DNA of 64,000 nucleotides. It comes from Tetradesmus obliquus. Taxonomy: Eukaryota > Chlorophyta > Chlorophyceae > Sphaeropleales > Scenedesmaceae. Positions 1 to 64,000 of this stretch are shown piece after piece (the first letter of the stretch is position 1; the number at the start of each line of letters is the position of its first letter). The notes under the pieces are model-generated. The model was not told the DNA's origin. It did no database searches and worked only from the letters and a program-made list of their open reading frames with translations. Both the position numbers and the translations under genes were made by a program. The stretch is taken from NCBI GenBank assembly GCA_030272155.1, contig CP126201.1, forward strand, positions 1,532,501 to 1,596,500. The letters are read 5' to 3'.

Positions 1-293
1 TGTCCACGACAGCAGCAGCAGCAGGAAGCGCCGCGCCCCTGCTGCTGCCCAGCAGTGCAGCCGCCTCAGCCACAGCAGCAGCCAGCAGCTGCCCAAACAG
101 GCCCCCAGGGCTTAGGGTTTCCAGGTAGTGTAAAACCTGCTCCCCTTCCTTGTGGGGGTTTAGCAGCGGCCGCTGAGCAGCAGCAGGCTGAGCTGGCGCT
201 ACAGCCCACAGCTGCTGCCAGCTGCTGCTGCTGCTGCTGCTGCCGGTGTTTGGCTGCGCTGAATCATCATCCTGCTGTGGCTCCTGCGGCTCA

Positions 294-335
<42 letters not shown>

Positions 336-456
336 TCCCTAGGGGTGTACCACCTCAGGAAGTCATCCAAGCAGCAGCCAGGGTTGGCAGCTTTGAAGGA
401 TGACATGTCAGACAGCAGCGGCGCAGCCATCAGCCGCTGCCGCAGCAGCAGCAAGT

Positions 457-504
<48 letters not shown>

Positions 505-1224
505 ACTCTGACTTGGAGGGCGCAGCGGCATCCGCTGCAGCAGTAGCAAGCTGCAGCAGCGCTGCTTGCCGCTCTATGATTTGGTCCTCTGTGAAGACTG
601 GCTCATCTTGCAGCACAGGCACCCGCAAGGGCCTATCAGGGAAGTGCAGCAAAAAGGCACCCGGCAGCACACCGGCAACACCCACAGGTAGGGCCATCTG
701 CTCTGCTGCTGCTGCTGTTGCTGTGTCAAGATCATTGCATTCTCCTGCTGCTGCTGTTGTTGCTGCTGTTGCAAGCAGGTCCTGCGGTGCACCCTGCTGC
801 TGCTGCTGCTGCAGCAGCTGGGTAGCTGGCAATGCAGAGGTGCCAGAAAACGAGCTGCTGGGTGAGCAGAATTCCGATTGCGCATCCTCAAAGCAATCCT
901 TGGACACATCATCCTGCTGCTGCTGCTGCTCTGCTGGGAGTGCGGCTGCATCCGCTGCTGCTGCTGTGCTGGAGCTCTCTGCATCTGTTGCTGTGTATGC
1001 ATCATCAGCATCATCAGCATTGTCATCGTCGCCACCACTAACGGAAAAGAAGCTGCCACTCCCAGCAGTAGCAGGCCGCGCAATGATATCCCCTGACACC
1101 CCAGCAGCATCGCTATCCGCAGCAGCCTCAGCAGCAGCAGCATCAACATCACTTGAGGCAAGACCATCTGCCAGCGATGACAGCTGACCGCGCCTGCTGC
1201 TGCCTGCCTTCCCCAACACCCCCA

Positions 1225-1261
<37 letters not shown>

Positions 1262-2315
1262 GAGGCTAGTGCGCCTACCAGGCCGTCTGTCTCTCCTCCA
1301 GGTGCACACATTCAGCATCTGCAGCTTCTGCTGCAGCAGGCAGCTGTCAAGATCTGGGGCAGGAGGGCCGCCGAAGCTGCCGGCAGCAGCAGCAGCAGCA
1401 GCGCCCCTCGGCTCAGCAGCAGCAGCAGCAGCAGGAGCGCTGCTGCTGCTGCCAGAGAAGCTAACTGCAGTTCCTGCTGCTGGAGGTGGTTGTGCGTCAA
1501 GAGGGGTGCTGTTGCCGTAGCTGCTGTGCCGGCTGTGGCTGCCAGTGGCAAGCCTGCTGCCGCTGCTGCTGCTGCTGCTGCTGCCGGGAGGCATGTAGGG
1601 CAGCAGCGTGCGCTGCTCCCAGAACTGCAGCCGCACCTGCAAGGGCAAGGGAGGATGTGTGAGGACTCAGGCACAATGCAGACTTGAAGATGAATGCTTG
1701 AAGCAGCAACAGGTACAATTAGGTCAGAACATGCCGCAGGCCTGCCAAGAGACGCTGCCAGAACAGGCAGCTGCCATGCCAGCCGGCTGCAGCGGTGGAA
1801 GCAGCAAGGATGATGGCTGCCACTGCAGCGTGTGAGACAGCCACATGTAGGTGACCAGTGACACCCGGCATAGATATTTGCGCAGCAAAGCAACACTGAA
1901 CTTTTGCCTGCAACCGCTCGTAAGTCAATATTCATTCAGTGCAATGGACTGCAATCAAGAGGTGCATGCAACACCGCCCAGCTGCACAGCCTTGCTGGCC
2001 GCCATGGCACCAGCCCACCTGTGTCACAAAGCGCTGCCACAGCGCAGCCACTGCACGCACATATGCAACGCAATGTGACATTTTGCACAGTTCAAACCTT
2101 GGCTGCGGCTGTGCCTGTGGCCAAGCCCTAAACCCACCTGCGTAACAAAGCGTTGCCACAGCGCAGCCACCGCACGCGCATTGCCAAACAGCATGGCATG
2201 ACAGGCCAGCCGGCACAGCAGACTGCCAGGTGGAGCAGCACGAGGAAGCACTCCACTGCTGCTGCTGCTGGTGGAGGCAGCAGCACCTGAAGATGAGCAT
2301 CCTGGCTGCTGCTGG

Positions 2316-2347
<32 letters not shown>

Positions 2348-3297
2348 AGCATCATAGCCAACTAGCTGTGCTGTAGGCAGCCTGCCTGACCCGTGCCTGC
2401 TGCCGCTGCTGCTGCCCTGCCTGCTGAGCTCCATGCTGCTGCTCCTGCTGCTGCTGCTGCGCCGCAGCAGGCCGCTGCTGCTGCTGATGCCGGCTGCCCT
2501 AGGGGGGCTGAGTAGGTCTCTGAGCACTGCATCTAGCACAGTGTCAGGGGGCAGGACGGGTGCTGCTGCTTCGCCACGCGCCTCCCACCACTCAGCACCT
2601 GCAGCAGTGCAGCACAAGGTAAGGCACAACGTAAGCAGTATAGCGACTGCTAGGTCATGGCAGCTGCGATTGTTGCTGGGCTGCACTGGCTGGGAACCAT
2701 GTGCCGACGATTCCGCCCTTCTGATAACAACAAAAGCAGCTGCAGCTACTCCACAGCAGAGCTAGCAGCCAACAGGCACCAGCTGCCACCAGCACATGAA
2801 TGCAATCAGCAGCCGCACCTGCCGGCTGATACAGGCTCTTTGCAGCAGTGGCAGCAGTGCGGGCCGTCATCAGTGCACCCAGCATCGTTGTGAAGGAGCC
2901 ACCAGGGCGACACCCTTGTTGCTACATGCATCACCCCACAAGTCAACTTCTCGGGAAAGCACTCGTGCCGCTGCAAGCTTCACCCTTGAAAAATAGCGCA
3001 GCCACAGAAAGCACAGCTACTAGCAACCCAGCTAAAACCAAGCTGCCTGGAGAAAAACCGCTTTTACACGCACCTGCCAGCTCATACAGGCTCTTTGCAG
3101 CAGTGGCAGCAGTGCGGGCCGTCATCAGCGCACTCAGCATGGTCGTGAAGGATCCAGGGTCCAGCTCAGCACCCCTGCTGCTGCTGCTGCTGCTGCTAGG
3201 GTTGTAGCCGTAGGGTTGAGGGCACACGCCTGACAGCCTGCCCCCTTCCTGCAGCACTACTGCGGCCAGCTCGGCACTCCACAGCCAGTCAGCACCT

Positions 3298-3334
<37 letters not shown>

Positions 3335-5815
3335 TTCTTGGCCCAAAAATTTCCATCACCTGCAAGGTGTTCCCATCAGCAGCGAACACGCTGACGTGGC
3401 TCCAGCTTCACCAGGATCAGATCCACAGCAGCAGCAGACTACAGAGGCAAGCAGGACGAACACAACAGCCTTCTGTATACAAGGCAATGCCGCACTGCTT
3501 TTAACCCTACAAGAGGCCAAGCACCATCAAACTGCACAGTGGCCACAAACAAGCCTACTAATTCACTACAGGAGCAGCGCCATAGGAACAGCAGCCAACA
3601 AAACGACTAGAACGGACTTTACCGCAACAAATACTGCGCGTCCACGGCCCCACCTGCAGCCGCCACGCTGACGTGGCGCCTGTGCCTGTCTGCGCTGCGC
3701 ATGCCCAGCCGCCCCTGCCGCAGCGGGCTGCTGCTGAAGCCATGACGCACCACATGCAGCAGCCAGTGGTCAGCAGCAGCAGGCTCAGCCAGCAGCTGCT
3801 GCATGACTGCAGGCGACACTGCAGCAGCAGCAGCGCCGCTGCCGCTGCGCATCCCCTGCTGCTGCTTGTTAGGTGTGCTGGTGACGCTCGGCGGGCCGTG
3901 CTGCTCTTGCTGCTGCTGCTCAGCTGCCTGGCTGCTGATTAACTGCCTGTCTTGCCACACAACGTCTAGCTCAAGTGCTGTTACAGGGTCCCTGTGCTGC
4001 GCCCAAGGGTGCCAGGGCGCATCTGCATCCCACTCTAACTCATCCTCGTCATCATCCTCTGCAGGGTTTAGGTGCCCAGCCTGGCTAAACCCTAAGCCCT
4101 GAGCGGCCCTAAACCCCGCCACTGCCTCGCCAGCAGCACTGCCGTGCCTGCTGCTAACACCCTGCTGCTGCTGCCGGCTGCTGCCGGCGTGCTGCAGCAG
4201 CTGCTGCTGCAGCCAGTGCTTTCTGCTGGCATCAGGCAGGCGGAATGTGTAACACGCAGACATCCAGACGGCATGGCCGGTAGGTGCACCAAGTGCTAGC
4301 AGGTCACTGCTACTGCTGCTGCTGTTCTGCTGCTGCTGCTGAGGGCTGCTAGCTTGTCTGCTGCTGCTGCTGCCGTTGTTCCAGTACCTGCTGCTGCCAG
4401 CGGCTGCAGCAGCCGCCGCGCCAGGCGACGCAGCAGCGGCAGCAGCAGCGGCAGCAGCGGATGCGGCAGCAGCAGCACTGCCCTCCCCGAGGGCGTCTAG
4501 GCATGCTGCTGCTGCAGCGGGGCTGTGAGGGGTGAGCTGATCAGCAAAGACCGCAAGCTGCTGCTGTGGTGTTGTCAGGTGGCGAGGCAGCCTGCTGATG
4601 TGGATGCTGTCAGTGGTGAAATACACGCTGCCGCAGCCGACCTGTTACATGCAAGAGAACATGACATAACATAACCATGTTCACACAGGGAAGGAGGCAT
4701 GCCGCGACATCAGTGACAAGGACGGAAGGATGCTGATGTATGATGTGGCAGCCTGCTGATGTGGATGCTGTCAGTGATGAAGTACACGCTGCAGCCATGC
4801 ACCTGTCACATTACATCAAACAAGATGACCGTCAAGCAAGGAGCCATGCACTTCTGTGTTGATAGCATCCTTTTTTGCTCCAGCATTACCAGCGCCTACT
4901 TATATATCCAACACCTGACCGAGGCGAATAGGCCTGGAACTGACCTGTGCCGCGCCTCAGTAGGCGTCCCGCAGCCCGTCAAGCACACACACCCCAACAA
5001 GCTGCTGCAGTGCTACTGCTGCTTTAGATCAACACATCACTGACCGCCCACCTGTGCCGTGCCGCAGTAGGCGTCCCTCAGCGCGTCATGCACCGGCATC
5101 AGCAGCGGCCAGCCCACCCCGCCCCCAGCCAGCGCCAGCCGCCCCACACTCATCAAGCTGCTGGCCTCAGCAGCATCCAGCAGCCGCCGGCTGTAGCTGG
5201 CGGGCTGTAGCAGCACGAAGAGATCCAGCCCAAACCAGCGCTGCAGCTTATGGCTGCCGCAGCCGGCGGCTGGGGCCCACCAAGGGGGTTTAGCACATGG
5301 CAGCGCCTGAAAAGACCCAACTGTTAGGGTTGACTGACCATTTGCTTGTGTGTGATCTAGCGCTCCTGCTGCTGCTGTAGATGGTGGTGGTGTTGGTGTG
5401 TTGTAGCAGAAGGGCCACCAGGTTCTGCTGGCAGCTGTCCTGCTCTGATCTTGGCGTACTGCCGCTTGTACTGCTGCCAGTGCTGTGCTGTTGGGCTGGC
5501 TGAGAGCCTCAGGTGCCGGCAGCTGCACTAGCCTTGATGTCGCCTCTTCTCCTTCCTCTGCTTCTTCACCTTCCTCTGCTGCTGCTGCTGCAGTGTGACT
5601 GGTAGTGCTGCTGCTGCTGCCGGTGAGGCGCTGCACAAGCTTTGGTTTGGGTGCCTTGGAGCGGCTTCCAGCAGCAGCAGGTGCAACGGCACTGCCTAGG
5701 CCAAGGCCAGACAGTGCATCGGCAGCGGCAGCTGCAGCCGCTGCTACTGCCTTCACGCCACTGCTGCTGCCGGCAGCTGTAGCACTTGCAGTGCTGCTGG
5801 AGCTTGCAGCCGGCT

Positions 5816-5849
<34 letters not shown>

Positions 5850-7315
5850 TGGTCCATGGTGCAGCTTTGGGAGCTCAGCAGTGCTGCTGATACCTCCATC
5901 ACTGGAGCTGCTCCTGTTTCGGCTAGCTGCTGCTGCTGCTGTATTCATGGCTTCGCTGCTTTCAGCATGCTGCTCCTGGGATGCAGCAGCTGCTGTGGTG
6001 CCTGATAAAGACACGTACCCCTCTGATGAATCCACTGCATTGCTGCCACCACCTACTGCTGATGCTGCTGAACCCTCCAGCTCTTCTTGCTGCTGCTGCT
6101 CCGCATGTTCTTCCTGCAACTGCAGGTGCAACTGCCGGTACTCATCGATCAGGTCTTGCACTCGCTGATCCAGCTGTGCATTGCTGCAGCCACCATTCCC
6201 ACCCGCTGCTGCTGCTGCTGCTGCGGCTGCAGTACTACCAGCAGCACCTGCAGCTGCCTCTGCTGCTGCTTGCTGCGCCCCATGCTCACCCAGCAGCGGT
6301 GCCAGCTGCTGCTGCAGCTCTGCAGCAGCGGCTGCTTGTTGCGTTTTCACAGCGGTGCTGCGTACAGGAGCAGCTAGCCCCTTGGCATCAGGGGCTGCAG
6401 CTGCCTGTTCTGGCACAGCCTGCTGTCCTGCCGCTGCTGCACCTGGCTGCACAGCTGTTGCTGGAACTTTCTGCTGTGTTTGCTCCTTATTGGCTGCTTG
6501 CTGCTGCAGCCGCTGCTTCTGCTGGTGGTGCCGCTGTTGCTGCAGCTGCCGCTGCTTTGCTGCCTGCAGCTCTGCCTCCTTTGTGTATGGCACATGCAGC
6601 GTGAGCACGTACGGCTGCTCGCGCCATGGTAGCCTGCTACACACACATCAAGAAATCACCAGCAGCAGCACCACCGCCTAGCTGAGCAGTTGCATGACAC
6701 TTGTTCAGACAATGCAAGGCAACAAGGGATGGCATTACAGTATCATTGCTGCTCTTCACTTGCTGATCACTTGCTGCTCAATCAGCATGCATGCGTGCTG
6801 AATGTCAGTACAGCAAGAACAAATGGTGTGGATCCTGCAAGTCTGCGCCAGCTGCTCACTTGTGCTTGAGGGCGTTGCTGACGCGCACAACATTGGTGGG
6901 CTGCTTATCAGGCCCAGTGGCAGGCGGCATGTGGCTGATGTTCTCCAGTCCTGCAAGCGCATATTCACGAGTAGATATACCAAGTTGGTTTTTACAGCAA
7001 TCCATTGCAGCTGTATGTACTGCACCAGTCCCAGGCCAGGGGGTGCAGTTCAAAGTGTGTGTTGTCCGAGGCACATCTGCTGCAGCATGCACGCTGCAAC
7101 AGCTGCTGGTTCTTCCCGCACACCTGTAAGCATCCAGCCCCGAAAGCATTGCTCCACCTGGGCAACCAACCTACACGTACATCACACATGCTTTGTGTCA
7201 GAGTCCTTATCCTGCTGCTACTGCTGCTTGGGCTACTTTCGTTGCTACAGCAAACTGCCAGGCACCTTTCCAGGTTGGTAGCAAGCGTATAGTCATGAAA
7301 CCCCTCTTCAGCCAT
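1..7315 (-). CDS. RAB3GAP1: RAB3GAP1-like Rab GTPase-activating protein, catalytic subunit (3' end off the left edge)
   Basis: In animals the catalytic subunit pairs with RAB3GAP2 to act on Rab3 and Rab18 in membrane traffic and autophagy. Segments in order match the family: HDYTLATNLE (7315-7266), VEQCFRGWMLTG (7157-7124), GLENISHMPP (6950-6860), LPWREQPYVLTLHVPY (from 6633), WFGLDLFVLL and DALRDAYCGTAQ (exon end 5052), VYFTTDSIHISRLP (from 4641), ADHWLLHVVRHG, TVLDAVLRDLL, AVAALWQRFVTQ (near 2140-2185), CLLQQKLQMLNVC (near 1310-1370), VPVLQDEPVFTEDQ and LLSDMSSFKAANPG...FLRWYTPRDW (near 330-430). The phases join cleanly from 7157 to 6633, but the first exon is one phase off, so a start exon is unresolved. 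Long Gln, Ala and Ser inserts separate the conserved blocks. The final C-terminal part lies beyond base 1. Confidence 0.88.
461..504. repeat. (CTG)n tract, about 14 units
   Basis: An uninterrupted CTG run reads as GCA/CAG/AGC codons on the minus strand and contributes the Ala run of the RAB3GAP1 C-terminal half. Similar shorter tracts lie at about 297-331, 1225-1256 and 2321-2345. Confidence 0.85.
2010..2186 (-). repeat. Duplicated 3' exon edge plus donor in RAB3GAP1
   Basis: The exon end coding AVAALWQRFVTQ followed by a GT donor occurs twice, near 2140-2186 and again near 2010-2056 inside the following intron. The copies are about 130 bp apart and nearly identical over about 45 bp. The intronic copy lacks the upstream coding context. 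Confidence 0.7.
2829..3162 (-). repeat. Duplicated 3' exon edge plus donor in RAB3GAP1
   Basis: A block of about 75 bp coding SFTTMLSALMTARTAATAAK then SLYELAG and a GT donor lies near 3088-3162. A close copy lies near 2829-2905, reading MLGALMTARTAATAAKSLYQ. The second copy is downstream of the first on the minus strand, inside what should be intron. Its spacing is about 260 bp. Confidence 0.7.
4589..4803 (-). repeat. Duplicated acceptor plus 5' exon edge in RAB3GAP1
   Basis: The exon that begins at 4641 (VGCGSVYFTTDSIHISRLP) has a second acceptor-linked copy near 4739-4803 in the upstream intron. The copy keeps a CAG|GT-type acceptor and reads CSVYFITDSIHISRLP before diverging. This is an acceptor-side version of the exon-edge duplications seen throughout the window. 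Confidence 0.75.
4943..5095 (-). repeat. Duplicated 3' exon edge plus donor in RAB3GAP1
   Basis: The exon end at 5052 (DALRDAYCGTAQ then GTGGGC) is echoed near 4943-4990 in the intron. The echo retains the donor-like CACAG|GT but has TGA where the real exon has TGC, so it could not be read as coding in that frame. Confidence 0.75.
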
Positions 7316-7786
7316 TACAGGCTGTTGCGGAGCTGTGCTCGCTACGTGCGAGCTAAGCTCGTATCAGCAGTTGGCTGTTGCTGTCAGCAGCTTGACGAAC
7401 TGTGGCATGGTGGCGTGATTAAGTCAAGGCACGATCAACCATATATACTATTCTGCAAGCGGTCGCTGAGCTGCAATGTTCAGAGACTTGCGTGGTTTGC
7501 CAGGTCACATGTTGCCAAGGTACAGAGCAGCAGCAGCAGCACAGGGCACCTGCTTCTGTCTGCTTGCATTCAGGTTTGTGATGCTGTTGTTAAGCAGAGC
7601 ACGCCTCTCAAACAAGTTATCCGCCAGCCTTTCATTGATGAACAGCAACAGAAACCCTTCTGCTGAACCGCCACGTTAGGTCATTTGAATGCAGCTGTGC
7701 TACAAGCTGCGCCTGCAGGAGTAAAACTTTAGGCCACTACACCGCCCCTGATCGCCTAGCCAAGCAAACACAGGTGGAAACGGCAC
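7316..7786. other. Intergenic: RAB3GAP1 upstream and 3' flank of the Cys-rich gene
   Basis: This stretch lies between two minus-strand genes. A minus-strand TGTAA motif (plus TTACA near 7315) is a possible polyadenylation signal for the upstream Cys-rich gene, though it is about 470 bases past its stop. I see no convincing coding exon on either strand. Confidence 0.4.
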
Positions 7787-9599
7787 TCACGCCGCCCTCA
7801 TGCATGAGTGTGCTGCCAAGTTGCTGCCACCGAGAGCTTTCGATGGCTGCAGCTGTGCCGCACAGGCCTCACACTTGATTGCATTGGCAGATTTTACTGT
7901 CCCCACACCGCAGTGGCATGCTCCACACAGCGCACCACTACCACCTGGCATCTTTGCTGCGCAAGCAAAGCAGCTTGCTACTGCGGCCGCGCCCTTGCTA
8001 CCGCATGCCTGCAAGCAGGCCTTACAAGCAGGCCCATTGAACTTGTTCGGCCTCTCCATGCTGCCATTCATGCATTTAAAATAGGCAGGCACCAGCGCCG
8101 ACGAGGCAGCAGGGAGCCCCTTCTGGGTAGCAGCAGTGCAGTAGGCCTTGTTGCTGGGTGTGCTGCTGATACATTTGTAACAGCTGGCTGCAGCTGCCTG
8201 GCGTGCTGCAGCTGTACTGCTGACCATGACTGCTGGCTGTGAGCACTGGAAGCATGCTGCATTCACTTCATCTCCAAACACCATGATGTCTGGGCTGCTG
8301 CTGTTGGTATACTTCAAGCTGGCAGCCATTACGCAGCTGCTGCAGCCGGCTGGGTCCCTGGAGGGGCTGTTGAAGCACGTGCTGCACCCATCAGGCCAAA
8401 AGCTGCCAGGCCGCAGTATCGTGTTATAACACTTGAAGCATGCTGCTTGAAGCTTAGCGTCTTTCACTGTTGGACAGGTGCTGCAGGCTGCCATGGCGGT
8501 GATTCGGCCATTGCGGAAAGCGTGCACGCACTGCATGGCTGCCTCTGCTGCTAATGGGTCGCCTGCGTGCCGCCGCAGCACATTCATCAAGCAGTGATAG
8601 TCGCGTGCGCGGCACCACATGCATGTGTTGACCAGCGCAGAGCTCGGTAAGTTGGCGCAGACTGCGGCAATACTTGCAGGAAAGGGCACTTCTGGCTGGA
8701 GCTGGTAGCTGCGTTTGACCAGCGTGAAGCAGCTTGCAGGATTCTTGGTGGCGCGGCACATGGCGCAGGTGCTGCTGCTGGCTCCCACAGGGCAGCCTGC
8801 TGCTGCTTGCAGCTTGGCTGCAATCATGCCTGATACAAAGCCGCTGGAGGCGCCCTTTGAATTGTAGTTGGCATCCGCAGCGCTCTGCACCAGCATCAAG
8901 CTGCACATGCCATACGGCCAGCGTCTATCTGCTGTGCAGGAGTTGCTGATGGAGTTGTAAGGCCCAAACTGCTGGTTCGGCAGCAGTGACTTGTAGTGCA
9001 GTGCAGAGGTGTAGTTAGTGCACTCTCCAGGCCTGCCGCAGCCTGCAGGATTGCTGCACCAGCGCCAGAGGTTGCAAAACTCTGCTGCTTGGCACTCGCT
9101 GCAGCACACGCTGGGCGCTCGCCGTAGGGCGTCGCGTCTCCTGCAAGTTGGATGCAAAGGCACCATCATGAGATTGATTCAGCCCTAACCTCCATCAGCT
9201 GCGTGCAGGGCTGTTTAAGCATCTGCCTGCTGCATCAAGCAGACACAGCGTCTTCAGCAAAGGGTGTAGGTGCTAGTTGTGGTTGCGGCTGTTGCTGTTG
9301 CTGGCAGCTGTGGCTGTGGCTCAGCTGTATCAGCCGCAGCTGTGGGCCATGACGCACTTGCCTGCATAACCCTGACTTCCAAGAGCCAACACAAGCAGTT
9401 CCCCACGGATGTCAGCTTGCTGTGGTTGGCAGGCAGCATCAGCACAGTCCTGCTGGCAGTCTGTTGGCTCTGGCTGGGCAGGTGTATAGTTGCAAACGCT
9501 TCTGCACGCCGAAGCCACCGCATCTACATCCGTTGATATGAAAATCACAAGTAACAAGGCCAACAAACTTGATGTCGCTGTCTTTGATGTGGTGGACAT
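7787..9599 (-). CDS. Secreted Cys-rich protein with PAN/apple-like domain (531 aa model)
   Basis: Exon 1 (9599-9358) starts MSTTSKTATSSLLALLLVIF, a clear signal peptide. Exon 2 (9140-7787) carries CCSECQAAEFCNLWRWC, then CGRPGEC and a WPYGMCSLMLVQ block. This is the Cys/Trp pattern of the algal PAN/apple-like extracellular domain. The remaining ~350 residues are rich in CxxC pairs (for example CSTCPTVKDAKLQAACFKC). The two exons join in phase 2 to give 1596 nt. The paralogue upstream joins in phase 1; here a one-base loss in exon 2 is offset by using a GT four bases past the ancestral donor position. The likely role is an extracellular or cell-wall carbohydrate/protein-binding protein; the ligand is unknown. 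Confidence 0.72.
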
Positions 9600-10465
9600 G
9601 TCGCGCCAAACCTTTACACACCGCCAAAACTAGCAATCGTTCTGCAGATGTCTTGTACGATGCTGGAATAACAATAAAAGCTCAATGCCGCGCCCTTTGG
9701 CTATGCAAGGATGGTCGTAGTCGAGCATAAACCCGGGGCGCTTTGAATGGTGGCAGTTACAGTTGACAGATTAATGTAAGCACCATGCTTGACATGGAGT
9801 CAAGCAGGTCCCCCAAGCAGCCAGACAGTTCAAGATAGTATAGGTCCATTGGTACTGGTGTCTTGCCTGCTGATCTACGCATGGCGTGCCATAATATGGC
9901 TGTTCTGCTGACAGTGATTGTCGCCTGATTGTCAGGCTTGTCTGCATGTACCGTCTGTACTGCATGATACAGTGCGGTGTCGCTGCCAGACAGCGCGCAA
10001 GCCTGGCACAAAGCGATGCTTCCAAATTGCACTTGTACCACACTGGCTGATTCATGTGTTTGCAACTCAGCTGGTGTAACTGCCAAGCTGAAGGCCTAGC
10101 ATGTGGCTTGCATCGTGTGGCCTGGCACACCCTGCAGACCCTCTTCTGGCATTCCAAGAGGTACTAGGATGCTATGTTTGCCAGTGGCTGCCAGTCTCAC
10201 ACACCGCTGCATGCAATGATATGTTTCACAGACCCGCATTAGGTACAGGCACCATACCAGCATTGCTGGCACAAAACATATGCCAGGTCCAACCTGGCAA
10301 TGGCGACCAACACACAACCCAAATCCAGCAACAACAGACACTGTAATTGTGCAGCTGCTACCCAGAACAGTTACTTGCTGCAGTCGCGCTGCTGTTCTAT
10401 GCCCTGTCACATAGACTTACTGCCCGTGCTCAGGTGACACACGAAGCAGCTGCATTGACGCCTGG
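9600..10465. other. Intergenic between the two Cys-rich paralogues
   Basis: This is upstream sequence of the 7.8-9.6 kb gene and 3' flank of the next paralogue, which stops early at 10466. I looked for decayed copies of the missing CxxC-rich C-terminal half and did not recognise any. AATAAAAG near 9671 is AT-rich but not a clear signal. Confidence 0.4.
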
Positions 10466-11655
10466 CTACTGCAAGCCTGCAGGTAAATCTTGCAGGAAAT
10501 CCTTCGACTGCACTTGATTGCTGCAGGTTGCCAAGCTGGCAAACTCGCCTTGTCGGAAGGCCAGCACACACTTCACAGCTGCTTCTGCTGCTGCTTGGTT
10601 GTCTGCATGCCGCAGCAGCACCTGTGACGTGCAGGTGGCATCCCGTGTGCGGCACCACATGCACGTGGCCACTAGCTCTGGGCTGGACATGTTGGCACAC
10701 ACTGCAGCAAGGCTTGCAGGAATGGGGTTCTGGGGTTGAAACTCATATGTCATCATCATCAGGGAGAAGCAGCTTGCAGGATTCTTGGTGGCGAGGCACA
10801 AGGAGCAAGCGGCAGCTGTGAGGCCCACAGGGCAGCCTGATGCTGCTTGCAGTTTGGCTGCAATCATGCCTGATACAAAGCCGCTAGAGGGGCCCTGTGA
10901 ATCGTAGTTGGCATCTGCAGGGCTCTGCACCAGCATCAAGCTGCACATTCCTTGTGGCCAGCGGCCGTCTGCTGTGCATGTCTTGTTGTTTGCAGGACCA
11001 AAGCGCTGGTATGGCAGCAAGCTGTTGTAGCGCATGGACTGCACGTATCTGGTGCACTCGCCAGGCTGGCCGCAGCCTACAGGACTGCTGCACCAGCGCC
11101 AGAGGTTGCAGAACTCTGCTGCTTGGCACTCGCTGCAGCACACGCTGGGGCGCTCGCCGTAAGGCGTCACATCCCCTGAGAAGCAGACACACATTTGCCA
11201 AGAGTTAGATGGATGGTGGCAACTTACCACAAGTGAAAATTATGAGTCGACTGCCTTTCCCATACTTCCAGCTTGTAGAAATTATGAGTCAACTGCCTTT
11301 CCCATACTACAGCTGCTCATGAAACACATGCTGCATGATGGTACGTCAGCAGCAGTGTTCAACAGTGGCTGCATGATAAAAGGAAAAGGCTGCAGCCCTG
11401 CTCTGCCTATTGTAGCTCACCTGTTTTACCATGGCTTCCTAGTGCCAAAACCAGCAGCTCTCCACGTATGTCTGCCAGCTGGGGGTTGCAGACATCGTCA
11501 GGGCAGTCCTGCTGGCAGTTTGCTGGCTGTGGCTGGAGGGCATTGCTGCTGCAGACGCTGGTGCACGCCCAAGACTTCACAGCTGCATCACAGGATGTTA
11601 ATGAAATCACTAACACCACAAGCCACGCTAGTGCTGCCCGTGTCGAGGACGACAT
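10466..11655 (-). CDS. Secreted Cys-rich PAN/apple-like paralogue, shorter (314 aa model)
   Basis: Exon 1 (11655-11421) begins MSSSTRAALAWLVVLVISLT, a signal peptide, followed by SVCSSNALQPQPANCQQDC. Exon 2 (11175-10466) opens DVTPYGERPSVCCSECQ and repeats the domain FCNLWRWC, CGQPGEC and WPQGMCSLML. The donor is ACAG|GTGAGC and the acceptor CTCAG; phase 1, total 945 nt. It is a tandem duplicate of the 7.8-9.6 kb gene. Similarity ends after the ATCS of the C-terminal region, and the protein stops at a TAG about 215 residues before its neighbour. It is either a genuine short form or a copy truncated by rearrangement; the domain itself is intact. Confidence 0.68.
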
Positions 11656-12546
11656 GGCGCCAAGTTGCACGGCAATCGTTGGCGACAACCCGTCGGGCAG
11701 AGAGGCTGCTGCAGTAATGCTATCGTCTTCTCTTCTATTTTCACGCTGGCAAGCAGACACATGTGTATTATGGAGCGCGTTACATGCTTTGTAGGTACTT
11801 TGTAGGGTTTTGCAACTGTCAAAAGCCACATCTCGGCCCGATCGCAGCCATGGGATTTGCAAATAGCTCAAACGCTTCTGGCATAAAAAGAGTTCAGGGT
11901 TGAAATACAATGGCAGTGGCTACGCTGCTACTATCTAGCCAAGCCAGCCTTCCCGGCTGGTAGGATGAGCAGTTGTACCATGGGACACCCTATTTATTTC
12001 TAGGAAAGGTCCATGTAGTCGAGTATCACAAGACATCATTCATAGTGTTCACTCACACGCCTGCAATGCATCATGCCCGTGTGCTATGCCTGTTCTTTGT
12101 TTGACCGGCAACCAGCCTCGGCAGCATACCATGCATGCAGCAAATACAGCCCCTCCTTAAAGCGACAGCAAGCATCACCCAGCATCACCCAGTACTGACA
12201 CGGTGGCCTTGCACATTACAAATGACCGCTTGCCAGGCGCAAGTTGATGCGCACCAAGCGTACCTCCTGCCTGCCTCGAATATGATACATAGTCTGGTGC
12301 CAACACCAGTCACATAACTTGACTCAGTGCCATAGACAGCATCTGCATGTGCTGCACTGAGATGATGCCCTCTCCTAGCGCAGCACACACCCCACCACAA
12401 AGCGCAACAACAAAGCGCAACAACAAGCCGCAGCACTACACCAAGAGTATAGCTTGCAAGCCCTCGTGAGCCAGGCTCGACACACCAAAGCAGCAAAGCA
12501 GTTGAAAGACAGCCGAATCAGCCAGCTGTACACAGCCGCCTCACAG
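11656..12546. other. Intergenic, no gene seen
   Basis: About 890 bases separate the Cys-rich pair from the BTB-type pseudogene. The only structure noticed is a short direct repeat of AAAGCGCAACAACAA near 12398-12425. There are no convincing exons on either strand. Confidence 0.4.
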
Positions 12547-14573
12547 TCACATCACACTGTGCATGCGCAGCTCCAGTAGCATCTCGCCTGACGTGGGCAG
12601 GCCTTCTGCTGCCCAGGCTGCTGCATCCCAGCCGTCACCCGCCATGGGCTGCAACTCAACGTAGTTTGAGTTGCCCCAAACCCTGCCCGTAAACATGCAG
12701 GCACTGCGCAATGTTCGCTTGCGCCCCTGCCATTCAACATCACACTCAAACTTGTAAGGGATACTAGCTGGCACCTCCGACTTTACAGGCCCTGCAAAGA
12801 GCCCAACCACGGTACCACCATCCTGCTGCTCGCACCACACCTTCATCTTCCAGCCCACGCCGCCCAAGGGGGCACTGCTGGGGCTGTTGATGCACACAGC
12901 TTCCTGCTGTGCAAAGCTGAATCTACAGGCCTGCTGCAGCTGCTCCACTGGCAGCCGCCACTGCAGCCGCACTCCATTTTCCAGCGGCCTGATCTGCCGC
13001 GGCCCACGCTGCCAGCTGCTGGGAACATCCTCGATGTTCTCTAAAATTGCAGCCTGCTCCTCCTGCTAGCGCAATGATCTTCAATGGCAGCAGCTCCCGC
13101 AGCTTCTGAGCGTAGCAGCCAGGCAGCTGCTGGTCGCTGTCCGCTGGCAGCGCAGCGCAGTGCAGCGCAAACAGTGACAGCTGCGGCGCCCGCACCAGCT
13201 GCGCAAGCGCTGCCTTAGCTGCTGCTGCCTTGGCTGCAGTTTTCTGTGCCTGCATGTACTGCTTTGCTGTGTACAGCACTGTGTCTTCTGATGGCAAGCG
13301 CAGCTCGTCTGAGCTGAGCAGCAGCTGCATTGCAGGCAGCGGCAGCCCCAGCAGCAGCTCCTGCAGCTGTGCATCTGACCAGACTCCTTGCAGGTCACCA
13401 AACACAGCAAGCAGCATCCGCTGCATCCTGCCGCCATCATCAGCTGCTGCAACTGCTTCCAAAGCTGCGGCGCTGTCCCTGCAGCAGGGTGCATGCTTGA
13501 CAATATGTGGCAGCAGCTGCAGCAGGCAGGCAGGCCATTCAGGCAAGGCTGCCAACGCCTCCAGCGCTGCTGCTGTGAGGCTGTGTTCTGACTTTGCTGC
13601 TGCTTGCAGCGCCTACAGAGCCTGCTGCTCTGCAGCGTCTGCATGTATCATGTCTGCAATGACCAGCGTATGCACCAGCTGGTGCTGCTCCAGGCTGCTG
13701 ATGGCATCAGGCTTGCCATACAATGCTGCAATGACTGCCATGGCTGCTGGCTGCTGCTCTGCAGACTCAATGGTCGAGGAAACCTTTGGCCTTTCAGCGC
13801 CCGTGTCATGGGCCCTGCTGCTGCTGCGCTTGCTGTTTCTGCTTCTGCTGCTGCTGCTGCCGGTGCGTGCTGTGGCATTGGGGTTTGAAGGAGGCTGCCA
13901 GCACTCTGCCTGTTGGGCAGCACAAAACAATGTGCGTCATATGCAGCCTGCAGTGCAGACTATGTCATGCGCACATTGCTAGCGTCGGCGGCAGGATTTC
14001 ATGGTGGTATACTCTGGTCAACACAGCAACTGCGAGTCGCACTAACTGCTGCAATGCATGATGCCTGGTCAAGGCAGGATCGCTTGGCAGCTGCTGCTGT
14101 GGCTGCTGTTGCTGTTGCTGCCTTACTCTGCTGCTCTTTCAATGTCACAGCTGGCACAGTTGAGTGGCAGCTGAAGTTGTTAAAGCTGTCCTTCAATGAC
14201 ATGCAAGTGCAGCACAAACACCGTTCTGCACGAAATGCAGGCAGCACCCAGCCACGTCTGGCATGCAGTACAAGGCAGCGGTACTACTCCGCCTCACCTG
14301 CTGCCTTTTGAAGAACCCGCTGTCATCTAAGACGAAGTTGTGGGCAGAAATTTCCTCCAGTTCCAAGAACCCAACTGCAGCTGCATCACCACCACCACCA
14401 GCAGCTGCTGCTGCTGCTGCAGCTGAGCTGCCTGCCCGCCTGCTGCGCTTGGCAGCTGGAGCAGCTTCTTGATGGTCCTCAAGGCCCCGCTTGGGGCACC
14501 TGATCACGAGATCGACGTCAGCTCGAACATCATCAACTTTGTCTTCTTGAAAGTACTTGGAAGGGCACACCAT
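12547..14573 (-). pseudogene. BTB-BACK-type protein, copy A (nonsense plus frameshift)
   Basis: Exon 1 (14573-14298) encodes VRADVDLVIRCPKRG and ISAHNFVLDDSGFF, the start of a BTB/POZ fold, with a GTGAGG donor. The next exon (from about 13918) gives KVSSTIESAEQ, ISSLEQHQLVHTLVIADMI and then the BACK-like LRLPSEDTVLYTAKQYMQAQ. The C-terminal domain (VRLQWRLPVEQLQQAC ... WDAAAWAAEGLP ... MLLELRMHSVM) resembles a MATH/TRAF-like unit but I am unsure. Two lesions are visible against copy B. One is a TAG near 13612 at a position where copy B has Gln (EQQAL*ALQA versus QQAVQALQA). The other is a one-base insertion near 13060 that splits the last third. BTB proteins of this class usually serve as CUL3 adaptors; this copy is probably inactive unless an intron hides both breaks. 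Confidence 0.65.
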
Positions 14574-16209
14574 GCTTGCATCTGCACGCGGTGCACGGAG
14601 AGCTGTGTTGATCTCGCGGCCCTCTCGCCAGCTGGGCTGTTAACGACAACAAAAGACACTTGATACGCTGCAATAACTCCGCTGTTTATCGACAGACAGG
14701 GCATGAATGCAACAGCAGGGCTGGCCGGGGCTGATTGGCCCCTCAAACGTAGTAGCTCCGACGACGCGTGTAAATAGTTGCAGAATATACACTACTAAGA
14801 GATTGCAGCACTTCTGTTACAAATGGTATGTTCTTATGATAAGAAGACAGAACGTCCTCCGACGGCTAGCGCTCACTGATGCGTACATGCTTTACACCGA
14901 TAAGTGGTGGCAAATCTCTGCTGAAGTGCTGTGCCGCTGCAACAAACGCATGATAGGTCGATGGTAGTGATTCCATATGCGTATGAAGAGTCCAACGTTT
15001 GCAACATTGGACCTTGTGCGTGTTGTGGACTGCAGCCCAACGGCCCAGCTGGGCCAGCTATACTGGCGCCTGAACAGACGATGTTGCCCTCAGACGCTTT
15101 CAAAACCAGAGCAGACAGGCCCAGCGGGTCTAGGACCCGCGTAACCTCAGGTTGCCTGTGTAGCTGCAAGGGCAGGCCCTGGCCTTGATCAAGGCTCATG
15201 AGCTCACCAACTCCCGGGTTTGACCTGTAATTCCTCACCCCTGAGCTGTGGACTGTAGCAGCCATCATCTGCTCGGCATCCACGCGGCAGAGGGCTCGAT
15301 GTACCACATGCATTGCTGCGCCCTTTTACAAGCAATGCACTCAGTGACTGCACGGCTCGTGGCCTGCAAGCTCGTCAAGGCTTGTGGCTTGGGAACGAAG
15401 GACAGCAACCGTCAACATGCTTGCACTTGCTGCTAAAGAGCACACCATGCCATGATCAGCGATCACACCATATGATGACGCATCACGCGTACACGTGCTA
15501 GGCACGTGCCGTGCCTTTCCTGCAAGCACTAGGCCAACATGTTGTGTACACTGGTGCACCGCGTGCCCTGTGTAAGGACCACCAAACCGTAGCCTGCTGC
15601 CAGGGGTCTTCAAGCAGACCTGGGTTGGCCCACTGCATGATCTTTTTGCCCAGAAGACTGCCAATGTAACAGACAGCAGCCATCAAGTCCACAGCTGTCG
15701 GCACCCGAAGCTGCTTGCAGGAAAAATAACCTTGCACGACACAACACCGCGTGTACTTCAGCAGGCAAACAAACACAGCGCGGAAGCCTGTTTCAGGCAG
15801 CTGTACAACAGCCCTGCTGCAATCAATCAACGTGCGAACTGCTCTGACTGCCATACAGGAGACAAACAAATACAGCTCACTACCTGCTTGCTTTGTAAGT
15901 CTCAATCCAGCAGTGCTTGCACAACAAAAAAAATCTGGGACCCAGTGCTTGCAGGAAACTAATGTGTGGCATGCGGCATAAAACTGCTCTCAACAAATCG
16001 CCGGAGCACGACCATGCGCATGACAACACCAGGCAATTGAAACAAGGCAACGGCTCTGGGGCACCTGGACAAACAGGCACTTGCCCTGCCTTGCAGCAAC
16101 ACATAATTTACAGCACGACCATCGTGCTGCTGCTTACTATCGCCAACAGCTCTGGCAATATGATGTTGTGCTGTGTAGTACATGTTCATCAGCAGCAGCG
16201 GCAGCATCT
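14574..16209. other. Intergenic, includes the 3' flank of the isochorismatase gene
   Basis: No reliable exon is seen in 1.6 kb. A minus-strand TGTAA (plus TTACA at about 16108) lies about 100 bases past the isochorismatase stop and is a plausible polyadenylation signal. The 14600-14760 part is upstream of BTB copy A. Confidence 0.4.
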
Positions 16210-18401
16210 TCAGGGCAGCATGGCCAGGAACTCTGTGTGCTTGATCGGCAGGCTGAACATGGGGAAGGTGAACTTGACCGCAGCATCCTGCTCCTCTTGG
16301 CTGCAGCATGGCAGCAGCAGCAGCAGGTGGCATGGTTCAGTCAGAATTCTGCTTCAAAGCACTGCGTTGCTGAATGAGCTTAGGGCAATCTGACGTGTGA
16401 CGGTATGAGTGGAAAGCTTCACGTGCAGATGAGGTGAGTCAGGCAGTTGATCGGTTGATCAGCGACGCATGCAACACCCCTGCAGCGTGGAATGCCTGCC
16501 GCCCCCATGTAAATGCTGAACGTTTCGTAAAAGCTTCATCATCATCAGCTCACCTAGTTGCTGCACAGCAGTCCGTCAGTGTGAACACCTTGAAGCCATT
16601 CTCATACGCTGCCCGCATGGTGGACTCCACACAGCAGTTGGTCTGTGAGGAAGAAGCAAGGCAGGACAAAGAGCTGAGCAACTTGTTGTATCTGCGAAGC
16701 AAGACCTTTAGCAGCACTGCTGTGTCAGACGCACAGATGCATGCGACTGCTACGTCTGCCGAAGCCAATGTTACAAGCCAGATGGGCTGCTGCCGCGTTG
16801 GTGCATCAACCCTCACGGTGCCGCTAGTGCAGCCAGATATGAGGAAAATGCATGCTGCCGCGCCTCACCAGGAACCCTGCCAGCACCACGTTCTCAATGC
16901 GGTTCTGGTAGAGGATGAACCTCGGGTTGGTGCTGGCAAAGCCGCACAGGCCTGACCGGCACAGCCCTTATGGAGCTGAGCTGCTGCGTCAGCAGCACAA
17001 ATACATGCTGCGTGCAACCACCACCGACGCCTGCGCTGGTCAGTACAGCTGCTGCCAGCAATGCCCACGACATCACTGCTGCAGGTTGTACCAATAACAA
17101 CAAGAATTGCATGCTGCCGCGCCTCACCAAGAAGCCCGCCAGCACCACATTCTCAACGCGGTTCTGGCTCAGGATGAACCTCAGGTTGGTGCTGGCAAAG
17201 CCGCACAGGCCGCGCTTGCCCTGCACAATCACATCTGTGTCTGCTGGCTTCATGGTATCACAGAAGGCGCCGCCCCACTCGGATGCCTTGAAAGCGCCGC
17301 CGCCCTTGACACTGCACAAATAAATAGCACAAGTCGGGCAAACAGTGGCAACAGTGTGACTTGATTGTGTGCCATGTCTGTGTCTGCTGGCTTCATGCTG
17401 GCACAGAAGGCACAGCCCCACTCTGACGCCTTGAAGGCGCCGCCGCCCTTGACACTGCATAACAAATGAGGCATAACAAAGCAGGCACGAGTCCGGCAAA
17501 CGGCTTCGAGTTGAGTGTGTGGCATGTCTGATTGTGCTGGCTTCATGGCGTCACAGAAAGCGCCACCCTACTCGGATGCCTTGAAGGCGCCTCCGCCCTT
17601 GACACTGCACGCACACGAACAGCGAGGCATGAGTTGCAGAGACGGTAAGTTGATGGGAGGGTGATGCTTCATACTGTCACAGTAGGCGCCGCCCTACTCG
17701 GATGCCTTGAAGGCGCCGCCGCCCTTCACACTGCACACTCGCAAATAAACACGAGCAGCGACGCCAAAGGAATTTCCTTGGTCGTGCAATAACACACACA
17801 GCACCTTTGCAAGCCACCTTGAGTGCACCGGCTTGCATGCTGATGTGAAGGGACAGAGGCACAGCGGCAACTTTACAGGTGTGTTTCTGCAGTTGCAGCT
17901 GCAACGTGAACAGGCAGAGCCATCAGCTGGCTCAGTGTTGAACAAACACACCAGCACGTAACGGATGCAACATGACAAGCGGCAGCTGCCCAGTAAGATG
18001 CCTTCCTGAAACAGTCAAAAGTAGATCAAGCTCAAGCAACATGCTGCTGCTTTGCTCACTTTGCCAGGATGCCGTATGGCTCCTTTGACAGCTCCTTATA
18101 GTCATCAGAGACTGCAGGAGGAACAGCATAGCAGCGAACAAGACAATTGCAGCAGTCAGATAACTGCGGAAGAGCGGGACAAGACAGTGGCGCTGCAAGA
18201 AGCAGGCAGCAGGTATGAAGCGCTGATGGTGGTTCCTGCTGCTGGATCATAGTAAGCGCTGCGCAGTAGCAAGCACTCCTTGCATCGCTTATGCAACACT
18301 GGGCTCGCGGCGCTGCTGCTGCAGACGGCACCAAGCTGAGTGTACCCAGATGATGGCGCTGTTTCACCACCCAAAGCAGCTTGGCGACCCATCATCAAGT
18401 G

Positions 18402-18437
<36 letters not shown>

Positions 18438-19200
18438 GCAGCTGCTGGCTGTCCTTGACTGCAACAATCTGCTGCTGCTGCTGCTGGTGGTGCTGCTGCT
18501 GCCGCTCACATGTGATGGGGCAGTGGCAGATGAGCACCCCCTTGTCCCTGGCCGCATCCATGGTGGCCTTGGCATTGGCAAGCATGCCGGTGCTGCAGGC
18601 AGCAACCACCATGCTGTTAGTAATACTACGTTTCATGGTAATTGTGCAGTTGTGGGTGCGCATCACAAGCTACTGCCTGTTGTTCTTGCAGTGCTGCGTT
18701 CTCTCACACACGCATGGCAACCCACCATTTGCACAGCATGCAGTGCTGGCACGTGCAGCCTGAGCACTTGCTGCGCACACTTGGGACTGTTGCCTCTAAC
18801 AAAAAGGTTCTGCCAGCATACCTGAGCTTTGCATGTTGCTTATCAAGTGAAGAATTGCAGCAGCATGAAGTTTGCAGTTTGACCGTCATGCAGATGCAAG
18901 GGTGACAGCACTGCTGCTCACCTTTCCATCACGCTCTTGACAGCATCGTGCAGCTTGCCACCCTCAGTAGTAAACTCATTCTGCGTTGAAGCATGGCATG
19001 CAAGTTATTGGCCAGATCGTGGGGCACCTGACAGCAGGTGCAGGCAGGAGCAGTGACGAGCCCAGTCCAGCTGTGTCTCGTTCTACAAACACATCTTGAG
19101 GTAGAAAAGTGATGAAAATGCTTCACAAGCACTACAAGAATCGTAAACTTGCCTGAAACTCAATCAGGACCAGCGCTGTCTTCTGGGGGTCGAGGGCCAT
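16210..19200 (-). CDS. Isochorismatase-family cysteine hydrolase, 201 aa
   Basis: Seven exons join in frame: 19200-19153, 18980-18922, 18592-18510, 18111-18060, 17311-17128, 16642-16554 and 16300-16210 (606 nt). The protein runs MALDPQKTALVLIEFQ, NEFTTEGGKLHDAVK, GVLICHCPIT, YKELSKEPYGILAN, VKGGGAFKASEWGG, VIVQGKRGLCGF, VVLAGFLTNCCVESTMR and ends FTFPMFSLPIK...FLAMLP. The nucleophile is the Cys of TNCCVES and the Lys is in VQGKRG. The usual catalytic Asp of the first strand is Glu here (VLIEFQ). The family hydrolyses small amides or vinyl ethers; the substrate is not evident, and no targeting peptide is visible. Intron 1 starts with a GC donor (CAG|GCAAGT). Introns 4 and 5 hold duplicated exon edges. 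An AGC-rich CAG tract in intron 3 is not coding. Confidence 0.9.
16865..17215 (-). repeat. Duplicated 3' exon edge plus donor (isochorismatase)
   Basis: The end of exon 5 (GLCGFASTNLRFILSQNRVE then NVVLAGFL and GTGAGG) at about 17127-17215 is copied at about 16869-16950, with roughly 260 bp between them. The copy has several substitutions but keeps the donor GGTGAGGCG. Confidence 0.8.
17128..17735 (-). repeat. Fourfold array of an isochorismatase exon start
   Basis: The acceptor and first ~50-70 bases of the fifth exon (VKGGGAFKASEWG) occur four times. Exon first bases are at 17730, 17604, 17454 and 17311, spaced 126, 150 and 143 bp. The 17311 and 17454 copies keep TGG; the 17604 and 17730 copies have TAG at the same Trp codon. 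Only the 17311 copy continues into the full 184-nt exon. Confidence 0.9.
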
Positions 19201-20019
19201 CTTGAGAATGCTCTAGTGCGATGTAGTTACCAGCAACCAAGTTGACAGCACGGCAACATACTTGTCGCAAATGACTACTAGACAGGTTTGGAATTCTGCG
19301 CGCACACAAATTGGCTCTGGGCTTTCGTCAGCAAAGCCCTAGCTGTTCCACTGCCATAACAGGGAGAGCAACCAGGCCCTGCTGGGCACTTCAGAGCGAG
19401 ACCAATCGGCGCTGCATACACAGCTCCTGCAAACAATCCGTTGAAAGTGCATGTGGATGATGTTGGGTCTTGGGAACTGCCGGTACTTGCGCAACTGTGT
19501 GTGCAGGTCCTGCACTGCAGGATGATGTGGTGCTTTGTCATGAGCATGTGCCGTCAAATCATGCATGTACATCCTGCTCTGGCAGATCATCAGGCTGAAG
19601 TATGTAATTCCTGTGAGTTATAAGCAGTCAGTAGGTGCGTAGCAGTAAGGGACTGCTTCTGGTTGGTGCATATGTGAGCTCTCGGCACTGCCTGGCAGCT
19701 TGTACACTGGCGGTGCTGAGCAGCTTGCTGCACTTGATGGCAGTAGTCAGTTGAACTTAACATGTGACAGAAAAACTGTAAATATTTATCCCGCATCAAC
19801 CTAGAAACTGGCCCGTGATGCGACGCACATGACACTCAACTTTGAACAGGGTCCTGAACACTACCAACTGTCAAGGTGTTTTGGCTGTATGCTGCATCCA
19901 AGCACCTAGCTACTAGAATGACCTCGAAACTATAAAGCGACACTTCCTGCACAAATAGTCTGCATTCCGTGCTCGGCACAACACCGTTGGAAGTTGCTTG
20001 TCCTGCTGCAGTCGATACA
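19201..20019. promoter_or_regulatory. Divergent upstream region of isochorismatase and YIF1
   Basis: The two genes start 819 bases apart on opposite strands. TATAAAG at 19931-19937 lies 83 bases before the YIF1 start codon and is a plausible TATA element. I found no equally good element on the isochorismatase side. The interval holds no convincing coding exon. Confidence 0.5.
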
Positions 20020-21641
20020 ATGCAGCCCCCTTACAACTACGGTCCGCCTCCGCCGCAAGGCGTACCACCATACAACTATGGGGCTCCGATGGGCCCTCCT
20101 TCGCAAGGACGCCAGCAGCAAGGACAGCCCGGGGTGGGGCAACCCAGCTCTTACCCAGGCTACATACAGCAGCAGCCCTATCAGCAGATGCCAGGGCAGC
20201 AGCAGGCGCAGATGCCGCACGTCAGCAGCTTTCCAGGACCTATGATGTCGGGGCCTTACTCTCCTCAGCAGCAAGGCTTTGTGCCATCCCAGCCAGCGCA
20301 GTACAGTGCGCAGCAGCAGTATGTGCCACCATCTTACACGCCGCAAGCACCTCCATCAACTGGAATGCCGCAGGCGAGTTGTGCTGCTTGATCTAGTGCC
20401 CAGAAGCATCTGCAAATATCACTCATGGCAGCTTGCGCACTGAATGTGCTGCCTGCAGGAGCTCTGCACAGCAACTGCTTTTGCGGCAGCAGCAGTTGCA
20501 CAGCTTGTAGCGCTGCGCTGCATGTAGTTACTGCTGATGCTATGGGGCTCACTCCAGTCAACTGGAAACATGCCTTCAAATTATATATGTGCATTTTCCT
20601 GCATATGTTTTCTGTTCTGAACTCTGATTGATATGCATGTGTGCAGATGCCTATGCAGATGCCTGCAGCTCCAGCCATGGCAGGCAGTGGCTTCATGAGC
20701 AACCTCAACCCTCTGTCGCTGATGACAGGTGCAGTCCAACTTGTATCCATTGGCGTCTCAATGATATCTGCAGCTGTCAGGTTCAGCAGGGCAGGAAACA
20801 CATGCACGCAGATGTACTAGATGGTGTAACCGTGGATTGCATGACGTGCTGCAAGCAAGCAACAGCACTCAACAGCAGCAGGAGTTTGGCAGCACGCCAG
20901 CAGCATACAATACACGACGAGCACGCGTGCAGCAGCAGCAGCAGCAGTGCCGCTGCAGTCGTTGCTAGCGCTTGCTACAGCATGTTTATGTCGCCAGCAA
21001 TGTTTGACAGCTCTGTGTAGGCACACCAGGTTGAGCAGATGCACTGGTTACCTCGCTTTGCAATAGCTGGCTGGCTGATGTACCGCACACGAGCCTGCTG
21101 CACTTCTTTGGTGCTACTGTGTCTGCTTGCTTCCGCAGGGGCTGGGCTGCTAGCAGCGCCGCAGCACTACATGCAGGAGCGCGTGAGCTGGATCAAGACC
21201 AACATGACCGGGGGAACAATGAGCGCGCTGTTCAACATCAGCAACAGCTACGGTGCGCCGCAGGCTGGCAGCAGCAGCAGCGCAAAGGCAGCAGGGCTGT
21301 GGCGAGCAGGGGCTGGGCACAGCAGCAGCAGCAGCGGCGGCATAGGGGCAGCATGGGTGTGGCGCGCAGGGTTGGGCACAGCAGATGAGCACAGATGAGC
21401 AGGCGAAGCAGTGCAGGCACAGCAGGCGTGGGCGTGGCGTGGGTGTGACCAGCAGCAAGCGTTTCAACATTGAAAACAAAACGGCCTGCTCTGCGTCAGC
21501 TGCCTGCACGTTGACTACCCGAGAGACGCAGCCGCCATGTCAGGCGATAGGTCAAGCACGCTGTTCATGTGCCATGTTGCTGGCGCTCCCTGTGGCTGCC
21601 TTCCCATGATGCACCTGGTGCTGGCTGCCCCTGGCGCTGCC

Positions 21642-21691
<50 letters not shown>

Positions 21692-24196
21692 ACAATTTAC
21701 AGTGGCCAACAAGCTGTTAATGCTGCTGGTGCCGTTCCTCGGCAAATGGACGTACGCGCGCATGCACGAGCAGGTGCGGGCATGGGAGGTGCACAGCGCT
21801 GTGATTGTCCTCATCTGGGACTGCTTTATTACAATGCAGCTGCACATAGCTGTAAGTTGCAGTTGAACGTGTTGAGCTTGTTGAACTCTAGCTTGGGGCG
21901 ACACCTGTGCGAGCCACACCCCTCTCGCGGTGCAGCTAACTCACAGGCTGGCTGTCGTTGCTTCACGTCAATGCCTCTGCTGTTACTTCTGTCATGTAAC
22001 AGATTGCCGGCGGCCAGCGCTACCGGCCGCCGTCTGTTGATGTCAATGCGCCCGACCTGTTCATCCCGCTGATGGGGCTGTGGGCGTACGCGCTGCTGTC
22101 GTGCACGGTGCTGGCCTTCAAGCACACCTTCAAGCCTGAGGCCATGAGCGCCACAGTGAGTTGGGCAGGCTGCTCCTGAGAGCATGTGTCGCGTGGGTGG
22201 CAGCCACAGCTGCTGCTGGTCTGGGGTACAGCTGGCAGTGCAAGTCCTTGGGGAGCAGCAACAGGCAATGAGGCCATGAGCACTGTGCAGTTCGGGTTGG
22301 CTTCGCCCCTATGCATGCACCTCAAGTCATGCTCGCCGCCGTGCTGCTGCTGCTGCGGCTGCTGCTGCACTGCGTTGACATCAACATTTCGCTCCCACTG
22401 CAGCCGTACAGCGCGGGGCGTGCACTGGGTGGCGCTTTTGTGTACAGACACATACAAATATGTTCTGCCCTTTTGCTGCTGCTGCTGCTGTCCATTCCGT
22501 TTCTCCCTGCAGCTGTACAGCGCGTGCTTTGCGTGGGGCGTGCACTGTGTTGTGCCGTAACAGGCATACAAACACAATGTTGCCCTTTCACTGCCGCAAC
22601 TTGTTGTCCCTCGCCGTTATTTGCCCCTGCAGCTGTACAGCGCGTGCTTTGCGTGGGGCGTGCACTGGGTGGTGGCGCGGCTTGAACAGACATACACATA
22701 CACTGAGTCATGGTTGCTGCCTTGTGTAATCTGCTGTTGCCCCCGCAGCTGTACAGCGCATGCTTTGCGTGGGGCGTGCACTGGGTGGTGGCGCGGCTGC
22801 TGCTCAAGGGGCTCAATGTGCCCAGCGTGCCCTGGGCGGAGCTGCTGGCCTACACGGGCTACCCCTTCGTGATGATCAGCATCACCACAGTGGCAGGCTT
22901 CCTGGCAGGTAATACAGCTGAACGGTATTGGACTGTGTCTGTACTGTATCTGGTAGATGCTAAACGTGCCAAGTTCTATGTGGCTATTTCATACTTGCCA
23001 CTGCTGTGGTGGCTGCTGGCATACACGGGGTACCCCGACATGATCAGCATCACCACCGTGGCGGGATCCCTGGCAGGCAAGTGGGACGTAATCGTGATGC
23101 GCTACAACGCGCGGCTGTGCAGGCGCATGGGACTGCAACTGCTATAGCGCCGTACAGCGCATCAGGGTGTGCTCAGCCGCTGCCCGCCGTACATCGCATC
23201 GCTTTGTACACCTGCTGCTTCGCTGCTCCTGCAGGCAAGTGGGGCTACTACGCGCTGGGCGCGTAAGGCAGCTGGCGATGCACCTGCAAGGCTGTGCAAC
23301 GGCTGTTCACTGCACAAAAGCTCATTGACCTCATCATGATGGCATTTTCTTTGACTTCAAATGCCTGCAGGCAAGTGGGGCTACTATGCGCAGGTCGCGT
23401 ACGGCAGCCTGAGCATGCTGTCAAGCCTGTGGGTGTATCAACAGCCTGGTCCCTGCTCAAAAATGGTTTCATACTGTTTCATTTGGCTGCAGGCAAGTGG
23501 GGCTACTACGCGCTGGGTGCGTACGGCAGCCTGGCCATGGCCATCTTCATGGTCAAGACCATGAAGCGAGTCATCTTCCAGGAGACGCGCACCTACGGTG
23601 GGTGGAGCTGGAGCAGTTTGTTGATGCAAGCACACAGTGCAGAAACGGGATGCGCAGAGGCACTTGCTGCAAACAGTGTGTGTGTGCTGGTATCATCTTT
23701 CAGGAGTGCACGACTCCTTGTGATGAGTAGAGCTGGGGTTTTTCATCTCCCTCCAGATACAGCTAGGTCTGCAGTGCGTAAAGCCAACTTGCCTTGGAGC
23801 GGTGGGGACAGCAGAGAGGCAGACATTCCTCTATGTGTTTCTGCTTGCTGGGGCAGTGTGCTATTGCACATCAGACACATGAGCACACACTGCGCAGGGA
23901 AGGGGTCACCAGACGGTGCGTGCGCAGCATCACAGGGTGCAGTGTCATGAGCTCCAAGCCTGTCATTGGCTCACAAGGCCGGGCATTGCCTCCATCGCGC
24001 AACACTCTCAAACCGTGTTATGGCGGTGGTTGTGTTGTTTACCAAAACGCTAACTTTTCTGCTGTTGCTGCTGCTGCTGTTGCTGCTGCCCTGGCTGTCT
24101 GCAGGCACTGACATGCGCATGGCCAACTACCTGCTGCTGGCCCTAGCCATCTTCCAGTTCCCCTTCGCCTTCTGGCTGGCCTACCGGCCGGTGTGA
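20020..24196 (+). CDS. YIF1: YIF1 family membrane protein (Yip1-interacting factor), 376 aa
   Basis: Eight exons join in frame: 20020-20373, 20647-20728, 21139-21252, 21703-21773, 22003-22155, 22749-22908, 23493-23597 and 24105-24196 (1131 nt). The N-terminal 120 residues are Pro/Gln/Tyr-rich (PPYNYGPPPPQG). The conserved part follows: NKLLMLLVPFLGKW, VDVNAPDLFIPLMGLWAYAL, AWGVHWVVARL, LLAYTGYPFVMISITTVAG, GYYALGAYGSLAMAIF and the last helix ALAIFQFPFAFWLAYRPV. The DVNAPDLFIP motif and about five membrane helices identify YIF1, which works with YIP1 and Rab GTPases in ER-Golgi transport. Intron 1 needs a GC donor (CAG|GCGAGT) to keep frame. The introns before exons 6 and 7 contain repeated copies of those exon starts. 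Confidence 0.93.
21645..21690 (+). repeat. (CTG)n tract before the YIF1 exon 4 acceptor
   Basis: About 15 CTG units end 13 bases before the acceptor TTTACAG at 21696-21702. The position suggests the run serves as the pyrimidine-containing tract of the intron rather than as coding sequence. Confidence 0.8.
22390..22800 (+). repeat. Fourfold array of the YIF1 exon 6 start
   Basis: CTGCAG followed by an exon start coding LYSACFAWGVHWVV occurs with first exon bases at 22404, 22514, 22633 and 22749 (spacings 110, 119 and 116). The first copy is degenerate and lacks part of the codons. The third is nearly identical to the fourth, which is the one that continues into the full 160-nt exon. Confidence 0.9.
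22845..23545 (+). repeat. Echoes of the exon 6 end and exon 7 start of YIF1
   Basis: The exon 6 end (LAYTGYP...ISITTVAGFLAG) is repeated at about 23015-23075. The exon 7 start (GCAAGTGGGGCTACTA, coding GKWGYY) is repeated at about 23234, 23369 and 23493, with a partial version at 23074. The 23234 copy has TAA in place of the Tyr codon. Only the 23493 copy fits the gene model. Confidence 0.85.
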
Positions 24197-25169
24197 GCGT
24201 GGCGATCAAGCATCAGCGCAGCTGCGTTTCCAACAGCAGCTGCGATCGCGTTGGCAGCAGATGGCACCCTAGGGGCATCAAGTGGAGGGCATGCTGATTG
24301 CAGCACTGACATGTCATCAGGGGCAGCGCTGCTCGGGATGATGGGTTTATTGGGTGTCATACAATTTGGCTCTTTGGCACGTGTGGCTGTGTGTGACAGT
24401 GGCTTGTAAACGCGTGATCGATTCCCTGGTTCAGGACTTGTGCCCTGCAGGCTGGTGGTACCAGTGGCGCCAATGTGCATGGTACTGAGTATGCTGGTCA
24501 GCCCAGGCCGCAAATCTGCCTGCCTTTTTCTGCCTGCCCCTCATCTTAGAATACACCAAACTGGCAGCTGTTCCGACGGCCGCTGCGCACATGCCATGTC
24601 GTACTGCCAAACTGCACGTGACCACGTGCACGTGTACGCCACTGTCCGCCTGGTTACATGATGTACCACATCGGCGTTAGCTGGCCCTTCTCAGCTGCGT
24701 GGCTCTTGACACCTCAGGTGTACGAGCTTTGTAATTTAATGGCGATAGCCGTAACGTTCCTGTCTGCGTGTTTTGCAGCATCTGGAAGCCGTCCTCTCTA
24801 AATCTGTAAGCAGCGATCGTGCAGGGGCCGTAACAAGCCGGCAGCGCACCTGCTCAAAACCATTTTTTTCATCCGGACCATCGCTGTGCTGTGCCATCCG
24901 GTGTCATGCAGTGCCATCCGGTGTCATGCAGCAATGTCAGCAGGTGAGCAGCAGCAGCAGCAGGCTGCTGCCAGCAGCACGTTGTTTTGTCACATTGTTA
25001 GCACTGCAAGGCAGAACTTTCTGAGGTATTCAAGGCAACCCCGAAGTTCATGCCAATGAGCATGCAAGCTCTGCATGACTGCTTGCGATGCATGTTGCTG
25101 CATAGCGTGCCCTGAACTACCTCGTTGCTGCTGCTGCTACTGCCTGTATCTGATGTGCACAACTGCAGG
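24197..25169. other. Intergenic, YIF1 3' region and F-box gene upstream
   Basis: The first ~230 bases are presumed YIF1 3' UTR. A short direct repeat (GTGCCATCCGGTGTCATGCA, twice) sits at about 24892-24930. No exon is recognised, though the F-box gene should have a start exon here. Confidence 0.4.
24405..24409 (+). terminator. TGTAA polyadenylation motif of YIF1
   Basis: TGTAA, the usual chlorophyte polyadenylation signal, occurs about 210 bases after the YIF1 stop codon. Confidence 0.45.
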
Positions 25170-26084
25170 ACGCAGCCTTGGCAACACTAGCAGTAGCAAT
25201 CCAGCAGCCACCCTATATCAGGCACCCCAGCGTCCTGTGTAGAGCAGCCAGCACATGCAAGACATTGCGGCAGGCGGTGCAGCAGTGCAGCGGCTGCCAC
25301 ATGGCAGTGATGCTTTCCCCAAATAGGCCACTGTCACGCCTGCGCGGCTTTCTGCAGTGGCTGCGGAAGCATGCCGTTCCTGTCAAGAGCCTCTGCATGC
25401 TGGCAGAGGATCCAGATAAAGTGTGTTATGTTGAGGAGGAGTCGAGGGGCTATGTAGTTGAGTACCTACCATGGGACCGTCACTACGAGGCAGCGCTGCC
25501 GCTGCTGCTTGAAGCACTGCAGCAAGCAGCTCCGCAGGCAGCAGCAGCAGCAGCAGCAGCAGCAGGGTTTGTGCCAGGTGCAGGTACTGCAAAGCAGCAG
25601 CTAAGGCGGCAGCGACGGCAGCTGCTGCGGCAGCAGCAGCAGGGCCTGCGCTTGGAGAGCTTCAGCAGCAACTGGCGTGGCTCAAGAAAGCTGCTGGCTG
25701 CACTGCCAGCACACAGCCTGACACAGCTGCACCCGGATCTGGGATGGCCCAGAGGGCGGGAGGAAGGCTTTGGGGATGATGATGAGTATTATTTATGTGG
25801 CGCAGATGCATCAGCCGCACTTGCGCGGCTGAGCAGTCTGCAGCAGCTGACGCTGGCAAACACGGACTACATGTGCCATAATGCGGCGGACTGCCTAGCA
25901 GCCGTTTCTAAGCTGCGCTAGCTAATTCACCTAGACCTCACTGAGTGCTTAGATATTGAGCAGTGGAGGGGTCCGCGTGCAGACAGCGACTCGGAGCAGT
26001 GGATTATGCATGAAGATATGTCTGAGCAGTGGAGTGAGGATGGTGATGGGCCGCAGCAGTGGATTGACGACGGATGACGGCGTG

Positions 26085-26122
<38 letters not shown>

Positions 26123-27194
26123 CAGAAGCGAGGATGAAGATGGGAGGCAGCAGTCAGTGCTTCCAGCACTGCTGCCTGGTCTGTCACGGCTGCGCGTGCT
26201 GCGCCTGCTAGTTGATGATACGTATGAAGACTGGCCACCCTTAGACTTCTCTCACATGAAGCTGCTGCAGGAGCTCATCAATGCAGATAGCTACCAGAAC
26301 TGCAGCTGCTTTTCTGAGGTGCACTTTCCTGTGCAGCTTCAGCGGCTGCACTTTGGAGATATGTACTACCCGCATCAGCTTGACGCAGTGGGGCAGCTGC
26401 AGCAGCTACAGGGCCTGACATTCCTCTGCCGGTTAGGTGATAGCAGCAGGGGGCCGCCCCCGGACATGGTGCAGCTGCTGCAGCCGCTGATGCAGCTGCC
26501 AGCACTGCAGCAGCTGTCTCTTCACTTTGACCGCCCGAAGCTGGCAGCGGCAGCAACAGCTGTGTGGCCGCATCTGCCGCAGCTGCGGGAGCTTGCAGTG
26601 CGGCACCTGCATGAGCTGCGGTTCACTGAGAAGCTGTGGAACGTGTTCATATCTGGCTTGGCAGCAGCCACCAGCCTCACCAAACTTGAGCTGGAGGCAG
26701 CAGTAAAGCAGAGCGTGCGTTGCCCTGGTTACAGTGTGCCTAGTGCGCCTGTGGCTGCGTGTGGCACAGTGGCGGGCTTGACGAATCTGCGAGACCTGCA
26801 CATCCGGCGTGAATCATGCCTGCTTTCTTGTGATGCGCTGGCGCTGACGGCGCTGACTAACCTCACTCGCTTGGTGCTGGATGATTTGGGCGCAGCTGTG
26901 GGAGATGAGGCAGCAGCAGCGATTGTGCGCAGCTGCCGGCAGCTGCGGCATCTGAACCTTGGCTGATGCAGCTTGCGCAGTGCAGCTTGTCTGGCTGAGA
27001 TTGCCCATCTTAGACAGCTGACAGAGCTGCGCGTGGCGGAGAATTGTGGGATTACAACGCAGAGCCTAGTGCAGCTGACAGGGCTGACGCAGCTGCAGCG
27101 GCTGGAGTTGTGCTTGGGGTACCCGATGACGGGTAAGGAGGTGGGGGAGTTCTGGGCTTCCCTGGCCGTTTCAAAAAACGCAAGTTGTGCTTAA
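25170..27194 (+). pseudogene. F-box/leucine-rich-repeat protein with in-frame stops
   Basis: After an acceptor (CTGCAG ending 25169) the reading opens DAALATLAVAIQQPPYIRHP and AASTCKTLRQAVQQCSG, the pattern of an F-box N-terminus. LRR-like segments follow: LARLSSLQQLTLANTDYM, LSRLRVLRLLV, LPQLRELAVRHLHELRF, LTNLTRLVLDDLG and LRQLTELRVAENCGITTQ. TAG interrupts a repeat at 25919 (SKLR*LIHLDL). The frame changes within the repeat-rich 25950-26100 stretch, and TGA at 26964 interrupts CRQLRHLNLG*CSLRSAACLA. F-box/LRR proteins select substrates for SCF ubiquitin ligases. With three breaks this copy is probably dead, unless short introns remove them. Confidence 0.6.
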
Positions 27195-29205
27195 ATTATG
27201 TATAAAAGGCCGGCGGTAACGGGCAGGGTGCTGTAGCAGCAGTGTTCATCATCATGTTACCCATACAGCCATAGCTTACTTTATATGGAAGGGTGTGCCC
27301 GGTGTAACCTGCATGCGATGTAATTTAATAGTTACGGTGTGCTGCAGGCTATGTTTAGGCGTGTGTGCGTCGATGCTGCTGTGTGGAGTGCTTGCCGGCT
27401 GCTCGTGGTGCCGAGGTGTGTTCAGAAGAAGCCGCTTCTGCTGTGTGGCGGCATCGCCAAGCCGCTCAACGCCATCCGCCCCGCGCCCCAATGGAGCAGC
27501 ATTGTTGTCAGGCTATCTCATTTGACCCCTGCTGCTGTCATCAGAGCAGCAGCAGTTGTTGAATGGCCAGGTGTGGTTGTCGGGAGCAGCTAGTAGGGTT
27601 TGCTGGCTGTAGGCATTCGACATGATGGGCTGTATTCAGATGTCTGCTGTGGCAGCAGTGATTTTTATTTTGCAGCAGTGATGGACAGCTTCCTGCTGGG
27701 CTGCAGCAGCAGCAGCAGCGGCGGCGGCAATGGTTATCAACAGAAGGACCTCTGCATGCCTGCAGCGTGGTAGCAGCAAGCGCAACTGATGTGGGAGTGG
27801 ATGGCGGCCTGGTGTTTATGCTGCAATCAGCAGCAGCTGCTGCTGCAAGCCCCAGCTGGTGCACTTGTGCGTGAGTGCATTGACTGTGTCAACTCGCCCT
27901 TTTGTTGCTGGGCCAGCTACTTGGCAACCAGCTACAGTGCACCAGCGGGCAGCTGAGTGGTTTTGGCTGAGTGTTTGGCGTGCCTGTTGCTGCAGAAGGG
28001 TGTGAATGTGTCTGTGCCCTTTCTGGCGGGCTGCGTGGCAAATGCAACCAGGTGTTTGCTCAATATGTGAGCTGTACAGCTTCAGCAGTAGCTACTACTA
28101 TAGGTGCACGCCAGGCGCTGTTTGTGCGCGGCGGCAATGCAGGCTTTGAGCCCCGTCTAATAGAATTGCCACTACAGTGCTGTTCCCACACCAGTCATTG
28201 GGAGGTAACATCTTTCCAGCATCAGCAGTTGCTGCATGCGCATGCGAAACACATGCCATGTGTTTGTACAGATGATCTAATATGACAGTTTTAGGCATGG
28301 TAAATGCACAACTGAAAGCAATGCTGGACCAGAAGCTCCCCTGCCCTAAGGCTTCTGGCGCTCCAAGATTATCTATATGGGGTGCTATTGCTATGGCAGC
28401 CAGACCCGGGACGTGGCTACGTTGCAGCCATTAAGTACGTACAGAAATGCTGCTGTTCAGGTCACCTAAGCGGTGTCGTACGTTTTGGGACGTCAGCAGG
28501 CCTGGCTGTGTCTGCAGTTGCGTGTACTACAAACTGAGTAACTGCTTAGTCATACTTCCAAGGATGACGGGGTTACAAGGCCTTGTATTCAGGAGTGCAC
28601 ACGAAAAATACGTTGCAACAAACGCTGGAAGGCTGAAAATTGCACACCCCAAGGCTTGAAACATGCAGTAGTTGGTTGCAGCTCCCAGCTGGGATGACAG
28701 GGAGCAGACTTCACTGCAACCAACTACTGCATATTTCAATGCAATGCCTGCAGGCATTGCTGCAGCAGAGTCTTCCACTGAGTGGGAAATTCAGTGGAGA
28801 TCAACTGATGTGGCTGGTTACCTGCATAAAATTTAGTTTCAGCTATTGCAGATGTGTTTCCTGCAACGCTTGTTATCTACCTGGTCGATTGTTGCATACG
28901 TTGGACGCGCCAACCGCATCTGAAAGCCAACCGACTTCTGCTCATAGCGTGCAACAGACCAACAGTGCAACAGCCAGTTTTATTTTGATCGACAAACAAT
29001 GCAGCCTGTGTGTGCGCCGATGGAAATCGTCGGAGGATGTTATGACAGTTGTCGAGACCATTTCCTGTAGGGCCTGACGCCTTGGAGGGACCTCGAGCCA
29101 ATCGGCACCATCCAGCCCTGCATAAACCTGCTGAAAGTGTTTCAAAACAGGACGCTGTGACAGCCCACCTTCACAGAGGCCACACAGCACGGTGCAGCTG
29201 CAAGC
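27195..29205. other. Intergenic with an isolated hairpin
   Basis: No coding exon is recognised in 2 kb. CAG tracts occur near 27703-27735. The only strong structure is the inverted repeat at 28656-28739, listed separately. The end of the interval is upstream of BTB copy B. Confidence 0.4.
28656..28739. repeat. 26-bp inverted repeat forming a long hairpin
   Basis: The arms are 28656-28681 and 28714-28739. They pair over 26 bp with one mismatch, which is a G-U pair if transcribed from the plus strand. The 32-base loop itself has a small CTCCC/GGGAG stem. The shape resembles a microRNA precursor or a tiny inverted-repeat element; there is no evidence for transcription. Confidence 0.6.
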
Positions 29206-31198
29206 ATGGTTCTCCCTGCCAAATACTTTCAACAAGAACGGGTTGGTAACGTGCGCGCCGATGTCGATCTGGTGATCAGGTGCCCGAAGCGGGGTTGTGA
29301 AGACCATCTGCCCCAGGCTAAGGATGCTGCTCCAGCTGCCAAGCGCACCAGGAAGGCAAGCAGCTCAGCAGCAGCAGCAGCAGAAGCATCAGCAGCAGAA
29401 GCATCAGCAGCACAAGCATCAGCAGCTGCAGTTGGAGTGCAGGAGCTGGCGAGATTCCCTGCCCACAACTTTGTCTTGGATGAGAGCGAGTACTTCATGA
29501 GGCAGCAGGTGAGGCGGGGCGGTGCTGCTGCTGCAGTGTGCTGCACATGCATTGGCAGAGTGTTGTGCTGCCGCAGAAAGGCGGTCTGCAAGTGGATTTC
29601 GTGCACATCATTGCAGGAGTTGCACATTTAGCTGCAAGCTGGTGCAGTGCACCTGGCACACGGCTGGGTCAGCTAGACCATAGCATCAGCAGCAGCAGCA
29701 GCAAGCACAGCATGGTGGAGCCAATGCACCACATCATCTGTTGTTTGTGGTCAGCAATGCACTCAACCCACAGTATGCGACCTGCTACCACCGGTGCGTT
29801 TTGGTCTGCTGTCCAACAGGCAGCATGCTGGCAACCAAATCCACAGCCTCCCACAACACCCAATACTACAGCACGCACCGGCAGCAGCAGCAGCAGAAGC
29901 AGAAACAGCAAGCGCAGCAGCAGCAGCAGGGCGAATGATACGGGCTCCGAACGCCCCAAAGTATACTTGACCATTGAGTCTGCAGAGCAGCTGCCAGCAG
30001 CAAAGGCAGTCATTGCAGCAATGTATGAAAAGCCTGAGGCCATCAGCAGCCTGGAGCAGCACCAGATGGTGCATACCCTGGTAATTGCAGACATGATCAA
30101 TGCAGACGCTGCAGGACAGCAGGCAGTGCAGGCACTGCAAGCAGCAGCAGCAGCGTCAGCACAAGGCGTTACAGCAGCAGCGCTGGATGCATTGGCAGCC
30201 TTGCCTGAATGGCCTGCATGTCTGCTGCAGCTGCTGCCAAGCATTGTCAAGCATGCAGCCTGCTGTAGGGATAGCAGCGCAGGTTAGAGGCTGTTTCAGC
30301 AGCTGATGCTGGCGGCAGGGTCCAGAAGGTGCTGGTTGTTGTTCTGGGTGACCTACAGGCAGTGTGGTCAGATGCACAGCGACAAGCACTGCTGCTGCAG
30401 CTGCCGCTGCCAGCAATGCAGCTGCTGCTCAGCTCTGACCAGCTGCGCGTGCCTTCAGAGGACACGGTGCTGTACACAGCGAAGCAGTACGTGCAGGCAC
30501 AGGCAGGCGACGCAGCTAAGGCAGCAGCAGCCAAGGCAGCGCTGGCGCAGCTGGTCTGCGCACCGCAGCTATCACCTTTTGCGCTGCACTGCGCTGCACT
30601 TCCAGCAGACAGTGAGCAACAGCTGCTTGGCTGCTAGGCGAAGCAGCTGAGGGAGCTGCTGCCACTGAAGGTCATTGCTTCAGCAGAAGAGCTGCATGCG
30701 GCAATAGACAGCATCCAAGGTGCCCCCAGCAGCTGGCGGTTGGGTCCTCGGCAGATCAGGCTGCTGCAGGATGGGGTGAAGCTGCAGTGGCGGCTGCCAG
30801 TGGAGCAGCTGCAGCAGGCCTGCAGGGACAGCACTGCACAGCAGAAGAATGTAGAAATCCTCAGCCCCCGCAGCGCCCCCTTGGGCGGAGTCGCCTGGCA
30901 GATGATGGTCAAGTGCCAGCAGCAAGAGGGTGGTGCCGTGGTAGGGCTGTTTGCAGGCCCTGTATGGACAGAGGTGCCAGCTGGCATCCATCACAAGTTC
31001 ACATGTGATGTTTCTTGGCAGGGGCTGCAGCGGACGCTGAACAGCCCCTGCATGAAGCGCCAGTATTGGGGCTATCCCAACTACTTCCAGCTGCAGCCTA
31101 TGGCGGGTGGCGGTTGGGATGCAGCGGCCTGGGCAGCAGCAGGCCTGCCAGCTGCAGGCGAGGTGCTGCTGGAGCTGTGCATACGCAGTGTGATGTGA
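29206..31198 (+). pseudogene. BTB-BACK-type protein, copy B (frameshift plus nonsense)
   Basis: Exon 1 (29206-29508) gives VRADVDLVIRCPKRG and FPAHNFVLDESEYFMRQQ (BTB start) and ends at GTGAGG. The second exon begins at 29820 after CCAACAG and reads ACWQPNPQPPTTPN, KVYLTIESAEQ, LEQHQMVHTLVIADMI and LPEWPACLLQLLP. One base is missing near 30284 (SSAG / LEAVSAAD), shifting the frame. The BACK-like part LRVPSEDTVLYTAKQYVQAQ follows. TAG near 30636 replaces the Tyr codon seen in copy A (GC*AKQLRELLPLK). The C-terminal domain from 30640 to the TGA at 31198 is open. It is the inverted paralogue of the 12.5-14.6 kb gene and shares its exon structure, but the lesions are at different sites, so decay was independent. 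Confidence 0.68.
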
Positions 31199-31774
31199 AG
31201 GCAGCGGGGCTGTGCTCAGCTGCTGCGGGAGCTGCTGCCACTGAAAGCCATTGCTTCGGCAGAGGAGCTGAATGCAGCGACAGACAGCATAGAGGGTGCC
31301 CCCAGCAGCTGGCAGCGTGGTCTCCGGCAGATCAGGCTGCTGCAGGATGGGGTTCGGCTGCTGTGGCGGCTGCCAGTGGAGCAGCTGCAGCAGGCCTGCA
31401 GGGACAGCACTGCACAGCAGAAGAATGTGGAGATCCTCAGCCCCCGCAGCGCCCCCTTGGGCGGAGTCGCCTGGCAGATGATGGTCAAGTGCCAGCAGCA
31501 AGAGGGGGGTGCCGTGGTGGGGCTATTTGCAGGGCCTTTATGGACAGAAGTGCCAGCTGGCATCCACCACAAGTTCACATGTGATGTTTCTTGGCAGGGG
31601 CTGCAGCGGACAATGAGCAGCCCCTGCATTAAGCGCCAGTTCTGGGGCTATCCTAACTATTTCCAGCTGCAGCCGATGGCGGGTGGCGGCTGGGATGCAG
31701 CGGCCTGGGCAGCAGCAGGCCTGCCTGCAGCAGGCGAGATGCTGCTGGAGCTGTGCATGCGCAGTGTTATGTGA
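31199..31774 (+). pseudogene. Tandem copy of the BTB-BACK C-terminal exon
   Basis: This ~575-bp copy of 30640-31198 is about 95% alike by eye. It opens CAQLLRELLPLKAIASAEEL, continues through GVRLLWRLPVEQLQQAC and WDAAAWAAAGLPAAGEMLLE, and ends LCMRSVM with TGA. The frame is open throughout but has no upstream BTB part or start codon. It could act as an alternative last exon of copy B; otherwise it is a duplication by-product. Confidence 0.7.
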
Positions 31775-32980
31775 AGGCAACACGGCTGTATACAGCTGGC
31801 TGTTTGAGCTGTATTTCGACTGCTCTGCTGCTTTAGTGTGCAGTTGCTGAGCCGTGCGTGCGCAGTGATGTGAAGGCAGCGGGGCTGGTTGCCGGCGTTT
31901 TTCTGCTGATCTAGATCAGATCTGCTGCTTTGGAGTACTAGTAGAGATGCTGGCTCAAGAGGCCTCATCAATGGGCCCCTCAGCGTCTGGTTTTTTTATC
32001 CAAGGTTGTGATAGCGATGGTCCCAACATAAGTCGTAAGGGGCTAGGTATGTCTGGCTGGGATGCAGCAGCCTGGGCAGCTGCAGGCCTGCCCGCTGCAG
32101 GAGAGATGCTGCTGGAGCTGTGCGTGCGCAGTGTGTTGTGACAAAGACGCGGCTGTGTACAGCTAGCTGTTTTGAGCTGTGTTGTATATTGATCTGCTGC
32201 TTTGGTGTGGAGTTGCTGAGCTGTGCGTGCGCAGTGTGATGTGAAGGCAGCGGGGCTGGTTGCCGGCTGTGTTTTTTGCTGCAGTGGATCAGATCTGCTG
32301 CTTTGGAGTAGAGATGCTGGCTCAAGAGGCCTTACCAGTGGGCCCCTCAGTGTCTGCAGTTTGACTAAGGTTGTGTCAGCAATGGTTGTATCATAATCCT
32401 CAAGGGGCTAGGTATGTCATTCAGCAGCAGCATCTGCTGCTACTGCAAGCCAGTGTCACTGGCAAGAAGTGAGCAGATTATGTGTACATCTTTGAGCACT
32501 TGAGCATTCTGGAAAAACTTGATTTTTTACCTATGAGAGAGTTTGACGTGCAAGAGTCTGCATTGTGTTTTACTAAAAACATAGTATGGTGTCCGCTCTC
32601 TTACTTTCTGGTCTCAGACCATTTGTTCCACCTTGAACTGGACCCCATGGCCGGTGACGGCTGGGATGCAGCGGCCTGGGCAGCAGAAGGCCTGCCCGTA
32701 GCAGGCAAGATGCTGCTTGAGCTGTGCATGCGCAGTGTGATGTGAAGGCAACAAGGCTGGTTGCCAGCGTGTTTATGCTGCTCTGGATTAGATCTGCTGC
32801 TTAAGAGTAGAGATGCTGGCTCAATGGGCCTGATCAAATGAGCAGATCGTGTGTACACCTGTTAGCACTCAACCTTTCTGGATTGTACATATGACAGAGT
32901 TTGGCGTGCAAGAGTGTGCATCGTGTTTTACTAAAACATAGTATGGTGTCCGCCCTCTTACTTTCTGGTCTCAGACCATG
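31775..32980 (+). repeat. Decayed tandem repeats of the BTB-BACK 3' end and 3' flank
   Basis: The exon tail (WDAAAWAA.GLP..G.MLLELC.RSV) recurs at about 32056-32141 and 32654-32745. The 3' flank (GATCAGATCTGCTGCTTTGGAGTA ... GGGCCCCTCAG ... GGGGCTAGGTATGTC) recurs at about 31910-32050 and 32285-32415, a period of ~365 bp. A separate ~140-bp block containing the 17-mer CTTACTTTCTGGTCTCA is repeated at about 32472-32625 and 32843-32980. Confidence 0.7.
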
Positions 32981-33623
32981 TGGTCATCCTTTTGTGGCTC
33001 ATACCATCTAAGATGGTTCCAGGGACCCACATGTAACTTTGCCTCTCTCTTGAATTCTGAAGTTGCAGTGGTCAGTTACACATGCTGCAGAGAGTCACTT
33101 CAGCAGCGATGTCCCACTGATATGTGTGTACACACACTGCAGCCATAGACACTTCTAATGTGCCTGGTAGGCTGCACAGTGCCACCACCAGTACTATCCA
33201 CAGTTGTGCACAACGGGGTTGCTGTGGTACGTACGGCATGCCAAGTCCTGTGATGCATTACATAACATATGCGTCTGTCAACACTTTGCTCAAATAATTG
33301 TTACTGTCTTGAAGTGCATGTGACTGGCCATACAACGCACAACCTAGGCCTTTGGCCTCAGACTCGGTCCTCAGACGGCGTCTGTGTGACTGTAATGCAG
33401 TAGTGCAGCTCAACTGCAAGCATCAGCTGACATCACCAAAACAAGCTTGATGTCCATGGGGCACGTCTCAGCGCCACAATATGCACATGCATTGATTGCT
33501 TGCAGATCACTTTTGTACAATTTCCCGTGAATGAAAACACCCTGGCATCATACACCAACTGTCGTTGATCAACACCCCGGTGTTGCTGCTGTGGGCTGTA
33601 CACATGTGCATCACCTGGTGCTG
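32981..33623. other. Intergenic, 3' flank of the secreted repeat protein
   Basis: I see no exon here. A minus-strand TGTAA (plus TTACA near 33075) is a possible signal for the gene at 33.6 kb, but it is about 550 bases from the stop. Confidence 0.35.
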
Positions 33624-34742
33624 CTACAGCAGGCTGCGTTTGGGGAAGCTGCTGCCTGTTGAAAGCTGGCCAGTAGCGCTGGCACGTTGGCTGCCAGCAG
33701 GGACACTGCCAGGCCCCGGAAGCTGCATGCCTGCCAGCCCCAGTGGGGCAGACACATTGTGGGAAGAGTTGCCATGCAGTGGCATCTGGCCTTCTGTGAG
33801 GTTGCCATAAACATGTGGTGCCAGCTGGCCTGGGGTGGACTTTAGGGGAGGTGGCACCTGGCCTGAGGTGGACTTTTGGGGAGGTGGCAGCTGGCCTGGT
33901 GTGAAGTTCCGGGGAAGTGGCACCTGGCCTGGTGTGAAGTTGCGGGGAGGTTGCATCTGGACTGGTGTGAAGTTGCGCGCAGGTGGCACCTGGCCAGGTG
34001 TGAAGTTGCGGGCAGGTGGCATCTGGCCTGGTGTGAAGTTGCGGGGAGGTTGCATCTGGCCTGGGGTGGACTTTTGGGAAGATGTCACCTGGCCTGGTGT
34101 GAAGTTGCGGGCAGGTGTCACCTGGCCTGGTGTGAAGTTGCGGGCAGGTGGCACCTGGCCTGGTGTGAAGTTGCGGGGAGGCAGCACCTGGCCTGGTGTA
34201 AAGTTCTTGGCAGAAGGGATCTGGCCTGGTGTGAATTTGCCGTGTGGTGTCACCTGGCCTGCTGTGAAAATGCCGGCAGATGGCATGCGTCTTGGTGTGA
34301 AGTTGCCGTGTGGTGGCACCTGGCCTGACATGGCACCTCCTGCAGGGTGACCGACACCTTGTGCCCTGCTGCTGCTGAATGCTGCGGTAGCACTGTTGGC
34401 CATAGAGCCGTTAGCTTGGAGCTGCTGCTGCTGCTGCTGGCTGCGCATCTGCAGCAGGGTGCGTCCCGACTTGCTGCCAGCCTGCTGCTGCTGCTGCTGG
34501 CCGCTGCGGCTGCCACTTCTGCTGTCAGGTCCTGGACTGCCCTCCTGTGTGCGACTGCTGCCTGTGTTGCGTGTTGGTGGTAAACCAGAAATGAGAGCCT
34601 TTATATCTGGCAATGCTGTGTCGTCAACTGGTTGATCCATTGCAAAGGACAGCTCTGGATGCTGAAGGCGTGGGAGCTGTGCTGCTGCTTGCAGGGCAGC
34701 TGCTGCCACCAAGGCCAGGAGCAGCAGGCTGGCTGCCCTCAT
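33624..34742 (-). CDS. Secreted 11-residue-repeat protein (372 aa), probable wall/matrix protein
   Basis: The start MRAASLLLLALVAAAALQAA is a signal peptide. It lies just after an acceptor (TTTTGCAG, about 34761) whose donor at about 34935 leaves a leader exon in the 5' UTR. Residues ~85-130 are Gln/Ser-rich. From about 150 to 310 an 11-residue unit of the form ARNFTPGQVPP repeats about 16 times, matching a 33-bp DNA repeat. Most units contain N-F-T, an N-glycosylation sequon, and Pro-rich spacing typical of hydroxyproline-rich algal matrix proteins. No enzyme motif is visible. The frame is open to a TAG. The function is inferred only from composition and secretion. Confidence 0.75.
   Translation of the reverse strand: MRAASLLLLALVAAAALQAAAQLPRLQHPELSFAMDQPVDDTALPDIKALISGLPPTRNTGSSRTQEGSPGPDSRSGSRSGQQQQQQAGSKSGRTLLQMRSQQQQQQLQANGSMANSATAAFSSSRAQGVGHPAGGAMSGQVPPHGNFTPRRMPSAGIFTAGQVTPHGKFTPGQIPSAKNFTPGQVLPPRNFTPGQVPPARNFTPGQVTPARNFTPGQVTSSQKSTPGQMQPPRNFTPGQMPPARNFTPGQVPPARNFTPVQMQPPRNFTPGQVPLPRNFTPGQLPPPQKSTSGQVPPPLKSTPGQLAPHVYGNLTEGQMPLHGNSSHNVSAPLGLAGMQLPGPGSVPAGSQRASATGQLSTGSSFPKRSLL
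33820..34330 (-). repeat. 33-bp coding minisatellite in the secreted protein
   Basis: About 16 tandem units of roughly 33 bp, each containing CACCTGGCC...GTGAAGTTG on the plus strand, stay in frame across the whole block. Units differ mainly at first and second codon positions of the A-R-N and P-P residues. Confidence 0.85.
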
Positions 34743-36137
34743 ATTGTTTACACCGACGTATCTGCAAAAACATAAAGAAGATAATGTTAGTTCTGGGGGT
34801 TCACACCGCAAGCATCACGGTGCAGGCCAGTCTGCTGTGCGCGGGGCAACTTGGCGGGATGCAAGTTTAGCTGCTTGCCGCTAGCCTGCTGCACGCACAG
34901 CCAGTTGTTTTGACATAAATCAATGATTTCTCACCTGTCCAATGCTAGTTGGAAGCAGGTTCGGGTTGAGCGGCACGTCTGTTCGCTGGAGCGGGAGTTG
35001 CAACCTGTTTCGTATCTGAAACGTTGCGGCCGTCCAGGAGCCTTTTGCTGCCTTCGCATATCAACTTCGTCTGTGCAGCTTGTAATTATATACCCTCTAC
35101 TTTGACACAGCCGCTCGGTAGCTGGACATGACAGCTGCTCGTGCATTTGTCAACAGCCGGGCTGCTAACCCCGACTGGCCAGTGCTGCCTGTATGACGAA
35201 ATCACCAGCAAGCCCACCAACAGCAAAGCACCTCAATGATTTAGGATTTTCTACGGAATCATCTAGGCCATGCAACCCAGCTTTCCCGCTTTATTATAGT
35301 CAGCCTGACAGTGACCACTGCTGTAAGCAGCGCTCGTGTCCAGTTCACAAGTGGCAAAGGGACTTGCAGGAAGCACATCAACACAGCATGCACACTTGCA
35401 GCACCCAAAAAGGAACAAGGAAATACCAAGGCGAGCCGGTGTCTGCATCATGATCATGCTGAGCAGCAAACAACACAAGCGCTTGCCCAGCACACCCCCA
35501 CTGGCAGCAGCAACAACACTGGCAGGCAGCTGCAGCCTAAGCATAAAAGCATGCCTGGCAGTGAAAGCAGCACCTGCTGCCAATGGCCCCACTACGTGCA
35601 CAGCAAAAATTACAGAAATGAATGCACCAAGTCGTGTTGCTATGCTGCTACTCAGCCGCCAGCAACTGGCAGTAGAGGCGTGTGTAGAGGTGCAAAGCAC
35701 ACATCATGAATGCTTCAGATCATCCTGCTGCATGGCACATGCAGGCAGCAAACACGTTTTCAACAATGCTGCGGAAAAACTGCCAGTCTCGAACAGTGTC
35801 TGCAGCTCTTGCAAGTCACCCATCTGTACAGCAGCACTTATAACATTTCTGCGTACACCCCGTACTAGTATTGCTGGAGCGAAGCTTGCCGCAGCACACA
35901 CCAGCAGCCGCCGCAGAACACACTGCTGCCTTACTGCGGCTGAGATCTGCTAAAAAAACTCCCCAACCCTGCATCATTTCAATTCACACCCTCTGTAGCA
36001 GCTCCGGCTGCTGCAACATCATGTATTCGGCAGCAGCAGCTGCTGCTGCCGCAGCAGGCCCGCTAGCGGCGGCACCACTGCAGCAGCCGCGGCACCAGCA
36101 TCGCCACAAGCAGCAGCAGCAGCAGTCGCACGCGCCA
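34743..36137. other. Intergenic: secreted-protein promoter and RCHY1 3' flank
   Basis: The left part (to about 35100) is leader exon and promoter of the 33.6-34.7 kb gene. The right part is the 3' side of RCHY1; a minus-strand TGTAA lies near 35607. An open minus frame at 35263-35700 contains hydrophobic stretches (LGAFISVIFAVHVVGPLAAG), but no homology or splice support was seen, so I do not call it a gene. Confidence 0.4.
35087..35093 (-). promoter_or_regulatory. TATA box of the secreted repeat protein
   Basis: TATATAA on the minus strand lies about 150 bases upstream of the leader-exon donor at about 34935. A start site roughly 30 bases downstream would give a short leader exon. Confidence 0.5.
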
Positions 36138-38833
36138 TCAGCTGGCCGCGGGCGGTGCTGCCGGCGGTGCTGCTGCTGCTGCTGCTGATGCTGGCTCCTG
36201 CACGCCTATCCTACGTGTGTTATAGCCGCCGCAGCCGCTGCACTTGTGACCGACCACATGGAATAGCACATCTGAACGCGCGCTGCAGTCGTTGCACAGT
36301 ATGTTAACCTGCGTCACACGCACAGCACCACACAACACAACTCAGGGAGTCTTGTTGCAGCGCTGGCACATGGAAGAGCACATCTCAGCGCGCGCTGCAG
36401 TCGTTGCACAGTATATTGACCTGCGTCACACACACAGCACCATACAACACAATTCAGGGAGTCTTGTTGCAGCGCTGGCACATGGAAGAGCACATCTGAG
36501 CGCGCGCTGCACTCGTTACACAGTAAATTGACCTGCGTCACACACACAACATCACACAACGAAATCAATGCCTGTTGCAGCGCCGGCAATGCCGACCGTC
36601 TAACGTCCTGCTCATAATACATGAAGATGTGGGAGGCTTGAACAAAAGATGTCAATGTTGGAGTGTGTGCATTGTTGTGTCCCACAGTCATAATGTGTGG
36701 TTTGCGACAAAACTATCAGCAGCACACAGCAGTACAGAGCAACAGTAAGCAGCTTTGAACAGCACAGTCGACACACAGACCACCGCGCTGGGCTCCCCTG
36801 CCGTGAATCGCTGCTGCTCACCTGCACATGCTTATACTCTTCAGCGATCAAGCTCACACAACTCACCCACACTCTGTTGCCCTGCCCAATAATGCTGCTC
36901 ACCTGCACATGCTTGTACTCTTCAGCAAATCAGCTCATACAAACACCCTCACCCACACTCTGTTGCCCTGCCCTGCAATGATGCTGCTCACCTGCACATG
37001 CTTGTACTCTTCAGCCATTCAGCTCATACAAACACCCTCACCCATACTCTGTTTCCCTGCCCTGTGATAATGCTGCTCACCTGCACATGCTTGTACTCTC
37101 CAGCAATGCAACCTCACACAACTCACCCACACTCTGTTGCCCTGCCCTGCAATGGTGCTGCTCCACCTGCACATGCTTGCACACTTCAGCAATCAACCTC
37201 ACACAAAATCTACAACACTATGCTCCACTGCTCTGCGATAATGCTGCTCACCTGCACATGCTTGTACTCCTCAGGCATTGGCGTGTCGCGCACCTGGCAG
37301 CAGCAGCAGCAGCAGCAGGGGCGGCAGCAGCAGGGGCGGCACAGAGCAGCCACAAGTGAGTGCAAAAGAAAGACTGAGTACAATTATTATCACGCTCATG
37401 AGCGGAGTAGTGGCAGCAGCCTGTAAGCCAGGTGGCTGACGCCCAGGAAGCCAGTAGCCTGCATCCGTACCGGTAAAGGAACGCATGCATGCCTGCGCAG
37501 GCAGACCACATGTGACTATGCTCTTCTCCAACCGTGTCCAGCGCCAACCACCCAACAACACAAACCCCACAACCTGGGCTTTTGCATCTGCAGAACCTCG
37601 GCAGGGCACCGCCTAGTCTAGGTGCCCGCTCTTTGCACAGGCCTGCCCAGTAGCAACCTCAGCAGCATGCTGCTGTCAAACCCTGCACTGCTGCCAGCCC
37701 ATCTTCCCAGCAGCAGCAGCAGCTACCAAAACACTACGCCACTTGGAGTTCCCAGGCGATCCCTCAACCTGGTACTGCTCGAGCCCAACCACGCTTAACT
37801 GCCGAGGTCTGATGGGATCGGGTTTTCGTGGTGGTGTGAGCGTAGCATGCACATGTGGCCGCCTGCCCAACATAAGACTGCCAACGAGCAACCTATCCTG
37901 GGCTGCCAGGGCGGATTTGACGTAGTTGCCTGTGCACACCGTGTAACCCCTCTTCTATAGGGCGGATTTGAACAATAGCCAAAGACATGACAAATTCACT
38001 GAACAATTTTGCTTGAATGCGTTGAGAATTGAGAATAGGCCAGCCGCGCTCAGCTGCTGGTCCAACAGCGCCCCACTATCGCCGCGCGTGGACACATGAA
38101 GGCACAAAACAGCTCTTGAACAATCACCTGCTGGTCCAGCAGGGCCCACTAGCGCTGCGTGTGAATAAAACGTGGCGAAAGCACAGCATCTTCATACAAT
38201 GGATATAAAACAAACATCCAGCCAGCCCCACCTGCTGGTCCAGCAGCGCCCAGTAGCGCCGCGCGTGGACACATGATGGCACAAAAACAGCTCTTGAAAG
38301 ATCACCTGCTGGTCCAGCACAGCAGAGCCCAGTAGCGCTGCGTGTGAATACATCGTGGCGAAAAGACAGCAACTTCATACCATGAATTTAAGCAAAACAG
38401 CAAGCCACCCTCACCTGCTGGTCCAGCAGGTCCCAGTAGCGCTGCGTGTGAATAAAACGTGGCGAAAACACAGCATCTTCATACACATACCATGGAATTA
38501 AACAAACCATCCAGCCACCCCCACCTGCTGGTCCAGCAGGGCCCAGTAGCACTGTTCGTGACGCTGCGACAGCATAACCAACCCGCATCGTCACAATGAA
38601 CATTCAGCCGCCCTCACCTGCTGGTCCAGCAGCCCCCAGTAGCGCTGTGCGTGATGATGAGACGGCATAAGCAACCCGCATCGTCACAATGAACAATCCA
38701 GCCGCCCTCACCTGCTGGTCCAGCAGCGCCCAGTAGCGCTGCGCATCACCTTGCGACAGGATGCACTTGAGGCACAGCGGGCAGGTGATGGTGTTGTGGC
38801 TCATCATCTCACGGTGGCACTCCTGGTGCGGTC

Positions 38834-38898
<65 letters not shown>

Positions 38899-38958
38899 GG
38901 CGGACAGAATTGTGTTGTGGCGGGTTGTGGCTCATCATCTCCCTGTGGCACTCCTGGT

Positions 38959-39017
<59 letters not shown>

Positions 39018-41378
39018 GACAGACAGGTTTGTGTTGTGGCAGGTTGTGGCTCATCATCTCGCGGCGGCGTTGCTGCGGGCAGGCATGTTATTGCACGTTA
39101 TGCCATGGCAGCGCTAGAGCGGCAAGCAGCACAGGCAAACAGAATAAAAAAACTTCGGCAACGGCAGCGGCTGCGCAAGCCATGCATGAGTGCAAACATG
39201 CACCGCATGCACATGCGCTGTGCATAATCTGCAGTGCTGCGGCAATTGCTGACGTAGCCCACATGCGGCACACGGCGCACTGATGTGCAGGCTGCATCAC
39301 ACAGCCTTGCAGGCATGCCATGGCAGCGCTAGAGCGGCAAGCAGCACAGGCCAGCAGAAAGAATAAAAATTTGGCAACGGCAACGGCTGCGCAAGCCATG
39401 CTGTGCTCTTGCATGAGTGCAAACATGCACCGCATGCACAGCGCTTTGCAAAATCTGCAGTGCTGCGGCGGGTGCTGACGTAGCGCACATGCCGCACACT
39501 GCGCGCTGATGTGCAGGCTGCATGGCACAGCCTTGCAGGAGAAAGTTGCTTGCAGGAAAGTGCCGTGGCTTGCAGGAAAGTGCTAGCGCCGCACCTGGTG
39601 GATGGTGTGCCCGCAGGGCAGCACTGCGATGGGCCGTATCGAGTCAAACAGGAACTCGCAGCACACCGGGCAGTTCTGTGACGCCAGCGCCAGACCGCAT
39701 ATGCACATGCAGACGGAGCAGGTGCCAACACAGCAGGCAAACAAGAGGGCAGCAGCAGCAGGCAAAAGTCAGAGACAGTCAACATGCTGATGTTGCTGGC
39801 CGCATGCCTGAGGACCTGCATGCATGTGAGAGGCACATGTACCAGTGCTGCTGCTTGCGTCTGCTGATGGGGGTGCCCCAAACACCTTCCTAGCGCAAGC
39901 TGCTGCTGCTGTACTCCAGCAACAAACAGCATAACATGTGGTGCCGACACCGTGTGCAGCATGGCCGAGCTCGTGGATGCCGTTGCTATTGTAAGCATGT
40001 TGTTGATCTGCATGACTCATTGCATACTGTCTTGACATGACATGACATGTTCTGAAGCACTTGCATTGCCCGCTGAACACACAACCAGACATGCCAGCAA
40101 CCAATTCATAAGCCGCAAATGCACCCAGGCCTGCGCGCACCTGGTGCATGCTGTTGCTGACACAGATGTGGCTGCCCTGCAGCGACGTGCTGTAGCAGCA
40201 GTTGCACGTGCTGCAGTGGAAGAAGTTGGCCCTGCCTCCCACGCGGCAAATGCCGCACTCATCACAGTGAAACTGCTCTTTGCTGACCGTGTCATCAAAG
40301 AAGTTGCACTGCAGGCACACGTAGCGCCCAAACCCTACGCCGCAGCTGCTGCAGGATGCTGCTACTGGCTGCCGAGTGTCGCACAGCGCGCAGACCACTT
40401 CGCGGACCTGCTTGCGGTCCATCGTGTGGCGCTTGGCTGCGTCCTGCAAGCAGCATCAGCAGGAGCAGCAGCAGTAACGGCGCGTCCAATTGTTTGTGCC
40501 GGGAGTGCTGCCGAGCTCCTTGTGCACAGCAGCTGCTTTGCTGAGGGCAATGACACATGACATGGCATGTGTTGCAACTGCAGCGTGCGATGACTTGCCT
40601 CAACATCAGATAATCGGCTGTTGACGCTGCTCTGCTGGCTTTTGCGAACTGCACGTGCTGCAGCTGTTGCAGGACACGCAAAGGCACGTCCTCATGAGTA
40701 ATGTAACAATGATAGTAATAATAATACCTGCTCGCTGTCGTCCTTGACCTGGTTGTGGCAGTGCCTGCACCAGAACACTTCGCCGCAGCATGGCGCCACA
40801 AGCTTGCAGCGGCGCTTGTAGTGGTCGCAGCCGTGCTCCATGCAACCCTTGTCCCTGCAGGGAGCAGCAGGCAACATAACATAGTAGGTCACAGCGGGAT
40901 ATAAAATACAGCAGTTCAGCACGTGTTAGGGGAGAAGATGCTGGTGAATGCTGCATGCAGCCCGTGTTTCTGCGAAGCAGCAGGCATGAAACCCTGGGAC
41001 ACTCTGCTGGGTTGCAGCAGCACGTGGAACAGAAACAGATCCAATGTATCGCTGCTGATTGGAGACGTGTCTCACACAGGATGTGCATGAGCTGCAACAG
41101 GCGGTGCCATCAACTGCTGGTACAGAGTGCTACAGCCAGACTAGCGATGACAGCTGTAGTGGATATGCAATTGACCATCTGAGTACTCTCAACGCCATCC
41201 GTTCCATCTGCAAGCATCAGCTGCCGTCAACACGGCTGAGCTGTTGCATGATGATGCAGCACAGCAGAGCTCACTTGGTGGGGTCGTTGTCTGGGCTGCA
41301 TGGCGCTGCATCCTCAAACTGATCATCCTCCTCTTCTGAACTGCCCGACATGAATTCGTCTTCTTCATGGTCTGCCAT
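36138..41378 (-). CDS. RCHY1: RCHY1/Pirh2-type CHY and RING zinc-finger E3 ubiquitin ligase, 312 aa
   Basis: Seven exons join in frame: 41378-41275, 40854-40728, 40443-40141, 39675-39595, 38822-38712, 37293-37252 and 36308-36138 (939 nt). After an acidic start ([12 protein letters not shown]) comes the CHY finger ([26 protein letters not shown]), then the CTCHY part ([21 protein letters not shown]), the RING ([38 protein letters not shown]), [19 protein letters not shown] and the last zinc ribbon ([30 protein letters not shown]). All expected Cys/His ligands are present. The order and length match animal and plant RCHY1, which ubiquitinates regulatory proteins. The tail is an Ala/Pro run. Introns 4, 5 and 6 are packed with tandem copies of exon edges, accounting for much of the 5.2-kb length. 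Confidence 0.95.
36308..36545 (-). repeat. Threefold array of the RCHY1 last-exon start
   Basis: Acceptor GACGCAG plus the exon start coding [11 protein letters not shown] occurs with first exon bases at 36532, 36420 and 36308, exactly 112 bp apart. The 36420 copy reads into TGA after the Arg codon (GCGCGCTGAGATG). Only the 36308 copy continues to the zinc ribbon. Confidence 0.9.
36815..37293 (-). repeat. Sixfold array of the RCHY1 exon 6 end plus donor
   Basis: The exon end coding EEYKHVQ followed by GTGAGC recurs with last exon bases at 37252 (the real exon), 37167, 37081, 36992, 36903 and 36822, spacings 81-89 bp. Five copies retain a GT donor. The intervening ~55 bp of intron (CACACTCTGTTGCCCTGCCC) is repeated too. 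Confidence 0.92.
38050..38745 (-). repeat. Eightfold array of the RCHY1 exon 5 end plus donor
   Basis: The exon end coding [10 protein letters not shown] and its GTGAGG donor recurs with last exon bases at 38712 (real), 38618, 38525, 38415, 38306, 38232, 38128 and 38054. Spacing alternates around 74-110 bp. Seven keep CAG|GT; the farthest has CAG|CT. Copies share spacer motifs such as TTTTCGCCACG. Confidence 0.93.
38790..39075 (-). repeat. Threefold array of the RCHY1 exon 5 start with (CTG)n acceptor tracts
   Basis: The exon start coding [10 protein letters not shown] (real acceptor ends 38823) is echoed near 38925-38962 and 39045-39072. The first two are each preceded, on the sense strand, by about 20 CTG units (38835-38897, 21 units; 38958-39016, about 20). 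The repeat expansion was therefore duplicated together with the acceptor. Confidence 0.88.
39095..39540. repeat. 215-bp tandem duplication inside RCHY1 intron 4
   Basis: Two copies of about 215-228 bp (39097-39312 and 39313-39540) share GCCATGGCAGCGCTAGAGCG, the CATGCACCGCATGCACA block and an end CACAGCCTTGCAGG. Unlike the other arrays this one holds no recognisable exon edge. Confidence 0.8.
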
Positions 41379-41720
41379 GCTGCTGTGCTGCTTGTAGTGA
41401 GATGAAACGAAAAGTTCACACGTGAAGGTCCAAGCTTGTGCAGATGCAGCGGCAAGTACCTAAACTCCAGAGCACTTGAACAAGAATCATCACACTGCAC
41501 ACAGTCGAGAGCACAGCTAACATGCAGCGAGCACAGACCCTGGCCCACCACTGACACTCTGCCGTAACAAGTTGCCGGTCCGGTACTTATCAACCCTCGT
41601 TAACCAGATGTTAACCCTGGTACACAAACGCCCTTCATCTTAGTACGCTTGATCACTGCCGGAAGGTCCAGCCTGTGCTGTTCCTAGCTCATTGGGGTGT
41701 TGCCGAAATTTCGAGCCAAC
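41379..41720. promoter_or_regulatory. Divergent upstream region of RCHY1 and ClpS
   Basis: RCHY1 and ClpS start 342 bases apart on opposite strands, so the two share upstream sequence. It contains a short repeat of GTTAACC at about 41592-41612. No clear TATA box is seen on either side. Confidence 0.5.
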
Positions 41721-43341
41721 ATGTTGCTTCAAAGTGCTTCCTCGGGTGTTTCCAGCGCATGCAACTGCACCCGCAGCAGGGTGAGTGCCTGCCTGCTTAG
41801 GAGTGCCTCGGTGTAGAGGGCTGCTCGCACACAAAACTTAACCTGCCGTGTTTGGCTTTACAGGCGCGTGTGAAGGCGTTCTCTAGGGCACCATTTGCAA
41901 CCACAAGGCTTGTGCAGCCTGCAGGTGAGCCATGTTTGAGCAATGGCGGGGTGGGCTGCTTGCCTCGAACTCGGAATTCTGCAGCGTGCTGCATGTTCGG
42001 CTACTGCGAGCAGCGGGAGCAGGCGATTCATCATTGTAGAAAGCTCTACAGGGCGGTAGCTTCCCACAGCGCGCTGCATGTCTGCAGGCAGCAGGAGTGT
42101 GGCTGACACAGCAGTAGCTCAGGTGGTGTGCTGGATGTGCTGACGGTTTGTGTGCTTTCGTCATGGCTGCAGGCAGCAGGAGGCAGCTTCATGTCGTTGC
42201 TGCTGGCAAGGGAGGGCTGCTGGACAACCCCACTATCACCACCCCAAACATCGAAAAGGGGTGAGCACTTACTGCACACAGCAGTGCGGTCGGTCCTTCC
42301 TTGGACAGGCAGCACACTCAGATCTTGTTCTCATTGTCAGCAGCTTGGCACCCCATGCCAAGTATGGCAGCTGCTGTTGCCCTGACAGCCGCTTGCGCAG
42401 CTGTCGTGCTGCTCAGCAGCAGGCATCTGCTCACAATCTGCACTAGTGATTCACTGCCATGACTCACTGCTGTGCAAGTTTACTGTCAGCACATTCGCAC
42501 ACTTTCAGCTACGGGTTTTGATCGTAAAATTATTCCTGGCAGCGCGTGTTGCCTTCCCCTACTTTCTGCGTGTACCGGCCACGCTTGCTGTCACTGCGCG
42601 GATGCAGCCTGCAGGACTGACAGCAGCAAGCAGAGGCTACCCTTCTACGTTGTGCTGCCGATTTGACCATGCTGAACTCATCTCATCATTGTGCCTGTGC
42701 TGTTTTTATCGTGTGCTTGCAGGACGGAGAGCAGCAAGAAGAAGCCGCCCATCTACAAGGTGATGCTGCACAACGACAACTACAACAGGCGCGAGTATGT
42801 TGTCAAGATCCTGCTCAAGACAGTGGAGGGGCTGACTGTTGATGATGCAGTCAACGTGATGCAGGTGCGCCGAGGTTGCTGCGCGTCGCAGTGTGGTAGT
42901 GGTGCTGTGTTGTGATTGTTGTGCCTGTGTAGGCAGTGGATTAGCGCACATCGGATGACACTGCCAACCTGATGCAGGTGGCATGCTTTGCCTGTTGCAG
43001 CGCAGCGTTGTGATACTGTTGCAGCAGCAGCGCTGCATGGACAGTTGATGATCCAGGGCTCAAGCAGTCACCGCTGCAGCAGGTGCAGGGGGCAGCACAG
43101 CGAGGTGGTAGTTGCTGCAACATACACGCGCCCTGACATCATGTCACCTCGCTTTGATACGAATCTTTCTTGGCCGTGTGTTGACCTGCTGTGTGTTTTG
43201 TGTTGCTGCTGCTTTGCTTTGCAGGAGGCCCATGAGACTGGCGTTGCCATGGTGGTGGCATGTGCTCAGGACAAGGCTGAGTCATACGTGGAGTCCATGC
43301 GCCTAAACGGGCTCATCGCTTCCATGGAGCCAGGCCATTGA
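41721..43341 (+). CDS. clpS: ClpS, N-end-rule adaptor of the Clp protease (155 aa, plastid-type)
   Basis: Five exons join in frame: 41721-41780, 41864-41924, 42173-42260, 42723-42864 and 43225-43341 (468 nt). The first ~60 residues are Ser/Arg/Ala-rich (MLLQSASSGVSSACNC, RARVKAFSRAPFATTRLVQP) and fit a chloroplast transit peptide. The mature domain reads PPIYKVMLHNDNYNRREYVV, KILLKTVEGLTVDDAVNVMQ, EAHETGVAMVVACAQDKAES and YVESMRLNGLIASMEP. The DNxNxREYVV and EAHExGxA motifs are the ClpS signature; the H-N-D-N stretch and the following helix bind destabilising N-terminal residues. It delivers substrates to the stromal ClpC/ClpP complex. Introns 3 and 4 contain decayed copies of the exon 4 edges. 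Confidence 0.93.
42605..42655 (+). repeat. Decayed copy of the ClpS exon 4 start
   Basis: CTGCAGGACTGACAGCAGCA and the following ~25 bases resemble the real exon 4 acceptor region at 42715-42765 (TTGCAGGACGGAGAGCAGCA), 105 bp downstream. The echo has a TGA and several substitutions. Confidence 0.6.
42930..43095 (+). repeat. Decayed copies of the ClpS exon 4 end plus donor
   Basis: Two degenerate echoes of the exon end (GTTGATGATGCAG...ATGCAG then GTG) lie at about 42950-42982 (ACACTGCCAACCTGATGCAG|GTGG) and 43041-43088 (ACAGTTGATGATCCAGG...GCAG|GTGC) inside intron 4. Confidence 0.5.
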
Positions 43342-46190
43342 GCCACATCAGCAGGCACCCTTGATCAGCTCTTACCACACCACAGGTTCCATGTCCTGTC
43401 CTTCTGTTACTACTGCATCTCAAGCCAGGGCATTAACAGCTTCTGGTTTTGTTGTTGCATGTTTGGTTGGATGGGGCAGGGCCTGGGTGGGTAAGGGTGC
43501 AGCGAGGGGCCGGTTGTTGTGCATCCTGGTTTCCTGCAAGCTGGCATAGCTCTGCTGCTGTTTTCCACAGTCGCCATTGCGTCCGTGTGTGCCTCAATAT
43601 GGCAGCCGCAGCAGCTGCAGCGGCAGTTGCGGCAGTATCCAGCAGCTGCTGGTTGCTTTGCGGCAAGGCAGCTTGAGCTGTGCTGGCAGTAGGGGCCCGT
43701 GCATGCGTCAGCAGCAGCAATCACATAGGCAGGACTTGTTTGGGCGGAGTATGTTGTCGCACAAAGCGATGCAGTAGGTTAGTGGGTTTGTGCGGCGCTG
43801 CAGCTGTAGTGCTGTGAGGGTCTGCGGCTGCAGCAGTCATATCGGCTGCTTGCTTGCCTTGTGTTCAGCGCGCATGCACTTGCTGCGGGCTGCAATGCTA
43901 CGGCTGCAGTGGCCGTTGCTGTCTGGCAGCAGCAGCTGTTTTGGGGGGATGGCGCGCGAGCGAGTGTGTCTTTTGCTTATCCTGGTGCTTCGGCAGCAGC
44001 AGGTGTACATGTCAACAACCCCTTTTAGGGTGCGGCAGCCGCGCAGCTGTGGTGCATTGCTAGACGCAGCTGGTGGCCCTGCTGCAATTATGCTGCAGTT
44101 TTGGGCTTGTTTCCTGCAACTGCAGTACATCAAGCTTGCATGCCAGCAGCAGCAAAACCAGTGCCTATCAGCTGGTGCGGCTGTTCGTCGTATCTCTTTT
44201 CCTGCAAGGTCTTTGGATGTGTGACTGGTGTGCACGATGTGCTCGCCAGGGATGGTCGGGACAGACCTGGATTTTGTGCTATATTGTGATTTTGATGCTG
44301 CTGCAGGCTGGCTGCTGGGCAGGCCGGGGTTGTGTCACCTGCCGCGCCTGCTGCAAGGAGCTGGTGTGTTTTGGGTGCAGCTATGCTGAATATGCAGCAA
44401 GGGTGGTGTGGCAGCAATGCCCGCTGCCCCTGTGGCCTTGATCGAGGGCTGAGTATTTCGCCGCCACAGCTATGAGAGTGAACAGGCAAGCCTAGTGCAT
44501 GATGTGTTGTCTGGTACGACAGTGCGATGTGTGTTGAGGCCAGTAGATGGCAGTAACAGCAGCCTGATGCATCACAGGCAGCAATTTGTGTGTCAGCATG
44601 TCGACGTGTATGTAGGGTGTGGCTACAGCATGCCGCATATGCAAGGCGTGCTAGCATGCATGCTGTTATGCAGTGTTGCGCTGGCTGTTGAGACAGTAAA
44701 GTGCGTGTTTGGTGGTGCGGTGCTCCTTCTTGTGTTGTGCCAGGAGCTACAGTAGGAGGGAACACCGACAGGTTCCGATTGCAGATCGTTCCAGACGCAT
44801 ACATGATTCCTGGTCACACAGCAGATTGACCACTACCTTGCAGGCACATGCATGCAGATGCAGGCATGCTTGCAGGAAAGGCTCTGCCCCACATCAGGCA
44901 AGAGTTCTCACTAAGAATTGTCTGGCTGCCTAATACCTGCACATCAACAGACACAGGCTCAGGATGATCGAATTGCTGAGCTGTCCTGTGCCATGCATAC
45001 CCTGCTTTTGCTTGTGCACATGTTCCTGCTTTGGCAGCAGCTGTACACAGCTCGTTTGTTTTCTGCTTTGCTTGCTGTGGGCGGACTATGGTGGTTTGTA
45101 GTGCACACACTACCTGTGTTTGGCCCTGTGTATTTCATGGGGTGGTGGGTAGGTGATAGTAGGGAGGGTGAAGGTGTTTGGCGGGGCCTAGATGGGCCTT
45201 CTTGCTTGTGCAGGCGCCACTGCTGCTGACAGCAGCAGTGTTTTGTACAACATTGCCCACAACCAACACATGTTTCAGATATGGCTTTGCTAGCCTTACA
45301 GCCTGTACTATGCGGCGGGAGAGCAGCGTGGATTCCGCTGCCAATCCTTATATGTGTGGTCCTTCCTTTGCCCTACTGGACGTTACACATACCTGCGTGC
45401 AGCACTGTCGTGTTTTGTATGCTTTTGTCTTTGGCATGTTCCGGGGCGTGATTCGTGTATGCTCGCCATGCTGAGCTTTATGATTGAGGCACTCAACGTG
45501 TTGGATTTCACTTTGAGGGCCAAATGTTGTTATCTGATACCCGTGCTCTGCTGTTGGAGGCCCAACTGTATGTGTGGACCACCGTGTCGTCAATGATGGA
45601 TGGCATGCGTCGAGTGGCCCGTTCAAAGCAGCATTGTATACCTGTGGGTGGCGTGCGGAAGTGTAACACTGTTATTCATGTTTCAGGGCTCTATCTCAGT
45701 CATCAGCTCTTGGGCAGTCCCAGGACTAGCATGGACGCTGGTCTAGGGATATTTGTGCTTGCGTGGCAGCTGGGCTGCTGGTACAGTAATCACAGCACCA
45801 CAGCCCAAGCAACTGGCGTGAAGTGTGCATGGAAAGGGAACTCGAACGATTCTTTGCTTGGGGAGTTTTGTCAAGCTGAAACGACTTGAAATTCCTCTCG
45901 AACATTGAACGCATACCAAATGTCAATAGGGAAGTGCAGCAGGGGCTGTGCAAGAGAACCAACTTCGCACTCGCCTTCGCTCCTGCCTCAACACCGGCGA
46001 GCTACGCTTGCACACGTGCCTCGTCTGCAGGGAAGAAGTATAAGTTGTCTTGTACGCGCATCAGATGAGCCATGCACGAGGTGAGAGTGCCGGTAGGCAC
46101 CACAGTACAAACCCCAGTTGGTGAAGTAGGTCCGGGGAGCATCAGCCAGCACCTCACTTGACGCTGCTTTGCGGTTCAAACGCGCTGCAG
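43342..46190. other. Gene-poor interval, no gene recognised
   Basis: About 2.8 kb between ClpS and the FUN14 gene. Hydrophobic open stretches occur on the plus strand (LFSALLAVGGLWWFVVHTLP near 45060; ALLLEAQLYVWTTVSSMMDG near 45545), but no splice-consistent gene or family match emerged. The upstream exon of the FUN14 gene should lie toward the right end of this interval. Confidence 0.4.
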
Positions 46191-48285
46191 GTTCAGAGCA
46201 AGAGATTCTGGACAGCTGCAGCGGCAGCTGGGTGCACATGCACCAATACAACCAGCAACAACGCAGGCAGCAGCAGTGCTGAGTGCACTAGCAGGCAGTA
46301 GAGTCGACAAGCCACATACTGCAGGAGGCTCAGGCAGCAACGGTGGCAACAACAGCAGCAGCCGCAAGCACGTTGGAGAGCACGACGATGGCAGCAGCAG
46401 CGGCTGGACAAGTAGCCTGCTGTCCCGCCTGCTTGCAGGAACGCTGCTGCTGCAGCAGCTGGTGCAAGCAGGCCCTGCAGCAGCTGCGTGGGGCAGCAGG
46501 TCCCGCGTAGAGGCCAAGCAGGAGGAGCTTCGGCTGCTGCCTGCCTGGGAAATTGATGCGTTTGTGGACAGGATGTCGGACCTGTCTGGCCCTATCCTGA
46601 ACAACATGGGATTTTCTGGGCTGCTGGGAGCAGCTTCAGCTGCAGCCCTCAAGGTGAGCAGCTGCAACTTTACATGCCACTTGATGTAATGGTGTGATTT
46701 ATATGAGAATGAGCCACGACTGGTTTTGCACAGCAGCAGGCGGCACTGCGCCTGCACACAGACGACGGTTAGCAGGCGAGCAGCACAGCAGCAGGCGGTG
46801 GCACTGTGTGCAAGGATACTGCCGCAGCTGACAGCAGTACACTGCGGCGGTGTCGAAGGCTTTTGGTTATGCCGGAAAATGATATAATTGCATGTGTTGC
46901 ACTGGCGTTTTGGCTTGGTTGCATGCGTGCAGCCTAGCGCCGCTGCACCAGCCCTGCTGCTCTTGTACCTCAGCAACTCTTCATCAAGCATCAGCGCCTG
47001 CTGTGCGTCCTGTTCACCACATGCTCAGTTTCATCTGCCGCTGCTGCTGCTGCTGCTGCCAGTGGGTGGGCCGCACGCTGGCTGCTGCTGTGGGCATGTC
47101 TCTGCTGCTGGTGCAGGTGCTGTCCCATTACAATGTGGTGACAGTGAACTGGTCCGTGGTGCACCGCCAGGCGCAGCAAGTGCTGGACAGGACAGGCGAT
47201 GGGTGAGGCCCTCAGAAGGCAACCGTGCATGGCTATAACCATGTATGCTTGGCGTGGCTGGTAGCACAGCGGCGCTCTCAGCAGTGCAGCAGCAGTGCCA
47301 GCGGCTGTGTACAGTATGTTGTGTACGGCCCAGAGCCCACTTCTGTCAAGTCCTCCATACTCTGGCACCCACATGTATGTCTGGGCACAGGACTACCTGC
47401 TGGGTTGTCAACATGGAGTTTCAGATTTGTTTAGCATGTGAAGCAGATGGAAGTAGGTTGTGCTCTTGACACCTCTCACCAAAGGCTTGGCCTGTTTCCT
47501 GTTTGCCTGCAGGCGACTGGACAAAGATGACTACAAGCGCGTGCTGAAGCAAGGCATGGTCATCATGAGCGAGGTAAGCACTGTCGACAGACCGTTTCCA
47601 TTGTACAGCTGTGCTGCTGCAGCTTTTGTTGCTTTGCTGCATGTGCACGTAAACAGCAAGGTTGACTACAAGCGTGTGCTGAAGCAAGGCATGGTCATCA
47701 TGAGCGAGGTGAGCGCTGCGCTGCTGCAGCTCGCGTTGTTTTGCTGCTGCAGCCCTTGTTGATTGCTGCTTGCAGCAACAGCATGGATGATCACAAGCGT
47801 GTGCTGAAGCAAGGCATGGTCATCATGAGCGAGGTGAGCTGCGCTGCTGCAGCTCACCTCGCTCATGATGATGACCATGCCTTGCTGCTTTGCGCGCGTG
47901 ACAATGCTGTTTCAAGCACAGCCGTGCACGTGCAGTGGTGGTTTCGCAGGGCCCGATGCAGGCTTGCATGCCAACTGCGTGTGTTTTGACAGCAAGCACA
48001 CGTGTGTAAGTGTGAGGTGAACCTGCACTTGTGCGGACGATGCATCCTGCCTCAAGGTCGGTGGGCTTTGCACGCACGTGTACGGTTGTCTCAACAGCAA
48101 CATGGTTTCCTGAACACCCTGAACACTTGAGGCCCGCCTCGCCGCACTTGAAGTCAAGCAATGCTGGCGCCGCCGCCACTGCTGCTGCTGCCGTTGCTGC
48201 TGCTGCTGCTGTTGTCGTCTTGCAGGGTGTGCCGAGCGTGTCTGGCTTCCTGGTAGGATTCGTGGTGGGGCTGAAGGTGTTCTGA
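46191..48285 (+). CDS. FUN14-domain membrane protein (start exon not resolved)
   Basis: The C-terminal exons join in frame: to 46653, 47063-47202, 47513-47573 and 48226-48285. The N-terminal part from about 46191 is Gly/Ser/Ala-rich (SRVDKPHTAGGSGSNGGNN) and looks like an organelle-targeting region. The core reads MSDLSGPILNNMGFSGLLGA, VGRTLAAAVGMSLLLVQVLS, VTVNWSVVHRQAQQVLDRTG, DGRLDKDDYKRVLKQGMVIM and ends GVPSVSGFLVGFVVGLKVF. That is the FUN14 pattern: two hydrophobic segments with a Gly-rich first helix, an NW motif and a terminal GF.xGF..G helix. Animal FUNDC1 is an outer mitochondrial membrane mitophagy receptor; plant and algal members are poorly defined. No in-frame ATG is seen between a TGA at 46159 and the conserved part, so at least one upstream exon exists. 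Confidence 0.82.
47513..47836 (+). repeat. Threefold array of the FUN14 penultimate exon plus donor
   Basis: The segment coding DYKRVLKQGMVIMSE plus a GT donor occurs at 47513-47573 (real, with acceptor), about 47662-47709 and about 47786-47833. The second and third copies lack a good acceptor but keep GAGGTGAGC donors. The third ends in an inverted repeat, listed next. Confidence 0.9.
47811..47881. repeat. Hairpin formed by an inverted copy of the exon-donor edge
   Basis: The sequence GGCATGGTCATCATGAGCGA...GGTGAGCTG is followed after ~8 bases by its reverse complement with a 3-base insertion. The stem is about 29 bp. The donor GAGGTGAGC of the third copy is therefore buried in the stem if transcribed. 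Confidence 0.85.
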
Positions 48286-48960
48286 GCTGAGGCGGCTGCA
48301 GGCACCACCAGGGGCCACCAGTAATAGTGCGCGCTGCCAGGCCTGTTGCAGGCTACAGCAGAGGCCTGTATGCTCTTGGTGGGATTTGTGGTGGGCATGA
48401 GGATGTTCTAACTGGCGGCGGCTGCAGGCGCTTCTGTGCGCTGCCAGCTCTTCCTGCAAGGCTGCAGGACCGGCAGGCAGGCTCAAGCAGCACCTGACTG
48501 GGCAGGCGTCAGCTGCAGAAGGTGTGCTGAGCTGAGGCGGCTGCAGGCGCCAGCAGGAGCCACCAGTTGGTGTGCGCTGCCAGCCTTTCCTGCAAGGTGC
48601 AGCAACACAGGCTGCAGGACGGGGCTGAGGGGCCACCTGCAGACCGCTGCTGCAGCAGCCACAGCGGGCGGCTGCAGGCGCCAGCAGGGTGCCCTGCCGG
48701 CCTTTCCTGCAAGCTGCAACACGGGCAGGGGCGAGGAGCACCTGGCTTGACAGGCGTCACCTGCAGACCGCTGCTGCAGCAGCAGTGGTCACCCAGGTGA
48801 CTGGAGCTTGTGTGTAGGGGAGTGTTCAGTTTCCTGTGCTGGGCGTGCCAGCGTATACGCTGGCCATATGTATGCAGCAGTGGTCACCCAGGTGATGGCA
48901 GCTTGTGCGCACGCCCTGGGGAGTGAACAGCTTCCTGTGCTGCGCGTGCCAGCGTATGGG
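48286..48960 (+). repeat. Tandem repeats downstream of the FUN14 stop
   Basis: A decayed copy of the last exon (LVGFVVGMRMF with TAA) lies at about 48375-48410. Units of about 120-130 bp containing GGCGGCTGCAGGCGCCAGCA and CCTTTCCTGCAAG recur at about 48290, 48417, 48535 and 48667. A further ~110-bp pair with TGGTCACCCAGGTGA follows at about 48786 and 48883. Confidence 0.75.
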
Positions 48961-49918
48961 TTAGGAGTATGAAGTGCGTTTGCCTGTGGCAGTCACTGGT
49001 GGTGGCAGTTTGTATCATAGCTGCACAGTGCATGCATATGCACAGTGCTTGTACGTTGTGTGGAGAGTGAGGCTGCAGTTGTTGCGTCGCCCTGAGGTGG
49101 CTGTGCTGTGTCCTGCTACATAGCGCAGCCATTGTTCCTGTACGTCTGTACGGCTATAACGTGGGGTATTGATAGACACGACTGATGTTCAGTGCCATCA
49201 GTATGAGGGCGTAGCACTGCTTGTGTCACTTGAATTCAAGGCGGCATGGGTAATGTGATGCACATTGTTGTTGTTGTTGAGTTGTACTGTGGTTGCTGCG
49301 CTGATGCCAGTACCTTGCTAACCTACCGAGCCTTTAAGCAAGCAGCTGCCTGCTACTGCAGTCATGCCTTCCCATATGGGCTGTTTTGCAGGCATGCAGT
49401 GCTGCAGCAGCTGTGTCCCAGGCACTGAAAGAGCACTGCTGTGTAACGCCAGCTAAGCTCCACGCTGCGGTCACAAGGCTTTCCAGCCGGTGGAAGGGTA
49501 CTTTAATTGCCTTTCGTATGATTTTCGCCCGTGCTGGTGGGCTGACACTCACCACTTCCAACACAACCCTATGCCCGTGCCTGACAACTCAGCTTTTCAA
49601 GGTCATTTGTGCTTTGCGGCAGATCCGTGGCTGATCACAGCAGTTGCTCCTACCCATCCTCACCGTAACTAGCCTTTGCTCTTGCTCGGATTGAGCAGTT
49701 CGTCCTACACACCTCCCGGCGACACAGGTATAAACGAAAGACAAGCAAGTCAGCACTGCTCGTTCCCTGTAACGAAGCAAGGTTGTCCGATACAACACTG
49801 CTTGTTTTTAAGCAGCGCTGCAGCCGTTGATCATGTGCAAAGGTGCTGAGTTCGCTCCAATCGGCTGCTGTTTGGCCTCACGCGCTCGATCATGCTGCAA
49901 ATGCAGGACAGAAGGACG
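48961..49918. other. Intergenic before the metallothionein gene
   Basis: No exon is recognised. The right half is the metallothionein upstream region, with TTTTTAAGC near 49805 as the only AT-rich candidate core element. I did not find a convincing metal-response motif. Confidence 0.4.
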
Positions 49919-50604
49919 ATGCCTTGCAAGGGTGACAAGTGCGACTGTGGTGCGAGCTGCGACTGCGCAGCAGGTGGGTAATCCCCTAACAAGCTTGGTC
50001 AACCTTTCGACACGCCAATGGCGCTTCATAGAGCCGTGGATTACACGCTCTACGCTATTTACAGCAACTGATACCTTACAAGTATAGTTTGCAGCTTGTC
50101 AGTGACAAGGGTGTTGTTTTCCCACCGGGCAGGGCTTCTGACACTCTGTCTTGCTGCTGTGCTGCTGCTCATGCTGCTGATGGGTTACATGACAACCACC
50201 CGCCATGGCTGCTGTCTGACGACAGACTGCAAGTGCAAGAGCGAGTGCTGCAAGACGTGCGACTCCTCCGACTGCAAGTGTGGCGACAACTGCAGCTGCG
50301 GCGCCAACTGTGGCTGGTGAGTGCAAGCAAATGTGTCAGCTGCTGCTGCCCATGCACAAGCAAGCAGTGGAGCTGCACCTCTTGCCTGAGCGCTGATAGA
50401 GACAGATGGCAGCGGAGGCAATGAGACCAGCAGTGCTTCTTTGCATGGCGCACAGCAGCTTAGTGAACATTTAGGGGAGGACCTGCACGTTTGCATGTGA
50501 TGATGACAGCCTCCTGCTCACACACTGCTGCTGCTGCTGCCGCCGCCGCTGCTGTTGCTTCTGTCCACAGCAAGAAGGCGCCCACCTGCTGCGGCGGCAA
50601 GTGA
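49919..50604 (+). CDS. Metallothionein, 59 aa with 18 Cys
   Basis: Three very small exons join in frame: 49919-49973, 50226-50316 and 50571-50604 (180 nt including TGA). The product begins MPCKGDKCDCGASCDCAAD, continues CKCKSECCKTCDSSDCKCG and DNCSCGANCGC, and ends KKAPTCCGGK. Cys are at 3, 8, 10, 14, 16, 20, 22, 26, 27, 30, 35, 37, 41, 43, 47, 49, 55 and 56, giving many CxC and two CC motifs and no aromatic residues. This composition is diagnostic of metallothioneins, which chelate Zn, Cu or Cd in the cytosol. Splice sites are CAG|GTGGGT, CGACAG, CTG|GTGAGT and CCACAG, the last after a CTG-rich tract. Both junctions fall inside codons, which supports the model. Metal specificity cannot be told. 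Confidence 0.9.
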
Positions 50605-51955
50605 ATGCACACTGTGTGATGTCAGGCCCCGTGAGGGCTGGTGGCAGCGCCATTCGCGTGAAGTAAAGGCCAATGTGCTGGCTGAGAATGGATACTCGCA
50701 TGGGTGCTGGGAGCATGACTCATCAACAAACGCGCAAACAGCAACGCGCACAGTATGATGTGGCGTGTCCGCGACTGCAAGGCACCATGAAAGCTTGCTT
50801 CTCTGAGTGATCGGCCCAGTGAAAACATGGTACATGTATGCATTCTGTTGCACTGTGCTGTAACAGTGGTGGTGCTGAATCCTGTTACTGGGCGCGGGCT
50901 AGGCTTGCTGGCTACAGCGTGCAGCGCACTTTGCTGCAGGGTATTAGGATGATAGGGACAGCAACACATCAAGTATGGGTCTGCCATTGTGGTCTCACAA
51001 CACAGGCCATCTGGGGCATGCTACATCTCAATTGCATTGCATGGCATGTCATTATGTATTGCATTGCAAGCAGCGGCCGCTGTGCACGGCAACTTGCTTG
51101 CAGCGCTTCATTGGTCACAAAGGTGCACGGGGAAGCAGCATAACTTGTGTGACAACGGCTGTTGTATGGGATGGGAAGTGATACCCTTGACAAAGTTGCA
51201 ATGTTGTTGGCAATCAGCCTGTCTTTCGCTGTTCATGATCATATGATCATGCATGTCATCAGTTGAGTGATCGTGTCAACCCTGCGCAGGTCGCGTGGTG
51301 TCACTGGCAAGCTCAGACAGAGTGATGTTACCCCAGATGTCGCTGTACTCTGACAGTTTGACTGGTCAACTGTAAGACTGCTGCTGGTCCTGCTGGTGGA
51401 CACCCTCACTGTCCACCAATGCCTGGAACTCAGGCTGACATGTACTACATGGTATACTGCCGGCTCAAAGGCATCCAACCTTTGTGACTTTGGTCGTGTT
51501 ACCGTAGCTGCTTGCACCAAAGGCACGCACTCTGGCTGATAATTGGATCCAGACTCTGTGACCCTTGCGACAAAGCAGACAACAGGTGCACACACCAACT
51601 CGAACATTGCCCTGCACGGCTTTCAGGCCAGGGCAAATCCGCCGGCATTACGAATCAGTATGGTACTGTGCTTACTTCCTCAGCATAGGACTGCGAGATG
51701 CAGACATCACGTGCCCTGCCATCATGATCATGCAAAGCATGGCCCAGGACTTGAACTTGTGCTGGGGAAAGTCTGCTGCCAATCCACTTATCAATGGTCA
51801 AAGTAGGGCAACAGGCCCACCCAAAAGAACATGCATCACCCAACATCAGGCTCAGCCGCTGACAGCATAGAATCACCACACTGCTGCTAGCATTGTATGC
51901 TGCCACTGCAGTGCCAGCCTGAAGAAAGAAAGCCGCCTGCTGCCTCAGTATGGCT
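50605..51955. other. Intergenic, no gene seen
   Basis: Apart from the presumed metallothionein 3' UTR I see no exon. A small inverted repeat GTGGACA...TGTCCAC lies near 51398-51418. ATGATCATATGATCAT at about 51234-51249 is a perfect palindrome. Confidence 0.35.
50859..50863 (+). terminator. TGTAA polyadenylation motif of the metallothionein gene
   Basis: TGTAA occurs 255 bases after the metallothionein stop, the first such motif downstream. Confidence 0.45.
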
Positions 51956-51959
51956 GGCT

Positions 51960-52490
51960 GCCTCAGCAGCTGCCTGCCAGGCACCAACTGTCTACGCCCC
52001 GTGCCGCATTGTAGTACAATGATTGTACTGCCTGCCAGGCTGTCACGGCACTACATGCCCACACCCATGCACCGCATTGTACTCCCTCAGCATTTGCCTG
52101 CCAGGCAACACACGCCCACACCCTGCACCGCATTGTAATGCCTTAGCACTTGCCTGCCAGGCAATACATGCCCACACCCTGCACCGCATTGTACTGCCTT
52201 AGCACTTGCCTGCCAGGCAATACACACCCACACCCTGCAACACATTGTACTGCCTCAGCACTGCTTGCAGCTACTACATGAACACGCCCTGTGCCGCACC
52301 GTACTGCGTCAGCAGCTGGTGCGTTCTGCAGTTGCCAGGTTGTGACACCGACAGCCACCACCACTGGCGGTGGCCTGCCGCCTCCACTGCACTCCATGGC
52401 CGTGCCATATGCTGCACCGTACTGCTTCAGCACTACCGTCTTTACTCAATGCTCACGCCATGCGCTGCATTGTACTGCTTCACCATCTGC
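51960..52490. repeat. Minisatellite of about 56 bp, degrading toward the right
   Basis: Units containing TGCCTGCCAGGCA, CCCACACCCTGCACCGCATT and GTACTGCC recur near 51970, 52029, 52095, 52151 and 52207, then in weaker form to about 52470. On the minus strand each unit reads QYNAVQG before CAGGGTGTGG, and the rightmost weak units read VKQYNAAHG and LKQYGAAYG. The array may be a donor-side exon echo of the minus-strand gene at 52.5 kb. Confidence 0.7.
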
Positions 52491-52509
52491 TGGCAATGCC
52501 TCAGGTGTT

Positions 52510-52552
52510 TCAGAGGCTCCCAGCCGGCTTTGGCATCCTGAGTGCCAGCCTT

Positions 52553-52583
<31 letters not shown>

Positions 52584-53430
52584 GCCTTGCTGCTGCTGCA
52601 TCACCAGCAGCACTGCTGTTCAGGCGCTGCACTGCTGCAGCTGCTGCTGCATTGGGCTCAGCTGGGCCGCAAGGCTCTGGAAGCAAGCAGATGGCTTGCC
52701 TGCTGCTGTTGCTGCTGCTGGTGCCAGCTCTGCTTCTGCAGCTGTCCCGGGCAGGTGGCCTTGCTGTGTGCAAGAGTGTGACGTGCTGTGAGGCATCGCT
52801 GGTGTCCTGCTGTTGCTGCTGCTGCTGCTGCTGCTGCAGCCGGCTTGCTGCCCATCGTGCACGCATACTGCGCCTGCCAGCAGCAGTGCGTTTCATGGCA
52901 GGCATTACAATCCTTGTTGCAGCTGTGCGCGTTGCGCCAGCTGTCTTGGACTGCATTGTCGATGCTGCATGCATTTTGACTGCTGGGTGGGCCCTTGCCG
53001 CCAGTGGCACTGGCTTAATCAGCTGCGTTGATATCCTCAGCTGGCTGACTGCAGCACTGGTGACCGAGACACCAGCAGCAGTGCCACTGCTGGTGTCTGG
53101 TTTGAATGAACAGCGATCTGCTGCCTGCTGTTCTTCTGCACAGCGCTGTGCAGTCGTTGCGCCTGCTGCATCTGCAGCAGTTGCACTGTCACCTGACCTG
53201 GCCGGAGCCTGCTGCAGCAGCAGGCCTGAAATTTCAAGCCTGATGTCCAGGGTCAAACCGCCACTGCCACAGGTGGCTGCTGCTGGTGCTGTTATGGCGT
53301 GTTTCAGTGCTGCTAGTGCTGGAGGGGGGGAGGTAGACAGGCACACGGACGTGGCAATCTGGCAAGGTGCTGCGGCTGCCGGGTTGCATGGCTGCTGTTG
53401 TTGTGGCGGCGAGTGGTGGCGTTTGGTCAA
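52510..53430 (-). CDS. Uncharacterised Ala/Ser/Gln-rich protein
   Basis: An open minus frame of 306 codons begins MTKRHHSPPQQQQPCNPAAA. The most protein-like part is ALAALKHAITAPAAATCGSG and TLDIRLEISGLLLQQAPARS. A run of ten Gln ([10 protein letters not shown]) near 52820 and Ala runs near 52560-52680 come from CAG repeats. The opposite strand also has a long frame, full of Cys and Leu runs, which I take as its shadow because coding CAG repeats are on the sense strand in all recognised genes here. No domain is recognised, and exon limits are not determined. Confidence 0.4.
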
Positions 53431-54139
53431 ACACTGCAGGGATGCGCGGCAGCAGGGGGAGTGGCAAGTTGCACGAGGCGCAGCAGAGTAGGTCTCAGAG
53501 CAAAGGAGTGCTGAGAACTTCTCATCGCTGCCAGCTCAGTGAGCGCGTCCTTTGGGTAAGCAACAATCTGCTGTGCAGACAGCTTTAGCGTAATGAAAAC
53601 AACTGCTATTTGTTCATTACGACATGTCAAGTTACTGCAGCTGGTATGTTAGTGCCATGAATTTGAAAAGTTGCTGCTACTTTTGTAGTGAGCTGTCGTC
53701 AGATGCAGGCCCACCACTCGCCAACTGTTCAGGACACAGTGTGACAGGCCTGCTGCGGCATGGCCGTGGGGCAAATCACAAGAACCAATGGCAACTTGCT
53801 GCTCACCTGTGTCAAACATTGTGCCGCTTTGAACTGTTGCTGGTGAATCCTACAGCATTCACTGAATGCTGGCAGATTCACTGGTGCCGATGAATCGTTG
53901 AGACCGAATCCCGCACAGTCGATCAGTAACGAAGGAGCAGAGCTGCTGATTTGTTCTTTGAAACCTGACAATATTGGCTCATATGAGGCTCATATGAGCC
54001 AGTTGCAGGAGACTGTGGCTACAAGAGGCGGTTCCTTCGTCGCTTTGCTGCCAGTCGTGCGTGCTGCAGCTGCTCCGCTGCTATTAGGTCAAACCAGACG
54101 AGGTACTGATGCTTGGATGCCACGGCCCAGATCCTCATG
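53431..54139. other. No gene seen
   Basis: There is no convincing exon. GGCTCATATGAG is repeated directly at about 53971-53996 and is itself palindromic. Several short AT-rich stretches mark the start of a lower-GC region that extends to about 57.4 kb. Confidence 0.4.
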
Positions 54140-54420
54140 GTGAACGCTGCTATATATGGCAGCAATCAAGCCAGAAGTCTGATCGACGGCTCGTACTACG
54201 AGCTGAGCTGTTGCTACGGTCAATGAAAAGTTTACATTGACCAGCACGACGTAAGGACGTGCCACGTCACGTATCACGTCAGACGTCATGCCATACGTCG
54301 TATGGCATACGAGGCGTGCACTGTGACAAAGGCTGATCCACAGACAGTCCACTCACTGTCCAGTGGGGGGTGTTTGGGCCATCCACAGCACCTGCTGTGG
54401 ATGACTGTGAGGGCGAGTAG
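54140..54420. repeat. Palindrome-rich element, left copy
   Basis: This block contains ATGCCATACG/CGTATGGCAT (arms around a single base, about 54290-54310), repeated ACGTCA-type words, and CACTGTGACAAAGGC followed by ATCCACAGACAGTCCACT. The CACTGTGACAAAGGC...ATCCACA...GTCCACT string recurs in inverted orientation at about 57120-57200, as does TTGACCAGCAC (54237; inverted at about 57335). The pair could be the ends of a transposon or two MITE-like insertions. Confidence 0.5.
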
Positions 54421-55407
54421 CTTGAACGGCTTGCGCTGTCTCATAAATGGTTTTTGTAGATTAAAAACATGATGTGATGTGGCAGAACCTGCGCTAGGGC
54501 ATGCTCATGACCCCAAACCAGCAGGTGGTCACCCATGGACACCCTTGACCCCCGACATTGACGTTGGCCTCCTGTTCACTGACCAAACAACAGAAATCAA
54601 GTTGCGTTTAATGATAAAGCTACTGCAAGAACGTTGATGATCGCAGAGTGGACTTGATTGGAACAAGTGAAGTAGATCGCCTCAGTGCACTGCCGGCAGC
54701 GTATAGCTGCTATTACTTGACTTCAAGAAAATACTATGTAAAATTTAATCTTACCTTAATAGCTGATCACTCAGTCATCGTTTAAACCTCTGCCCTGACA
54801 AGTAACAGAACTCAAACTGCCTGTCAACTTCTGTGGGCCAAGCATGGGCGTCTAAATGTTGCAATGAGTGTTCCTTAATCACTGGGCGGCAAATCTGTAC
54901 TTTGTAAAAAGATCGCAGCCCCTTGAGACCCACCACAGGTGCAGTCAGTTTCGCAACCAGCGGCCTGTGTACGTCCAGCTGCTAGTCTGATGCCTCGAAA
55001 GTAGTATACGACGTTTGTATGGTCCCTGACGCACATTACATGGGAGCAGCTTGCAGCAGGAGACGCAAGGAGGCGCTGCCAGGTGCTGCCAGTGGCAGCC
55101 CCCCAGCAACCCTGCAACAGAACTGCACGAGCAGCTTCGATGAGGGAATCGTTGATATACGTGGAAACATGCGAGCTGCTTTCATAAACGGAATGGTGTG
55201 AGCTGGCCACAGGTGAACACCAGGGGCTCCAGCGCAGAGACGCTGCTGCTGCAGCAGCAGCAGCTGCTGCCAGCGACGCCTGCAGCAAACAGCACCTAGA
55301 CTGCCAGCAAACCACATTTGGTTGGTATTTGTGGCACTCAATGTGCGTATCTGACCGTCGCAGCATGCAATGACATGTTGCCAGCAGTCTCGCACGCATC
55401 GCCATGC
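54421..55407. other. Interval inside the palindromic pair
   Basis: This is lower-GC sequence without a recognised exon up to about 55000. I looked for transposase-like frames between the inverted ends and found none convincing. Confidence 0.35.
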
Positions 55408-56446
55408 ATGCAACTCCTGCCTGTCGACCCATCCAAGTTTGCCGCACTGCAGGTGTATGATAACTGCGCAGCGTCGGAGAAGGAAGCCAGCCACAGCAAC
55501 TCAAGTGGTCAGTGCCAGGCCCAATGTAGTGCCGGAGGCAGCGACAACTTCAGCAGGTGCGCGGCTGATTGTTGCTGCTGCTGCTCTGCTCGATCTGCAT
55601 GATAACGTGCTGCAGCAGAATACCAGCAACGGTGGTGCTAGCATGACTGCAACAGCAGCGCTGCAGGGGCAGCAGTAGAAGCGGTGGCAGGGGTGCTTCA
55701 GCTCATGTAGCAGCCTGAAGGCAGTGCACGCAGAAGGTCAAGTACAATGCTGCCGGCAAGCTGATTGACGGTTGCAGCTAGTGCAGGATCTCATTTGGGG
55801 TGATGCAAGCACACTATACGTTGCCAGAAGAGCTTCACTCAACAATACAGCATGGCAGACTCGCACTGCACACCCATCTACGTGTACTCAACTCATACTT
55901 CGCTTGCGTGCGTATTGCAGGGTTCAAAGAAGGGGGCATTTTCCAGGACCCAGCCATAGAACATGCGTCATCGGCAGGCTGCTGAGGAGGCGCAAGGCTC
56001 AACCACAGCGCATGCGCATGACGACAGGGTGAGTTGCAGGCAATGCAACGTGCCAGTCAGGCAGCAGACGTGTCCAGGGATTAGCTGGTGTCCTACGCTT
56101 TTGCAGGCATTGCAGGTCCTGTGCATGACGGCCACAGTGTATTGCATCATTCCTGCAAGCACAACAGTGTGTGCCTGGCCTGAGCAGTTGCCTGTTGTCT
56201 TCTGCTGGTTTTGCTTATTTCTGCAGGTGTTAAAGGCGTCGTTGGCAGTCAACTGCTGTATCCCCGCACTTGCCAATTGGCTCCAGCAAGGCGGTCATCA
56301 CGCTGCTGGGACAGCGCAACCAAAATGGTCCAGCGGCTTATGAAGAACGCTTCCAGGCAGCTCAACTCAGGGGCAGGCGCATGGCAGCAGGTGCAGCATT
56401 GCAGAAGGATGCTACGTCCAACCACCACAGTGCGGGCAGTAAGTAG
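55408..56446 (+). CDS. Possible uncharacterised multi-exon gene
   Basis: Several plus-strand pieces look coding but are not joined with confidence. MQLLPVDPSKFAALQVYDNC from 55408 is followed by a donor-like GGTCAG near 55507. GFKEGGIFQDPAIEHASSAG follows an acceptor (TTGCAG) at about 55919. PHLPIGSSKAVITLLGQRNQ and NGPAAYEERFQAAQLRGRRM lead to a TAG at 56446, after an acceptor TTTCTGCAG at about 56226. No family is recognised. Confidence 0.25.
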
Positions 56447-57009
56447 AAGGTGCTACCAAGCGAGGACAACATGCGCGTCATGCAGGTGTAGATTGCAGCG
56501 AGGATTAAGCGCACCCAGCTGGGGCAGCAGCAGTAGCAGGGTATGCTGTCAATGCAACAGGCGGGCATGGGTGCAGCATCTGCTCAGCGACTGGTGTGCC
56601 GAAGCGCTCGGCCGCTTTTGTACCAGTCATGCAGTAGCTGTGGGCTTGCCATTATTGTTTGCTGTAGTGTCTTTGATTGCACATGGCTTTGCAGATGCTG
56701 TGTGTGGCACTGTGCTGTTTGTGCAATCTCTGTGTGTACAAGGCCAACACACAGCTGGAGGTGTTGGAGTGCTTATGTGGGCCCAGTGCATCCTCTGTGT
56801 TGTGCATGTTGATCCCAATGTATGATATTTCATGGTTGCATTCAGTCTGGTAGACTGTTTGCACTTGTGCAGTACCTCCACTGTCTGGGGGGTGCAGCCC
56901 CGAGCTCGAAGTTCGCCCTGCAGCTCTGCCACTGTGCTCGATGAGCTGTTGCGCCTCATATGATGCTTATAATGTTATTTTTACAATATAGTATACGTAA
57001 CTGAACCGT
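56447..57009. other. No gene seen
   Basis: The stretch is AT-rich toward the right (TTATTTTTACAATATAGTATAC near 56970-56995). No exon or RNA gene is recognised. Confidence 0.35.
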
Positions 57010-57345
57010 TTGGCACTGTTCTGGGTCATCCACGAGTTCATCCACTGATCGCAGCAGCCCATCCACGGGCTCACTGGATACGTGCCCTCCGTGGATGGCC
57101 ACTGGACGCCATCCACAGGCCCACTGGACGGCCGTCCGTGGACGCTCAGTGGACGCTGTGTGGATGCGCCTTTGTCACAGTGGTGACCACGTCATGTCAT
57201 ACGAGACGAGACAAGATGATCATCTCGTCATGACGAGCCCTACAGGATCCTGTACAAGCCCCACGAGCTCGTGGGCTCGAGCCCTATAGGGTGCAAGGCA
57301 ACTTGCATGGCTTGCAATGAAGTAAAAGATGGCTGTGCTGGTCAA
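57010..57345. repeat. Palindrome-rich element, right copy, with six consecutive palindromes
   Basis: The left part repeats CCATCCAC and CACTGGA/GTGGAC words. The right part (about 57210-57292) holds perfect palindromes in close succession: AGATGATCATCT, TCGTCATGACGA, TACAGGATCCTGTA, CCCACGAGCTCGTGGG, GCTCGAGC and CCCTATAGGG. Part of the element is an inverted relative of 54140-54420. Confidence 0.65.
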
Positions 57346-57746
57346 CGTCAACAAGAGTAGAGCAGGCGACTAGGAAGCACAAAACGATGACGCAGCAAAG
57401 GGAAAAGGCTGTAAGTAGGGGTATACGGTGTGTGGAGTGTTATACGAGGCAAACGGTGGGGCTTGGCAAACAAGCGGGCCCCATACGTGCCTCAAGCTCC
57501 CTGCCGATACACACCGTCACTTACGCACGTTCAAAAGCCTTTTACAAGTTATTTATCATCACATGCTGGACAGCTATCGACAAGCGCGGCCGCTGACCCA
57601 CACCAACTATCTCCTGCTCGGTCAAGTTGTCCGGCCAGCCCCCAGAAGCCCGTACGCAGTCTGCGGAGCAGCCAAACAACGCTAAGTTACCAGCAGTTGA
57701 CAGTTGCAGTGCATATTTCACTGAACGAACTGGGTCAAACCGGCGC
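57346..57746. other. No gene seen
   Basis: No exon is recognised on either strand. The sequence is outside the palindromic block and upstream of nothing recognisable. Confidence 0.3.
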
Positions 57747-58139
57747 TCAACAACACGCTGACCCAACTTGCTGCTGCCCCACCAACACGGCAGGGGTACC
57801 GATGCCAGCCGTGGTGGATTCTGCCGGATCCAAATATGTAGTGGAGCTAAGAGCCTCTGTACCACACACGCTGGAACACTCAACAGAAGCAGTGCAGTGC
57901 GCGCAGCAGCGTGCGCAGCAGCATTCCATGTACAACCAGCACATTGTTGTATGATCAACCAGCACAGTACAGCCAGCACTCAACGTACAGGCCGCAGCAC
58001 ACTGCAGAGGTAGCCCTTCAACACATTCTGCATAATTTTCAGCAAAGGCATTCGCTGCCTGCAGGACAGGAGCAATGCAAGCAGCAGTGAGACTGAGAAG
58101 CAGCTGGGCAGGAAAGAACCACCTGCTTGGAAAGCCCAT
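57747..58139 (-). CDS. Possible small secreted Cys-rich protein
   Basis: An open minus frame of 130 codons starts MGFPSRWFFPAQLLLSLTAA, which scores by eye as a signal peptide with an Ala-x-Ala end (LQAANA). It continues AENYAECVEGLPLQCAAAC with about 17 Cys. No domain is recognised and the frame may include introns. An overlapping plus frame is also open, so this call is weak. Confidence 0.3.
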   Translation of the reverse strand: MGFPSRWFFPAQLLLSLTAACIAPVLQAANAFAENYAECVEGLPLQCAAACTLSAGCTVLVDHTTMCWLYMECCCARCCAHCTASVECSSVCGTEALSSTTYLDPAESTTAGIGTPAVLVGQQQVGSACC

Positions 58140-58749
58140 CTGTCGCTATGCTGCATCTGTTGATGTTACATACGCAGTTGCAGTGACTATACTGATGCTG
58201 TTTGTGCAAGCCTTATATCACATGTGTGCAGATGCATTTCAGCCTGGCATGGCGCAGCCAGGCACACCAGCACAGCAATTGCAGAATCCAGAAAAAGCAC
58301 AGGCACCCACTCACTGAGTGCCATCAGTGATGGCGCAACGCAGATCAGCGTCTGCAGGGCAGCACGTGCCGGCGGATATGTCTTGAGAATGCTTAGCTGC
58401 TAATGTTTGCAGATATCTGTGCATCCCACAAGCCCCAGCAAGCAATCACCATGGCTTGCCTTGCGTTGCCAACAACACGGAGCTTTTGCTGTGCAGTACT
58501 TGCTCTCGACATGCTGCTCGTTGCGCACGGCCGTATCCATTATCTTGCTGACCAACAAAACGCCTGATCCACGACGTCACACGCACCTGAGCACGGCCAG
58601 GTACAAGCTCGCTTGCAGCAGGCGTTGCAAGAGGCGCCAGCACACGCCCAGCCGGCTGCCACGGTTGCTGGTGTCCTCTTTCAAGCCTGAAACGGAGCAC
58701 ATGTGGCGACTGTTCCCCAAGCACGAGTAGCCTGCTTGGCAGCAGTCCA
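58140..58749. other. Intergenic, 3' flank of the 951-aa gene
   Basis: Open frames exist on both strands but none shows splice support or a family pattern. I take it as the 3' side of the minus-strand gene that stops at 58750. Confidence 0.35.
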
Positions 58750-60734
58750 TCACAGTGCTCGGCGTGCGTGGCAGTACAACCGTTCAACGGTTGTGCTTGG
58801 TGCTGACTGCTGCTCAAGCTGCTCTTGCGCCGCCTTGCGTAGCAGCTTGATGCAGGCTGTGACAACCAGCAGCAGCTTCTTAGCCACTGCAGGCAATGCA
58901 ACAGCACTGGCGCCCTGTATACCAGGCGCCCCTTGCTGCCTCAGGCCTGCGGTGGCAGGTGCTGCTGCTGCTGCCCATTGCTGTGCAAGCCAGTGGCTGC
59001 ATGTCACCTGCTGCGCCTCACATCCCCGCTGCTGCTGGTGCTGCTGCTGCTGGTGCTGCTGCTGCTGCTGCTGCTGTGGTGCTGCAGCCAGCCCCATGCC
59101 GCTCTTCAAGCTAGCGGTGAGGAGCTCAACAGCAGCTGACGAGGACACCTCCAGGGCATCAGCCACTGCACACAACATGGTTGGTGGTGCAGCGCCTGCT
59201 GCTGCTGTTGCTGCTGCTGTCGTTGCCTTGATTGCTGCAGCGCCTCCCTGTACTGCTGCTGCCTGTGCCTGATTGGCTGGTGTGCCATCAACATGCTGTC
59301 CCTGCCCTTCCTCTTGCTGCTGCTGCTGCTGCTGGTTGGGGTTGTCATATTCTGCAGCTTTGCTGGGGCTGAACAGCTCTGGAAGGCATAGCTGCAGCAG
59401 CTGCTGCGCTTCGCAGGCAAGCAGCAGCACCAGCTGCTGCATCAGGGCCAGCGGCAGATCAATGCATGCCAAGCAGGCTGCTCCAGCACACCCCAAGGAT
59501 GCACAGCTGCTGCTGCTGCCGCTTGCCAGTGTGGCTGTGTGTGGCGCTGCCGCTGATGCTGTGGATCTGTTGCTCAGCTGCTGCAGTAGCTGCTGCTGTG
59601 AGGAGTCCAGCAATGCCTGCTTCCATGTTTGCATTAGCCAGTGAGCTTGTTGCACCAGCGTGCTGGCACTTCCGAAGCTGCTGCTGCTGCTGCTGCTGCT
59701 GGTTGTTTGTGCGCCGTCTGCTGTGGCCCTGCTGGCTGTGGTGATGGGTGACAGCAGGCGTCCCTGCAGCTGCTGGCGCCTGCAGGTGTGGGCCACATAG
59801 AGCCAGCATGCCAGAGAGGCGAGAACATGTAATTTCAGCCTTGGGTTTATGTGAACATCATGTGCGTGGTGCACAAGCAACACCTTGGTCAGGCATGTGC
59901 AGCAGCATCGAGCTTCTGCCAACAGCAACCTTGCAGACACCAAACCTCTGAGTGCCGCTTGTGCAAGTTCAAAGTCCTCCTAAAAAAGTTGTGCTGAAGG
60001 TTGAAGCAGCTGATACAGGTTTCACGTCGCACGCTCACCTTGCAGTATCAGCTGGCTGCTGCACCCAGGCAATGAAGGCAGCAGCCCGCCCCGCTAGCTG
60101 CATGTTGCTGCTGCTGCTGCCACCCATATTCTCCATGTGAGCCTGCTGCCGCTGCTGCCGCCGCCGCTGCTGCTGCTGCTGCTGCTGCGCTGCTGCCATG
60201 CTGCTCTGAACCAGCAGGTGGCAGGCGAACTCGTACCAGCAGCGGTGCTGCACCACGAGCCTCCATGCGGTCACCACCTGCGGCGCAGTTGAAGCAGGAT
60301 GGTGATGTATGCCGCAGCATTATCAAGGGCTACCCAGGCAACCGCTTTGAGCATCATAGCATAGCAGGCGCCCAGTCGCAACAGCTGCCCAGGCATGCGT
60401 GAGCAGGGAGGCATGATCGCATCATACGCACCTGTTGCCACCTTGTCAGGATCGTAACATCGCTGCCCATTCTGGCAGCAGGCACTGCAAGGCGGCACTT
60501 GAGTTAACCACTGTACAAAATCGTCAGCGTTTCACAAACAGAGCACTCACCTCAAGCAAGTCGCTGCTTGCTGCGCCAGCTGCACAGCTGGGCTGCTGCT
60601 GACTGTTGAGGCTGCTGCAATGCCATGCACTCTGCTGCCACTCTCGCTCTGTTGGCCATGGTGCATCGTGACCGTCAAGCTGCAGCCACGCAGAGCCGAG
60701 GCCGTCACTCCCGCTGTTGCCGCCCGCAAACCCT

Positions 60735-60779
<45 letters not shown>

Positions 60780-63152
60780 GCTGCATGATTCTGGGCTTCA
60801 ACCTGCAGCTGCTGCTGCTGCTGCTGCTGCGGAGGCACACTTTGCTTTGGCACTTGCAGGCCCAGCAGCTGCAGCTCATCTGCTGCTACGCCAGGCAGCA
60901 GCTGCAACAGCTGTGCCAGGCCTGCTGCAGAGGGCTGCGCCACCAGCAGCTGCACCAGCTGCTGCTGCCAGGGCTGCGGGCACATCAGCAGGAAGGACCC
61001 TGCAAGCGCCAGCTGGTCGCTGCTGCACTCCTGCTGCTGCTGCTGCAGCGGGGACTGCAGGAATCTGCCTTGCTGTGGTTGGTCAGCTGCATCTGCATCT
61101 GAAGGCCTTGCTGCTGCTGCTGCTGCCATGGCGGCCCACGCTGGCCGCAGTGTGATGCTGGTCAGCTGCCACAGCCGCTGATGGCCTGTTGCTTCTAGCC
61201 AGCCCAGCAGCGTGCCAGAGGCCTGCGCAACACAGCACACAGCACAAACACACACACAGCACATCAGGCGCGAAAGCATTCGAGGATAACACTGCTGCAG
61301 AGGGTGTGACGTGTACACCACTTGGCCAGCTGCCACAGCCGCTGCTGTCCCGTGCGTTCTAGCCAACCTAGCAGTGTGCCAGCGGCCTGCGCCATGCAGC
61401 ACAACACAACAGCCATTGGTTGGCAGGTCCACGAAAAAACGCAACAAAATGTCACTAACGCAGCGAGAGTAGACGGTCTAGACGTCCCAAGAGCACCAGC
61501 GTGCTCAGAGTTGGCATTGTCATCAGCATGGCATCTGATCGGCAGAATTGATGTATTGAATTGCATGCAATGATCGGCAGGCAGCCTCACCTTAAGCATC
61601 AGCAGCGGGTGCGCAGCAAGGATGGCAGGCAGCTGCTGCCATGGAAGGCTGCTGTTAGCCAGCAGTGACACAATACTGCTGCTGCTGCTGTTGCTGCCAT
61701 TGGTCCCTGCTGCAAGTCCTGTGATTAACGGCTGAGGCGTGCTTTCAGACCCATCATGATCTGAAGCTCCTTGTGCAGGCAGCAGCGGCTGCAGCACAGC
61801 AGCAGCAGCTGCTTCCAGCAACCCATCCAGCAGCTGCGGCTGCAGCAGCAGTGCCTGCCGCCAGAAGCCGTCACCCAGCCCCGGGCCAACAACGCTGCCA
61901 GCTTTTAGCAAGTCCTGCAAGCTGAACAGCTTCAAGGCAGCAGCTGCTGCTGCTGCCCACTGCTGCTGCTGTGCAGCTGAGCAGACGTGCTTGCCATGGT
62001 GCCAAGCAGCAGAGATTGGCTCTGCCTGATCGTTCAGCCGCTGCCGTTTGCGCGCATCATTTGCAGACGCAGTGTCTGTAGCTTCAGGGTTCTTGCTGCT
62101 GCATGGCGCTGCTGCTGACGCTGCTGAGTTGCCAACAGCCAGTTGCAGTAGGTGTCTCAGAACAGATATGGGGCAGTCCTGCAAGGTGATAGAACAACCA
62201 CCAGTCATCTACTGGACAGCTGGCTTGCTCACAACCAACTCATGTGCAAACCAGGGCGCGCTATGCTCCTGATGTTTCAGCTGCTGGCTGCGCTATGGCT
62301 GCTGTTGCATAGCATGCCGTGCTGGAGTCAGATGTTCCAAAGCCGGCAGACAAGACTACTTGATCTTGGCAGAGCTCGCACCTAGCAGCAAAGTCATGCA
62401 CTGCAACCTGTAGAACACCAAAGTGTTTGCTTCTCACCTGTCCCTGCTGCAGCCCTGATACTTCTGCATCTGCTGTCGCCTGCTGCTGCCGCTGCTGCTG
62501 CTGCTGTAGCACACGGGCGAGCTGCTCCTGGGTGGCACGCAGCCCCTCCTGCAAGCAGGGAGCAGCACAGCATTGACTGTATTGACTGCTGCCCAGGCAA
62601 GGTACCTTGTTCAAGCTTGCTGGTGTTACAAACGTGCTGCATGCAGCAACGCAGATAACCTCTGCTGTGGCCTGTGCTGGCTGCAGTGGTTTGAGGCTGC
62701 AGTGGTTTGAGGCAGCCTGGCTGCAACCCAGCACATTTGGCGGCATCATGCTCACGTGCAACCCACCTGCACTGCTGCGACAGCGTCTGTGATGTGCTGC
62801 TCCTTGCTGGTTTGGTCGGCAGTTGCCTTGCATGCTGCAACAGAAGCTGCCAGCTGCTGCAGGTTCAGCTTCACTGCTGATGCATGGGCCGCCTGATGCT
62901 CATCCGCTGCTGCATCAGCGCTGCGCTTGTTTCCCGCCCTGGCGCCTGGTCACAACAGAGTTCAAAAACGCAAGCGCCTGTCAGCGGTCAAATGCCACTG
63001 CAGCTACATTCCAGGCGTGCATAAAACCATCCAAAGCAACAAGTAGAATCATATAGAGCAAATCACGCGGTAGACCAGCTGCGAAGCTTGCAAAAGCACA
63101 CCCGGGCTTACCCACCAGCTACAGCAGAAGCACTCAGGCCCAGCAGGCTCAT
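58750..63152 (-). CDS. Uncharacterised Gln/Ala-rich protein, 951 aa model
   Basis: Seven exons join with consistent phase: 63152-63116, 62945-62767, 62548-62438, 62178-61591, 61222-60551, 60277-60039 and 59779-58750 (2856 nt). The N-terminus (MSLLGLSASAVAG, then KLNLQQLAASVAACKATADQ and EGLRATQEQLARVLQQQQQR) is a helical, probably coiled-coil stretch. DCPISVLRHLLQLAVGN is followed by KRQRL, a possible nuclear signal. Leu-rich helical blocks come next (FWRQALLLQPQLLDGLLEAA, LPWQQLPAILAAHPLLMLK, GTLLGWLEATGHQRLWQL, VVTAWRLVVQHRCWYEFACH). Runs of Gln (16 near 60730-60780) and Ala interrupt them. The architecture resembles an alpha-helical scaffold, but I recognise no family. The intron before exon 5 contains an extra copy of its start. 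Confidence 0.7.
60738..60779. repeat. (CTG)n tract, about 14 units
   Basis: The run reads as CAG (Gln) codons on the minus strand inside the 672-nt exon of the 951-aa gene. A second shorter run of about seven units lies at about 60810-60830. Confidence 0.85.
61155..61400 (-). repeat. Duplicated acceptor plus 5' exon edge (951-aa gene)
   Basis: The exon start coding ASGTLLGWLEATGHQRLWQL at 61222 has an upstream copy from about 61390 coding AAGTLLGWLERTGQQRLWQL, both after GCGCAG. The upstream copy soon meets a stop and no donor keeps the phase, so the 61222 copy is taken as the real exon. Confidence 0.85.
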
Positions 63153-63642
63153 GATCGGTCCGCCAGGACAAACTTTACGCTCTGTAGCTGTATTGCTAAT
63201 CAAAAAATCTGTCTTGTCCACAGACAGACGTGATTTTGTCGCTAGCTGGGGGCACCAGAACAGCAGTACCAGCACTTGCCACTCCTGACATGCCACCTAG
63301 GCCTAGCGACCAAAATATGCACGTGCAGTAACCAATCTGAATGAAGGGTTTCAGTCTCTCAAGCGGTGTTACACGGCTGGCTGGAACGCCTGACTTAGAG
63401 CCCTGTCCTGCAAAAGCTTAGACGCGTTGGTAATCGTCAGCTGGAACGTACGCTTGCTGGAAACTCTTGACCCCGTGCCAAAGCCTCGTTGTAGTCCTCA
63501 TCTGCACATTTGGTGTGTTGCATCGTGATCCAGCTGCTTGCAGCGCAACTCCAACCACACACCTTTCTCACCCACCGCAACCCCCAGTGCCTCACGTGCC
63601 TGGCTTGTTCTCCAGCAACAGCTGTCATCGAAAGTTTAAACA
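63153..63642. promoter_or_regulatory. Divergent upstream region of the 951-aa gene and the aldo/keto reductase
   Basis: The start codons are 490 bases apart on opposite strands. No clear TATA box is seen. AAAGTTTAAACAATG immediately precedes the reductase start codon. Confidence 0.45.
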
Positions 63643-64000
63643 ATGACAGCCGGAGCAGCAATGAAGACCAAGAAGCTGGGCTCCAGCGACTTGGAGGTGC
63701 GTCACCAGCAGCAGGGCGGGCCAGCCACCCAGCAGGCAATTGTGGCCGTGCAGTAGGGGCATCTCAAATCAGCGCGTTTTCATATGGTATCAACGCTGTC
63801 ATTACTTCATATACTGCGCCCTTCCTCTCCAAGCAGTGGCAGGCACGTGCAGCCAGAGCGCTGCTGCTGCTCACAGGCATGACAGTAACCCACACGCAGC
63901 TGCTACCTTGCACGCACGCCATCAACTGCAGCACTGCGAGCTCTCCCACCCACAGCAGTAGGAGCACACGCTCTGCCTTAGTTGAAAACTTCAAGTAACA
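63643..64000 (+). CDS. Aldo/keto reductase, first exon only (runs off the right edge)
   Basis: Exon 1 (63643-63696) encodes MTAGAAMKTKKLGSSDLE and ends at a GTGCGT donor. The KLGSSDLEVS pattern is the first beta strand of NADPH-dependent aldo/keto reductases of the Tas/auxin-induced type, in which the following residues form the first strand of the barrel. The catalytic Asp-Tyr-Lys-His residues would be in later exons beyond base 64000. The rest of the window here is intron. The identification rests on 12 residues, so it is probable rather than certain. Confidence 0.6.

Follow-up and report, generated by a model that had tools for sequence, protein, structure and literature searches.

Copies of exon edges inside adjoining introns of the green alga Tetradesmus obliquus

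Exon sequence is repeated beside itself in tandem exon duplication and in mutually exclusive exons. Intronic minisatellites form local tandem arrays, which can grow or shrink. In potato, a genomic segment spanning an intron-exon boundary of the RdRp gene was duplicated in tandem, and a piece of the upstream exon became intronic (PMC4974935). Tandem duplication at AG|GT leaves the protein unchanged after splicing in the Rogers/Hellsten AGGT model (PMC3443670, PMC4974935). Introners and transposon-derived introns (PMC9860276) add intron DNA in many genes of one genome. The reason for long introns in Chlamydomonas and its relatives is described as unknown by Craig et al. 2021 (PMC8226300).

We analyzed a window of 64,000 nt from T. 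obliquus (assembly GCA_030272155.1, contig CP126201.1, positions 1,532,501-1,596,500, forward strand). An echo is defined here as an extra copy of an exon edge and its splice site inside the adjoining intron. A larger sample reaching beyond the window, 314 kb in total, gave 67 arrays. Exon edges came mostly from a gene finder self-trained on the same sequence, which merged neighboring genes, called some copies exons, and made tiny exons; most edge counts therefore depend on its calls. The counts of donor-heptamer pairs and single motifs, the spread of a strict motif over contigs, and the decay estimate from paired donors are independent of it. The splice sites likely to be used were judged from sequence and protein homology.

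We found that the exon-edge copies in introns are real. A preliminary description of the window had claimed them in seven genes, and they were present in all seven (Table 1). When the window was compared with itself, 69 direct pairs emerged, 63 of them near (<4 kb) and 6 far, along with 15 inverted pairs (4 of them near). Exon-edge copies were located at four places in the gene called RAB3GAP1, at four in RCHY1, and in the isochorismatase gene, YIF1, FUN14, and the gene at 58.9-63.1 kb. The ClpS echoes were found only by a more sensitive search. Pfam matches agreed with the names of isochorismatase (PF00857), YIF1 (PF03878), ClpS (PF02617), and FUN14 (PF04930), and the RCHY1 product matched solved chains of RCHY1. 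Three ORF pieces of the RAB3GAP1-called gene had no Pfam match, and its name is that of the preliminary description only. In the isochorismatase acceptor-side array, the copy at the low-coordinate end runs on into the coding exon. Reading by eye showed an in-frame TGA in one copy of the RCHY1 acceptor-side array.

Table 1. Exon-edge copies in seven genes of the window (positions within the 64,000 nt)
Gene	Feature	Position	Strand	Details
RAB3GAP1-called gene	donor-side echo	2014..2181	-	real edge 2133-2181, copy 2014-2062, spacing 119, 90%
RAB3GAP1-called gene	donor-side echo	2814..3182	-	real edge 3069-3182, copy 2814-2923, spacing 255, 85%
RAB3GAP1-called gene	acceptor-side echo	4586..4811	-	real edge 4586-4650, copy 4747-4811, spacing 161, 86%
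RAB3GAP1-called gene	donor-side echo	4943..5093	-	real edge 5050-5093, copy 4943-4986, spacing 107, 89%
Isochorismatase	edge pair	16846..17211	-	acceptor side per gene finder, spacing 259, 91%
Isochorismatase	acceptor-side array	17234..17737	-	~3.5 copies, period ~143-150
YIF1	array	22411..22798	+	period 120, reaching predicted acceptor of exon at 22749
YIF1	donor-side echo	22841..23080	+	real edge 22841-22912, copy 23012-23080, spacing 171, 83%
YIF1	acceptor-side echoes	23228..23539	+	edge 23487-23539, spacing 136 and 258, up to 92%
RCHY1	acceptor-side array	36255..36588	-	period 112, two copies, real edge at low-coordinate end
RCHY1	donor-side array	36796..37279	-	real donor 37252/37251, five copies, period 81-89
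RCHY1	donor-side array	38040..38762	-	real donor 38712/38711, seven copies, spacing 73-110, higher-order 183-bp unit
RCHY1	acceptor-side echoes	38793..39068	-	exon start at 38822; CTG runs between copies
ClpS	decayed acceptor-side echo	42607..42766	+	copy 42607-42658, real edge 42715-42766, spacing 108, 77%
ClpS	decayed donor-side echo	42818..42980	+	real edge 42818-42867, copy 42931-42980, spacing 113, 70%
FUN14	donor-side array	47522..47855	+	real edge ends 47573, two direct copies, period 125-135
FUN14	inverted copy of donor-side exon edge	47829..47886	-	adjoins last direct copy
FUN14	echo of last coding bases, stop codon and 3' UTR start	48248..48429	+	spacing 126
Gene at 58.9-63.1 kb	acceptor-side echo	61159..61403	-	real edge 61159-61239, copy 61323-61403, spacing 164, 83%

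The properties first ascribed to the copies held up. Both sides were represented, with 32 donor-side and 18 acceptor-side events among 50. The period, said to be mostly 75-150 bp, had a median of 124 bp (quartiles 112-138; best pair per array, 67 arrays, 314 kb) and lay between 100 and 140 bp in 43 of the 67 arrays. Donor minisatellites of short period, with spacings of 30-42 bp, also exist. Pair identity ranged from ~68% up to 100%, as expected of copies described as near identical to badly decayed. In 38/43 events the copy did not cover the whole exon, in agreement with the claim of one splice site per copy; the whole exon was covered in only five, and whole-exon duplication is insufficient, as had been argued. 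Pairs less than 700 bp apart in the 314 kb were almost always direct (186, vs 2 inverted). Stop codons were echoed as well, in glutamate-cysteine ligase (GCL) and FUN14; therefore, the process is not confined to splice sites, and copies can arise without splicing.

In those parts of RCHY1 and GCL that were compared with solved proteins, homology passes over the copies. The RCHY1 protein predicted by splicing past seven and five donor copies and two acceptor copies matched 2k2d, with residues 194-257 aligned to 2k2d residues 8-71 at equal length. The GCL protein predicted by splicing past five copies gave a gap-free alignment to 9ufc through the junction. Use of the outer intron sites would thus yield the conserved protein. 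The AG|GT intron-gain model invoked earlier does not fit these two genes, as the copies sit in existing introns and no new intron is needed.

We suggest, with somewhat better than even confidence, that the copies are local duplications hidden by splicing at the outermost sites, and that introns lengthen by them in steps. Short local duplications, often ~120 bp, would arise frequently in and around the genes of this alga, perhaps by template switching or end joining. Those straddling an exon edge would survive if splicing kept joining the first donor to the last acceptor, and they would be tolerated because the outermost sites stay in use and the protein is unchanged. The extra exon edge would become intronic, leaving the intron ~120 bp longer. 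The buried copy would then drift without function, with the real edge held by selection on the protein. Once seeded, such repeats may grow when copies exchange unequally or when slippage occurs between them. This account retains from the first interpretation local duplication mostly across one splice site, the insufficiency of whole-exon duplication, and a bearing on intron length; it drops the claim that most introns are affected and, for the two genes checked by homology, intron gain at AG|GT.

Arrays touched exon edges more often than expected. Contact with a predicted exon edge was found for 51/67 arrays (76%), compared to 181/489 (37%) of the simulated events detected under the same decay and detection (Fisher p 1.6e-9). 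The excess was also present among copies of at least 88% identity (16/25 observed vs 68/202 simulated) and against 1,000 rotations within the same loci (0.797 observed vs 0.549, sd 0.057). These comparisons argue against ordinary minisatellites without any link to exon edges, the apparent link being a by-product of detection as exon-derived copies stay recognizable longer. We consider such an origin unlikely, although several observations are consistent with it. Exon constraint prolongs the visible life of a copy. Coverage by 12-mer echoes just inside the donor edge was three to five times that in the intron 20-80 bp beyond, as decay predicts. By our estimate, threefold of the approximately fourfold per-motif excess of the donor heptamer over the reversed motif is expected. 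The short-period donor minisatellites are a further point in its favor, and called coding sequence at array loci also had high 12-mer recurrence (0.0789). Coverage at array loci was 0.0026 in predicted intergenic DNA and 0.0517 in introns, which counts against minisatellites, but weakly, because the order was reversed in eight array-free loci (intergenic 0.0273, 9,557 bases; introns 0.0024). The edge evidence for the whole explanation is limited, in that the gene finder may favor copies as exons.

Duplication and decay leave the sharp ends of many copies unexplained. Among 58 good copies (exon identity ≥0.88, spacer ≥30 bp), 23 shared only 0-11 bp of intron (17/44 with spacers >130 bp left out). 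In contrast, only 1-6% of copies had under 12 bp of shared intron in simulations of pure duplication and decay with simple indel models and uniform ages. Based on this difference we rejected neutral decay as a full account of the sharp ends. Mismatch rose steeply across the junction: it was 0.06-0.15 in the exon but reached 0.457 at +6 to +12. In one NUB1-like case (L016:591), 54/55 bases were identical to the exact junction, where similarity ended, and the FUN14 and RCHY1 spacers were more diverged than the exon part. The sharp ends, the NUB1-like case, and these spacers favor the exon itself as the source of the copies, or as the template that keeps them identical, through gene conversion or copying of spliced RNA or cDNA that ends at the exon boundary. 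We nevertheless regard this origin as improbable. Using longer tails and a cross-event null, we found homologous spacers in 25 of the 35 remaining good copies, and whole duplication units are therefore common; displaced spacer homology was found in 5/23 sharp-ended copies. (This test superseded an earlier one against shuffles, with z over 2 in 11/27.) A comparison of echo-echo identity with spacer identity was left out as biased, because copies are found by their exon part. Exon-derived copying is also difficult to reconcile with the echoed stop codons and 3' UTR starts, and copying of spliced RNA should in some cases include the beginning of the following exon, of which no instance was noticed in the alignments inspected informally. 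A genome-wide form, in which exon ends are written into the adjoining intron by exon-templated conversion or RNA/cDNA-templated repair with an exact stop at the border, seems to us quite unlikely. If true, exons would both extend and renew the introns beside them.

Decay was estimated from arrays found solely by paired donors (n = 59), 27 of which align on both sides. Substitutions in these 27 were 0.086 on the exon side and 0.151 on the intron side, a ratio of 1.79 (95% 1.30-2.42). A ratio of ~2 is expected if only one exon copy drifts. Copies decay roughly like unused intron DNA. Gap lengths were multiples of three in 12/54 exon-side and 23/124 intron-side gaps; the reading frame is not preserved in gaps. 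Indels per site on the exon side were below half of the intron rate (0.0111 vs 0.0371), and the paired-donor arrays had 8 events in 1,324 exon-side sites and 105 in 2,122 intron-side sites.

Mismatches between real edge and echo at codon positions 1, 2, and 3 were 23/440, 20/443, and 60/447, and in another count 45/625, 35/628, and 104/614. Echo-vs-echo mismatches also favored position 3 (12, 6, and 21). None of 21 ungapped echoes had an in-frame stop, and GT or AG was retained in 36/43 copies. The rare exon-side indels, the lean to position 3, the stop-free echoes, and the sharp ends could indicate better preservation of copies than of neutral DNA. The position-3 bias in both real-echo counts, the lack of stops, and the retained GT or AG would be expected if copies functioned as alternative exons or were selected as decoy splice sites. 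That copies serve either role appears very unlikely. Most fall short of a whole exon, and the RCHY1 copies include stops and a frameshift. Drift at synonymous sites in the real exon should produce a position-3 bias of about two in any case. The echo-vs-echo lean is weaker evidence, since successive duplications can pass such drift on to the copies. A coding function, suggested by the position-3 mismatches, is weakened by the gaps out of frame. The idea that the copies are small exons with both sites found no support, as the left borders of donor echoes resembled acceptors at close to the random level (5/19 vs 0.22).

Echoes occur on most contigs and exceed chance expectation. The donor heptamer recurred downstream 1,466 times at 92-122 bp vs 585 times at 392-422 bp; the reversed heptamer gave 69 and 18 pairs, respectively. 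Single-motif counts were 34,374 for the donor heptamer and 6,662 for the reversed motif. A strict motif found cases on 15/17 contigs. Echoes were present at 46/484 tested junctions and at 0/484 with a reversed target. The junction counts are lower bounds because old copies like those in ClpS can escape detection. With 46/484 by this strict test, the claim that most introns have echoes is not supported. The three largest contigs (C1-C3) were nearly echo-free (1/116 junctions), and contigs C4-C17 had echoes at 45/368. A mixed-organism assembly was rejected as the cause of this uneven spread, since tetranucleotide profiles fail to separate the groups. Nothing was found to suggest that the arrays are an artefact of assembly. 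Substitutions and indels separate copies of every age, and the contigs are of chromosome scale, making such an artefact extremely unlikely. The proposed bearing on intron length was borne out, with a median of 407 bp at echo junctions (n = 45) vs 294 bp at those without (n = 323; p 0.002).

The origin of intron length is open in green algae, and in this genome one step of growth is visible at every age, with copies ranging from identical to almost erased. Echoes at both ends of an intron would be tolerable only if the outermost sites win, and such a preference would point to pairing across exons (exon definition) or efficient clearance of mis-spliced RNA. Pairing across exons would contrast with a study of Volvox (PMC4378016), according to which Volvox and Chlamydomonas seem to use intron definition. 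What drives the duplications could be revealed by their uneven spread over contigs. Searches of the open PMC literature listed no description of exon-edge copies throughout a genome.

The echoes differ from each of the closest described systems. The potato RdRp duplication (PMC4974935) is a single case that produced a new intron with a recruited donor, whereas the alga has copies at many places, on donor and acceptor sides, and existing introns hold them in the genes checked. The Rogers/Hellsten model (PMC3443670, PMC4974935) duplicates an exon-internal AGGT and creates an intron; in the alga, the duplicated unit lies across a junction that was already there. With introners (PMC9860276), copies of a single element are dispersed. 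In contrast, each copy in the alga comes from its own exon. The spacer of one clean pair (L008:4883-4950), the one searched genome-wide, matched only itself, and 1/221 direct pairs lay ≥4 kb apart (distances visible only in the 64-kb window and in 10-kb stretches). Unlike tandemly duplicated exons, which have both splice sites and keep the frame, few copies cover an exon (5/43) and gaps are out of frame (12/54 in threes). The echoes resemble intronic minisatellites in forming local tandem arrays. A minisatellite would repeat one unit head to tail with its spacer; among the good copies, spacer homology was seen in 25/35 of one class and 5/23 of the sharp-ended class. The echoes differ from minisatellites in that the units are mostly anchored at exon edges and mostly 100-140 bp long, with spacers that are often unalignable.

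Copies of exon edges lie in the introns of all seven genes for which the preliminary description had claimed them (RAB3GAP1, isochorismatase, YIF1, RCHY1, ClpS, FUN14 and the 951-aa gene); those in ClpS are old (70-77% identity). We call such an extra copy of an exon edge with its splice site, inside the adjoining intron, an echo. The genome assembly of T. obliquus is 104.66 Mb in 17 contigs (C1-C17, of which C1-C3 are the largest; the contigs seen span 3-11 Mb), and the window lies on C11. The GC content of the window is 56.5%, and a published table gives 57% and 108 Mb for the species (PMC5966456). Our main sample was 314 kb, made up of the window and two sets of 20 stretches, one set 10 kb and the other 2.5 kb per stretch; we placed these stretches at round-number positions, and they are not truly random. 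A second sample of 60 short stretches was chosen by a donor-motif pair from 100 listed places, all on C1 and C2, leaving out places that resembled short-period minisatellites and the final few list entries.

We found that the copies are overwhelmingly direct. Among repeats no more than 700 bp apart in the 314 kb there were 186 direct pairs and, in contrast, only 2 inverted pairs. Both inverted pairs came from a single place, a FUN14 exon edge whose inverted copy adjoins the last direct copy, which suggests template switching. The median spacing, taken from the best pair of each of 67 arrays, was 124 bp. These and other repeats are located in the table.

Repeat features in the window and elsewhere in the assembly
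Location	Feature	Details
window 47829-47886	FUN14 inverted exon-edge copy	sole place with a near inverted repeat in 314 kb
window 48248-48429	FUN14 echo	final coding bases with the stop codon, plus the 3' UTR start
L010:5402-5589 (sampled locus)	echo in glutamate-cysteine ligase gene (GCL)	final coding bases with the stop codon, plus the 3' UTR start
window 8479-11589	large direct duplication	74-77%, ~2 kb apart; probably a tandem gene pair
window 30642-32991	nested duplications in predicted-coding region	up to 90%, 576 bp apart
window 33817-34327	33-bp minisatellite in predicted coding exon	15.5 copies; repeated FTPGQ-type peptide
whole window	CTG/CAG runs	very many; some directly precede acceptors
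L021 1-3959 (sampled locus, C16)	274-bp unit in predicted intergenic DNA	~14 copies
G000:C6:3517349	long array, 31-37 bp units	donor-like CAGGTGAGT in each unit
G000:C9:3294056	long array, 31-37 bp units	donor-like CAGGTGAGT in each unit

The arrays were tied to exon edges. Of the 67 arrays, 51 contacted a predicted exon edge, 9 lay in introns only, 4 were exon-intron pairs and 3 were inside exons. Without the 3 within-exon arrays the edge share was 0.797, compared with 0.549 under random placement in the same loci (1,000 runs; sd 0.057, maximum 0.731). We also simulated duplications in eight array-free loci, rejecting exon-internal events and applying decay and then detection identical to that used on the real data; 181 of 489 detected events were at edges. 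A search centred on junctions found an echo at 46/484, and at 0/484 with the target reversed. In array loci, 12-mer echoes covered 0.0517 of predicted introns, 0.0789 of predicted coding DNA and 0.0026 of predicted intergenic DNA; the corresponding values in array-free loci were 0.0024, 0.0135 and 0.0273, so intergenic DNA offers no clean contrast.

Counting donor motifs genome-wide requires no gene models. AGGTGAG was followed by a second copy 92-122 bp downstream 1,466 times and at 392-422 bp 585 times (reversed motif, 69 and 18). Given 34,374 single AGGTGAG motifs and 6,662 reversed ones, near pairs per motif were approximately fourfold more frequent for the donor motif, or 3.3-fold once far pairs were subtracted. 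Conservation of the real donor, together with the loss of duplications from coding DNA, should produce part of this excess in any case; we put that part at approximately threefold. The tie to exon edges is therefore real, yet by the donor-motif test it is largely a matter of survival.

The copies mostly decay. Of 59 arrays located through donor pairs, 27 could be aligned on both sides; substitutions in these amounted to 0.086 for the exon side, compared with 0.151 for the intron side. The ratio, 1.79 (1.30-2.42), is near the expectation for a real exon that is held and a copy that drifts. Only 12 of 54 exon-side gaps were multiples of three, and some RCHY1 copies contain stops or a frameshift. 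Thus the copies are mostly not maintained for translation, although some figures lean the opposite way.

Homology that skips the copies suggests which sites are used. When RCHY1 is read as if spliced past 7 donor, 5 donor and 2 acceptor copies, its product matches solved chains of RCHY1; across two echo-bearing introns, residues 194-257 align with 8-71 of 2k2d, with equal lengths on both sides. GCL, read past five donor copies, is gapless through the junction against plant glutamate-cysteine ligase. By these alignments, the conserved protein is obtained when the first donor is joined to the last acceptor. An intron with copies at both ends would stay harmless only as long as the outermost sites prevail; pairing of splice sites across exons, which we propose, would ensure this.

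Introns with echoes were longer. On C4-C17 the median predicted intron was 407 bp at echo junctions (n=45) and 294 bp at others (n=323; p 0.002). Two genes were picked for comparison because they bear arrays. RCHY1 introns with echoes measure 772, 1,418 and 943 bp; its two further modelled introns are 284 and 465 bp. In a gene with UBA domains (Pfam) at another locus (L016), which we take to be NUB1-like, four introns with echoes are 877, 518, 356 and 468 bp, versus 241 and 231 bp for two without. The mean intron of T. obliquus is 462 bp, versus 230-302 bp in the other algae of the published table (PMC5966456).

The three largest contigs were nearly echo-free in our sample. On C1-C3, 0/6 stretches of 10 kb and 1/8 of 2.5 kb contained a pair, whereas 12/14 (C4-C16) and 3/12 (C4-C17) did so elsewhere. 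Echo junctions numbered 1/116 and 45/368, respectively (p 4e-5). Hand-counted near and far motif pairs were 78 vs 45 on C1, 22 vs 19 on C2 to 7.0 Mb, and 1,366 vs 521 in the rest of the genome, indicating little excess on C1 and C2 and much elsewhere. A stricter motif listed 94 places, including some short-period minisatellites, on 15 of the 17 contigs. Recombination rate is our guess at what lies behind the contrast.

Many copies end sharply at the junction, which does not fit plain duplication followed by decay. Half of the events (25/50) stop within 9 bp of it, and mismatch was 0.06-0.15 in the exon, 0.105 at the splice dinucleotide and 0.457 at intron bases six to twelve. Intron homology was merely 0-11 bp in 23 of 58 good copies; simulated duplications gave 1-6% such ends. 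Displaced spacer homology accounts for 5 of the 23. It is possible that intron sequence turns over faster than the GC-rich exon-derived copy, that rearrangement followed, that the exon converted the copy, or that exon ends alone were copied. One sharp copy, at L010:5402, runs to approximately five bases past the stop codon. A splice site has no role at that position, so this case favours the coding border over the splice site as what matters.

Our literature search found no account of a genome with introns repeatedly filled by their own exon edges. In a potato gene, a tandem duplication spanning an intron-exon border has been described (PMC4974935), and such duplication is also known from the AGGT model (PMC3443670). 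Set beside these, the sharp-ended copies have the best claim to novelty.
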